Shown here one piece after another: positions 1 through 64,000 of a stretch of DNA of 64,000 nt (within the stretch, counting starts at the first letter, position 1; the number at the start of each line of letters is the position of its first letter). Origin of the DNA: Ehretia macrophylla (Eukaryota; Streptophyta; Magnoliopsida; Boraginales; Ehretiaceae). The notes beneath the pieces are model-generated. The model searched no databases and was not told the DNA's origin. It worked only from the letters and a program-made list of their open reading frames with translations. Both the position numbers and the translations under genes were made by a program. Location: positions 9,870,501-9,934,500 of the forward strand of contig CM075770.1 of assembly GCA_037974665.1 (NCBI GenBank), in the 5' to 3' direction.

Positions 1-351
1 GTGCGGTAGCAAATTTGAACCAGAATGCCCAGGCGTGAGGTACTCAATATTGCCATACATGGAAAATGAAAGTCTATGTATTTTGCATTACATTCAATAA
101 ATCAGATGATGTATATCTCGCTTATGACTGTATGCAAATAAACTAGATAGAATTTACTCTTCTTTTTTTTTTCTAATTCTCATGGGTTGTACTACTTAAT
201 GTTCGAAGGAGACAAACTTTTTTTTTTTTTTGGGTCAAAAGGAGACAAACGAGACTAAGTACTGCAAGATTGTAGCCATGCTCTTTGTTATAGGTAAACT
301 ATGTTGCCTACTCACCTTACTTTGTAACACAAGGTACTTTGGTTTCAATAC
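1..351. other. left flank, no gene seen
   Basis: AT-rich DNA with no convincing coding region. It holds the micro-insertion at 218-238 and ends in the AATAC target-site copy (347-351) of the first copia element. Confidence 0.6.
218..238 (-). mobile_element. micro-retroposon insertion (TTGACCC + A14)
   Basis: Read on the minus strand, 7 nt of tag (TTGACCC) are followed by 14 A. The insert is flanked by a perfect 12-bp direct repeat, AAGGAGACAAAC, at 206-217 and 239-250. A duplication flanking an A-tailed insert is the mark of target-primed reverse transcription, so I read this as a LINE or SINE copy truncated almost to its tail. Five similar inserts occur in the window. Confidence 0.65.
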
Positions 352-675
352 TCTTGTAAAAGTATAGATATTTATTAACAACAAATTTTGTCAGAAATAA
401 TACGTTGTATGACAATTGTCACCCGAGAGAAGAACTCAAGACAACGTTGAGTTGCAGAAGCTACGCGAACGTTTGTCAGATATCTATGTAAAGTGTAAAA
501 GTTTATATTAGTTTATTTAAAGGTGTAATCATTATATTCTTATAATGATTATAGTTTGTCCTATATTTGTTATATAAATATGAGAAGAGAAAATCCATGA
601 ATAAGAATCAAAAAGAAGCAAGCATACGATACATTATCTTAGTTAAGTTGTTTACATTGTTATTATTTCATAACA
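352..675 (+). repeat. 5' LTR of copia 1
   Basis: 324 bp, homologous to 6403-6744. It begins TC where the right copy begins TG, so the first dinucleotide has mutated. It ends in ACA, directly before the primer-binding site. It lacks a roughly 30-bp segment (AGAGAATTTGGAATTG and following bases) present in the 3' LTR. Confidence 0.9.
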
Positions 676-677
676 CG

Positions 678-690
678 TTATCAACATGAG
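678..690 (+). promoter_or_regulatory. primer-binding site of copia 1
   Basis: TTATCAACATGAG lies two bases after the 5' LTR. It resembles the TATCAGCACGAG-like site used by many plant copia elements, with small changes. The match is by position and similarity only. Confidence 0.55.
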
Positions 691-830
691 ACTTTGTCAT
701 AACAACAAAACACAGGTAGTTTGATCATTCTACTTCGACCCTTAGAAAGTTTGATATTAGGTACATCTAATTCTTCTCATTTCAATTATATCCTTATTAT
801 TGTTTTTAGATCAAAGCATTATATTATCAC

Positions 831-895
831 ACACACACACACATATATATATTTATATCCATATTTACTATTATATATTTATATATATAATTATA
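831..895. repeat. (AC)n/(AT)n microsatellite in copia 1 leader
   Basis: A run of alternating CA passes into TA-rich repeats inside the untranslated leader of copia 1. Confidence 0.8.
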
Positions 896-1029
896 GATCA
901 CCAGTTATATATTTGGTGAATCTAATATTACAGAAAATATATATAACCTGGAAAGATTATGGACTATAAAGAATCCATGGAAAACCCTTGCTCAAATTTA
1001 CAGTTTTGGACATAAATAATTTTAATCCT

Positions 1030-1240
1030 CAGATGATTTATTTATTTACGTTATTGCATCTAACTTTAATTTTCGTTATTTATTTACGTATTTACGTTAT
1101 TGCATCTAACTTTAATTTTCATTATTCATTTACGTATTTAAGTTATTGCATCTAACTTTAATTTTCATTATTTATTTACGTATTTTCGTTGTTGCATCTA
1201 ACTTTAATTTTTGTTATTTATTTATGAATTTACGGTATTT
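1030..1240 (+). repeat. 46-bp tandem repeat in copia 1 leader
   Basis: The phrase GCATCTAACTTTAATTTT recurs at 1056, 1102, 1148 and 1194, an exact 46-bp period over four units, decaying after about 1240. It lies between the PBS and the gag start at 1401. Its function, if any, is unknown. Confidence 0.9.
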
Positions 1241-1400
1241 TAATTTTCGTTTTGTATTTACGAATTTACGTCATTCACTAACTTTAAATTGCTTAATTTA
1301 TTTCTTACAATTTATGTACTTTATTTATTTAAGTCTAGAAGTTAACAATTTAATTATATCTCTATTGACTAAATTTTATTTGATATCTTTTAGTATCATC

Positions 1401-4400
1401 ATGTCAAATCTTACAAAGCTCGAGTTTTCTACCCTTGACATTACGGGTAATAATTATTTATCATGGATAGAGGATGTTGATGTATACCTACAAGCCAAAG
1501 GTCTTGAACAGACCATAGTTGAGGGCAAGACAGAATCCCCGCAAGATCGTGCTAAAGCAATGATATTTATTAGCCATCATATACATGAAGCATTAAAGGC
1601 AGAATATCTTACTGTTAAGGATCCACATGATTTGTGGGTAAATTTGAAATAAAGATATGATCATCAAAAGGAAGTAATCTTCCCAATGCAGTGCCACAAG
1701 TGTATACACCTCAGGCTGTAGGATTTCGCTAACGTTCGAGAGTATACTCCACAGTGCATAATATTACTGCACAATTAAAAATGTGCAGAGAAAAGATCAC
1801 AGAAGAAGACATGCTAGAAAAGACATATTCCATATTCCACGCCTCAAATATAATATTGCAACAGCAATACAGAGAGCGTGGCTTTAAAAGACATTCTAAT
1901 CTGATAGCATGTCTCCTAGTGGCGAAGCAAAACAATGCATTGTTAATGAAGAACCACCACTCACGACCACCAGGCTCTAAACCATTGTCTGAGGCAAATG
2001 TTATAGAGTTTAATAATCATGATCGTGGTTGAGGCCGTGGTCATGGTTGTGATCAAGGTTGTGGTCGCGGTCGCGGTCGTGGTTATGGTTGTGGACGAGG
2101 CCGTGGAGGTGGTCGTGGTTATAATAACAGTTGGCATAATGATGCTCGTGAAGGTGGTAATAATCACACCTGACACTATATGGTTCAAAAGGCTTTGATT
2201 TTAAGAGGCAAGAAAACTACGACAAGGGGAGTGGGAGTGGTTCACAAAAGAAATCATCTCAAGAAAATATATGTTTTAGATGTGGCATGTCAGGCCATTG
2301 GTGGAAAACTTGTCGTACAGTACAACATCTTGCGGACCTTTACGAAGCCTCAAAGAAGAGTAAAGGAAAAAGGGTTGAGATGAATTTGGTTGAACATGAT
2401 GAAAATAATACTTAACAACAAAATACACACTTCAATTATTCTAGTTTCTATGAAGACAATAATGAAGGGAGTGAACATGCATATGCCTGATGATGCAAAA
2501 ACTTCATTTTGACTGAACTATTATATACTATCTTGTTAGATATTATCTGTAAACCTTGTAATATTGTCTTATTTTCGTCATATTTCAATTAAAGTACGAA
2601 TATATGTTTATCAGTTTAAAAATAATATTATCATGTATCATTTCCTCTGCTTACAGTTTCTCACATATGTTATTTATTTTATCTTGAAGAAATATGGATC
2701 TATATAATATCAATGATGGAGAAATATATCTGGCATACAGTGCAACGACACATATGATTATTAGAAATAGAATCTATTTCTTTCAACTCAAATTAGCGGA
2801 AGCAAATGTTAATACAATCGCTGGCACTACAAATCTCATTAATGGCTCTGGAAGAGCTTGTATTATGCTTTCTGGTGGGACAAAAATTATGATAAGCAAT
2901 GCTTTATATTCTTGTAGATCCCAGAGAAATCTATTGAGTTTTAGAGATATACGAGAAAATGGTTATCATATTCAAACCATGAATGAGCAAAGTAAATAAT
3001 ATCTCTATATTACATCGCTCAAAACTGACAAGCAAGTTATAGTAGAAAAATTGTCACCATTATCCTCAGGAGTATATTATACTAGGATAAATCATGTGGA
3101 ATCTAATATGATGATAAATCAAAAGATGCTTGATCCACAAAGTTTTATCCTTTGGCATGATCGCCTTGGATATCCAGGTGCAATGATGATGAAAAGAATT
3201 ATTGAAAATTCAAATGGGCACTCATTAAAGCATCGAAAGATTCTATCATCACATGAATTTTCATGTCCTGCTTGCACCCAAGGAAAATTGATCAATATGC
3301 CATCCCTTACAAAAATTGATATTGAAACTCCTGCTTTTTTGGACAGGATACAAGGGGATATATGTGGGCCTATTATTCTGTCATGTGGACCATTTCGATA
3401 TTTTATACTATTGATAGATGCATCAAAAAAATGGTCATATATATGCCTACTATTAACTAGAAATATGGCATTTGCAAGACTTCTTGCATAAATAATCCGG
3501 TTACGGGCCCAGTTTCCGGATTATACAATCAAGTGAATTCGTCTTGATGATGCAGGAGAATTTACATCACAATCATTTAATGATTATTGCATGTCAATTG
3601 GAATTATTGTTGAGCATCTTGTAGCTTACACCCATACACAAAATGGTTTAGCTGAATCATTTATTAAACGATTGCAGCTTATTGCTAGACCATTATTGAT
3701 GAGAACTAAGTTGCCTAGTTCTGTATGCAGACATGCAATATTACATGCTGCATCATTGCTTAGAGCAAGACCAACTGCTTATCATAAATACTTCCTATTA
3801 CAATTGGTTTATGGTCAAGAACCAAATATATCCCATTTGAAAATTTTTGGTTGCGCAGTTTATATTCCAATTGCTCCACCACTGTGCACAAAAAAGGGAC
3901 CTCAAAGAAGACTGAGAATTTATGTTAGTTTTGAATCTCCATCAATTTTGAAATATTGTTGATTGCCAATTATGAGACAACATTCCCAGTCTTATGGGGA
4001 GAAAAACAGAAGCTGGAAAATAATGCATTATTATGGAATGCATCATCAGTATCATATTTTGATCCTTGCACGAATCAATTTGAAATAGAAATTCAGAAAA
4101 TTATACATTTGCAAAATATTACAAATCAATTGCCAGATGCTTTTGCTGATGCCAAGAAATTGACTAAGTCACACATATCAGCTTTAAATGCCCCAGTGAG
4201 AATTGATATTGCAAAGAAACAATTTGCTGACACAGTAAGAAATGAGTCTATGGCATGTTAAAAACGTGGTAGACCAATCGGTTCCAAAGATAAAAATCCT
4301 CAAAAGAGAAAGGGGCAAAATGAGCAAGTTGGAAATATTGTTCTTGAAGATCCTGTAGATGTCACAATGCAAGAAATAACTGAAAATAAAGTTTCAGTGG

Positions 4401-6180
4401 AAAATCAAGTACCTGAGAATGAAATAAAAGGCGACAATATTGACAATGATGAAATCTCAATTAATCATGTCTCTACAAGACAAAGATGGAATCGAAATGA
4501 AATCATTATTGATGAAAAATTTGTATATGCAGTAGCTACTAATTTAATGATAGAAAGCGAGAATCTTGAACCGAAGTCCGTTCAAGAATGTCGATGAAGA
4601 AATGATTGGCCAAAATAGAAAGACGCGATTAATGTTGAATTGCAATCACTTGAAAAACGCGAAGTGTTTGGTCCAGTGGTTCAAACACTTGCAAATGTGA
4701 AACATGTTGGCTATAAATGGGTATTTGTGCGAAAACACAATGAAAATAATGAAGTTGTAAGATAGAAAGCCCAACTTGTAGCACAAGGTTTTTCACAAAG
4801 ACTTGGAATTGATTATGAGGAGACGTATTCTCCAGTGATGGATGCAATTACATTCAGGTATCTAATTAGTCTGGCAATTTCTAAAGGACTTCATATGCGT
4901 CTTATGGATGTGGTAACAGCCTATCTATATGGATCACTTGATAGTGATATTTATATGAGAGTCCCTGAACGACTAAATATGCCTGAGGCATATGGCTCAA
5001 AACCCTGGGAGATGTATTCAATCAAATTACAAAGATCTTTGTATGGACTAAAACAATCTAGACGAATGTAGTACAATCGTCTTAGTACATATCTTCTAAA
5101 GGAAGGATATGTTAATAGTCCTATAAGTCCATGTGTCTTTATCAGAAAATCGAAATGTGATTTTGTCATTATTGTTGTTTATGTTGATGATGTAAACATT
5201 ATAGGAACTCGTTAGGAGCTTACAGCAGTAGCCACATATATGAGTAAAGAATTTGAGATGAAAGATCTAGGTAAAACAAAGTTTTGTCTTGGCCTACAAA
5301 TTGAACATTTGACAGGTGGAATTAAGTTGCACCAATCAACTTATACAGTGAAGGTGTTGAAGAGGTTCAAGATGGACAAAGCTCATCCAGTAATTAGTCC
5401 AATGGTTGCTCGAACTCTGGATATAGAAAATGATCCATTTCGACCTCAAGCAGTGACAATGATGAAATCTTTGGTTCTGAAGTGTCATATCTTAGTGTCA
5501 TTGGTGCATTAATATATCTCGCTAATAATACATGACCAGATATTGCATTATCTGTTAATCTATTAGCAAGATTCAATTCAGCACCAACACGGAGACATTG
5601 GACCGGCATTAAATATATTTTTCGCTATCTTCATGGAACTACTGATATGGGGTTACTATATTCAAGACATCCGCAACCAGAGTTGATTGGATATGCAGAT
5701 GCTGGATATTTGTCTAATCCACATAAAGGGCGATCTCAAACTGGATATTTATTCACATATGGTGGTACTGCTATATCTTGGAGATCTACAAAACAAACTC
5801 TTGCTGCTACTTCATCAAATCATGCCGAGATACTTGCACTTCATGAGGCAAGTCGAGAATGTGTTTGGTTGAGATATTTGATCCAACACATTGAGGGAGA
5901 ATGCAATCTTTTAACAAGCAAAAGTAGCCCCACTATTTTATATGAAGATAATGCTGCATGCATTGCCCAAATACAGGGAGGTTATATTAAGGGTGATAGA
6001 ACTAAACATATCTAGCCAAAGTTCTTATTTACTCATGAGCTTCAAAAGAATGGTGAAATCGAGGTTCGTTAGATTCGTTCAAATGAGAACCTTGCTGATT
6101 TGTTTATAAAATCATTGCCTACTAGTACATTCAAGAAGTTAATATGGAAGATTGGTATGCGGCGACTCCGTAATCATTCT
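1401..6180 (+). pseudogene. degenerate gag-pol of copia 1
   Basis: Gag opens at 1401 (MSNLTKLEF, a common copia gag start) and is stopped at 1650. A Gly/Arg-rich stretch (2030-2160) precedes a CCHC zinc knuckle (CFRCGMSGHWWKTC, about 2275-2316). A protease-like segment (about 2694-2999), the integrase zinc region (WHDRLGYPG at about 3150) and an integrase core remnant (3540-3960) follow. Reverse transcriptase runs from about 4630 to 5520, with YVDD near 5180 intact in one frame. RNase H (5640-6015) keeps GYADAGY and YEDNAA. Frames change several times, a piece is missing near 3960, and more than ten in-frame stops are present. No functional protein can be made. Confidence 0.92.
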
Positions 6181-6402
6181 TGAGATGCCCACGAGGGGGA
6201 GACATATGCATTGCACTCTTTTTCCCTTCGTACAGGTTTTGTCCCATTGGGTTTTCCTAACAAGGTTTTTAATGAGGCAGTATAAAAGACATACACAAAG
6301 AATTTTGTACTCTTTTTTCTTAGTCAAGTTTTTATCCCATTGCATTTTCTTGATAAGGTTTTAATGAGGCACATTATTAAGCAATAAATATCCAAGGGGG
6401 AG

Positions 6403-6744
6403 TGTTGTAAAGGTATGGATATTTATTGACAACAAATTATGTCAGAAGTAATACGTTGTATAACAATTGTCACCCGAGAGAAGAACTCAAGACGACGTTG
6501 AGTTGCAGAAGCTACGTGAACGTCTGTTAGAGAATTTGGAATTGAATTCTCTAATATCTATGCAGTTTATATTAGTTTATTTAAAGGTGTAATCATTACA
6601 TTATGTTCTTATAATGATTATAGTTTGTCCTATATTTGTTGTATAAATATGAGAAGAGAAAATCCGTGAATAAGAATCAGAAAGAAGCAAGCATACGATA
6701 TATTCTTTCTGTTAAGTTGTTTACATTGTTATTATTTCACAACA
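6403..6744 (+). repeat. 3' LTR of copia 1
   Basis: 342 bp, starts TG and ends CA. The purine tract AAGGGGGAG lies directly upstream (about 6394-6402) and the AATAC duplication directly downstream. Confidence 0.9.
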
Positions 6745-7500
6745 AATACAACATTTTAGTTATTTAGTAATATTATTTATTTGAAAAATAAAACAATCAT
6801 TGAAATAAGTATTTTATTGCATTGATTTTATAAGTATCGTATAATTTATTTTTTTTTTACCATGCTTTTATTTAGTTGCAATAGTTAGAATTTTTATTAT
6901 CGCTTTTTGAGAATAATTATTAATGAGATCACTTTTTTGCAATGGGTTTAAAATTGTATTTTAATTGCAACGTTTTTTTAAATTGCTGGTATTATTTACA
7001 AAAAAACTCTTGTAGTAGATAATTTATAATTAGACCATATGCAACGAGTTGAAAAAATGTTTCATAAAGTCATTAATTTACAGTGAGATTTAGTCTTTTT
7101 ATAACTGTTTTAAGTGTTGTAATAGATTAAGATTATCTGAGCAAAGATTTGGAAAACTTCTTCTTCTTTTTTTCTCTCAATTTATTCCTTTCGAATTATA
7201 GCACATAATTTTGCCCGGGCTGGGTCTTTCTTGGATTCTGAGCCATCTATCCATTTTGTGGGAAAAAAAATAAAAAATATTCCAATCATTCAAACGACCG
7301 AGATCAAAACTGAATGTTAGAGGGCCGTGTAATCCGACTGGCTCGTGGGGGCTACACTTCTCTAATGATTGGTCTTTTTGTAATTTGCATGGGGGCTACA
7401 CTTCTCTAATGAACGGTCTTTGTAATTTGTATGACAAAAACGCTTTTCATTGATTTCCTAGATAAGCATTGTTAGCTAACCAATGTAGTGATGAATTCAG
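6745..7500. other. intergenic, possible intron relic
   Basis: No gene is seen. A 43-45 bp direct repeat (GGGGGCTACACTTCTCTAAT) is duplicated at about 7347-7389 and 7390-7433. The last bases before 7501 end in AG and sit where intron 3 of the intact NPF gene ends, so part of this may be decayed intron. Confidence 0.5.
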
Positions 7501-7554
7501 ATTTCTCAACAAAGCAACAATCATAACACCTGAAGACCAATTAAAAATGGATGG

Positions 7555-7820
7555 TATTGGAATACACAAGATTGTTACAAGTTTGTTGCAACACCCAGCC
7601 ATCATTCACATGCTTTCCAACTCTTGGCTGGCTTATCTACTTATCTGTACAATAGACTAAATTCAAACGTTCTACTAGATCACTTTGTATCTTAGAGAAT
7701 CAATCTGTTGTATCTTATCAGTTTGTTAGCTAGACGTAGCATTAGCACTCTTGTATACTATTTATTTGGATGCTGCTCATTAATCAAAGTGTGCTTTTTG
7801 TGCCATTATCTTATTTTACA
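7555..7820 (+). repeat. 5' LTR of copia 2
   Basis: 266 bp, begins TATTGG and ends TTTTACA, directly followed by the PBS. Confidence 0.96.
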
Positions 7821-7832
7821 TGGTATCAGAGC
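7821..7832 (+). promoter_or_regulatory. primer-binding site (tRNA-iMet) of copia 2
   Basis: TGGTATCAGAGC abuts the 5' LTR and is the standard plant complement of the 3' end of initiator methionine tRNA. Confidence 0.93.
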
Positions 7833-7889
7833 GGGTTATCAAAAGATAATCTACTTAAAACACTCTGAGAAAATCATAAAATCATTCTG

Positions 7890-10800
7890 ATGGCCAGTGA
7901 TGAAACGGGTAGTAGTAAAGTCACTACTCGGACCGAAATCCATCAAAATGTCTTAGGAGACGTAAACTCTCCATTCTACCTTCAATCTTCAGACCATCCA
8001 GGACTCATTTTCGTCGTCACACCGTTGGAAGAAAATGGGGCAAATTATTTTACCTAGAGGCGAAATATGCTAAATGCATTAGAATCTAAAGTGAAAAGGG
8101 GATTCGTAGATGGGACTATTGAAAAGCCAGAAGCAACATCTCAAAATTTACTGCCTTGGATCAAAAGTAATGCCATGGTGAGGTCATGGCTGGTGAACTC
8201 CAAATGTAAGGAATTACAGGATAGTGTAACCTATGCCGAGACTGCGCAAGAAATATGGCAAGACTTGGAGGAGCGATTTGCTCAAGGAAATGCCGCGAGA
8301 GTTTACGAGTTGAGACGTAGCATAGCACTTCTGCAGCAAGAAAAGGCTCCTGTAATGACATATTATGGCAAGCTAAGAGGTCTTTGGGACGAAATGCAAG
8401 CAGTGAATCCAATTCCCAGTTGCTCGTGCGGTTACAAGTGCGGCGCAGCAAAGAAAATGCAACTAATGCGCGAGACAGAAAAGGTGCATGATTTTTTGAT
8501 GGGATTGGACACTGACTTCAACACAATAAGGTCTCAAGTCTTGAGTTTGGATCCATTGCCAACTCTTGGTAGAGCATATGCCATGGCTGTTCAAGAGGAA
8601 AAACAACAGATTGTTGCAGCATCACAACAACCTACAATCGAGACGGCGGCATTTGTAGCAAACAATAGCAGACCCACGGCTGCAATTTTTGGTGCTACTA
8701 GAACGACAGTCAACTCAGAAAAGCCGATTTGTGATCATTGCAAAAAACAGGGACATTCAAAAGAAAAATGTTATGAGATTATAGGATATTCTCCCCATTG
8801 GCGCAAGAAAACCAACAAATATAATTCAAGGGGTGCCATAGTAGGAGGGTATTCCAAAAATCATACAGCAGCCAACTTATCACAGGTCGAACAAACTCAG
8901 ACAGTAACTTTAGGCGATATTAGTCGGCAAACATTTGCGCCCCATTTCACAGAAGCTCAATATCAGCAACTCCTCACTTTACTGAACACCAATGTTCAAG
9001 CAGATCCATCGGCGCATTTGGCTCATTTTTCAGGTTTCTCAGGCAACTCAAATGATTTTTTAAAGGGCTACTCTTGGATTATCGATTCTGGGGCCACAAA
9101 TCATTTCACATATACACCAAGTCTACTTGTTCGTAAGACTTGTGGCACAAATATTCCATCTGTTCGCATACCAAATGGTCGAACACTTCCAGTAGGAGCA
9201 ATTGGGGATGTGGTTCTTAGTAAAAATCGGATTCTAAAAGACGTGATGAGTGTTGAAGGCTTTGATTGCAATCTTCTATCTGTACATAAACTTACTAAAG
9301 ACTGGAATTGCTCTCTTACATTTTTTCCGGATTTTTGTGTCTTGCAGGACTTACCTTCGAGGACGCTGATTGGACTGGGTAAAGCGAGAAATGGGCTATA
9401 TGTTCTGGAGCCGATACAAGGGGGTACAACATTAAAGGCAACGAGTCAGCAAGATGTTTCCATGTGGCATCAGCGGTTGGGGCATCTCTCTTTAGATCAT
9501 CTAATGCATATCAAATCTTGTACGGGAAATATCCCTTCTTGTGATTATATCTGTGATGCTTGCCAACGAGCCAAGCATACACGTATGTCCTTTCTAACAA
9601 GTGTCAATAAAGCTGCAAATTCTGTTGATCTTATACATTGTGACATCTGGGGACCGTATCGAACATCTTCGCATTCTAGGGCACGATACTTTCTCAGTCT
9701 TGTAGATGACCACAGTCGAACTACTTGGGTTTATTTAATGAAGTCAAAATCTGAGGCTAGTATCAATCTCATTCACTTCTGCAATTGGGTCTCAACACAA
9801 TTTCACACAACTATTAAGATTATTCGCACCGATAATGGGATCAAGTTTTCACATTGGAAACTAATTGAATATTATCACGCTCATGGCATAGTTCATCAAA
9901 CAACTTGTGCCTACAGCCCACAGCAAAACGGAAGAGTTGAGCGAAAGCATCGACATCTACTTGAGGTTGCACATGCTATTCGTTTCCATGCTAATCTGCC
10001 TCTGTTTTTTTTGGGTGAGTGCATTCTCACGACGGCCTATTTAATTAACCATATGCCTACAATAATTTTGCAAAATAAGACTCCATATGAGGTTTTACTC
10101 GGCAAACCACCGGATTATGATCATTTAAAGATCTTTGGGTGCTTATGTTATGGTCATGTTCTACCCAAGAATAATGACAAATTTGAAGCACGAGCTAGAC
10201 GTGGGATTTTTATTGGCTACCCGCACAATCAAAAGGGTTATCGAGTTTACGACATTGAAAAATGACAGATTTATACCTCTCGTGATGTTACCTTTTATGA
10301 GCAGCATTTTCCTTATAGAGAGCAAGTCAACGTCACTCCTTCATTGTCTTCGAGCACAAGCAGGCCACTGGACGTTTCTAATGAGACTTTTGTTCATAAC
10401 CCAATTCAGTTTTCACTACCCGTTAATTCACATGAAGAGTCGGTTACTGCTACCCAAGGTGTTACTCCTCCTGAGCCATTAGACTCATGCGACGACATGT
10501 CTGGTCCTCCATCTATTACAAGCTCTCATACACCATTGTCGCACGATGCTACACCAACAACACTTGAACAACCCATGACAAGTATTTCTGCTGCTTCTTT
10601 GCCTACCACTGAGCATCCACTCTTGTCGCAGAATATAGCATCACCTTCAGATTCCAAACGTACTAGACGGCTGCCTCCTAAGCTTGTTGACTATGAATTC
10701 ATACTGCCCCCCTCGCTTCGGCCCTCTCGCGCATCCAGTCATTCGGCCAACTTGACGGTACATTCCTTAGACCATTTCTTAGCTTACAATAATTTCTCTG

Positions 10801-12377
10801 ATAATCATATTGCTTTCTTAGCGGCCATCACCACTGTTGATGAGCCTACAAGTTTTTCTCAGGCTATTAAATTCCCTCAGTGGCGTGAAGCCATGGCACG
10901 AGAAATTACCGCTTTGGAAGCTAATTAGACATGGACTCTTGAAACTCTTCCTTCTGGCAAGAGGGCTATTGACTCAAAGTGGGCTTATAAAGTAAAGTTC
11001 AAACCAGACGGCACTGTTGAACGTTATAAAGCTCGTTTAGTTGCAAAGGGCTTCACTCAAGTTGAGGGCATCGATTTTAATGAGACATTTGCTCCGGTTG
11101 CCAAATTAGTTACATTACGATGCTTATTGGTTGTTGCTGTTGTTCATGGATGGGATTTACACCAACTTGATGTCACCAATGCATTTTTGCATGGTGACCT
11201 TGATGAAGAAGTGTATATGAAAATCCCGCAAGGTTTTGCTCGCAAGGGGGAGGATCGTGTTTGTCGTCTTCGAAAGTCACTTTATGGTTTACGACAAGCT
11301 TCCCGAAATTGGTATCATAAGTTCACTACCTCTATTCTTCAAATTGGTTTTCGACAATCTGCTAGTGACCATTCTTTATTCTTATGGTCTCAAGGCTCCT
11401 TGTTTGTTGCTGTGCTTATTTATGTTGACGATGTTATAGTCACTGGCAACGATTCTGCTCAAATCGTACATCTCAAACAACATTTGGACTCTCAATTTCA
11501 TATCAAAGATCTTGGGCCTTTAAAATATTTCTTGGGCATTGAAGTTGCGCGCTCACCAAATGGTCTATTCCTTAGTCAACGCAAATACACTCTTGACATA
11601 TTGAAAGAGTGTGGCTTGTTGGGAGCACGACCCTGTTCTACTCCAATGGTCCAGCACCATAGTCTTGCCGCTAATGAAGGGACTCCATGTTCTGATCCTG
11701 CTCAATATCGTAGGCTTGTTGGACGGTTATTATATCTTCCTATCACTAGGCCTGACATTTGTTATGCAGTGAATATCTTAAGTCAATTTATGCATAGCCC
11801 ACGACAGCCTCATCTAGATGCTGCTTTTCGTTTGCTTCGCTACTTAAAAGGGAGTCCAGGCCAAGGGATTCTTCTGTCTACTTCTAGCACTTTTAATCTT
11901 CGAGCTTATTGTGATGCTGATTGGGCTGGATGCCCTACCACACGACGATCCACTACAGGTTATGTCGTTTTTCTCGGGTCATCACCCGTCTTTTGGCGTT
12001 CTAAAAAGCAAGCTGTTGTATCTCGCTCCTCTGCCGAGGCAGAGTATCACAGCATGGCTTCCACAGCCAGTGAGATTACTTGGCTTCGTCGCCTTCTTTC
12101 TGAACTTGGCGTTACACACTCCAGGCATGTTTCATTGTTTTGTGACAACCAAGCCGCAATTCACATTGCTGCTAACCCCGTCTTTCACGAGCGCACAAAA
12201 CACATAGAAATTGACTGTCATTTTATTTGTGAGCGTATTCAGGCTAATGAACTTACTACCCGGTCAATTTCTTCAACTCATCAATTGGCAGATATATTTA
12301 CTAAAGCTTTAGGCCATGATCGGTTTATTACTTTGCTTGGCAAGTTGGGCATTTCACATTTGCATGCTCCAACTTGA
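7890..12377 (+). pseudogene. gag-pol polyprotein of copia 2, three nonsense mutations
   Basis: The frame is 1,495 codons from ATG 7890 to the stop ending at 12377. Residue positions count from that ATG. The order is: copia N-terminal gag (SSDHPGLI), CCHC knuckle at about 281-294 (CDHCKKQGHSKEKC), protease DSG at about 399, integrase zinc region (HQRLGHLS, CDAC), integrase catalytic D585, D648, E684 (D-x35-E), reverse transcriptase YVDD at 1178-1181, and RNase H with CDADWAG near 1341. In-frame stops are TAG 8055, TGA 10263 and TAG 10926. All three can be explained as single C-to-T changes on one strand or the other. No frameshift is visible, so the copy is otherwise intact. The stops prevent a full polyprotein, so it would need help in trans. 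Confidence 0.95.
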
Positions 12378-12384
12378 GGGGGAG
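12375..12384 (+). promoter_or_regulatory. polypurine tract of copia 2
   Basis: GAGGGGGAG immediately precedes the right LTR, just after the last codon of pol, in the place where plus-strand DNA synthesis is primed. Confidence 0.85.
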
Positions 12385-12650
12385 TATTGGAATACACAAG
12401 ATTGTTACAAGTTTGTTGCAACACCCAGCCGTCATTCACATGCTTTCCAACTCTTGGCTGGCTTATCTACTTATCTGTACAATAGACTAAATTCAAACGT
12501 TCTACTAGATCACTTTGTATCTTAGAGAATCAATCTGTTGTATCTTATCAGTTTGTTAGCTATTCGTAGCATTAGCACTCTTGTATACTATTTATTTGGA
12601 TGCTGCTCATTAATCAAAGTGTGCTTTTTGTGCCATTATCTTCTTTTACA
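12385..12650 (+). repeat. 3' LTR of copia 2
   Basis: 266 bp, identical to the left LTR except for four substitutions (AT/GT near its base 47, GA/TT in GCTAxxCG, A/C near the end). Confidence 0.96.
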
Positions 12651-13155
12651 GATGGATCAGCAGCCAATCCATTATCCATGGAGACTTTGCAGCATACAAG
12701 AAGTGGAAGAAGTGAAGTGCTTATTGAGAGTGATCCCAATTTGGTTTGCAGGCATTATCTATTTCGTTTCTTTTGTGCAGCAGCAGAATTTCATGGTCTT
12801 CCAAGCTCTTCAATCTGACAGGCGCTTTGGCAATTCAACCTTCAAGATTCCAGCAGCTTCTTACAATGTTATCTCCATGTTAATCGTCACGATTTGGATA
12901 CCTATCATTACAAGACTCCAGCGCTTTGGCATCGATTGTTCATAAGACGACAGGCAGAGGTGGAACGAAAAGTTGGTTGGCAGAGAGGATCTCAACAATG
13001 GAAGATTGGATTATTTCTATTATCTGACTGGTGCACTGGAGGTGTTTAATTTAGTGTAGTTCCTTAGATGCGCGAAGTGATACAAGTACAAAGGAACAAA
13101 TAACGACCCTCAAGTAGAAATGGAGAAAAAACAACTTGAAAAGCCTTTCGATTAA

Positions 13156-13840
13156 GGATCAATCTCTTCCTGATCATATCTATGCAGATTCAGCCACCTC
13201 TTTGTTCTGGCATCGAAATGTCAGATTCGGAAAGATAATGTTTGAAGTTAATGAATTGTCAGGAGATATATGTGTATTTTAAGGATGCAGATTACACTGT
13301 ACCTAAAATGCAGTATATATTACTTACTAGTCAATGAGCTGCTGATTAATGTTCCTAAAACATGCATCATCTCCTCAATAATATACTTTTCAGATCCTTC
13401 AGGATCCTGTTAATATTAGTATCCTGCTTTTCATTTTACGCGTGCTAATTTCATTAACAGTTCTTTAATCTTTGCGGAGTAATACATGTAATATTTTTAT
13501 TGCAGTGTTAATACTATCATGCGCGCGCATATGATTGTTTTTAGCCTCTTCATTTTTATGGCTTCAATTTTCTTTACTCAAAGATTGCTTGCTGCAGATG
13601 CCAATTGAAGGCTGAGGATCCAAAATGATACTCAACTTTAAAGGCCATCACTTTTAATCAAAACCAGAGTGTTCAAAAAAGATAAAAAGCAATAAGCTTT
13701 TTTAGCTGGATTTGATATAAATGCAAAAACCTTTGCTTTTTGAATTGCAAATTAAAATGATACCGGATCAGATTTCTATTAATTACCAGATGCTTAAAGC
13801 ATTTAATGCTATTTTTCTATGAAAAGATGCATGAAATGCT
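13156..13840. other. intergenic between NPF relic and NPF gene
   Basis: No coding region is seen. This interval probably includes the upstream promoter of the intact NPF gene. Confidence 0.5.
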
Positions 13841-13848
13841 TATAAAAG
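13841..13848 (+). promoter_or_regulatory. candidate TATA box of NPF gene
   Basis: TATAAAAG lies about 700 bp upstream of the NPF start codon. If used, transcription would start near 13873 and a 5' UTR exon of about 100 nt would join the coding exon through the intron proposed at 13972-14523. This is inference from motif and spacing. Confidence 0.4.
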
Positions 13849-13971
13849 ATAGCAGTTTTCTTCATTCTATGCCTATCTACTGTTAAAAAATACTATTTTG
13901 TTCTCTCCGGCTCTACTGTTCTTGGGATCCCTTCTTCTTTAGCTACTCGACCAAGACCTTTCCAATCACTG

Positions 13972-14352
13972 GTAAGCATTTCCTTTTTTTCTTTTTGCTT
14001 TGCGAGAGGTTTGAAGGAAGTCGGTTACATAACTATGTTTCTAGGGGATGTCTCGTCTCTTTTGTCTCTTTCAATAAGAGTTTTTAACTGACTTGGAGGT
14101 TGTCTAGTTCCATCATCCTAATACTGTGCCGAATGCCAAAATTGACTAACCAATTTGCACACTAATTAACTTCCCTATATAAATGAGTCAGTTTATAGTA
14201 ATCATGTCGAGGTAGTATCCGTCGGCACTTATCAACCAGCCAAGACCTTTTCAATCACTCATACGCATTTGCTTTTGATAGGTAACACCAAATTCTTGTT
14301 GATTAAAAATGTGGTCCGTGAGGAGCCCATAAGATTCATATTTCTAGAGCAT

Positions 14353-14388
<36 letters not shown>

Positions 14389-14523
14389 CCACCGGGTGTC
14401 TAAAAAAGCACAATCCAAGTGTAGTGGTAAGTTACTTGGTTAGTAAAGCATGTTAAATGTAGTCTTGTTGTTAGTTTAAGCTGCATTACTATGTCTTGAC
14501 ATTCACAACTTTCATATTCATAG
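13972..14523 (+). other. possible 5' UTR intron of NPF gene
   Basis: A good donor (G|GTAAGCAT) at 13972 and an acceptor (TTCATATTCATAG) ending at 14523, 23 nt before the ATG, would remove 552 nt. A phrase around the donor (CCAAGACCTTTCCAATCACT) is repeated at about 14240 in a slightly changed form without the GT. Confidence 0.35.
14354..14386. repeat. (GT)n(GA)n microsatellite
   Basis: A short GT run passes into about eleven GA units upstream of the NPF coding exon. Confidence 0.85.
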
Positions 14524-14546
14524 CAGAAGCAAAGGTGTGTGTGACA

Positions 14547-17500
14547 ATGGAGACGAATGAGAAAGAATTAACCATGGAAGAGAATGTGAAAGCTTCTGTC
14601 ACAAATGATGAGCCTGAGATCAACTACAAAGGAATCAAAGCCATGCCCTTTATTATAGGTGCGAAAGTGAGATAATCTATTTAAATTCTTTTCAGCAACC
14701 TTTGTGCATCTTTATCCCAGACTTTCCGTTCGATGCTCTATTTTATTTTCTCATTGAGGCCGAACCAGAGAACATGTGCAAACTATGTTGTATAGAATTT
14801 GCTGTTTTGATCTTATTTTCAAATAAGCAAGAATGAGTAGCGTCGACAGATTCATATAGTCATTCCCACCTAATAGGGAAAAAGCTTGGCTTGATTTGGT
14901 TTCAATTGGTAACATCTCTATACAAATCTCATATTTCTAGATTTGTCAGGCAGAATTGATTGCCTGTCAAAATATATATTTGTTCCCCATCGAGAAATTA
15001 TAGACTCTAAGACCACCTTATAAAATTCTGGAATACTCCACATGATTGGTTTTATGATTGAACTCCATGATTTTGAACATGGTATGAGAGCTCGGGACTT
15101 TGTTTTTGCAGGCAATGAGACATTTGAGAAACTTGGAGCCATAGGAACACTGTCCAACTTATTGGTGTATCTCACCACATTCTTCAACATGAAACGCATC
15201 ACAGCTGCAACAATCATTAATATCTTCAGTGGAACCACCAATTTTGCTACATTGATTGGAGCTTTCCTCAGTGACACTTACTTTGGTCGTTACAAGACAA
15301 TAGCATTCGGTTCCATTGCCTCCTTTCTGGTACTATCTAACTTCTTAATGAATCACTTCTACTAGTTATATCAATTTTGTAAAAGAAATATGTATGAACA
15401 GGAGCAGTTCAGGAATTCTTATCGATAAGGACTAAAACACATAATTTTTCAACTATATGAATATATATATTTTTTTCAGTAGGAGTTGATTAATTTTTTA
15501 ATTAAAAATGCATGAATTATTTAATTTTTGTTGTCTGTGGGCTAGCCCCAAGCTACATCCGCCCCGGTGTATGAATGATACTTTAGTTTGCACTCAAATG
15601 AGAAAGATAGGGAAAATTATTTAAGAGACCGTTAAATTATTCTCCATACGTTTATTTTGACTATTTAATTAATTTTAGATAGGGTAATTTATTTAAGAGA
15701 CTATTACACTATTTTTGATACGTCTATTTTGACCATTTAATTAATTTTAGATAGGGTAAATTATTTAAGAAACCGTTAAACTATTTTTCGGTCGTCTATT
15801 TTTACCATTTAATTAATTGTAGCTCCAAAATATCTATTATACAATCAGAATAAGTTCAACTATCCCATTTCGTAAGCTGCTTTACAAAATTGCTAAGTGA
15901 GAGCATATGATATGAGGGTATAAAGTGAAAAGATACGAAAAAAATTAGGTTATATTATTCCGAGGACTATTAAACTATTTTTTGCAGTCTTATTTTTACC
16001 ACTGAATTATTTTTAGTCCTGAAATAACTCTCATATGATCAAAATAGGCTTAATTATCCCATATGCGTGCATGCTATGAAAATTTGCCTAAGAGACGCAC
16101 TTGTATGATCTTAAACATCTCTTGAATCCATAAAAAATAAAAAAATTGAGTGGTTAGAAGGGGACAGTGGAAATAGCTTAATGACCACTTAAATAATTTA
16201 TCCTAATTTTTTTTCGTGTTTTTCTAATCATAACCTCGCATCATCCCATTAGAAACACATGACAAGGGCTTCCATTAAGCAGATTTTTTACGACGTATAA
16301 CAAAATGGAGTAATTGAGTTTATTTTGATTGTGTAATGGTCCTTTTGAAACTAAAATTCATTCAACGAGTCGATCAAGACTAGACTATAAAAATAATTTT
16401 AGCCTTGTAATAGTATACTAGCTACCAGGGAATGCAAAATTTCGTGACAATGTTTGAATTCCCTAATTTTAATGAAAACTCTTACATCAGTTTAGATGTC
16501 GGTCTACCCCCTTAATCGTAACCCTAGTTTCAAATTGTAATTTTTTTTTTTTTTTAATTCAAGAAAGGTCTAAACCGTACAACATGTATTGTAATTCTCT
16601 TTGGTTACTACAGGGGTTCTTTGTGATATCACTCACAGCAGCAAGCAAGAAGCTGCACCCTCCACACTGTGATTCAAACAACAATATTAACAAATGCATT
16701 GAGCCAACACCATGGCAACTAGCATTTCTGCTAAGTGGATTTGGGCTCATGATAGTTGGAGCTGCTGGTATCAGACCATGTAGCTTACCATTTGGAGCAG
16801 ATCAATTCAATCCCAACACAGAATCAGGCAAGAATGGTATCAACAGTTTCTTTAACTGGTATTTCTTCACCATAACTTTTGCTCAGATGGTGTCAGTAAC
16901 ATTGGTTGTGTATATTCAAACTGATGTGAGCTGGTCTATAGGGTTAGCAATACCTACAATCTTCATGTTGATAGCTATAATGCTCTTCTTTGTGGGTACA
17001 AAATTGTATGTTGTGGTGAAGCCTCAGGGCAGTCCCATGACAAGTTTGGTCCAGGTTTTGGTGGCTGCAATTAGGAAGAGGTGGTTAAAGCTACCGGATC
17101 AACCTTGGCTCTCTCTATACAACAATATGCCACCATGGTCCATCAATTCCAAGCTGCCTTACACTGAGCAATTCAGGTATTAATTGATTGCTAATTGATA
17201 TTTGATTAGAAGTTGTACTTGATGATGCTTGTTTTGGGCTCGTCCATGGTTTTATTGCTCGAGTCCGTGTACAAGATGATGTGTGTAAGCATAATCAAGC
17301 TTACATAATTGTCAGTATTAGGCAACTAGGAATCTATTAGAGTCAAATCACCCCAAATAAGAAAGGGAAAGTCATTGCGTGTCAGACTCTCACACCAATG
17401 TGGGGCCAAGTGATACGCAATACGTCAAATCATCGCGTCCCTCACACTAATGTGGGGCCCATACCAGCCTGACGTCGAATGCTGACAAATGCAATAGCTC

Positions 17501-18666
17501 CCCATAAGAAAGATAACAACCATTTCACTTGTTGTTGAATCTTAATGATGCAGTAAAGTCAAATAGAAAATGCTTGAGTCAGTCCACATTGATCGTTAAT
17601 CTCTCACATTGCCAGCAGCACTCATATGTGTGGGGTTAGGATTTTTTTTTTTTTTGGTCGAATGGGGTTAGGATTGATTGAAGTGTTTCCCAATTCGTTC
17701 GTATTCAATTAAGTTTATGATTTCTAAACTCAGATTATCTCTCACTTGAAACTTATCATTATTGGTGTTGACAGATATCTTGACAAAGCTGCTATAAAAA
17801 CACCAGAAGATCAAATCAAACCAGATGGATCACCTGCCAATCCATGGAGACTATGCACAATGCAGCAAGTGGAAGAAGCCAAATGTGTGGTGAGAGTAAT
17901 ACCAGTGTGGGCTGCGGCTATTGTGTACCATGTTGCATTCATTCAACAACAACAATATGCAGTCTTCCAAGCACTTCAATCAGACAGACACCTTGGTAAA
18001 ACGTTTCAGATACCGGCTGCATCTTACACGATCTTCTCCATGTTGAGCCTTACTCTCTTCGTGCCATTATATGACCGTGTGATAGTTCCATATCTACGCA
18101 AGTTAACAGGCAAAGAAGAGGGCATAACGCTCCTTCAAAGAATGGGCATTGGTATAGTCCTTGTAGTAGTATCATCGCTCGTGTCTGCCTTTGTTGAAGA
18201 GAGAAGGATAACGTTGGCGCTCACACATCCAATGCTTCATTCGAATAAAGGCGCTGTTTCATCCATGTCAGCTTTATGGTTGGTTCCTCAGATTTCTATT
18301 GCCGGTCTGTCTGAGGCATTCACTGGCATTGGCCAAGTCGAATTCTACTATAAGCAGTTGCCAGAAAATATGAGGAGCTTTGCAGGCGCTTTACTTTTCT
18401 GTGGCATGGCAGCATCAAGCTATTTGAACAGTTTGTTGATCTCCATAGTACATCAAGCAACTGAAGGCGCCGCGACAGGCAATTGGTTGCCGGAAGATCT
18501 CAATAAGGGGAAATTGGATTACTTTTATTTCCTGATTACTGCGCTCGGGGTCTTAAACGTTGTATACTTTCTGCTATGTGCCAGGTGGTACAGGTACAAA
18601 GGAATTGCACTGACAAGCTCTACAGCGCAAACTGAAATGAAGAAGCTCGACAAACATGTCGTTTGA
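14547..18666 (+). CDS. NRT1/PTR family (NPF) proton-coupled transporter
   Basis: Four exons join in frame with GT-AG borders: 14547-14658, 15112-15329, 16614-17176 and 17775-18666, giving 594 residues, the usual NPF length and exon pattern. The protein is a PTR2/POT-family major facilitator with about 12 membrane segments, expected to carry nitrate, peptides, hormones or glucosides with protons; the substrate cannot be read from sequence. The proton-coupling ExxEK motif is intact at residues 40-44 (ETFEK). [28 protein letters not shown] and LDYFYFL are family landmarks, and the overall wording is closest to NPF subfamily 2. The start chosen is the first ATG after the putative UTR intron; Met10 is an alternative. 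Intron 2 carries a foldback repeat and a SINE tail, and intron 3 a micro-insertion. The relic at 7501-13155 is its tandem copy. Confidence 0.95.
15607..16204. repeat. foldback-like repeat in NPF intron 2, with 72-bp tandem units
   Basis: Three units starting with ATAGGG at 15607, 15679 and 15751 have an exact 72-bp period, and a fourth decayed unit lies near 15960. The right edge (CACTTAAATAATTTATCCTA, ending about 16203) is the inverted counterpart of the unit start. The block may therefore be a palindromic foldback element like those at 38143 and 50054. No clear target duplication was seen. Confidence 0.6.
16543..16587 (-). mobile_element. 5'-truncated SINE tail in NPF intron 2
   Basis: The minus strand reads TGTTGTACGGTTTAGACC..., then AATT and an A-run, matching the 3' end of the SINE at 41472-41615. 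A perfect 9-bp duplication, ATTGTAATT, flanks it (16534-16542 and 16588-16596). It sits only 17 nt from the acceptor of exon 3, so it lies in the branch-point/polypyrimidine zone. Confidence 0.7.
17644..17662 (-). mobile_element. micro-retroposon insertion in NPF intron 3
   Basis: The minus strand reads TTCGACC plus 12 A. A perfect 13-bp duplication, TGGGGTTAGGATT, lies at 17631-17643 and 17663-17675. Confidence 0.7.
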
Positions 18667-19472
18667 TGGTTAAACTATACATCGGAAAGCTCATTCAGAG
18701 AAGGCTATACAGCAGATGAGATCTGCTCAGAGCTTAGTTTCAGAATGTGGTAAGCATGATTGAAAATTTGCTTTCCAAGTCCAAATCCTTCATAGATTTT
18801 GTACATTTTATGCCTTATGGATGAATGTCAGTAACTGAGGATAGGAAGGATGATTGTGCAATACTTTCAGTTTGTGATCATGAAATTCTCCCTGCTTCCT
18901 TATTGAGAAAGAGTTGATAGGCACGAGGGACGAAATTACTCGTTGGGTCATGAAGGTTGTAGTCCTACTGATCATACAAAATACTTTAGAATGCCTTTTA
19001 TTTATAGTCTATAAAATTATTTTGTCCCTCCTTAACTAGTAAATCTTCACTAAGACAATTTCGTTCCCACAAACAAATTATTCTAAAACCGTTCCCAATA
19101 AGCAACCATTTCGCGTAAATCCAACACTACTTTGGTATAGTGAAACGTAAGGTAAACAAACTGAGGTTTTGTAGATAAAATCAATCCAAGAAGCATTTTT
19201 GTAAAAGTTAATATAGTAAAAGGACTATTTTAGGTTGATAAATTCTACCCTTAAATGGAATAATGCTTCAACTCTTTTCATTCATTATACATTTTTTTCG
19301 CATGAATTTGAGACATTATTATATTTCTATTAGAGCGTCCCCACATGCGAAATGCTAACTTAACCAAGAAAATGACTTTCAAAAGAGAACAAATGACATC
19401 GTCAAATCTATGTAACCGACCTCATCTAGTGTTGTAAAACTTGATTTAATTTGGTTTGATCTTTTTAACAAG
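18667..19472. other. 3' flank of NPF gene
   Basis: It holds the NPF 3' UTR (end not determined) and non-coding AT-rich DNA. No other gene is seen. Confidence 0.5.
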
Positions 19473-19954
19473 TTAAGTAGATCGATAGAACCTAGTAAAA
19501 ATATCCTTAAGCTGCTTCTTTTCACTTTCCCAGGACTGAATAAACTTCTTTCTCCAATACCCTTTGCCATGTCCTTCATTGCAACTAAAGGGAATTGCCA
19601 GTAAACCATTTTCGCCATGGTAGGAAACTGGAGGTTGATAACTATATGAAGAAGGTGGCGACCTAAACTGCTGGAAAAACTTCTCCGGCCAAAAAGTTGC
19701 CGGGAATGTGAAAGCAGACGCTCCGAAACCAAATTGCTCCAAGAACTTCTGCTTCCACAAGTCGTCTCCTAAGGTCAAATCACGCAGCTCCGTGCACACG
19801 CAACTCATTTTCGCGACATCAACACCGTGCAACTTCTCCAGTATTTCAGTTTAAGCTCACCTGGAAGCCGCATACAGCGTGATTCTGCATCGTCAGTCTC
19901 TGTAAACTCCATTGTTGCATCTTCTTCTATGTTGTTTTCTTTCTGGCTATGCAT
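19473..19954 (-). pseudogene. F-box protein gene relic
   Basis: On the minus strand, an ATG at 19954 opens a frame ending in CMRLPGELKL. A one-base loss then shifts to EILEKLHGVDVAKMSCVCTE, followed by LRDLTLGDDLWKQKFLEQFG and YWRKKFIQSWE, and a stop at 19473. LPxELKxxILExLxGVD and DDLWKQKF are the core of an F-box of the kind seen in Arabidopsis At1g70360-like proteins, which recruit targets to SCF ubiquitin ligases. Only this domain and a short tail remain. A sequencing error or an unrecognised splice could mimic the frameshift, but the length (about 160 codons) also argues for a fragment. Confidence 0.6.
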
Positions 19955-20724
19955 ATTCAGTGCTGGAATGGAGAATCAAGGTCTGAAGACGTCTTTAAAC
20001 GGAGTTGAAATGTTCAACGGTGATGGAAATGGCGATGAGGCTAGCTATCTATAGAGAGAGATTCAGAGTCTAATAGCTTAAATGTAAAGCTACGCGTACG
20101 ACTAAACGAGTAATTTGACATGTTCTAATCCGTGGCAGTATATGTCAGCAGAAACCTGGTCAACTAATAACAAAAAACAAACAATGAAAGCAAATCAATT
20201 TGAAAAAGATTTCTAGGAGAATGCTTATTGGTTATACAAATCGCAAATCATTCAAGCTATGGGTTTAGATGCGTTGAAGCAACAAGTTTCTCCCACCCAG
20301 AACACATATCTAAGCCTAGCCTATGAAAACAAAGAACTCCCGCGACCACCATAGTAGATGCAGAAGTAGCAAATACTTTATACAAATACTAATCCGTAAA
20401 AAGGGGGAGAAACACTACCTCGATAGCAGTTTACAAGTTGAGAATCAAATGAAAGAAGTAGAACATCAGTAGAGCAAAACTTTATGAATATAGACATTAA
20501 ATTCTGACAAAATACGTGTTCATTTTCCCGACTGGGTATTGCCAGCTTAAAGAAAGGCATCAACGGGCATATTTAACAAGAGGCACTTAAAAAAGTGCTG
20601 AAAAACAAAAAGCATAGCTCACTATGAACTACCTTCTGAAGATGTAATTCTCGAATAAATGCTGATTACGCCTTCAATCTGTGCTTAGCTGAATTGCACA
20701 GCATAGACCAGATGAATTGTCTTC
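19955..20724. other. 3' flank of H+-ATPase gene
   Basis: It probably contains the H+-ATPase 3' UTR just below 20725. No coding region is seen elsewhere in it. Confidence 0.5.
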
Positions 20725-23700
20725 TCAAACCGTGTATGATTGCTGAATCGTGTCTATGTCGAGTCCCTTCAGTCTCACCACTGATTCAACATGACCTTTC
20801 AATGTGTGTAGCTCACGTAATCTGCCACCAGATATGAAATCAAATTGTATTAAAAACGTAACTTTGTGGTTTTCAAAGGTGAAGAGAACAGTCACGAGCG
20901 TGGTAAATGCCATTAATGTGAAATGTGTAATCAACCAAATATGAAAATGTACTCAGAGTGTAGCTTTGTGATTTTCACAGGGGACAAGAAAATCACTACA
21001 AAGTCCAAAACTTATCCAGAATTAACAAGCATCTAACATAAGAAATACTATCTATGCAGGCAAAAAAGTGGCCCGTATCAACAAAAGGAAAGATAATCAA
21101 ACAAATAGATCTTTTGGCGTCGTACGTAATTATGATCCATGGACCTTGTGGTAATTTAGTACAGGTATTCATCAACATAAACCAAATAACTCAATCAAGG
21201 AAAAGCAGACTGCTCATTAAAGACAAATTTTCTTACCTTGCAATTTCAGCTCTTCGTTTGGCTTCCTCAGCCAACTGATTGAGCTCAGTGAAATTGGTAG
21301 TTTCACTAAACAATTTAGTGTCGGGCACTTGCAGTCCATGGAGAGTTCTTTGTGCATGAGCCCATTGAAGCTCGCGATGTTCCTTCCCAAAATCTTTTTG
21401 CCTCGTGAATGCAATCTGCAAACAAAGCTACCATTAATGACAGAAAAGAGAGGCATTAATTAAAAAAGAGTTGCATATCTCAGCATAATATGTACCCTTT
21501 GCTCAAGAACAAGATCCCATGCTCGCCCACTAAGAGCATAGCGGATGAAGAACTTTATCAAATCAAGCGGGATGTAGCAAACTATATTATAAAGCCAAAT
21601 CACCCCAGCCCATCCCCATCCAATTCCTTCAATAGCAGCAAAACTCCAATTTGCATACACCGCAATTAAAGTAGCAACCTGCAAAATTAAAGCAGTCAGG
21701 TAATTCACAGACTTGACCAAAAAAAAAAAGGTAATTCACAGACAAGGGATTTCCTTGGAAAGAAATTTTGCAGAGATGAATAGATAAATGGCTCACCAGT
21801 TGAGCAATCAGAAAAGCCACTACAAGCAGCAATCCTGGACGTTCAACAAATGACCAACTTCGGGACCTTGTAACAAAAATCAGGGCCTGGCTGATAATGC
21901 TCACTTGAAGGTATATCGCGGAAGCAAGCTTTCTGAAGTCATCATGAGCAGTTTTCTCGAGCGTTGAAACCCCAAATACTTTCTGGCAGTTAGCAATGGA
22001 ATTAGTCAAGTTATAAACTACACGGGGGGAAAATCCAAATGCAACACTGAGTAGTGTAACATTTAATGCATGCAACAAGTTTATCTAGCATAAATAAAGT
22101 AAATGCAAGACATGTATGGGAGTTATGAGGAATTCTATGTTATGAAAATTAAAGTTTTCTTGTTTGGCACAGAAAACCAAGAACTTAGAATGAGGTTTGC
22201 CAAAAAATATTGGCCAATTCATAAAATTAGATTTGCACAAGTCAAAGAGATAGAATCTAATATAACTACAGTCAAAACGACTCCATCTTCCAGAAAATCA
22301 TTAAACATTAAAAAGGTCTACTTACTGGAAAGAAGTCTGTTTTATATGCTGCCCAAAAGAATATGACCGTCATCATTGCCAAGTAACTTCCAAGAACAAC
22401 TCCCGTTGTAAAGATCTCAGCTAGCTTCCAGCTGTCTGGCAGAGGAGATGGCTTCACCCTATCCTTCGATATTGTCATAATGGTACCTGAAATCATTTTA
22501 GCTGCTTGTAAGCAATCAAGGAGAAGAAAGAATAGGTCATTCTACAAGTTCTCAATAAGATGAAAGAGTTCAGTCATTAACTATGCCCATTGTAGCACAA
22601 GACATAGGATTTAGGAGCTTGCTAAAAGGACTTAACGCTTCATATCATTTGAAGTATTGCCATTATATTTAACTTATCAAAAGCTGAAATAGAACGGAAA
22701 GAGAGAAGATGTTATTATCCCTTTCTGTTCTATCAGGAGTTCAGAAAAATTCTTCAAGTCAAGAGCAAACATACACCTATACCGAAGAAATGTGTACACA
22801 CATTTTCTTTTGTATGTTTAAAAGAGCAGTCTTTGGGTTGATTTAAGAGAAGGAAGGACTAACCATCATTAAGGATTGCAATGATAAGCACCATAAAAGG
22901 TGGAAAGTCAAATTTCCAGATCAGCGCCAGCAGCATAAATCCAAGCTGCCATATTTAGAAGTCGGAAAAAGTGCAAAAGGTGTGAACAATTCTCATAAAC
23001 ATTCATCAAAAAACAAGGAGACAAAATAGAAAAGAATGAAAAGAATAACAAAAGAGGGAACACAACTTACCACAATACGAATTGTGATAGAAACTGCATA
23101 GATCTGCCAAAATAGAAAAATTATCAGGCATGAGGTCCAACAAAATGATGTTAATGTGATAGTTAAATAACTAACCAAAAGATGTAGAACTTCACTATGA
23201 TTGATGACAACCATTAATGGTAATACACAATCAGCGGGAACAAGTTTTACCGTATAATTTTTCATCCTCTGAAAGATTGCACGGCTGGTCAATACAGCAC
23301 TAATGATAACACTCAAACCAGGCTCAGTAAGGACAATGTCAGAAGCACTACGAGCCGCATCAGTTGCATCAGCAACAGCAATCCCTATATCAGCCTTCTT
23401 CAAAGCAGGAGCATCGTTGACTCCATCACCAGTCATTCCACAGATATGTTTCCTGGCTTGCAGACGCTTGACTATCTCATACTTGTGCTCTAGGAAAATC
23501 AAACAAGAGTTGGACAATATATGCAATCAATGAATATATTGTCGAAGAAACCAATCATAAACTAACAACCCAACAAACAAGGAACTAAGAATACAAACCA
23601 GGGAAAACGCCAGCAAAACCATCAGCTTTCTCTATGAGTTCATCAATTGGTAGAGCAGCAATTGACTCATCCTTGTCCTGTCCCAACAAAGCAGATGAAG

Positions 23701-26700
23701 GATACATGTTGGTTCCCATTCCCAAACGCCGACCAGTTTCTTTTCCAATTGCTAGTTGATCCCCTGCAATAGAAGTCCAAGAATTCAGCAATTGAATAAT
23801 CTCCTTAAGGGTGACCAAAAGAAAAAAAAAAAACCTTTCACACATCTTAAACTGATGAAAGGAAAGCAGCACAGATAAGTGTGCAGGCAACCATCAAGAA
23901 TATAATATATCATATGGCTGAGATTTCTCTAGAACTGAGCCAAAGCTTTTGGCTTCAGCAGCAGGGCCATCAAACCAACTGCAATCAATCTTGAAGTCAG
24001 CAATCTTTGAGGTTGATCTCAAGCAATTTATCTACATTATCTATTTTGGGTCAATAAGATTTCCTTTACAACATCCAAAATTCCCCTCCCAATGAATGGA
24101 CTCCACAACCTATATTGTGGATAGTTGCCCTTTTAACCAACTTGGGCTTCTCCCCTATTATCCATATTGAATATAACATACGTTGATGAGCAGAGCCATT
24201 AAGCTAAACGGAGTCTCTTGTACAACAGAGAGCTTTACATTTGACTAAGGAAAACAAGTTCCTTACTCAAAGGCAGAAAGGAGTCGCACCTGTAATCATC
24301 TTAACATTAACTCCAAGATTTAAGGCCCTCCTTATTGTCTCTGCACTGTCATGCCTTGGAGGATCAAAGAGAGGCATGAGACCAATGAATTGCCATGGAC
24401 CTCCAGGGCTCTCTTTCCTTCCCTCTGGAACTTCCTGCACGAAAAATATAGTACGACCAACCCATTATCAGCGACATAAGATCAACACAATTTACATATT
24501 AAAGCGATAATGCTAGGAAGATTAAGATGGTATATAGATCAACTCACCTGGTATGCCACGGCAAGTGACCTCAAGCCTCGCTCTGCAAACTTATCAATCA
24601 CAGCATGAACCCTGCGCTCTATTTCTGACTTATTGTGGGAAAGATTTAGGATCTGAAATCCAAATTGCAGGCTGAAGTTAGAAGAAACAACTAACAAACA
24701 GATAGAATCAAAGACGAAAAGAGTTATCAAAGTAATACCTGCTCAGGAGCACCTTTGCTGACCCTGTGCATTTTTCCTTGGCTATCCAAATAAGTCAACG
24801 CTGTTCGCTTATCAGTAGGGTTAAAAGGGAGGAAGTGTACTTCTCGAATGCCAGCTCGAGCCTGTTTATAATGATTATTAAAGCATGTTCAAGTTTAAAC
24901 AGGAACTTGAGTTGAATACATTTAACTAATTTACCTCTTTTGGATCAGCCAGCATCCCAACTATAGCAGCATCAATGGCGTCTTGATTTTCCAATCTAGA
25001 GGCCCGAGCTGCCATTAGCACAACCGTATCTGCATCTACACCTTTAGCAAATACCTAAACACATACAGTATATGGTCAAAAATATAAGAGACATATATAA
25101 GAATCTAGGTGCAGAAGCAGGGCATCCATAGCTCACAAGCGACGATCTACAAACCTCAATAAGATTCTTGTCAACAGTAAGCTTGTTTAATGTCAGAGTT
25201 CCAGTCTTATCACTGCAAAGCACGTCCATGCCTGCCATCTCTTCTATAGCTGTCATTCTCTTCGTGATAGCTCCCTGAGAAGTTAGAAGAGCCCCATAAA
25301 AACCCAGAATTCCAAAAGCAATAGTCAACAGAGCAACTCAAGAAAGCCAGCAAACCTGTTGTGCCAAACGATGAGAACCAATAGCCATTGTTACTGACAG
25401 GACCGTTGGCATTGCAATGGGGATTCCTCCAATCAGAAGTACCAGAAGATTGTCAATCCCAGGTCGATAATCGCGATCTTGGATTGGGTACATCACAATA
25501 ATCTCTATTATCATTCCAACAGCAATAGAACAGATGCAGAAGTTTCCAATTGCGGTCAAAACCTAAACATAATAGCAACAAAATAAAATAAAGTCAGATG
25601 CCATTAGGATATAGGAAGTCCAAAATAATGATCCATCTCGTATACTTGCCTTTTGGAAGTGGCCCACTTGGTTAGTACTATCAACAAGATGAGCAGCCTT
25701 CCCAAAGAAGGTGTGAACCCCAGTGGCAATTACTATAGCTTCAAGCTCTCCTTGTTTGCAAGTCGAACCAGAATAAACACCATCTCCAGGTCCTTTTGTT
25801 ACAGGAAGGGACTCGCCTGTCAAAGCAGACTGCAAGCTCCCAAAAATCGAAATATCAGCAACACAGATAGCCTGAATGATAGAAAAGGGAAGACAAAGAT
25901 AAACTAACCGTATAAGGACACCCACCTGGTCAATTTTCAAAGGATCACCTTCAAGCAAACGAGCATCTGCCGGAATTATATCCCCAAGTTTTATACTGAT
26001 TATATCACCAGGCACTAGAATGGAAGCATCTTCCTCACTCCATCTTCCATCTCTAAGAACCTTCACAAGAACAAAAGAAGAGTTTAGACCAATATAGCAA
26101 AGACAAGCCATCTGATCACTTAATTTGGAGACGATTCAATCCTCATAAAGTGAACATGAAATGGAGCAACACTAAATTCAAAGATTATCTAAAAACAAAC
26201 TAATATCAGAATCAGATCAAGTACCTTTGCTTTCGGAGCAAGACGAGCCATGAGAGCAGCTGCTGCATTGCCAGCATTGTTCTCCTCGATAAAACTAATT
26301 GTCGAGTTAATCACAAGCAAAATAATGATACCCACAAAGTCTTGCCAATCCGGAGGCTTCCCCTGCGAAAATCAAATTACACCTCCAATAAATTCCCAAG
26401 AAACAGCGAACTACATACGCAAATCCAGAAAAAGAAAAAGAAAATACTTACTCCTCCATTAGCAAGGGCAATTGCCATAATAGCTGCAGCTTCCATAACC
26501 CATGAGAGAGGGTTCCACATAAAACCAAGAAACTTCAAAAATTTGCTTTCCTGAAACACATCATAATGCCAACTTTTGTAATTAAAAAATGCCTTATCAT
26601 TACAAACAAACATCACCAGAGTAAGAAACTAACAATCAAACATCTTAAAGATCACAAGGTTGCAGAACACACACAAAACTAGATTGCAGTAATACAGTAC

Positions 26701-27227
26701 TTATAGCACACAAACTCAACCAAGAGTAAAGCCACAATGAACCAAAAAAAAAAAGATGACAGCATGAGAGCTTTGACATCAAATTCAATGCTAACATCAG
26801 ACCTGAAGCACTTTTTCACTTCACAAAACACACACACACATAGTTACAAAATCTTAATTCATAAAAGCAAATTAACATCACAATTGCAGCTCAAAGGAGC
26901 AAAAACGATTGAAATGTTAATAAAATCAGCTACCTTCTTCTCCTCAAGCTTGTTGTAACCAAAAATGGCCAATCTTTCTTGAGCAGCCGGACTAGTAAGA
27001 CCCTCCCTTGTACATCTCAAATTCTCAAACACTTCCTCAATGGGAATGTTTTCCTGCAATCACAATAACCAAAAAAAAAAAAAAAAATCCCTCAAAACCA
27101 AGAAATGGAAAAAATTTTACACAAAAAATGAACAAAAAAAAAAAACACTCTTTTTACTGCTCAGATCCATTACCAAATCCACAGTTTCCTTCAACACAGC
27201 CTCAAGAACTTCTGCCTTCTCCCCCAT
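20725..27227 (-). CDS. AHA4/AHA11-like: plasma-membrane H+-ATPase (P3A type, AHA4/AHA11-like)
   Basis: Twenty-one exons assemble in frame to 956 residues: 27174-27227, 26934-27053, 26452-26550, 26225-26362, 25926-26060, 25650-25829, 25356-25562, 25155-25274, 24935-25054, 24739-24861, 24548-24652, 24290-24434, 23599-23763, 23251-23489, 23071-23103, 22864-22945, 22326-22486, 21797-21982, 21496-21678, 21237-21415, 20725-20821. The enzyme pumps protons out across the plasma membrane using ATP, energising secondary carriers. All key sites are intact: TGES at 186-189, phosphorylated Asp333 in [16 protein letters not shown] with D592 and D596, and Asp688 in ILNDG (the proton-site residue of AHA2). 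The C-terminal autoinhibitory tail ends QSYTV, whose penultimate Thr955 is the 14-3-3 binding phosphosite. The N-terminus [18 protein letters not shown] and the body fit the AHA4/AHA11 branch. One intron uses a GC donor. Confidence 0.97.
21713..21728 (+). mobile_element. micro-retroposon insertion in H+-ATPase intron
   Basis: TTGACC plus 10 A, flanked by a perfect 15-bp duplication starting AGGTAATTCACAGAC at 698-712 and 729-743 of the 21 kb block. It lies in the intron between exons 21797-21982 and 21496-21678. Confidence 0.75.
25563..25649 (-). other. GC-AG intron of H+-ATPase gene
   Basis: The exon ending ...CAA AAG is followed by GCAAGT, and the next exon (GTT TTG ACC) is preceded by TTTAG. 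Using the only nearby GT would add four bases and break the frame. AAG|GCAAGT matches the known GC-donor consensus, so this is a real non-canonical intron of 87 nt. Confidence 0.85.
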
Positions 27228-27241
27228 CTTGCTATCACACT

Positions 27242-27259
27242 CTGTGTGTGTGTGTGTGT
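27242..27259. repeat. (GT)9 microsatellite in H+-ATPase 5' leader
   Basis: On the gene strand this is an AC/CA run 15 nt upstream of the ATG, probably in the 5' UTR. Confidence 0.8.
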
Positions 27260-27290
27260 TTGACAATTCTTTTAACTTCTTTACTCTCAC

Positions 27291-27298
27291 TTTATAAA
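27291..27298 (-). promoter_or_regulatory. candidate TATA box of H+-ATPase gene
   Basis: TTTATAAA (self-complementary) lies about 65 bp upstream of the ATG. It would place the start of transcription near 27265 and give a leader of about 40 nt. This is motif-and-spacing inference; a longer 5' UTR is possible. Confidence 0.4.
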
Positions 27299-27299
27299 G

Positions 27300-28198
27300 T
27301 AACAAGAAGCTATAGACCCATTAAGGAACAAGCATGAAACAGAGGCTTTTTTGTACTGAATGCAGCAAACTTTGTGAAGCAGAAAGAGAAAAAAACTAAG
27401 AGCTACCAAGTTAAAAAGATTGGATTTTGAGCAAAGGGAAATGGTTTTTAGAAATGGTATTTTTTTCAAGAGCTAAGTAAAGAATGGGGTCTACTCAACT
27501 AACACCAAATCTATAACGAGTGGAACTGATGGGACAGAGACTAGTAACTGCACACTCCACACAGCCTTTTTGTATATGTTTCATTCTTTCTTTTTTTTTT
27601 TCTTTTTTTTTTCTGGGTTTGGTTACATTATTATAAAAATCTAGCTTTAGCAAATCTTTTATTTCAAAAGAAAATAATTTTTTTAAATACTTTTGTTTTT
27701 TTTCTTAACTGAAAAACCCATGTGTAGAGAAGGATGAGAGATAGATTAGTTCGAGATGATTCAAATATCCACTTTTGAGTAAAATTTTTTTTTTTTATTT
27801 AAAAGAGTTTTTATATTACATAAGATATTACATATGAAAATGAATATCGAGACTAAAGAAAATAAAAAGTTTAAGATAATTTTTATTTTTTGTAACTATA
27901 AATACCATGCATAAAGAATAGTTGAGAGATAACCGTCAATTTAGGACAAAAGTAATTCTTAGATATTTGTCCAATTTGATTAACACGTCTGGTTTAATTT
28001 TCTAGAGTAATGTTTAAGATTGAAATAAAAACGTACTGCAAATTAATATGAATTCTTTTAAAAATGATGAAGAGTCTACATCATTTTATTATAATTATAT
28101 TATTAATTAAATATGTTAAACTTTTCATAAAATATTATAACGTTACCATACTTTACATGGATGAGACTGACGAAAAGGCCGAGGACTATAAGCTGCAC
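27300..28198. other. upstream region of H+-ATPase gene
   Basis: Presumed promoter and AT-rich intergenic DNA with homopolymer T and A runs. No gene is seen. Confidence 0.5.
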
Positions 28199-28496
28199 AT
28201 GGGGAGCAGACTACTCTACCATTTATTTATTAATTATTTAATATTGAATTTACAGATGGAGTTAAAATCTATGTAGAAATTATCTAAAATGGTCAATTTG
28301 ATGATGCATATTTTGGGCTCCGTTTGTTTGTCGTAAAATATTTTCTCATGGGGAGCAGACTACTCTACCATTTATTTATTAATTATTTAATATTGAATTT
28401 ATAGATGGAGTTAAAATCTATGTTGAAATTATCTAAAATGGTCAATTTGATGATGCATATTTTGGGCTCCGTTTGTTTATTATAAAATATTTTCTC
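28199..28496 (+). repeat. 149-bp tandem duplication
   Basis: The unit beginning ATGGGGAGCAGACTACTC at 28199 repeats at 28348, an exact 149-bp period, with only a few differences. Each unit ends with the left end of a MITE (GGCTCCGTTTGTTT), so the duplication included a MITE terminus. Confidence 0.9.
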
Positions 28497-28905
28497 AAAA
28501 AATATTTTTCAGATTTTATGATGTTTAATAACACTAAAAAATTTATTAACTGTAAAATATTTTTCATTTAAAAATTACGGCTGTTTTTACTTAATTTTAT
28601 GGTATTTGGTAATATCGAAAAATTGGTCAACTGTAAAATATTTTTCGGTCAACAATTACAGCTAGTACAAAATTCTGAAAAATGTTTTCATTTCTTTTGG
28701 GAGAATAAAACATTTTACAGAACTCATGATACATCCAAACATCATAAAATATTTTACAGTATTCTATTTTTCATTAAAATATTTTCTCTCACAAATTATT
28801 TTACGACAAACAAAAAAAATCTTGTAAAATATTTTATTTTCTAAAAAAATATTTTTTAATGAAAATATTTTATACAAGTAAATTATTTTACGACAAACAA
28901 ACGGA
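28475..28905. mobile_element. MITE, GGCTCCGTTTGTTT family, copy 1
   Basis: About 430 bp, begins GGCTCCGTTTGTTTAT and ends in the inverted form ACGACAAACAAACGGATT. The internal text matches the element at 53426-53855 (for example TTGGTCAACTGTAAAATATT). It has no coding capacity. Confidence 0.75.
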
Positions 28906-31900
28906 TTAACTTGTTCTCGCCGTGTTTGACTTAACTAGTCTACCATATGACCATATAATTGCAGCAACCAATGATAGTACATTTTACTTAAGCAAGTATT
29001 TTTTATATGTATACTGTCCTAGTAGTTTATAATTTGTTGTGGACTAATATGTTGGCACAAAAGCAGGAAAGATTAAGTAGTATTTATTTTTCTTCCTTTT
29101 TTAAGACTTAGTCAATGGAGCTATTGACTTAAAGACATGATTTTGTTAAGCTAAGATTATGCAAATTAGAGCTCACTACAAGAAGTTCATAGCTAATAGT
29201 GGAATATGACAAGCTTTCTTCTAATTATATCCTAAGATCCCAAACATATGTTTTAAGAAACATGCATTGATTTCATGTAGGACCCCCCAAAAAAAACTCA
29301 TAGATCGATGCTAATCATTTTAAAAAGATTTATCCCTCGTCAATCATCTTAATTATATTGTTACGTTAAAATCTAATCTAAAATTTTGCTAGTTATTGTA
29401 AAATTAAAATTTTCTCGCAAGTTAATCTTTTATTATCTTCTCGTTCTATATTGTGTTTGTCTTTATCTTGTAGTAATCATTTACATCATCCTAGGTCTAA
29501 AGATGTTGTGAACAATTTCATGAAAAAGAAAATTCAATGTGGTCAAGTGGTTTTCAAGCCTCTTGAAAACGATTATGCTCAGAAAGGTTTGAGCTTATGT
29601 GCAAATTGCATAAGTAACTTAAAAAGGCCTTATTTGCTAGCTAATATTCATTTTATTCACTTTTTGAACATCGCTTTCTTTAGGATTCTTCAATAAAAGG
29701 GAAAAAGAAAATGTTTAGTTTGGAATATATAGGCACAAATAGAATCGATGAGAGAATCGTATGTAATTTGTAATTTTTTTATCAAAGGTTTTGAGATATT
29801 TTGCACAGTACCATATATGATATATATTTGGAAATCATCACAAAGCAAAGAACTTCAATGTAAGGATTTTTTTTTTTTTTAAAAAAAAAAAAACCCCTTC
29901 AACGTAAGGATATTTGGTATCATTAAAAACAATAAACAAATATAATAAACCTCTTTAATAGCTGAAACTTTAAATGAGGTAATAATTTAATACGTTATCA
30001 AAGCCACATTACTAAAGGGTGTGTATTTAAGCCTGTCACCCATTTAAAAATCAAAATGAAAAAAACTTCCAGAATGAATCTCGCCTGTAAGTAAGAGAAC
30101 GTGTTGAGAATAATATACAAATGTAATAGACACTTCTCTAATAATTTGAGTTTTTAGATGAAATAATAATTTAATAGTTAGTTACCCATAATTCTCGAAT
30201 TTTATCTATATAAATAGAATTGTGCAATCATATTTAAAAGCTTTCTTTGCTTTTTCATATTGAAGTCACTTTACAAGCAAAAAGCTGTTAGATTTAAAGA
30301 ATTTGTTTAAAATCTCTACATATAAAAAATAAAATAAAAAAATTGTTGGAGTTAGTCTTACAGATTTTATTTTCTGTGCTTTTTCTTTTGAGCAAGTAAA
30401 GCTAACAACATTGAATATTTGAATTCATTATGGGGTTATCACAATGTCATGACATTCAGTGATGACTTGGTTCCCTCAATCACAGCTTCTTTTTTTTTTT
30501 TTTGTCTCAGCCAACGACATTTGTTTCTACTTTTATGAACTGTTTCTTATATTTTGAACAAAAAAAAACAAAAAAGAAAGAATTGTTTCCTATTCTACAA
30601 TATAATCCAATTATTCAGATTCCATGTCTTACGTTACGTCATATGATTAATTGGCCCCAAACTCCTAGATCTTAGCCAAGTTTCGATGATCTATTGGTCA
30701 TCCACACAGCTAGAAAAGCTAAAGTTGGTCTAATATTAATAGCTTTTAATAGCTTTCAATTCTACATTTAGGATGTAAGAAATTCGAAGGCTACATAAAG
30801 AATAAGTTGTTTCACATGCTATAGAATGCAAACATCTACGACGGTGTCCATTATCTCTGATGATATGTATATAATAGTAATGAGTCGCTTTTCAGTTAGT
30901 GAGTCAAATTGTATAGCATTAAATATGAGACTTGTAAAATTCATCATTCCTCTCGCAGCTAAGGGATTGAATAATTTTTCAATATTAATTGCTAGTCTAG
31001 TCTACTACATCATGCATATGGTGAAGAGAGGGTCTGGTCCAACTGTGTTATCATTTGATTTTAAAAAGAAAAAAAAAAATTTGATGAAAGGGTTTTCTAG
31101 ACTTTAAGTAATAAGCGGATTTTTAAAAATTGAATTACAAAAAAAAGTGAGAGTAGCCTCGATTGAAAATTAATAAGATGTGGATAAGAATTATTTGGAT
31201 GGTTTGGATCATATTGGTAAAAACACTTGTTATAAGTTATGAAAGTATATATAGAAGTTGTATATTATAAGAAACGCGATAAAAAATTTAAAATGAGTTG
31301 AATGGAGACACGCAAATTATATTTCGTGTTAATAAAGCTAGCACACGAGATCCTTTCGACTCATTAAATTTATATAACCAATTCATCTAATGAGAAAATA
31401 TTTGATTTAATTTGTTTTAATTTAATACATAGTCTTGTGGATGTGTATGCAGATTCTAAATGTGGCCTACCACGTTATCCTCATAACTCACTACCCCACG
31501 AACACTTAATAGTCTTCACCTGTCAACAACAGTAATCTTTTGTATTCAAGAGTCATATATTCAATACACGAGTCTTTGCATATAGTGCATGATTGGTACA
31601 AGTCCCAAAAATACATCCAACATTATTGTAAGAAAAAGGTTCTAATAATTTAATTGAATAAATTTCCTATGAGTTTTACAAAAATAAGCTTTAGACAGAA
31701 ACTTTATTCCTCATAATTATGCTGAAACTTCTGTCATTAATTAATTGGAATGCTAATTATAGATTGTTTACAAAAATGAGTTTCAAGGACAAGCACCAGG
31801 GCTAGCTGTTCTCTCTTTAGTTGGAAATATTTGTTCCTTTCCCAACATTGTTACATAAGCTTTAGCAGACAACATTTTAATTAGGATTAGTTTCACTTTA

Positions 31901-33157
31901 TCTAGTCATGTTTGGGGCTAATTTGAGCTCTAAAATTATTCTTGGACACTTAATTATTATACTCAAGACATGCTTTTTGGTAGTTAAGCATACCTATATA
32001 ATTCTTTCAAAACACAAAAGTAAGAAGCCCTTAGTGAAGTAGAGTTGATAGTGGCAAGATAGAGGGTTTTTTAAGAGGCAAAAAAGAAAAGGGAATCATA
32101 ATGACATTCAAAAAGGGACCATAATTATTTGGGCGTGTTATTGCATGCACGTCGAAATTTATTTCATTGGAATGGATCCAATGAGGTGATTCACAAAAAA
32201 GATTAGCATGAAAGTACGAGTCAAATTCTGCCTAAACTACTAAAGTAAAGACTAGTCAAAACCTTCCCTCTCAGTCATCATTTACTTAACCTACACTTCT
32301 CATTGTTCAATGCGTTTCTACGCCATTGAGGAGCCGTTCGCAACGAGAAGCAAAGAATGTTGTGAACAGTGGAAGGTCACAATTTACTTTTTTATAGAAT
32401 AATTATATTTAAGGTAAGTTTTTCGTCATTAAAAAAATAAAAATAAAAATAAATTAACCATTGTATTCTCTCGTGACTCTATAATCTCATTCTTTTCCAT
32501 AACATATAAAAGTATGAAATTCTCATATTTATCAATCTATTTTACAAAATATAAGATAAGACCTCCCTCTATGTTCCTTTACAATCTCTGGGAAGATACG
32601 AATACAATTATTTTGATGGAAAAAGAGAGGACTGCATGTTCACAATCAATATTTTGTTCACACGGTTAGGCTTGTGCATGCATGTTCTGTTGTCTCTAAA
32701 TTGTTATCACGGGATCTGTTTTTATGGGAAGGTTCTTTGCTTACTTTAGTTTTTTTCTTTCGAACAAAAAATCTTGCTTGTTACCACTGTTGATTTGATC
32801 TAGTGATATGTTCTTATTTTAAATGTGAAACGTCTTGAGATTAATTCTTGAAGTGTATAATATCTTTGTGATATAAAATTGACTTTAGCACTCCCTTTAA
32901 ATTGGAAAAATAAAAACAAAATTTTGCTTTACATGTCAAGCTTTTCTTATCTCTTCTCTGGTTAAACAAATTTATTTATCTATTACGTTCAACATGTCCT
33001 CTCAAGTCCAAGTAGTTCCAAAACTCTTATTCAGTAAGAGTTACGATACACAATTTAATATTTCATATATATATATATATAAGTAATTAGTGGAAGCTAA
33101 ATTGATTTTTCATACTAAAATTACCTTACAAATACACATATGTTCAAGGTTTATTTA
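28906..33157. other. gene desert
   Basis: AT-rich DNA without a recognisable gene. It holds homopolymer runs, short open frames with no family resemblance, and the poly(T)/poly(A) insert at 29868-29896. Confidence 0.5.
29868..29896. mobile_element. poly(T)-poly(A)-CCC micro-insertion
   Basis: T13, A13 and CCC lie between near-identical copies of TTCAAYGTAAGGAT (29854-29867 and 29898-29911, 13 of 14 identical). It resembles the micro-retroposon insertions but has a T/A hairpin and no TTGACC tag. Confidence 0.45.
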
Positions 33158-33554
33158 GGCTCTGTTTGGCTTAGTTGTGAAATTTTGGCTTTTGAGTTGT
33201 AGAGTTTTTATAGTATAGTTTTGGTTAAAAGTGCTGTTGAACAAAAGCCGTTGATTGTTAGACATATATTGGGCAATATTGAGCTTTTAGAAAATCTGAG
33301 GGTAATATTGTACTTTAAAAAATATGAAGGGATATATTTGAGAAAGAAAAAGAAAACAGCTTCCCGCATTATATAAAAATAGTTTCGCAAAAGCCTATTT
33401 TAAAAAGCTCCAATTTGGAGTTTCTTGTTTTTCAGCTTTTTGAACTTCAGCTTTTACCTAAAAACACTTTCAGAAATGGGCCAAACAAGTGAGATCAGCT
33501 TTTAAATTCACAAAAAACATTTTTAAGTGTCAAAAAACTAGGTCAAACAGAGTC
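33158..33554. mobile_element. Tourist-like MITE (PIF/Harbinger type), copy 1
   Basis: 397 bp with inverted ends GGCTCTGTTTGGC and GTCAAACAGAGTC, flanked by TTA on both sides (33155-33157 and 33555-33557). A three-base TTA duplication is typical of PIF/Harbinger elements. It has no transposase. Confidence 0.8.
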
Positions 33555-33557
33555 TTA

Positions 33558-35291
33558 GGCTCTTGATGGGAGAAGTCATTTTTGGAGGAGAAACTAAGGG
33601 CATTTTGACAATTTTCTTTTATACAGTCTTCTTCCATAAACTCAGAAGATTAATTACATATTAAACTTCCAAAATTTTAAATTTTTTTTGTTTTAAATTA
33701 TGACAACGAGACTATAACACAAGATAATTTAATAACTTAGCTCTAATATCATATTAAATTTTCACCTCATTTAAAAATTTAACTGTTAAAAATCACACAG
33801 AAGGAATATATTAGCTTGGCATGCTGCTAGAATATCAATTGTGGAACATGGGTTCATAAATGAATCTTCTGCTTGGGATGAACCATGTTTCTGAATTTTC
33901 TATGATACTAAGTGGGGCATATAGAATTAAAAAAATTTACTTTTTGCAAACTGTAAGTTGAACACATTTGACATCATTGTGCAAAACAAGTTCCTCAACA
34001 TCACATGGAAGTTCAGAGAAAAGAGTAAAGAGTATAATATATATAATATAACCTAAGTGGGCTATCAAATGGGGTCAGAGTATACTTCTTGATTTTTCAA
34101 ACATTTAAAGTAAGAAAATGAAAGACGTTTACCTATACAAAAAATTAAATTAAATATATTTTATTGTCTAAACAATATATAAAAGCTCCTATTTAAGTAA
34201 AATATGTATTATTTAGGAATAGCCTAAAAAGTAAAGAGAAAAAAAATATTATATGATTTGAAAAGGAAAAACATGCACATTCTTATATATCACGAACAAA
34301 CACAGACATTCATCTTTCTCACATAGGGGGCGTTTAGTTCACAAATTGATTTTTCATTCATATAAATGATATTCCTAGGAATGCTAAGAATGTGATTAAA
34401 ATTGTTTGGTACGTTAAAAATATTTCTAAGAATATTTTATCAAATTCGTATGAATTATTTTTTGTTATGTTTGGTTAGACTCAATATTTCTAGGAATCTT
34501 GAACAATTTTTCAATAATACACATAACTCAAAAAAATAAAAATATCATCAAACGTTCGTGTACAAATAACAATACATTTTGTATACTTTGCTAATACGCG
34601 AGCAAAAAAATATTTAACGTATTTATACAAGTAAAGTAATTTTTTTTTATGTTTCTAAATTTTAACTTTATACTTAAAAAATTAGAAACTTAAATTTATT
34701 ATTTTAAAAAAATTTTAAACTTTAAAATTTATTTTATTTTATTTTGATTTTTATTTTATTTATTTCATTTTATTTATTTTTTAGTTTTTATTTTATTTTT
34801 TTTTACTTTTATTTTATTTTATTCTTATTAATTTTATCTTATTTTTTTAATTTATTTTTTAATTATATCTTATTTTTATTTTTTATTTTATTTTATCTTA
34901 TTTTTATTTTATTTTATTTTATTTATATTTTATATTTTTTTATCTTATTTTATATTTTTAATATTTTTATTTTTTGTTCTTTTTTTTTTTTTTTTTTTTT
35001 TTTGTATCATGTTATTTTATTTAGTTTAATTCTGCTTTTTTTAATATGGTATTTGTGTCTTTTGTTTTTTCCAAAATATTCTCACAACTTGGGAATAAAA
35101 TTTCGTTTTAACTTTTATAGTCCCTAAAAATTTAAGATTATATAATGCTAATCCCTAAAACATTGGAATGTACAACTATTTTGAGTCGATTCTATTTTTC
35201 TAGAAGTGTTGAACAATAGTTAAAAAAAGAAAATGTACGTAGAAAAAGAAAAAGAGAAAAAGAAAATGTATGTAGAAATTTGTCTTGATTA
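33558..35291. other. gene desert with a possible MITE end
   Basis: No gene is seen. GGGGGCGTTTAGTTCAC at about 34326 looks like a MITE terminus, but no matching right end was found. Confidence 0.4.
34725..35005. repeat. TTTTA-rich low-complexity tract
   Basis: About 280 bp are almost entirely A and T, built from TTTTA/TTTTTA units, ending in a run of about 24 T. A long apparent reading frame across it is a composition artefact. Confidence 0.9.
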
Positions 35292-35409
35292 GCCATTAGG
35301 GCTTTAGTCAAGTATTAATGTTAATCACTGTATGCGAGAAGTTATGAGTTTGAGTCCTGTTGACTACGTTGTATATTTTTATATCTCCTCTGAATGGAAA
35401 AAAAAAAAA
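35292..35409 (+). mobile_element. short tRNA-derived SINE
   Basis: 118 bp containing a box B-like AGTTTGAGTCC (about 35347) and ending in an A-run of about 13. It is flanked by TTGTCTTGATTA (35280-35291) and TTGTCATGATTA (35410-35421), 11 of 12 identical. Size, internal promoter motif, A-tail and duplication fit a SINE. Confidence 0.65.
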
Positions 35410-35855
35410 TTGTCATGATTAAGCTAGTGAAGAGTGCAGTACTTGTTGATGTGGATATATTATTTTTAACCAAAAACAAATACTGATAAATTGATGTAAA
35501 TCCCGGCCCCATGTTTTTTGTAAAATTTCTAACGTCTTAAAAAAAATGAAAGAGATCTAACTGTAATAATTTTTGCTAATTACATTAGAACTTTTTAACA
35601 CATCTGATAATCATTGATGAGGCGCATGTTTTATGTATTCACTTGCATGCATGTCGACATGCAAAGATCTTTGGCAGACAGCATAGAGATGTTTTTACAG
35701 CTAGAGTTTTAAGTACAAGCATGCAATCAATTTCTTCGGCAACTAGCATCACATATTCTGGCAAATGAATGACTTTCTTGGGTTAGTATATATATATATA
35801 TAATTCCATTGAAATTAGCGAGAATTTAACATAAAATCAACAATTAGCTAATAAA

Positions 35856-36096
35856 CACCACAAAAAAACTAATCATAGGCAGCATTTTTTTTTTGCAAAT
35901 AGGCGGCGGTTCTAAAACGTCACCTATAAAAACATGGCATTTATCAAACCACCGCAGCTGGTGTGACGAAAAGTATTTCGGTATAGGCGGCAGTCTAAAA
36001 CGGTTCTTCAAAACTACTGTTAAAGGGCTTTATTGGCGATGGTTTTTCAAAACTGCTGCTAAAGAAGTGTCGTCAAAATAGCTTTTTTTTGTAGTG
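35856..36096. mobile_element. mini-CACTA transposon (non-autonomous)
   Basis: 241 bp starting CACCACAAAAAAACTA and ending TTTTTTTTGTAGTG, an imperfect CACTACAA...TTGTAGTG pair as in CACTA/EnSpm elements, with AAA on both sides as a 3-bp duplication. Internally GGCGGC-type phrases recur (TAGGCGGCGG, TAGGCGGCAG), the subterminal repeats expected for binding of transposase. It is too small to code for one. Confidence 0.75.
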
Positions 36097-38142
36097 AAAT
36101 TTAGGATTCTTATGCCGGAGAGTTCATATTTGGGATTTGTCTTTTTAGGCTCTGATTGGTTTGCTTAAAAAAACAACTATTTTGTAAAGTACATCACAAG
36201 AAAAAAAAACTCGTGCTACGCATATTTAGTCACAAAAAAAGTTGGTTAATGTACAAATTACATATCAGTTGTTAGTATAATTATTATATAGTAGAGAATT
36301 ATTTATATATATATATATATATATGATGTTTTGACGCAGAAGACAGATAATGAATATTTGTAATTTCATTTAACTGAAGATTGGGAAAGATTTTTTTTTT
36401 TTTTTTGTCAAATTGTGAAAGATATTGAAAAGTAATAAATGTCACATACATGAAATATATTTTATGGTAATGAAGACGGTCAACACTGGTAATTTGAAGG
36501 GGAAAAAATAGCGAATGAAGATTAGATGGTAGACTTTCTCGTGACACACTTGTATGATCATAATATATAATCCTTTCTAAAATAAAAAGAAATAGGTATC
36601 AATAAATTGCTAAAACAATAATATAGTTTTTGAGTCAATATTCAGCCATATTTTAAACTAGATTTCAATAGAATGAGAATAAGAGAAATATATTAGACAG
36701 AATTAAACATAACACAAAAAACTAAACGAAAAGATAAGAGAGTTGTTAAAATGTTTCCAAACCATGGGCAAATGCTCATTCACAATGAAAACCATCACTT
36801 TGAAGAGTCTCTGAGTAATGATAAATTAAATAAGCTTTCTCATAAATCTATTTCAGTATAATGCAATTGGAAAGTGCATATTGTATTTAGTGTTTCCCTT
36901 CTTTTTAAAATTTTTTGAGGATGCTAGCGCTAAAGATAATTAAAGCATGCGTTAAAGATAATTAAAGCATGCGTTAAAGATATACATCAATCACATAAGG
37001 TTATTAAAGTCTAGTATATCCTCCCATTAGAAATTTAAAACTACTATAATAACATAATTTTCGAGAGATATATACATAATTAAGAAAACAACATTGTAAG
37101 AGATAGAAAGTCTAAGATAATAAGAGAGCACAGAGTTATAAGTTTGCCCATAGTTAAATGTGCTCAAGTACACGCTAATATTGTTCAAACACCAATTTTC
37201 AATATCCGTTGTACCTTAAAAAAAGGCACACGTTAGACTTGTCACCAAAAGTTAGTGTATGGTGTACGTTATGTTAATTTAAATTCAAATATTACAAGAT
37301 CTACCTTAAGATGCAGCTAATCTAACAATTTTCAAATTGATGTAATCTACAAACGTATCACTACATGTGACAAAAAGATGTTCTATCTTCTCTGAACTTT
37401 CGATTGGCAGTAAATCTTATTGATAAAGCTAGCATTTGTTGCAGAGAATTTTCCTAGTCATCTCTTTAGAGGTGGGCAGTACATAGCTAAACTTTTTAGA
37501 CATCACATTCAATAAAATTCGAAGAAGAGTCTTACCGGAAAACATGGGTTTTTTTTTTTATTTTCCTAATAACAAAATACATGTAAGGACAATTGAATCC
37601 ATTTTTACTTTATAAACTCTGTAGTGTACAATTGTTCGTCACAATACATGTTTTAATTTAATTAAAAACTAAATAATATTTATGATAAAAATATATATAT
37701 TTAAACTCAATATCTTAATTATAATAAATTACTATCCAACCGTTTCATTTAAATCTCGGGGAAAAGAAAAAACATTATGATTGTCCCGTGCAAAAAACAA
37801 AATCATGCTGGCAGAACAGCAAAGGAATCAAGAATATCAAATCATTTGTGGATAACTTTAGATGGGAATGCATAGAATGGTGTGAGGAAAAGTGAGTGTG
37901 TAAGGAGACACCAGCCATGTGGGCACATGTACCCAATCAGTAAACAAATGTATTGGCTGACTTTTGCTATGACCATTGTCCATAGTCCATAGGGCCAAAC
38001 AAACAAAATAAATCACTTCACATGAGATCTGTCCCCTTCCCCAACCAAGGTACTTCCGTACTATGCCGTAACACCTCATAGTTTTCGATAGTGTTGGATT
38101 ATCATTACAATATTCACAAATCCAAAAAACAAAAAAAAAAAA
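36097..38142. other. gene desert with simple repeats
   Basis: No gene is seen. A 22-bp unit (TAAAGATAATTAAAGCATGC plus GT) is repeated at 36931 and 36953, and a TA microsatellite lies at about 36303-36324. Confidence 0.5.
36392..36413 (-). mobile_element. micro-retroposon insertion, intergenic
   Basis: The minus strand reads ATTTGAC plus about 15 A, between TGGGAAAGAT (36382-36391) and TGTGAAAGAT (36414-36423), 9 of 10 identical. Confidence 0.55.
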
Positions 38143-38576
38143 GATAAATAATATATTATCTCCTTATATTTTGTTAAAAATATACAATACCTTCTTATAT
38201 TTTATTAAAAATACACAATATTCCCCTGTGTTTTACTAAAAATACACAATATCCTCATGTGCTTTAAAAACTAACTGATTACCTCCTGTGTTTTGCTAAA
38301 AGTAGCTAATTACCCCCTTGTATTTTATAAAAGTAGCTGATTGTCTTATTATATTTTTTAATAAAAGCGTTAATTTTTAAAAAGTACAGGGGGGTAATTA
38401 GCTAATTTTATAAAACACAGGGGAGTAATCAGCTAATTTTTAAAACACAGGAAGGGTATTGTACACTTTTAGCAAAATACATAAGGGATAATTAGTTAAT
38501 TTTTAAAACACAGAGGGGTATTGTGTATTTTTAACAAAACACAGGGAAGTAATATATTATTTACCCAAAAAAAAAT
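38143..38576. mobile_element. 434-bp foldback (palindromic) element
   Basis: The outer ends GATAAATAATATATTA and TAATATATTATTTACCC are inverted, and the arms pair over most of their length. Each arm is made of reiterated phrases around TGTTTTxCTAAAAATACACAAT. It is bounded by A-runs (12 and 9 A) that could include a 9-bp duplication. It has no coding capacity. Confidence 0.7.
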
Positions 38577-38585
38577 TATCATCAC

Positions 38586-39509
38586 AATGGTCAAAACTTA
38601 TGGTAAGTTGCAGAGACAGAGACAGAGATAGAGACAGATGTAAAATATTTCATGTGCACTTATGTATAATCAGAGGGGATCTAAAGCAATTCACTCTAAA
38701 TTATTTATATTGTAAGAGAGCCAAGTTTCCAATGTAATGTTCAAAAGAGATGATAACTTAAGATTTTATTTTTTAATTTTTTTAATTTTTTGTCTAGAAT
38801 ATATTATTAAAATAAAATAGTTATTACAATCAGCTTATCTCGTGTTTTAAGCCTATTAGTGTACAGAAAAAAATCTTAGTGAAAAATTCCTACCCATTAA
38901 CGTGTTAGTTTCAACAGATTTTGCTACTTAATCGGCTGTCAGTGTCATAGCTAACACAGGATAAAGTTGATTGATTAATTTCATGAAAAAGCCATCTATC
39001 CTCTAAACTAAATCAAATCAAATCAAAATAAATCATTTTCTATTAAGTGCGATCAATTATATAAATATGATAATATCGTTTATTTATGTCAAAAATCGTT
39101 TCTACAATTAACTCCATATAAATGAGATCTTGCCTAAGTATTTTTATTAAATTCATCTTAAATCATTCTCTAACCTTGTCATATAGAGTAATATCTCCAT
39201 AAATCGTCTCCTAAAGCCATCTATCCTCTAAAAAACATCTAAGCTCCACTAGTAATTGCATAAAAAACTTCTTTTGCATCGATTTAAAAGTTCATTGCAT
39301 ATTCTCTTGATGTGGGCATCAACTAAGAAATATCATGTACCGAAAAGGTGAAAACGAGATATAGTTATCGCGTAATAACTTGTTGATACTAAAAGCCTAT
39401 TCGAATTTATGTTTTATCATTACAAATATTATTTAGCTTTTAATTGACTTGAAAAATTTGTTGGGGAGTGCCACTATACTATTAGGTTTATAACTTTTAG
39501 ATAAATTTA
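38586..39509. other. intergenic
   Basis: No gene is seen. A GAGACA-type microsatellite lies at about 38612-38640. Confidence 0.5.
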
Positions 39510-39895
39510 GGGTTTGTTTAGTTTATCTTTTAGACACTTAAAAGCACTTTCAGTTAATTTAAAAGTTAAAGCTAACATGCTTGGACCGTTTCTGAAAGAG
39601 TTTTTAAGTAATAACTGAAGCTGAAAAAGCTAAAACAATAAGCATCAAAGTGGACTTTTTAGAAAATGATTTTTCAAAACTGTTTTTACATAATATTGGA
39701 AATTTTTTTTCTTTTTTCTTTTTTAAATATACCTTTACATATTTTTAAAAGTCCAACATTGCCCTCATTTTTTTTTAAAACCTAATATTATCCAACATAG
39801 ATCATATAGTCAACAGTTTTTTTTTTTCAAAAACACTTATAACTAAAGTTCGAAAGTTTAAAAACTGAAATTTCATAAATAGGGTAAACAGAGTC
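39510..39895. mobile_element. Tourist-like MITE (PIF/Harbinger type), copy 2
   Basis: 386 bp with ends GGGTTTGTTTAGTTT and GGTAAACAGAGTC, flanked by TTA at 39507-39509 and 39896-39898. The interior shares phrases with copy 1 at 33158 (AAAAACACTT, AAAGCACTTTCAG-like text), partly in reverse orientation. Confidence 0.75.
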
Positions 39896-40562
39896 TTAAT
39901 ATAGTTTTTTATAATTGATTTTCTCGTCATCAAAACAAAAGTAAAAAAAAAAAAGGAAAAGGAAGAAAAACATTGAGGTGCATCGATAATTGCTTTGCTA
40001 CCGATGAATTCAATATCCATCACCGGCAAGAAATGGAAAAGTTCCCACACGGCACCCTTCAATAGAGACTAGGAATTAATGCTTGGGAACAGATACACAT
40101 GCTTTGATCAACTTCATGTCCCTTGTCTCAATTTCATGACAGCTATTTTGATCATATCAATCGTAATATCTGGCGAGTAAACAATTTGTGCAAACCAAAA
40201 GAAAAATTAAATGTGATCCATCAATGCATGGATTTGAAGAATTTGGCAAATCATAATTATTCACTTGGTTGAGGATTGAATCATAATTATTCACTTGGTT
40301 GGGGATTGAATCCGGGTAAAGATGATTTGTCTCAACGGTAGTCAAGTCTAGAGCCAACAATTAATCCAATTGTTTTATATGGATTAATCATAAATTTTAA
40401 GATTAGTATATAAGTTATGGACTAATCTATCTAATATTAATTAATTTTAAAATAAAATCGTATAATTCTTTATCATAATATACCTATGTATCTTATCATG
40501 GTATTAAAATTGTGCCTTGATAGTTGGTACTACCACGTGATGATTCTTCTTTCATATTATTA

Positions 40563-40785
40563 TGTCTTCAACAATCTATCATGGATTACACGTGAAGGGG
40601 TTATTGGAGAATTTAGTTATTCCATGTGGATAAGTCATAAATTCCAAAATTAATATATAATTTTTTGAATTTGATGTCTTCAACAATCTATCACGAGTTA
40701 TACGTGAAGGAGGTTATTGGAGAATTTAGTTGTTCCACGTGGATAAGTCATAAATTCCAAAATTAATATATAAATTTTTGAATTA
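40563..40785 (+). repeat. 112-bp tandem duplication
   Basis: The unit starting TGTCTTCAACAATCTATCA at 40563 repeats at 40675. A smaller 31-bp duplication (GAATCATAATTATTCACTTG) lies just upstream at about 40248-40310. Confidence 0.85.
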
Positions 40786-41471
40786 CTTCACCTAATACCA
40801 ATTGATTTAAAAGAGAGACTCATAATTCTTTATCATGGTATATTCATATTTCTTTATCACTTGCAAAGACTTGAACCAAATTACAGTGTCAATCTTCAAA
40901 GCTTATAGATGCTTACTAGCATTCTAAAATTCACTAGCTATTGTATGAAGTGTCCACCCTTTAATATCCAGAAATATTTGTGATCCCTTCTATACATACA
41001 ATAGTTTAATTCTTAAATTATTATATTATTACTACTATTATTATTATTATTTTGGAAATATTCATTTGTGAACTTATATCGTTTTTATTTTTTTTTCTTT
41101 GGTGCTATATAGTAAAAGAAGAAAAGAAAAGATCTTTTGTAGCCAAAAAAAATGTGAAAACACCATCATTCATTACATTATTAGAGAGATCAATAATAGT
41201 GAAGTGTTGATATATTAATAATAAAATAATTTAAACTATTAACTGTGAAAATCAAATAATTACATCATTATTTTACCATCAGTAATCTCCATAATAACAT
41301 TATTGCTTTATTAAGGGATCCAAATCCTATAAAAAAAAGTGGTTGTAAGATGCATCATAAAAAGTCAGCTTCAATATTTATCCTACTTAATTTTTTTCTT
41401 TCTTGATAAATACATGAAATGGACCGAAATTGGAAAAGAAAATTATAGGTATCAAATTGAAAGTGCACTTT

Positions 41472-41615
41472 CTTTCTTTCTTTCTTTTTTTTAATACAAA
41501 CAAGGTCTAACTCGTACAACACATATTAGAAGATGTTGTGCACGAGGATTGGTCTCATATACAATCTTTCACGCTTACATCAAGGAATATACCACTAGAC
41601 CAAAGACGTGTTGGT
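41472..41615 (-). mobile_element. tRNA-derived SINE
   Basis: The minus strand starts CCAACACGTCTTTGGTCTAG, with TGGTCTAGTGGTAT as an excellent tRNA box A, and ends TTGTTTGTATTAAAAAAAA followed by GAAA units. A perfect 11-bp duplication, AAGTGCACTTT, flanks it (41461-41471 and 41616-41626). A truncated copy of the same family sits in NPF intron 2. Confidence 0.8.
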
Positions 41616-41626
41616 AAGTGCACTTT

Positions 41627-43354
41627 TTCACCTCACTCTACGTTGATGTAAGATCTCTTTTGTGAAAGATAACATTTGTATATTCTATTGGACAATTCTG
41701 ACTTGGATCACAGACTTTAAAAGTAAAAGCCCAAAGTGACAATCCTAACTTTTAGATAATGGATTTTGCTGTCATTGCTTTTGTTTTCCTTATCTTACTT
41801 TTTACTTTCTGCAAGTGGACAATAAATCTCTGCTATAATCTTTTTAAAGATTTAAAAGGCCAAATATAGTAACCACTACAAAACCTATTTAAAGAAATAT
41901 AATTCTCCTCCTCCATTGATAAATAATAAATTTACGATTACTTTATAAGAATTTGACTTACTTTATTTATAACTAATCAAATTGAAAATAAAACCCAATA
42001 ACTCGTAACAAATGCTTTTGTAAAGGGCCACATTTATCGGATTACGAATAAAGTTTGTTTTCTTTTTTTTTCCCCATATTTTCTTATATTCATAAGGGAT
42101 GAGATGCAGTCAAAATTCGTGCTAACATAAGGAAATTTGCACCCAAAATTGAAGAATTTGTCTAAAAGTTAGATAAAATATAACACAAATAGTACGCCGC
42201 AATAGAATTTATCAAATTTTATTTTCTATTCTTTTTGAGGAATAACGAATAAAAACTTTTACGATAGAATTGTTGAAGAGATGAAATTTATTTGTATTCA
42301 TAAGGGATGAGATGTTGAAAGCTTTTTTTATTCGTAAACATTGAGGATGGGGAAAAACCTAGGCAAAATTTGATTATGACGTTTATCAACTTTAATACCA
42401 TGATTATCTCACAATTGTAGTTTTTGAATCCGCCCCTAGTAACCGGTAATCTTTATCTTAACCTTCCTTCGCAGCCAAACCACAAGACTGCAGTAGTGCA
42501 TGAATCCTGATGAATCTCTAAACATTTGACCATGGACAACACGTGGAAGATTACTTCAGATCCTCATATGCCAAACCAAGTACAACAGCTGGAAAATAAA
42601 CTGACATTTTCATGGTTCGTTAACTGCCCATTGAGTCCAATTCCCATACGTTTCGATTGTATTTCCAGCACACATCTCAAAAAGGGATTAACGCAACTAT
42701 TAAAAGACCATGTAACAATTATTGTTCGCCCATATAATATTATAATATTATGAGATGATTCAAATCTAAAAAAAAATATCTTAAATGTGAGATTTTATAC
42801 CCGAACACCTCAAGGAGAGTCTTTTGTAACAAATCGTAAATCATGCAAAAAATCAGAAGGAAAAAGAAAAGAGTAAGAAACACTAATCTGTACTTAAATT
42901 CATAACCAAAACCAGTGTCGAAGTAACTGTTCAGGCAACAATTAGATAAAATGAATATTGCTACCACTCAATGTCTAAACAATGGACCTTCCCTTCATCT
43001 TTGCTAAAACTAATCAATAAAGCTAAGAATTTCAGAGTATTTTGAATACTGTCAAAAAATTTGACGAGCGACAAGAGACACTGTCACCTATGTGTTTCCG
43101 TCCCTCCATCTTCCGACATCCATCGATGAAGTCTAAGATCTCACCTAATCTTTAACAAGGCATTGAAGCTCTGTGAGGAACTTCCTCCCCCTGCTTTCCC
43201 TATTCTGCTTGCCGATGGCCAATTGTACAAAAACTTCTCCCCGGCATTCATATTCACATTGCTCATTGCATGCTTTTACCATATTTACACCAAATCCCTT
43301 TTACATCTACTGGTTCTTATATAGTAACCTTCATGTTTGCAAGTGGAGAAGCTG
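41627..43354. other. intergenic and 3' flank of DnaJ gene
   Basis: No gene is seen. The part just below 43355 should hold the DnaJ 3' UTR. Confidence 0.5.
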
Positions 43355-46300
43355 TCACAAGCTTCCCCCCAAAACTCTCCTCAACTCTGACTTCTGCGAC
43401 TCAGAGAGCCTTGACGGATATCTAACATCAATCTTGATCCTCAAATTACCCTTTTTCTTAGGATCCTTTGAGATTGGCATTCCCTCATTCGGAACAACTA
43501 CTTCATCGCCTGGTTTGACAATCTCTGTTATTGGGATCATGAGATTCCGCCCATCCAATGTTGTCAGCTCGAGTGTCTTTCCTGTGAGGGATTCAAGAAG
43601 TGATATCTCTTGGTGCACAATAAGATCATTACCATCCCTTGTATAAAAAACATGAGGTCTCTCATCAATGACAAAGATAACATCAGCTGGAATGACACCT
43701 GGTTCTTTATTACCCTTCTCAGGAAAGGTAATTTTTGTACCCTTTTTCCAACCAGGTCGTATATCAATTGGTAGGATCTCCTCCACAGTTCGGACAATAC
43801 TGCAAAACAGAGTCACATCAAGACAATGTAACAAGGGCATAAATCATGACGAAAAGGAATTCCCACTGATACAAACTGCAATAATCAAGGGCAGTGTTGA
43901 TTGAGTTATTTACTTAGCCGTTACAAAAGGAGACATCGTTTTACATTTGTTCAACAAGAACTTTCAAAGAACTGTGCAAACAATAGAAGCTATGTGCACA
44001 TGTAACAGCATATTGCTATTGCATAAACCTTGATGGAGAAATATACTATTACTCCCCAAAAAGTCATCAGGCAAAACTCCAGATTTGCCATTAAACAAAA
44101 CTGAAGCTATTCCGACTAAGACTCCAATAACTACAAGATTTCATCTACATTCACTAAGAGACAGCAGAAGTTTTTTTTTTTTTTTTTTTTTCTCACAATA
44201 TGCAGGTTAGAATCAGTATAATTTTAATCTGTGACACAAATTTGATCATTATGCATTAATATGTTTTTGCCTGTACACATGTAAATGTATATGCATCCCC
44301 TCCGACAACTCCGATAGCTTAGTGCTGAAACAATACTTCATATTTTACGTCATTCGGACAAACAAACAAGATATTCTAAAAAAAGATAAAATCTTTCAAA
44401 GAATTAAGCATAGTCACAGTTCTAAGGAGATGATACCACAAAACCACCAACTATTAATAGCTTCATTCTTCTTAGTACAGCTGAACTACATATGTTACAG
44501 AAACTATTAAGAGAGGAAGTGAGGGATGCAGCATCTACAGGTTGATCTCTATAAGTCTTATTCAACTCTGGTCCAATTTTTTCCAGTTACTAGTAACAAT
44601 ATGTTAAAGTGTGAAATCTATTTTAGTTAGCCAGTTAAATCAAATAACAAATAGTACAAACTATATGTATTGAAATACAATAACACATCTAGCAAACCTG
44701 AATAATAAAGGAAAGGCATCTATTTCTTAAAAATAAGAGTACCATGTTCCACTGAATGTCCGAGTCAGGGCTTTGGTAAGGAAGCCTAGCAGCTCAATCC
44801 TTTTTGAGATGAGGCCCATCTATTAGCTTATTACCAGGAGTCGAATCCGGATTTGGAACCAGGAGGGGCAACCTAAATAGGGTCCATGGCAATTCCTTTC
44901 TTCATTGTTCTTTACATTTTATTCTAGATTTTCCTTGTTTTACTCTTTCATTATACAACCTACAATTCTTTTTGATTTTCCATAATAGTAAGTGCATTAT
45001 TCCCTCATTGGCTTTGCAAAGTTCTATACTTCTATTCACAAAAGGAAATTTTCCGCCTGTCAGTACTCACCAAGTGTATTTCCATTTGTGGGGGGGGAGA
45101 GAGAGGGAGAGAGCAACAGAAAAACCAAGGAACAGATCAGATCAGGCCAACTGAGAGAGACCAAGAAGCAATCAGACCAAGGCATTTTGTGTTCTTGGTG
45201 TACTTCCCAACTCATGAAACAGATTAAACACTAATCAGTTAGTGAAAACAAAAACGATGATCCCCAGTTTAGCCAGAATATCTGAGCTCAGCAAAGCCTT
45301 ATACTTAGAATATCAATTTCATAGATATAGTACATCTCAAACCAAAACCCCTTCAATTCTATCACATGACTGGCAGACATGAGCACCATAGAAGCCATGC
45401 TCTAGGATGCAGAGCACAATATATGAGATTGAAAGAATCTAATTGTTGCAGGTGAAGGGCACCCTCTCTCTCCCCTACTTCGAAATCTTATTCATATTTC
45501 TCGTAATGGTTAGTAACACGACAGTCATGCAATATAGTGTATCCATTTTGCTCTATCTGAAACAGACAGTGAGCATTTCACACCACCGTGTGTACCTAAT
45601 GACCATTGCTTGCTAAATGCTGTAGCTTAACGATTTAACATTAACAAGGGTCAAGTCATATGTCTGGAAAATAGAATTGATTCACAAGCAATAGTAGGTA
45701 GTCAAAAACCACCACAATGGATAAAACGGCTTGTGAAAAGAGAACCTCAATGAATATTTTCTTTCTCAATCTAAAGACTATCTCCACTAAGTCATTATCA
45801 CATCTTTTTAATTTTGTCGGAAAACATAAACCTTTAGTACTTCTGTTTCATAGTCATATGTTACCATATATTCCAATCCTCAAAAGTATACATACCTATG
45901 TATGCATTGATATGCCCAAAAACTTAATTATATGAACATCTATATAAACATACATTGACAAGTAGTATCCTCAATATACATTCTATAGTTTATTTATTCA
46001 TAGCACATCCTATTCACTGCATGCAAAACTATTTCGACTTATACATATTCTTTTCTAGGAACTACTTCAACCATGTCAACTTTATTACAAAAGGATTATA
46101 TCTCTAATTTCTTATAGTTTACAAATGTCACGGTTTCAGCATGCTTAAGAAAAGTTGGCAACCAAGCCATTTTACATAAATATGCTAATGAACAGCAATG
46201 GAGGTGGTCGGTGCTCTTCGTAAACATCCTTCAAGTTATGCCTTTGGAACTCAATAGTGTTATTGAATAATCAAATTGCATTACAAAAGATGATATCCAA

Positions 46301-47802
46301 CATTCTGGACGGTGGTGCATACCCTGCAGTACCATGTTAGTTAGGCACTTCACACATGGACAATGGTATCCAATCTCTGCCCAACACTCCAAAATTAGGT
46401 TCAAAGACTTGATTTTTAAATGAATGTGACATTAGTATCAAATGAAGATGAAAAACAGTTTCCTAAAAGAAGAAATTACGCTCTGTCTTATTAAAGTTAC
46501 CAACTTGAAGAATAATAAATGTTGCTAAAATAAATTTTTAACATATATTAATCATAGATAAAAGTGTTCTGCAACATAACAACAATTTAGACATTTTTTT
46601 AGCCAAACTGTTTCCTACATCTTATGCCTCTACGAATCAACATTATCCACCAAAAAACTATAAATATGAAAATTCACAAATTCAATTATACACGCATAGA
46701 CCCAATAAGGAAAGACTGTCAAAAAAAAAAAAAAAAAACCAAACCCCTCAGCTATCAATTTTTTAAATTTTATAAACGAAAATATTTCCTAAGAAAAGGG
46801 CAACCTAGGGCATAAAGCTCCAGCTATGCCCTTGTTCACCAAGAACGTGTCAGACCTACTTTGGAGCCTATCGGACTGACCATTACCTCACATTTTTAGA
46901 ACAAGCTATTTCCAAGACTCGAACTCGTGAAATTTAAATCACACGGCAACAAAATATAGAAAAAATAAAGAAAAGGAAAATCCAAAATATAACAAATAAA
47001 AGAGCTTACAACGCATAAAGTGAAGATAACTTTAAATTATTCTCAATGAACAAAACAAAAACCCTAACCCTAATAATTAATCAAAAATCCAAATTAATTT
47101 AAACAAAAAAAATTTAAAATTAACGTACCCAGATAAATCTTTAATAGTCCTGGAAATCTTCATTTTCTTCCTAGCTCCATTATACAATTCCTCCAAACTA
47201 CAAGGCAAAGGATTCTCCACCGCCGCTGCCTTCCTCAACCCTCCCGCAGCCGCAGCCGCCGCCTCCTCAACCCCTGCTCCCATCGTCGTACTCCTAAAAA
47301 ACCTATCCGTATGCTGCCCCGCCCTCCCATTACTACTACTACTACTACTCGCACCGCCACCACTCTCCGCCGCCGACCCGAACATCTCCGCATATATATC
47401 ATCCGCGTCCCTCGGATTAAACCTAAACCCCGGGTTCGGATTCTGCTGCTGCTGCTGCTGATGATGATGATGACGATGATGATGATGATGAGGATGGGAA
47501 TTGTTATGGGCCTGAGCCCGATTAGGATAGAAATTGGGCCCGGCCCGAGGAGGGGGAGGAGGGAAATGGCCGGATTTGAGGGCTTCTTCACCGTAGAGAT
47601 CGTAGATCTGACGCTTCTGAGGGTCGCTGAGGACATCGTAAGCTTCGGAGATTCGTTTGAATTTGGCCTCCGCTTCTTGCTTGTTCTGGCTAGGGTTTTT
47701 ATCTGGGTGCCATATCATCGCTAGTCGCCGATACGCTTTCTTCAAGTCCTCGTCGCTCGCGTTACGATTCACTTTCAGTATGTTGTAGTAATCCACCCCC
47801 AT
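43355..47802 (-). CDS. type II DnaJ (Hsp40) co-chaperone, DNAJB1-like
   Basis: Two exons, 47129-47802 and 43355-43799, join in frame (TCT GG|T ATT, GT-AG) to 372 residues. The protein stimulates Hsp70 ATPase and delivers unfolded clients, in cytosol or nucleus. The J domain is at about residues 1-70 with HPD at 32-34. A Gly/Pro/His/Gln-rich linker (about 80-165) has runs of His and Gln, with no zinc-finger cysteines, which makes it type II. The C-terminal beta-sandwich client domains include [40 protein letters not shown] and [20 protein letters not shown]. The single intron is 3,329 bp, larger than the coding sequence, and holds a SINE. The start is the first ATG, directly before the conserved DYYNILKV. 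Confidence 0.96.
46793..46955 (-). mobile_element. TS/Au-like SINE in DnaJ intron
   Basis: The minus strand has GTTGCCGTGTGATTT, then box B-like GAGTTCGAGTCTTGG (46911-46926), and ends AGCTTTATGCCCTAGGTTG followed by CCCTTTT. These phrases resemble the body and tail of TS/Au-type tRNA-derived SINEs of plants. The SINE is in the same orientation as the host gene. The target duplication is unclear. Confidence 0.6.
47448..47510 (-). repeat. His/Gln codon repeat inside DnaJ exon 1
   Basis: CTG and ATG units on the plus strand encode runs of Gln (six) and His (groups of five and four) in the linker. Repeat length is likely to vary between individuals. Confidence 0.85.
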
Positions 47803-50053
47803 CTTGCATCAATCACTGTGTGTTGTGTGTGTGAGAGTGTGTATATATATGTATGTATGTATGTATAGGTTTGGGGGGTTGACGAAGGAGATGAAGGGGA
47901 AGGAAAGGGAGGGAAGATCATACAGTTCAAGAGAGAATCTTGATTTTCTATTTTTGAAATTTTTTGGAAATGAAAAGTCAGACGTGTTGATGTGTAAGGA
48001 GGGTTTGACAAAAAAAAAAAAAAGATGTGTAAGGAGGGGGATGCAAAAAGGACGTGGAATTGGGAAGATCTTGTGGGGCCCTCTCCGGGGTAGTGATATG
48101 GGTCGTCTTTTAATCTGACCATAATATTTTGATATTATAAGGAAAATTTTAATAATTATGTATTGTTGATGTATATATAATAAAATAATATTAATAGTTT
48201 ATAACTATTAAATTTTATTAATAGTGTTATAATATTATGAAATAATTTACACCCATGTTTATGGAAGTAGAAAAAGACATAAATTTTAAAAAAAACAGTG
48301 AATTATATGCATGTACTAGTGACACATGTTACATCGTATTTATCAAAGATCAACTGTGTTGTTTGAATAAACCAAATGAAAAAAAAAAAAAATTTGATAT
48401 AGAATTATGTCACACTAGACTTTTTTTTTTTTGCTTATTTTTTGTTTCAACTCATAACTCTTTAGCGATAATCAGTATTTTAATATAACTTTTTGTTCAA
48501 ATTATATATCATATGAAAGTATTTAAAAATTATTACTACATAAATATTTGCATTATGAAAATACTTAAAAATAAACAAGTTGTCATTAGCTTAAGCAAAG
48601 TATCATAAAGCGACCCATGAATTCTTCCGAGTAAGCTGATAAAACAGTGTTTGTAAAAATATTTAGTTTGATCAGAAAGAAATTAAAGCTTTTAAGATTA
48701 ATTACGCGAAAGTGGAGTATTTAGATGTTAAGAGGAATTGTATAGCCTTTCTTTTTGTCTCTCACTTTGTAAAATATCGATTATTGAACCATAACCATTA
48801 TTTTTTTTCTTTTTTTTTGGGAGGGGGGAAAACAACATTAGTGGTTGTTGATTTAAAAGATATTTTGAATGGAAAGAAACAAGTGCATTGATTAAGGATT
48901 TGATGCATTTGATGTCTTGATTTTTACTACTAGTAAGTAACAATCATCATAACACAAGATTTTTTTTTTTTTTTCTCTTCTTGGAAATCTTGTTAATATA
49001 CAAAGCATTAATGTCAGTAGATTAATGTATTACTCATTGAGTTTTTCAATATCAAGAACTATAGGAAAGATGGTCCTGAGCTAAAGAATTGCGGACTATG
49101 ATGGCAGTAGATTAACGTTAATTTTTCTTGACTGCATTGGTTATACACATGTTTATTTTTGCCCAAAAAAAAAAAAATTGGAGTAGAAGTTTGACTGTTC
49201 TTAATAGATAGTTGCATCTAGAGAAAGAGAAAGGAGATAAGAGGGACCAGGAAATGCATACAAGTCAATGCTCAGTGGTCATTGTCTAATGCCCTTGATC
49301 TTCCAAATGTCGTCTCCTTTTTTTTAAATTATTTTTATCATATTAGAGATATCATAAGATTATAAATTATGTAGTACAGTGATGCACATTTGTCACATTA
49401 GAACTCAAGGTAATACCACATTAGATCCTTGATTTGCCACCTCCGACATACAACTACGTTATATTCACCTCAAGATTATATGTCTTGTAGTTCAGCGATA
49501 ATTCATAACATATATTTCAAGTGACCAGACAATATATATGATGGGATAACTGAACTCAACACCTTTGGTCTCAACAAATTGTCACTGGACCGTAACACGA
49601 ATATAATATAGGCTGAAATCATTATTTGAATTCAAGAACTTTAATTTATAATATATTATTATCTGACCATTCTACTGAACTCTTGAATAAATAACAGTTC
49701 TCTAATATTTATTATCTTCAAAGTTTTTTGATCTTTAGAGAATTCTAATTGACAGCTATTTTTAAATTATTCATTAGGTGGGTGGGTGACTAAAATTTTA
49801 TCTTTTAATCAAGAAAAAACACTATCGTTAAGAGAGAAATCTAATCATGATAATTACTTGTAAACTTGTCGCTTTCAATTTATAAATAAGGACTACGAGC
49901 TTTTATATCTGTATTGGGCCTTGTGATGTGGACTTCGTAACTGTAAGGCTGAATTGAGAAGTCGGAATGGTCACATTTGTGGAAAAAAAAAAATTGTACC
50001 TAACAAACGATTATTTGGCCTCTAAAATAAAAAGTATGTCTCACATTTATTTA
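47803..50053. other. upstream region of DnaJ gene and intergenic
   Basis: Presumed promoter (a GTATGTAT microsatellite lies at about 47843-47870), then AT-rich DNA with homopolymer runs. No other gene is seen. Confidence 0.5.
48004..48023 (+). mobile_element. micro-retroposon insertion upstream of DnaJ gene
   Basis: TTTGAC plus 14 A between two perfect 15-bp copies of GATGTGTAAGGAGGG (47989-48003 and 48024-48038). It lies about 200 bp upstream of the DnaJ start codon, in the promoter region. Confidence 0.75.
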
Positions 50054-50745
50054 GGGTCAAAAGCATTTTAGTTTTTGAAGTTTACTCTAAAGATTAAATT
50101 GGTCCTTCAAGTTTGTAAAAAGACCAAAAGGTCCCTCTAGTTAACTTTTGTTAGCCAAATATTAATAGTCAAATGGTTGACTGAGTTAAAAAACCATTAT
50201 ATTCTTAGGCAACATATATTATAAAAAAAAATTACAATAAAAGTCTAAATCAGTCTAAAAAAACATAATTCACATAATTCGCGTAAGAAAAAAAAAAAAA
50301 AAACTAAAAAATAACAATTCAAACATAAACAAAATAAAAATAGTAATAAATCGTTAAAAAAAAGAACAATCATAATTTATTCTCTTTTTTGGGCAGTACT
50401 CTCGCCGTTAATTATGTCGATGATGATTGTTTTTTTTTTAACGATATATTACTGAATTTAATTTATTTATGTTTGAATTGATATTTTTTAGTTTTAGTTT
50501 TTTTTTTTTCTTGCACAAATGTTGTGAATTATGTTTTTTTAGACTGATTTAAACTTTTATCGTAATTTTCTTTTATAATATATGTTGCCTAAGGATATAA
50601 TGGTATTTTAATTCAGTCAATCTTTTGACTATTAACATTTGACTAATAAAAATTAATTAGAGGGACTAATTTGATCTTTTTACAAATTTGAGGGACCAAT
50701 TTAATTTTTAGAGCAAACTTCAGGGACTAAAATAATTTTTGCCCC
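50054..50745. mobile_element. 692-bp foldback element with 9-bp duplication
   Basis: The ends GGGTCAAAAGCATTTTAG and CTAAAATAATTTTTGCCCC are inverted. The arms pair almost to the centre, where CGTTAAAAAAAAGAACAATC meets GATTGTTTTTTTTTTAACG around a short loop near 50380-50430. A perfect ATTTATTTA lies on both sides (50045-50053 and 50746-50754). Nine-base duplications are typical of Mutator-like elements, so this is best called a MULE-type foldback/MITE. It has no coding capacity. Confidence 0.8.
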
Positions 50746-50754
50746 ATTTATTTA

Positions 50755-52740
50755 TGAGTGATGCGGAAGTCACATGCAAGAACTTTCTCATTTGTGATGA
50801 CCAGCGTCCACAAAGCTCATCTTAATGGGGATTAGCCTATAATATCTCTTTATGATTTATGAACATGGAAAATGCAAACACCTCAATGGTGTAGATACCT
50901 ATCAGCACTCACTAGGGTCAGTTTTGGGTATGGTAACCGTACCTGTCCAACTCTCATAGCAAAAGTAGGCCTCACAAATAAGTGAGCCTCGTCACATATG
51001 AGCTAATTGGGTTTAATAGTCAGATCTCAAACATTTTCCTTACTATTTTGATATGAATGTAAATTTTTGTGAGCCGGTTGCGGTTGAAATATTTGGTGGT
51101 TGAATTCTCACAAATAAGTGGATCTCGTCACGTATGAGTTAATTGAGTTTGGTAGTCAGATCTAAAACATTTTTTTTATTATTCTGATATGAATGTAGAT
51201 TTTTGTGAACCTGTTGTGATTGAAATATTTGGTGGTCGGACCCAAGTATTTTTTGTACTTACTATTCTACTACAATCTAGATTTTCTGGGTCATGTGATA
51301 TGTTTGGTAAGTGATATTAATCTTATAGAGTAGTGTCCATAAATACTTGGAAAATGTATATCTTTTGGAAGATTTGGTCCTTATTCTCCTCCCAACCTTC
51401 TCTGAAACACTCCTTCAAAAGTCAAAAATATTACATGTAGATAAATAATACTAGGCTGAAACCTATGTATGATATTATATTAAGAAATATCAGTTTCATT
51501 CTAAAATTAATTTATATTAAAAAAATCTGTGATCGTTTTGAATTTACCACTATAAAAAAAAATTATACCTTTAAGATAATGTTGCATTCGGAAAACTTTA
51601 TTATCACCCCATGACAAGCAAAATTGTGAGGCTCTGATCTTACCAGTAGTTAATAAAAACTCCACTTAATTTTCATGTCATCTTAAAAGAATTCAATCAC
51701 AATGAAAAGAGAAGCCATTGATCATATATCAGGAAAAAGAAATCCAGGAAGTCTAGTTGCTGTGAAAATTCATCAACCAAAATAATTTGTAGACCCTCGA
51801 ATATGTAATTAGGATATTAGAGCTTTAATCATTGAATTTGCAATTAGGATCTCGTATTGAAAACTCTTAAATCTATTTAGGTGAGTATCAACAACCTGCA
51901 TGCCCAGAAGATAAGGAAGATACCTAAGCGTTGAAAGTGATGATTAATAATGGAGGTATTGGTAGAGATAACTAGAATTCATAATGATAAAGAGAGTTGT
52001 TGAGAGAATAGTAGAGTATCAAGAAGATGAAAGCAAGGCTTGTGCATCATTTGGGTTGCTCTAACAAGGTTAATGGAAGGTTTTATGCTCGAGCTGGGCC
52101 TATTTTCACGTGTACTCCAACTGATTCAAACCCAATTTACTATCTAAAACGGGACAGTCTAGGCCAATGCCGAATATTTGCCAATACATAAGTAATTGAT
52201 GAAGTCCAACACATAAATGATCATCATTAGCTTTTATAGTTCATAACTTTGTGGGTAACAAAAAATGGGTGAAACGTCTCCTATAATGATTGCCAAGTAA
52301 CATCTTAATTAAGATATTTTATGAATGTAAAAACCACCCCTACATACAATAAGAAGGAAAAGTAGGTTGGTTCGACGAGAATTTAGAGGCTAAAAACAAT
52401 AAAATGACCTTAATTTGTATGCTCCTACTTCATCTAGATCATACTTGGAGCATGTAAAGTTGTATTAAAACTCAATCGTCTTTCTTCCTTTTACCATCGT
52501 TCGCATTTTTAACAAACAAAACTTCGTGTAATAATATTTTAACTAGTTTGTGGCAACATTTAGGCAAAAATATAATAAGTTTTACATTATAAACCCCTCA
52601 TGGAATGTAGGGAAAATAATACCGGGAGAGGCTATAGGCTCCTAAGCCTTATCTATTAATTTGTTGAATATTATTGGACTCACTCTAATTTGGGCCTACG
52701 GGGAAATAGGTCATTGCAAACAAGCTTCTAATTTTAGCTC
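50755..52740. other. gene desert
   Basis: No gene is recognised. It contains the 136-bp tandem duplication at 50971-51242. Confidence 0.5.
50971..51242 (+). repeat. 136-bp tandem duplication
   Basis: The unit starting CTCACAAATAAGTG at 50971 repeats at 51107 (period 136), with scattered substitutions. Both contain TGAAATATTTGGTGGT. Confidence 0.85.
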
Positions 52741-52887
52741 GAGTAATGTTAGATGTTATCATATTTTTATCACTTAAATATCACCTTTTACGTGTATACT
52801 TAGTTGACACGGTAACTTAAGAACTAGACATAAACATAAAATGTGATATTTGAGTGATAAAAATATGGTGACATCTATTCATTACTC
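52741..52887. mobile_element. 147-bp hairpin MITE
   Basis: The ends GAGTAATGTTAGATGTTATC and GACATCTATTCATTACTC are inverted, and the arms pair for about 45 bp. TTTTAGCTC (52732-52740) and TTTTAACTC (52888-52896) form an 8-of-9 duplication, suggesting a Mutator-like origin. Confidence 0.75.
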
Positions 52888-52896
52888 TTTTAACTC

Positions 52897-53425
52897 TTTA
52901 GTTAAAATAGGGACTTGAAATGCATTTTGTCCTCTCCAACAAGTTTTCTATTTCACTCCCTATTTGGGCCGACTCTCGTTCTTCTCGTTTCACCCCTTAC
53001 ATTTGGAGAAAGAGAATAGTTTCCTATCCCACTTCCCATCAATTTTATATTATCTTTTTTTTTTAACTCAAAATTATATTTTAACTTTATGCACAAGGTT
53101 TTCAATAAAAAGTAATTTTTATATATTAATATTAAGAACATGATGATTAATCTATAATACTATTTTAGCATTTCGATTTTTTTTCTTTTGCTTTAACATG
53201 GTGGAAAGAATATGACTGTTGAATTTAATCATTAGAAATAATAACCTCTATAATAAGAAAAAGATAGGGACAACTTAGAATTGGCCTTAGATCCATTAGG
53301 AATTAAACATAAAGAAGAGAAGAAGGAAGAGAAAGAGGAGCTTAATCCTCCCAAGCCCTAATTTTACAGTGTGTGGTGTAAAAGCACCTGCCCTTCAATA
53401 CACAGAGTGATCTTGAGCAAACAAA
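52897..53425. other. intergenic
   Basis: No gene or element is recognised here. Confidence 0.5.
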
Positions 53426-53855
53426 GGCTCCGTTTGTTTGCCGTAAAATATTTTACACATTTTCTGGTATTTGGTAGGATATAAAATTTGGTCAAATGTA
53501 AAATATTTTTCAGTCAATAATTGCGACTGCTTTTGCTTAATTTTATTGTATTTGGTAATAGCAGAAAATTGGTCAACTGTAAAATATTTTACAGTCAATA
53601 ATTACAGCTAGTACAAAGTTTTGTAAAATATTTTCATGTTTTTTAGGAGAAAAAAATATTTTACGGAACTCACTGTTCATTCAAATACCAGAAAATATTT
53701 TTCAGTATTCTATTTTCCAGAAAAATATTTTCTCCTAACAAGTTATTTTACGGCAAACAAACAGAGACAAATAAAATATTTTATTTTTCAATAAAACATT
53801 TTTCACTGAAAACATTTTCTATGAGCAAGTTATTTTACAGCAAACAAACAGAGCC
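53426..53855. mobile_element. MITE, GGCTCCGTTTGTTT family, copy 2
   Basis: 430 bp with well-kept inverted ends GGCTCCGTTTGTTTGCCG and CAGCAAACAAACAGAGCC, flanked by AAA on both sides. It is homologous to copy 1 at 28475. Superfamily is uncertain. Confidence 0.8.
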
Positions 53856-54502
53856 AAAGTAACAATTGGAAATCATATAACCACTAGAGGCATTAAAACT
53901 ATATTTGGATCCACTTTTTTAAAGGAGCTCTTGTTTGGATTCATTTTTGTATGAGGGGAAAGTAAATCGAGAGATTAAACAATTAATTAGGGGATTGCAA
54001 GGATTGAACAATCCTCCGTAATTTTTAATTAGAGGAGTTTGCAATCCCATAATTTGGGATTTTATGAACGGAAATAAAAGATTGATGAGTATGGTTTTAA
54101 TTGTCCCAAATATTTTTACATATTCTAAATATATCTTTAACATAATAATTAACATGGAAACATATTTAAGTAATTTTTTATTTAAAATTATTCTTGATTT
54201 CTTCAATTGAAATGAAAAACCTTGGTCATTTAATTTCTTTTACCTTTCTGTTCTTTTACAATTCAAACGAAAGACCCCATTCATTTCGTTTTCTAGGAAA
54301 TTATCATATTTCATAGAGGGAATTAATCATTCTATTGTAGTCAAATTCATCCTAGGAAATTCTTTTTCTTTTTTTTTGCCTAGCAAAAAAAAATTTATCC
54401 TACACCGTTCCTTATTGGAAACTATAGCGCTAAAGAGAAAAAAAATAAATATAAATAAATGTGCCAACACAAACAATTTGCCCATAGGGGCGCAATAAAT
54501 AA

Positions 54503-54546
<44 letters not shown>

Positions 54547-55856
54547 TATATATTAAAAAAAGACAAAGAACCTTTACTAGGTTGCAGCTATTAAGTTTCC
54601 TATATCATCTTCTTTTCTTTCCTTCCCCTGGCGAATCCAAACATGGTATAAGAGTATGAATTACGACAGACAACAATTTTTTTTTTTTTTGGTGAAACGA
54701 CAGTCTTCATTTCAAGTCTTTCTCACGTTTTTTTTTTTTTTGGCTAATTAAGTAAGATTTCCATTAGAATTAAAATAATTGAGCAAGATTTTCATTAGAA
54801 TTAAAACACAACAAAAAAATGTACAATTAGCTGTACAACAAGATGGAGCATCTATCTAATGATTATCTCATCCACGTTTCATGCGATGCAAATTGTCTAA
54901 TTCAAAAGAATATTTTATATATTGTTTGGAAAAAATCAATTCCATAAATTTTTTGTTGAATTCATTTGTAAATCCAATTACTTGTGTTTAGAAGCACTTT
55001 TTAAAATTAAAAAATAAATAATAATTAAAGTGCCTCTAAGTCTTCTTTTATTTTTCACTGCTCATATTATTTCGCTCTCATTCCCTATGTAGTTAATTTT
55101 TCTTATTCTTGTTATGAGTTTCTTCACAGCGAATTTCTTTTTTGTATTTCTTAATCCAATCTTATTTTTCTCTTTGAATTAAAAGTCCAAATCATGACTT
55201 GATTAATCGTCCATTCTTATTTTTAAGTAATCTTTGCATACTTAGTCATCTAAAATTATAAATTATTTATTCGTATTATTTATTCATCGATACTAATTGA
55301 TTAAGTTTAATTTTAAAATTGCGTAGTGCTATTAATCAATTAGTACATATTTGTGTAAAAGTTTAAAAAAATAGAGCTACAAGATATAGGGGCTGAAAAG
55401 GAATATCTAAAATATACATATTTACAAATCACAAACTTAGCTTAATATTATTTTACAGTTTCAAATAAGAGAATTTATTTATAAATATAAATTATTATGA
55501 AATTCGTTTATAAATGAATTCCACACCACAAGTGATTCCAAACACTCTGCTTAATCTTTCCAAACATGTACGTTTGAACTTTACATCAAATTGAATATTT
55601 GTATTTATCCCAAAAAAATTATATATTTTTAAATAATTGATCTTTAGTAAGGGCTTCATCACTATTAGTACAAAAAGTTTTTCCACATTTCATGTTTTTC
55701 ATGTTATTTTCTAGTGGACTTGACAAAGTTTGGACCCTCCCAATACTTGAAGTGGCTAAATTTCTTTCTACTATTATCATCCAACCAAAAAATAGCTGGC
55801 AATATCTCATCAAGATCTTTTTCTAAATTCTTCTTCCTTTTGAATCTCATTATTCC
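53856..55856. other. gene desert
   Basis: No gene is seen. It holds long A and T runs and the TA microsatellite at 54507-54541. Confidence 0.5.
54507..54541. repeat. (TA)n microsatellite
   Basis: An unbroken alternation of T and A over about 35 bp. Confidence 0.95.
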
Positions 55857-55878
55857 TATGACCAAAAAAAAAAAAAAT
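55857..55878 (+). mobile_element. micro-retroposon insertion, intergenic
   Basis: TATGACC plus 14 A (then T) between TCATTATTCC (55847-55856) and TCATTGTTCC (55879-55888), 9 of 10 identical. It lies 20 bp left of the hAT-like element. Confidence 0.6.
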
Positions 55879-55897
55879 TCATTGTTCCACTGAGATT

Positions 55898-57058
55898 TAG
55901 GAATGGCATTAGTTCACAGTTAACAAAACCAAAACCAAAATTATTTATTAAACCAAAAACCAACAGATTTAAAAATCATTATTCAAAACCGAAACTGACG
56001 GGTTTTAAAAAATTGTGGATAACCAAAACCGAAATCGATAACTTAATTTTTTTTAATTTAAATAGAAAAACAGGCTAAAAATATGATAAATTTTTTTAAT
56101 TTAAATGTAAAAAATAAAAAATATATGCCAAAAAATTAGTTTAATAGAAAAAATACTCCAAATATGTTAAAAAAATTAAATGTTAAAAAAGTATGAAAAA
56201 ATAAATTAATATTTGTACACAAGACAATAAAATTAGAAATAAGGCAAAAAGCAAATCAATTAATTGGAAAAAAATCTTCAATCTATAAAATCTTTATTTC
56301 TTCTCAAGTATTGCAACAACATCAGCATCAAAACCAAAAACAAGAACAACAATAACAGCAACATATATAAAAATGTGAGGAATGCAATATAAAAAGTTGA
56401 GGCTCAGATCTATGTTATTACTAAGTTGAGCCTTAGATCAAAGCCAAAAACAAGAACAACCCAACAAAGGGCTTTAGTGTCTGTAACTCAAACGTAAATA
56501 TAGAAAGTCGAGGCTCATATCTATGTTAAGAGTCGATGAATTGCCATGCCCACAAACATAGAACCGAAAAAATTACAAATAAAGTATAATAATAGAATTA
56601 TATATAATATAGATATGTATGTATAGATAAGAGAGAGGAGAAAGAGAGTGAAAGTGAAAGTGAGAGAAGAAAGGGAAAAGTAGGTGAAAGAGTTGGGATG
56701 AATTCAATGGGAAAAATAAGAGAGAGAAGAAGAATGGGAAAAGGGAAGAGAGAGAAAGTAAGAGAGATTTTACTAAATTAAAAGGAGTATGAGAAAGAAA
56801 TGAAATAAAGGAAATCCCAAGTAAAAATATGTTATATTATCTATTATATATATATATATATATGTATATATTTATTTATTTATTAATTTATAATCGGTTT
56901 TCGAGTTTTGATTTTTTTTAATGCTAAAAATCAAAACTTATCAGTTTATCCGTCGATTATCACTTATAAGATCCAAAACTTCATGGATTCTCTATCGATT
57001 TTTTATCGGGCGGATATCAGTAGATTTCGGGTAAAACAATTACCTGTTACCATCCCTA
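55898..57058. mobile_element. non-autonomous hAT-like element
   Basis: The outer ends TAGGAATGGCATTAG and CTGTTACCATCCCTA are inverted, close to the TAGGGATGGYAA type of plant hAT ends. Subterminal AACCAAAACC and GGTTTTCGAGTTTTGA are also inverted. The flanking 8-mers CTGAGATT and CCAAGATC agree at only five of eight positions, so the duplication is weak. The interior has purine-rich and TA repeats and no transposase. Confidence 0.45.
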
Positions 57059-57159
57059 CCAAGATCTTTGCACGGGAGCTTGCAAACATCTAGTAAAATA
57101 TTGAAAAACTAGGGTAAAAGTAAAAGTTTGAAGTATCAAACTCAAAAGTTTCAGGCCAC

Positions 57160-57589
57160 TAGGTGTTGGGCTTCACTTACAATATGGGTAGTGCCTCCAA
57201 TGTTACCGCTAAAGTGGCTGGGAATAAAAAAGTTAGCACAAATGCGAGCCGCAAATGTAGAGATTGAAACTAACTCCCTGATGCTTATTCATATGCTCTG
57301 AAACAACACCTCCAACAACAGTCCCTGGAGTGCATGGATTGAAGATTGTCAAAGTATTCTCCAACAACATCCGAGCTTCCTGGTGAATCATATCTATAGA
57401 GAGGCGAATAAGTGTGCAGATTTACTTGTCAATTTCGGCCTTGATCAAGTAATTGGAGAATATTACTTGGACCAACCTCCTATGTTTTTGCGGACTCAGT
57501 TTGAGAATGATAAATGAGGGAACACGACCCTCAGAGTCACCAACGACCTCTAGCTAAGAGTTAGCCCTCCCTTCAAGAAAAAAAAAAAG
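57160..57589 (+). mobile_element. 5'-truncated LINE with RNase H tail
   Basis: The 3' coding end of a non-LTR retrotransposon reads VEIETNSLMLIHML, then a stop, then AWIEDCQSILQQHPSFLVNH and IYREANKCADLLVNFG, the pattern of the C-terminal RNase H domain of plant LINEs, ending at a stop near 57516. An A-tail of 11 follows at 57578. A perfect 12-bp duplication, GTTTCAGGCCAC, flanks it (57148-57159 and 57590-57601). Confidence 0.88.
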
Positions 57590-57601
57590 GTTTCAGGCCA
57601 C

Positions 57602-58142
57602 ACAAGATGTATTTATATCAATTGTATATTAAGGATAAATTTATATTTTTTGTTTAATTAAGATTAAAATATATAATGTAATACTCACACATGAATAATG
57701 TTTTCCAGTGAAGGATAAATTGATTTTTTTAGGCTACAAATTTCTTAAAAATATACGTACATATTTTCAAAATAATTTTGGATGTAGCCCTCACTCACGT
57801 TGAATGACTTTGACATTTGCTAACATATAATGCTTGTGATATACGTTAATATTGTTCTTGATCCATCTTTTTTTTTTTTATAGATTAATTGCGAATTGAG
57901 CTGACGAAACTCGACCATCAGATTATCCGGCAGAGTCCGACCATCAATTGATAAACCTTCGAATGTAATGGTGCGTTCCCATACATGCACCAAATTAGTT
58001 AAGGACGGAACTCCAAAATAATAAAAAATGTTGAACCTGCAACATTGTAAGAGAGATTTACCCCACTATAATTAAACCATACTCCTGTATACTGTTCTTG
58101 ATCCGTCTTAAATCGATAATATTAACTCATTATATATTGGGG
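57602..58142. other. intergenic
   Basis: AT-rich DNA with no gene or element that I can name. Confidence 0.5.
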
Positions 58143-58345
58143 AATAGGTCAATTTAGTTCCTGAGGTTTATGTTAAAGACCAAATAGGTCCCTGTATTTT
58201 GTGAAAGTACCATTTTCATTCCTAAGGTTTTGTTAAAAAAATATATTCGTCCCTGCTGTTAACTTTTATTTAACGGTCAATGGTTTGACCGAGATAAAAG
58301 ACTAAAATGCCCTTATATTTATCTATTATAGATTAGATGACAAAA
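58143..58345. repeat. one arm of a foldback element
   Basis: Phrases such as TTTAGTTCCTGAGGTTTATG and AACGGTCAATGGTTTGACCG resemble the left arm of the element at 50054. No right arm is found before the gypsy LTR, so it is a truncated copy or a distinct relative. Confidence 0.5.
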
Positions 58346-58518
58346 TAAAATAAAATAATGTCAAATGTGCACAAAATATATTCCAAAAAATTAGTTATTA
58401 TTGCACAAACTATATTTTAAAATAAAAAATAAAAATAAAATACAATCTTTATATACATAAATCAACAAAAAAAAATAATTACAAAAAAAAATCCAACATC
58501 CTATCAAAGTTTTTTTTT

Positions 58519-58969
58519 TGTAATGTGGCGAGGTCGGATTTTCACAGTTGAGTTGGTCGGCTACGTTTGCCAAGCTGAACTTTCAGGTTGGCCTCCGAGT
58601 TGAACTTCTCAGGTCGGCTAGTCACCTGCACAAGGAAAGGAAGGAAAAGGCGGGGTGATGACCTGGATTTTCCCCTCGGGCGTACGAATGATTAGTATGT
58701 CCGAGCCGGCAAGGTAGCTGAGAGCATTTAATGACGAGTTACCTTCTAAATGAAGGGGGTGGAACTCTATTTATACTAAATTCAAGTCTGACAGCATTTA
58801 ATGCTATGCAGCTTTATGTCCCATCGGAATAACTGGCACTGAGGTCGGGGTTCTCCAGGATCGGGTCAGCATCCAGGTTGGGCATTTAGCTGAATGCACT
58901 GGGCCGACTCTGATTAGCCTGTCTCAACTCAGAGTGGGTAACTCATCCCAACTCGGGGACCCCTCGTCA
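58519..58969 (-). repeat. 3' LTR of gypsy element
   Basis: On the minus strand it runs from TGACGAGGGG to CATTACA, about 451 bp. The upper edge is set by the purine tract. The lower edge is an estimate from the CA end, because the partner LTR is outside the window. Confidence 0.55.
58768..58776 (-). promoter_or_regulatory. TATA box in gypsy LTR
   Basis: The minus strand reads TATAAATAG inside the LTR, the expected place for the promoter of the element. Confidence 0.6.
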
Positions 58970-58980
58970 GTCCCCCCTCC
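58970..58980 (-). promoter_or_regulatory. polypurine tract of gypsy element
   Basis: GGAGGGGGGAC on the minus strand abuts the LTR start (TGACG). Confidence 0.65.
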
Positions 58981-59162
58981 AAGTCGAGATCGAGGGGGTG
59001 AGATCTAGAATTAGGTATTTCTTCCGAGCTAAAAGAGCCCGACCCCGACAGAGTAGGGATGGCCACGTCAGCAGTGCATGCCTTCCGGATGGCTGACACG
59101 TTACCTGGCGGTTCTGACAAGACGCGACGTTTGGGCTCCCCGAGGCGATTTTCAAAAGCGCC

Positions 59163-59170
59163 TATAAATA
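59163..59170 (+). promoter_or_regulatory. TATA box for antisense gene
   Basis: TATAAATAGG on the plus strand, outside the LTR and about 228 bp upstream of the antisense gene's ATG at 59391. It is the natural candidate promoter for that gene. Confidence 0.55.
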
Positions 59171-59390
59171 GGGCCTTGACATCCGAGATTCATTTCACAC
59201 TTCACTTTCAACCTTCAAGAGTTTTAGGTCGAACACCAGAGTGGTCGGACGCATTTAGCTCGGAAAGAACCTTCTCTGGATTTTCAGCTCGGAGCCAGCT
59301 AGGTTGGTTTCGTTTCGCAGTCAAGAACAGTAGGTACATCCCGACTCCCTTTAGTCATTCTTGTACATTTATATTTAGTCTGTAGGCAGG

Positions 59391-61725
59391 ATGGGGAGGT
59401 CAGAGTCGGAAGATTCCCAAGCGATGGAGGTGAGGTCCTATGGTAGGGACGAGAGTCTGTTGAGCCTGGAATCTACCTCAAATAGAGACCAAGGTGAAGA
59501 GAGCACCAGTGCGTCTTCAGGGTCGGCTCGAAAATCTGGGCCCGGGGAGAGTGATGATGATTGCCAAGTTATTAGGGTCAGACTGGCGCAAGAGGAGGCC
59601 GAGGCGGATCCTTTGGCCGACCTGGGAGACTTGGAAGATAGGGAGGATGAAGAGTCGCTAAATCAACTGGAGGGCATCGAGATACCACAATAGTTCCTAG
59701 CTGGGGTTTCTGCCACCGAGCCGATCGAAGCAGCCCCGGTTAGTGCTGTTTGATCTCGGAGCTCAGCCACAGCCAGCGCTTCTTCAACTTAGGGGAAGAA
59801 GATTGAGCAGTTGTTCACCTGTTGCAAGCGTGAGTACCATTCCACAGTGCAAATGGCCAGCGCCAGGCTGAGGAACTGGTCAGTGGATCGTCATCACAAG
59901 CTGAAGGTTCCAGGTCGGCAAGAATCGGCTTGCTATCCACCGGCCGACCACTTCACCATATACAATCTCGCATTCGACGTCATCCAGCTCCCTTTCCCTG
60001 GTTTTGTTGTTGACATCCTGAACTATTTCGAGCTCAGCCCAGGTCAGATGTCGCCGAATGGTTGGGCCGTGATAGTGGCCTTCTATGTGTTCTACCTGGA
60101 GAAGAAAGTGGAGCCGACCTTGCGCAGGTTCAGGCATTTCTTCGTATGCAAACCTAACCCGAAGCAGCCAGGGTGGTTCCAATTCGAAGCTCAGGTCGGC
60201 AACTCCATATTCACCAAGTGACATTCTTTAACAAGGGCTAGCATAATGACTAAAATTGGATGGAGCCGGCTGTGAACTTTGGCTGCAGGTTGGACTGGAT
60301 TCCAAGTTTGAGGAAGACCGTCAATGATGACCCAAGCTCTCAGAGGAGGAACTTGAGGAAGTCGCGATGCTCAGGCCCGCGCCCGGGACGCAGATAGATA
60401 TTGACAGCGTGCTCAAATGGGAGTGAATCTGAGACTCCAAGCTGTTTGGTAGGGAACCCGACCTCTTGAGGGATCATCCCAACCTGCTTCCGGAGCCTGA
60501 AGGGGACGCGGGGTCTAGCTCAGAAGAGGGTCAGTTTGTAGGACCGGCGCCTGACCTCCCAATTGTCCTGTCTGCTAGTCTTTTTAGGTTGGCCTTCGGC
60601 TCTTTTTCACTTCTTTCCTCGACCTTTTGCAGATATGGCGGACATGAGGGAGCTCGCGTATGCCCAGGTGCGAAGGAAAAGCGAGGTCAGCGGCGAGGCT
60701 TCAGCTCGGTCTGGCTTAGGAGGTGCCACTCAGGGTCAGAGGCAGCGGCCCAGCGGCCAAGTACGGGAGGTCGGCTCCAAGGTCTCTTCCAAGGGGGCTT
60801 CGGGGACCCCCATGACCAAGAGGTCGAGCTCGAGAGTGGCTATCCAGGAGCACTCAGCCTCCCGACCTGAGAGCAGAAAGCAGCCTCGTACCGAATATTC
60901 CGGGAAGGGCAAGGCTGCGGAGGTGGGCCCTCTTGATAAGGACTTCATGGAGGCGTCCAAGGTGGCCTGCGACCCCAAGTTGGCGATAGTCTCGGCAGAG
61001 TAGCTCTCGCTCCATCTGAGGACGGCCATAGTCACGGTGAGTCTTTACCCAACTTCTGGTAAGGTTGTTTTTTAGCTCGACTGATTGTTTTGCTTTCTCC
61101 TAAACAGGCCGAGTCCCACATCTTCTCGGCTCCCAGCTTCCTAGTCAGGGCCCAGACCCATTGTGTGGAGCTCGAGCAGCGATACTTTGATGCCCGAGCC
61201 GAGCTCAAGGCTCTGAGGGAGGAGGCCGAATAGAGGCGCAAGGCGGACACGACGGAGATCGATCATCTACATAAGGAGTTTGATGCAGAAAAGTCCCGGC
61301 GCGAGGCCACGGCCAAGGACGTCGAGCGCAATAAGCGGGAAAAGCGTGAGGCTGAGGCGAAGCTCCGGGATCTGATGGACCGGGTCGGCGCCGAAGGAGA
61401 GAAGGCAGCGGAAGCTTTCAAGTCCAGTGACGCGGTTGTGGATTGGTTGGCCACGGAAGGCGGAGCCATGGAAAAATATGCCGAGATAGAATTCTACTTC
61501 CGGGGTCAAGTCGTAGCTCAGGAGAGGGCGAATACCTTCTTCCCAGCCACCAAGAACGATTACATCGAGATCTTGGAGGTTCCGCCATCGGAGTTCTGGG
61601 AGATTCCTGAGCTTCCATCCGACCTGACATCCCAGGCTAAGGAGGTGACTGAGTTTGTCCAGAAGGGCATGGACCAAGTCGGAGATGAAGCCGAAGCCAC
61701 CATCTCTACCGCTGCGCCTAAGTAA
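59391..61725 (+). pseudogene. antisense PF04195-type gene inside gypsy element
   Basis: The gene is read opposite to pol. ATG 59391 opens an acidic Ser/Glu-rich region, then (stops at 59691 and after) a core at about 59811-60220. The core contains LPFPGFVVDILNYFELSPGQ and SPNGWAVIVAFYVFYLEKKV, then FRHFFVCKPNPKQPGW. This matches the putative gypsy-type transposon domain (PF04195). A middle part (60320-60550) and a basic Ser-rich part (60640-61003) follow, then an intron at 61037-61107 and a coiled-coil tail rich in Glu, Ala and Arg ending at TAA 61723. At least six in-frame stops show it is decayed here. The role of this protein family is not established. Confidence 0.8.
61037..61107 (+). other. 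intron of antisense gene
   Basis: The donor ACG|GTGAGT and acceptor CCTAAACAG|GCC join the frame ...RTAIVT to AESHIFSAPS without a shift. A pyrimidine-rich stretch precedes the AG. A second likely intron ends at TTTTGCAG just before ATATGGCGGAC (about 60634). Confidence 0.6.
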
Positions 61726-61733
61726 ATTTTGTA

Positions 61734-62474
61734 AAATTACTCGAGTCAGGCTTTTGTAATTTCGCCCAGGTTGGGCTCGTTGTAATCATATTTCGATTTA
61801 ATGAAATGAATATTTTACGTTTTATCAGAGTTCGTACTTGTGCACTTTTCTTTTTTCGCAAATTTTTTCTTAAGTAAGCGGGGTCGGACCAATATAGTGG
61901 ACCATTCGAACTTAAGTAAAAAGAACCAAGTTGGACGCAATTAATGAATTATCGTTCTAATCCGAGCTGGTTAATCGGACAACTTTATAATCGTCGCCAA
62001 CCCATACTCGTCAGTCTGATTTAAAATTGGTCAAACTAATGTTGACGAATGTTGAGTTTTAGACCCAGATTATTATACCGGCCGAAGTCGGATTACACCG
62101 AGTTGGACCTTAATCCGAACTGGCAAAGCTTATCAAATTGTTGTTGATTATTCCCGAGCTGAAACATAGTCCGAACTGGTTAACTTGATCATTAGCTCGT
62201 GATTAAGCGTGGCCACCGTGTTAATCCGAGTTGGTAGTAGCTTTGTAGCTAATGCACTTGGGCCCGGGTCTGGCATTGCGCTGGTTTGGTTACTTGGGCC
62301 CGGGTCGGGCATTGCACTGATTTACAAAATGCATTGTATTTACAAAGTACTTAGGCTCGGGAGCCAGTTACAGGCCATGTTTTGGCTCGGGGCCTTAACA
62401 AAAGATTTTGACTCGGGGCCGTAACAAGAGATTTTAGCTCGGGACTGTTACAAAATATTTCAGCTCGAGGCCAT
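61734..62474. repeat. spacer between antisense gene and pol
   Basis: Non-coding, between two convergent reading regions. A phrase TTGGGCCCGGGTCxGGCATT occurs twice (about 62259 and 62290), and CTCGGGxCxGTTACA-type units recur at 62385-62470. Confidence 0.6.
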
Positions 62475-63956
62475 TTAGACAAAATACCGCTTCAGGTGCT
62501 CTGAGTGCCATGCATTCTTCAATAGTTTTTCGTTCTTGTCGCGGAGGTAGAAGGTCCCAGGTCGGACTTTTTTCACGGCTTCGTACGGTCCCTCCCAGGT
62601 CGGGGGATAGCTTGTTACCTGAGCGCAGCAAAAAGATGGCCTTTCTGAGTACGAGGTCGCCAGCCTTAATAGGCTTAGGCTTGACCTGTTTGGCAAAAGC
62701 TCTTTTTATGGCAGCTTTGCTGGCCAGCATTCTGATTTGAGCTTTAGCTCGGAGCTCTTTGGCGAGGTCGAGCTCTTCACGGATCTGTGCACCGTTTATT
62801 TCTGGATCATGGTGGAGGGTTCTACTGGTCGGGGACCCGATCTCCACTGACAGCACTGTTTGAGTACCAAAGGTCAGCTCGAATGGCGATTCTCCCGTTG
62901 CCAAGCTGGTGGTGGTCCGTTGAGCCCACAACATCTCGAGAAGAATCGATGCCCACTGGCCCTCTGCTTCCTCCAGCTTGGTTTTCAGGCCCTGCAAAAT
63001 AATTTGGTTAGTCCTTTCATCTTGGCCATTACTTTGAGGGTGAGCAATAGACGAGAATCTAAGGTCGATCCCAATCTCAGCACATTTTTCTCAAAAGTAT
63101 GCGCTGTCGAATTGCTTGCCGTGGTCAGTAACGATGAACTTTGGCACTCCGAAACGGCAAATAATATTTTTTCACATGAAATCCCAAGCTGCCTTTTCTG
63201 TTATTCTAGCAACACCTTCAGCCTCAAGCCATTTGGTGAAGTAGTCTACTGCTACGAAGGCATGCTTCTTTTGGCTAACACTGGTTGACAATGGGCCGAT
63301 GATATCTAGAGCCCACTAATAGAATGGCCAAGGGCTTACCATCATCGTGAGGTCTACAGCTGGCTTCCTCTGTACATTGGCGAACCTTTGGCAGGTGTCG
63401 CACTTTTTTACATCCTCTTTGGCATCTTGTTCTAAGGTTGGCCAGAAATAGCCTTGCCTCAATGCCTTCCGAACTAGAGCTTTGCCTCCCAAGTGGTTTC
63501 CACATACCCCTTCATGGATCTCACGAAGTACATAGTTTCCCTCCTCGGGTCCAACACATTTTAAGAGATGCCAAGTGTAGGCTCTCTTATAGAGTTGCCC
63601 AGCAATTATGACAAACCTTGAGTCCTGTTTCATGAGTTTCCGAGCTACTTTTTCATCCTCTAGATCATACCCCCCTCCAAGTAGTCCACGATTGATTTGG
63701 TCCAATATGGGCTTAAATTGAGCTCGGCTACGACTTGCAACCCCAACTGAATGCTCGGTTCGGACACTTCTTCCACATGGACCAGAGTAGTTTTTCCAAT
63801 GAGGAATACCTTACCTCAGCCCTTTGCAAGGTTTTGCTGACATAATAGACCGGCTTCTGTTCAATTCCTTCTTCTCGGACTAGTGCCGCCGCTACTGTTG
63901 TCCTTGAGCATGCTAGGTATAGTACTAATTCCTCCCCCACCTCAGGTCGGGATAAC
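62475..63956 (-). pseudogene. pol 3' end of gypsy element (RNase H and integrase)
   Basis: Minus strand. RNase H/connection text LYLACSRTTVAAALVREEGI and QKPVYYVSKTLQRAEVRYSS at 63790-63940 is followed by loss of the rest of RNase H. Integrase has the zinc module H-x-HLGGK...CDTCQRFA (63316-63705), the core TDHGKQFD and HPQSNGQDERTNQ (62990-63150) with a stop in YF*EKC, the conserved WAQRTT...TGESPFELTFG (62860-62940), and a C-terminal TWEGPYEAVKKV...HLKRYFV ending at 62475. A frameshift lies near 62620. It is non-functional as it stands. Confidence 0.9.
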
Positions 63957-64000
63957 AGGGGTGGCGAAGCTAGATACCTTTTCAGCTCTTGGAAGGCGTT

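Follow-up and report, generated by a model that had tools for sequence, protein, structure and literature searches.

The 64-kb window analysed here (the whole stretch of 64,000 nucleotides of Ehretia macrophylla DNA) contains six A-tailed insertions of 16-22 bp, which are confirmed as real and are quite probably ultra-short 5'-truncated copies of L1-clade LINEs, their reverse transcription ending about 7 nt past the A-tail. Each insert has a tag of 6-7 nt that includes GAC, GACC or GACCC, a tail of 10-15 A, and flanking duplications that measure, in order along the window, 12, 13, 15, 10, 15 and 10 bp, four perfect and two with one mismatch; the positions, tags, tails and duplications given in the first-pass annotation were all verified. 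The minus strand carries TTGACCC-A14 at 218-238 (span 206..250; exact 12-bp duplications 206-217 and 239-250), TTCGACC-A12 at 17644-17662 (span 17631..17675; 13-bp duplications 17631-17643 and 17663-17675) and ATTTGAC-A15 at 36392-36413 (span 36382..36423; 10-bp duplications with one mismatch). On the plus strand are TTGACC-A10 at 21713-21728 (span 21698..21743; 15-bp duplications 21698-21712 and 21729-21743), TTTGAC-A14 at 48004-48023 (span 47989..48038; 15-bp duplications 47989-48003 and 48024-48038) and TATGACC-A14-T at 55857-55878 (span 55847..55888; 10-bp duplications with one mismatch). The dinucleotide before the duplication is TC in five inserts and TT in one. An Rfam search of the window returned no match, and no paralogous empty sites for the inserts were found within the window. 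By eye, the insert at 17644-17662 sits between two ORFs resembling exons of one transporter gene, and a DnaJ-like ORF lies downstream of the insert at 48004-48023.

The window is AT-rich and A-runs are common in it, which would favour an accidental placement of A-runs beside repeats, but shuffles and flank swaps contradict this reading both in the window and in genome samples, and its probability is negligible. Among the 133 A-runs of at least 7 on both strands of the window, six had a duplication score of at least 12, counted as a hit. These hits include the four perfect-duplication inserts; the remaining two are an AT-rich repeat at 34844-34858 and 29872-29896. When the runs exchanged their downstream flanks, hits averaged 0.3 and never exceeded 3. 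A scan for short-spaced exact repeats that ignored A-runs yielded 41 pairs in the window, the same four inserts included, versus 0-9 pairs in the shuffled window. GAC, GACC or GACCC followed by at least 8 A occurs in seven runs of the window, six of which have a duplication (score of at least 8); the seventh, GAGAC-A14 at 30490-30503, has none. The comparison with shuffled sequence suggested in the first-pass annotation (100 order-5 Markov shuffles) gave a mean of 2.04 such tagged runs and 0.02 tag-plus-duplication sites per window versus the six observed, and a chance origin was rejected on the evidence of shuffles and swapped flanks. The impression that the inserts are dense also holds, with three exact GACCA10 matches in 64 kb versus a genome mean of about 0.33 per 64 kb.

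In the 1.58-Gb host genome, searched with the reversed pattern as control, TTTGACCA8 occurs 3,261 times versus 34 reversed, GACCA10 8,263 versus 822, TTCGACCA10 833 versus 13, and TTTGACA12 1,176 versus 98. Short-range target duplications are present at 29 of 65 independent TTTGACCA8 sites (two of the 29 have 36-nt tags), versus a mean of 0.7 and a range of 0-2 per round with swapped flanks; this sample of 100 sites comprised 88 of the 100 genome matches listed and 12 picked for tails of at least 21 A. Duplications were found at 24 of 51 independent GACCA10 sites on contig C1, versus 1.6% of 250 controls; the other 27 have no short duplication, which counts against our main explanation. For TTCGACC sites the raw count, with no control on that set, is 11 of 20. 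The TTTGACC, GACC, TTAGCC and TTCGACC samples consist of loci on contig C1, except for most of the 12 long-tail loci. The genome scan that the first-pass annotation had proposed thus gave tag-plus-A enrichment and duplications both exceeding controls.

The pooled set consists of 68 duplicated sites, drawn from 182 independent runs by a score threshold of 10; some redundancy persists in it (L042/L046, and L167 counted twice), as do probable chance hits (tags of 22-45 nt, L173, L169). The commonest duplication length is 14-15 bp. An A occupies position 1 of the duplication in 49 of the 68 sites and position 2 likewise in 49; a T is found at -2 in 41, and a T or C at -1 in 50, where A is scarce partly because the duplication gets extended through A's. 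The sites therefore show the T before and A at the start preferred by the endonuclease, and they combine a 3' A-tail with target duplications of variable length, as in 5'-truncated L1-clade insertions made by target-primed reverse transcription (TPRT).

Judged by sequence, the stubs appear to derive from L1-type LINEs, longer copies of which share their tags and contain RNase H- or RT-like frames. The longer copies ending in TTTGACC(A)n that the first-pass annotation had recommended looking for do exist. One of them, L043, is an insert of 340 bp that is flanked by an 11-bp duplication, contains an RNase H-like frame (RVT_3 match with E 0.015, below the cut-off) and has the 3' end TTTGACC-A15. 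Another, L091, ends in TTTGACC-A10 and has an upstream RVT_1 match (E 1.7e-6; 28.3 bits, just under the curated cut-off of 29.6); a Pfam search gave no match for its zf-RVT-like stretch. Because L043 at first resembled an mRNA, template jumping from a starter RNA onto mRNAs came into question; the RNase H-like frame and 41 genome matches mark L043 as a LINE end, so this idea was set aside. RNase H-like frames were read by eye in L219 and L231, whose 3' end, TTCGACC, matches the tag of the micro-insert at 17644-17662; L134, 97% like L231, ends in TTTGACC.

From the 41 genome matches of L043, 30 of which reach the last bases of the query, 23 LINE ends were drawn; the 11 shorter matches were left out of the ends read. 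TTGAC adjoins the tail in 19 of the 23, in GAC, GACC and GACCC forms like those of the stubs, a conservation that is partly due to selection because the query carries the tag and matches had to extend to its end. The GACCC form of the micro-insert at 218-238 recurs at the LINE ends L197, L202 and L211, and the GAC form of the micro-insert at 36392-36413 at L203, L207 and L215; the stubs thus match 3' sequences of LINEs of the same genome. Of two alignments, A1 is made up of sequences selected for their tail, which makes the conservation of that tail uninformative, and A2 comprises 15 of the 23 LINE ends. The letters TCC, ATC, ACT and TAT before GACC had no matching LINE end among those read. 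Non-templated addition of letters is unneeded for TTT, CTT, CTA and TTC, where templating suffices because LINE ends with those letters exist.

Other LINEs can be set aside as sources. The best-preserved zf-RVT LINEs are not the source of the tag because none of their ends is GACC: among the best 30 zf-RVT loci, 18 have an A-tail at the expected distance, none ends in GACC, and nine end in GCTTAGCC. A 430-bp A-tailed insert at 57160-57589 (plus strand, span 57148..57601, 12-bp duplications), a 5'-truncated L1-type LINE with an RNase H-like C-terminus (RVT_3 PF13456, E 2e-8), shows LINE-type insertion within the window; it is not the tag source because its 3' end is CTTCAAG-A11. The inserts had been described as TPRT copies cut to the last bases of one LINE or SINE family. 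Truncation of LINEs by TPRT is supported; in place of a single family there are several L1 lineages or variants (TTTGACC, CTTGACC, CTAGACC, TTCGACC, TTAGCC). The constant 5' head with a pol III promoter that marks a SINE is missing: the window inserts measure 16-22 bp, and constant sequence upstream of the tag is absent in the sites read.

The stubs are surprisingly constant in length for LINE copies, a point missed in the earlier reading. Scattered truncation points are usual for 5'-truncated LINE insertions. Among 29 duplicated sites not selected by a 6-7 nt tag, truncation points are not spread over the element: 19 have tags of 5-8 nt (mode 7), and the letters preceding GACC vary. This set excludes those of the 57 places of the GACCA10 sample that were already in the TTTGACC sample, and selection for GACC alone already fixes 4 nt of the tag. 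Such packing of GACC-lineage truncation at 5-8 nt from the tail is not predicted by random truncation. The TTTGACC, TTCGACC and TTAGCC samples preset the tag, and the length evidence comes from the GACCA10, window and incidental sites only. In the pooled sites the tag is 5-8 nt long in 49 of 68 and exactly 7 nt in 25; tags of 9-14 nt occur in seven and of 22-45 nt in five, several of which look like chance matches. Within the 5-8 nt class tag length does not depend on the tail (correlation with A-run length 0.07). Stubs of the TTAGCC lineage measure 8-13 nt; the length ruler is looser there and is not absolute overall. A literature search of titles and abstracts found no fixed 7-nt LINE stub.

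Reverse transcription most likely begins on the A-tail and terminates about 7 nt beyond it. A LINE endonuclease would nick the bottom strand at a target of about TY/AA, and LINE RNA, for example one ending in UUUGACC-poly(A), would prime on the nick. The reverse transcriptase would copy the A-tail and about 7 nt before synthesis stops; the short cDNA would then be attached to the top strand, with a duplication of mostly 10-17 bp left once the gaps are filled. We infer TPRT itself, with an end point presumably set by the enzyme at the body/poly(A) junction, where it would fail to switch from initiation to elongation, with early second-strand synthesis. The stop may reflect early release of the reverse transcriptase or RNA already trimmed to the edge of the enzyme. 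We tentatively suggest a molecular ruler: the ORF2 protein would hold the stretch of about 7 nt beyond the poly(A) junction, and this would halt a large share of target-primed events at the end of that stretch. It is rather unlikely that the template was instead shortened beforehand, by 5'-to-3' decay halted at ORF2 protein over the junction, with about 7 nt and the tail then copied fully. The LINE source and TPRT would be unchanged and the stub would be the footprint of the enzyme. This fits the narrow boundary, the varied letters before GACC, the independence of tail length and a boundary roughly matching the edge of the TTGACC element common to LINE ends (a sharing partly due to selection), but a decayed yet active RNP is an additional assumption.

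Two further explanations for the stub length are much less probable. An RNA hairpin immediately upstream of the tag could stall the reverse transcriptase, and individual ends, L212 among them, can by eye be folded into AATGA-ATT-TCATT hairpins, but RNAalifold, applied to 15 of the 23 LINE ends, predicts no pair; a hairpin common to LINE ends beside the tag is thus unsupported, and we regard this cause as very unlikely. Marginally less credible still, the stubs could be scars of longer LINE copies that later lost their bodies by deletion. In one repeat family the copies hold either the 340-bp LINE piece or the stub alone at the same target site, as scars would; simple independent insertion does not predict this, which weighs against our main explanation. 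Deletions would, however, be expected to leave ragged ends, and the duplication abuts a 5-8 nt tag in most pooled sites.

To our knowledge, what terminates reverse transcription to give 5'-truncated LINE copies is unsettled, and a class of copies that stop within a narrow range close to the poly(A) junction offers a countable signature of an early TPRT step. Such stubs are widespread among the LINE copies of this plant, and at their length repeat annotation would not recognise them as LINEs. GACCA10 sites above control number roughly 7,400 in the genome; if the 24 of 51 in the contig C1 sample held for all of them, the recognisable stubs of this form alone would number about 3,500. If the ruler reading is true, thousands of 7-nt stubs would record, like a fossil footprint, where the enzyme sat on its RNA, and they may rank among the commonest LINE products, easily mistaken for poly(A) noise.

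Human poly(A)-only L1-mediated insertions contain almost nothing but tail and are single events with no constant tag; the stubs resemble them in near tail-only content and differ by their constant tag. Truncation points of human and chimpanzee L1 are spread along the element, unlike the 5-8 nt stop described here. In the consulted portion of the report on 5'-truncated human and chimpanzee L1 (PMC2912911), these copies have an A-tail, target duplications (peak of 14-16 bp for full-length L1), a TT/AAAA target and microhomology at many 5' junctions; tail, duplications, microhomology and target type are all shared by our stubs. The available part of a study of a maize and sorghum LINE lineage (PMC3747384) describes a stem-loop plus CGAG kept at the 3' end and does not mention stubs. 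With these plant LINEs our elements share the L1 clade, the poly(A) and a short conserved sequence beside the tail, whereas the end here is TTGAC(C) or TTAGCC, with no common stem predicted on 15 ends. The 7-nt class also distinguishes our elements from the Sadhu retroposons of Arabidopsis, elements of about 900 bp for which the accessible text describes none (PMC2848041). Sadhu nonetheless resembles them in its poly(A), 7-16 bp duplications and 5'-truncated derivatives, and in the T at the 5' nick and the A's opening the duplication.

Most duplicated stubs of the GACC lineages, that is, of LINEs with TTGAC(C)-type ends, stop near 7 nt beyond the A-tail, and longer LINE copies bear the same tails. 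In the window, re-reading of the sequence recovered all six micro-inserts of the first-pass annotation, each a short tag and an A-run between direct repeats. Written with the A-run last, they are TTGACCC-A14 at 218–238 (minus strand, 12-bp duplication), TTCGACC-A12 at 17644–17662 (minus, 13 bp), TTGACC-A10 at 21713–21728 (plus, 15 bp), ATTTGAC-A15 at 36392–36413 (minus, 10 bp), TTTGAC-A14 at 48004–48023 (plus, 15 bp) and TATGACC-A14-T at 55857–55878 (plus, 10 bp). The four perfect duplications were recovered by a scan over all window A-runs and, among 41 pairs, by a scan for short-spaced exact repeats. Duplications occur at six of the seven window runs of at least eight A after GAC, GACC or GACCC; 100 Markov shuffles yielded a mean of 0.02 tag-plus-repeat sites versus these six. 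Directly downstream of the first insert, an LTR-like pair (354–538 and 6405–6602, 83%) encloses Copia-like ORFs (354–6602).

The host genome (1.58 Gb, 20 contigs; the window is C7:9870501–9934500) was searched, as the first-pass annotation had suggested; reversed patterns served as background. Every tested tag was commoner than its reversed pattern: TTTGACCA8 (3,261 versus 34), GACCA10 (8,263 versus 822), TTCGACCA10 (833 versus 13), TTTGACA12 (1,176 versus 98), TGACA12 (3,272 versus 733) and TTAGCCA10 (975 versus 30). Of 100 TTTGACCA8 sites read, 65 were independent by their downstream flanks; a duplication within 40 nt scored at least 9 in 29 of these and at least 12 in 22, and ten swapped-flank control rounds gave 0–2 per round and 0, respectively. 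For GACCA10, scores of at least 9 were found in 24/51 independent sites from the first 57 runs listed, and in 1.6% of 250 controls. For TTCGACC, the raw count is 11 of 20 sites at this score, one of them with a 23-nt tag. Among the first 100 places listed for four tag patterns, matches on contig C1 are almost missing at ~14–25 Mb and 32–43 Mb, which may be the pericentromere or withheld sequence.

The proposed TTGACC does not fully describe the tag of the stubs: at sites chosen by GACC alone the preceding letters include TT, TTC, CC, ACT, CTA, TCC, ATC, ATT, TAT and CTC, and the length nevertheless holds near 7. Among 68 pooled sites the tag is 5 nt in 5, 6 nt in 13, 7 nt in 25 and 8 nt in 6; seven are shorter, seven have 9–14 nt and five 22–45 nt. 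Because the scan admitted tags as long as 45 nt, it would have picked up longer stubs. When sites picked by a 6–7 nt tag are excluded, leaving 29 (18 GACCA10 loci, four window sites and seven incidental ones), 19 have tags of 5–8 nt. Within the 5–8 nt class, tag length does not depend on A-run length (r 0.07). Several short stubs (L025, L001, L051) have letters common to the tag and the duplication end, as expected if a longer true stub had been joined by microhomology. In the second LINE lineage, ending in TTAGCC, the ruler is less sharp: stubs at 5 of 20 sites measure 8, 8, 10, 12 and 13 nt (those of 12 and 13 nt belong to a single site that was duplicated), and a further one (L081) 13 nt.

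TTTGACC sites without a short duplication include longer LINE copies, the candidate sources for which the first-pass annotation had proposed a search. One locus, L043, carries a 340-bp piece flanked by an 11-bp duplication; its frame resembles RNase H (Pfam E 0.015, below cut-off). Another, L091, has a frame matching RVT_1 (E 1.7e-6, 28.3 bits versus a cut-off of 29.6) and an 11-bp AT-rich repeat 3,805 bp upstream, a weak duplication; its second frame, zf-RVT-like by eye, gave no match. The L043 piece has 41 genomic matches (71–100% identity), 30 of them extending to query position 338–340. Besides L043 and L099, 23 of these 30 ends were read; TTGAC adjoins the tail in 19, a share partly selected because the query contains the tag. 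They show the same GAC-A, GACC-A and GACCC-A forms as the stubs. Two loci with RNase H-like frames (L219, L231) end in TTCGACC; L134 is 97% like L231 and ends in TTTGACC, so one lineage bears both tags. The insert of L095 (the L012 site), which is 1,345 bp long and has a 17-bp duplication, is kin to L002 (78% identity over 241 bp between L002 and L012), and L050 is similar by eye; these three are perhaps a non-autonomous LINE family. L050 keeps a TTTGACC tail and, by eye, an endonuclease-like start, SWNCQGLG. An A-tail lies at the expected distance in 18 of the 30 best zf-RVT loci; nine of these 18 end in GCTTAGCC and none in GACC, thus the best-preserved LINEs here are not those of the GACC lineages.

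The window holds other A-tailed structures. At 29867–29896 (minus strand), GGGG-T13-A14 lies between imperfect 18–19 bp repeats; the A-run scan gave a 19-bp duplication with two mismatches for 29872–29896, without a GAC, GACC or GACCC tag. This A-tailed insert, which also contains a T-run in inverted orientation, is perhaps a twin-primed event. At 54677–54741 (minus strand), two A14 runs lie 37 bp apart, one preceded by TTAATTAGCC, resembling the end of the other LINE lineage, and one by TTTCACC, then TTGTTG and a short CTGTCGT repeat. A 430-bp L1-type LINE fragment has its own duplication.

We propose that the stubs would arise by target-primed reverse transcription that stops at the junction of body and poly(A), where the enzyme would be held. 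According to PMC7617806, poly(A) RNA stimulates human ORF2p in vitro, and truncated copies are proposed to originate from second-strand synthesis that begins prematurely. Judged from sequence, the plant enzyme may either release at the junction or receive RNA already trimmed to its edge. A shared hairpin as the cause of the stop is not supported, as none was predicted from 15 of the 23 LINE ends. What does not fit simple independent insertion is one repeat family in which the target TTTC/AAATAGAATAAAAGT carries a stub in L042, L044, L046, L048 and L097, and in L047 with an altered left flank, and the LINE piece instead in L043. L099 and L174 share the right junction of L043, and the left flank of L098 differs from both of the others. 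This may reflect repeated nicking at a single site, subsequent deletion or gene conversion. At L167:60–150 the target occurs three times, with two consecutive stub tails, ATTGACCC-A9 and ATTGACC-A10.

The underlying process, target-primed reverse transcription of LINEs with 5' truncation, is already known; no account of a narrow class of 7-nt stubs forming a large product was found in our searches of freely accessible journal papers. With the A-run last, the dinucleotide 5' of the duplication is TT in one window site and TC in the other five, where 36392–36413 is read with the longer duplication; TC in five of six has a probability of 3.6e-6 from dinucleotide frequency, uncorrected for a motif picked after looking. 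By eye, the opposite side has no bases in common across the six. In the 68 pooled sites, position −2 is T in 41 and position −1 is T or C in 50, the first and the second base of the duplication are each A in 49, and the duplications are most often 15 and 14 bp long. These preferences and duplications are the pattern expected of target-primed reverse transcription by LINEs. For the Arabidopsis Sadhu elements, PMC2848041 describes T at the 5' nick and a stretch of A opening the duplication.
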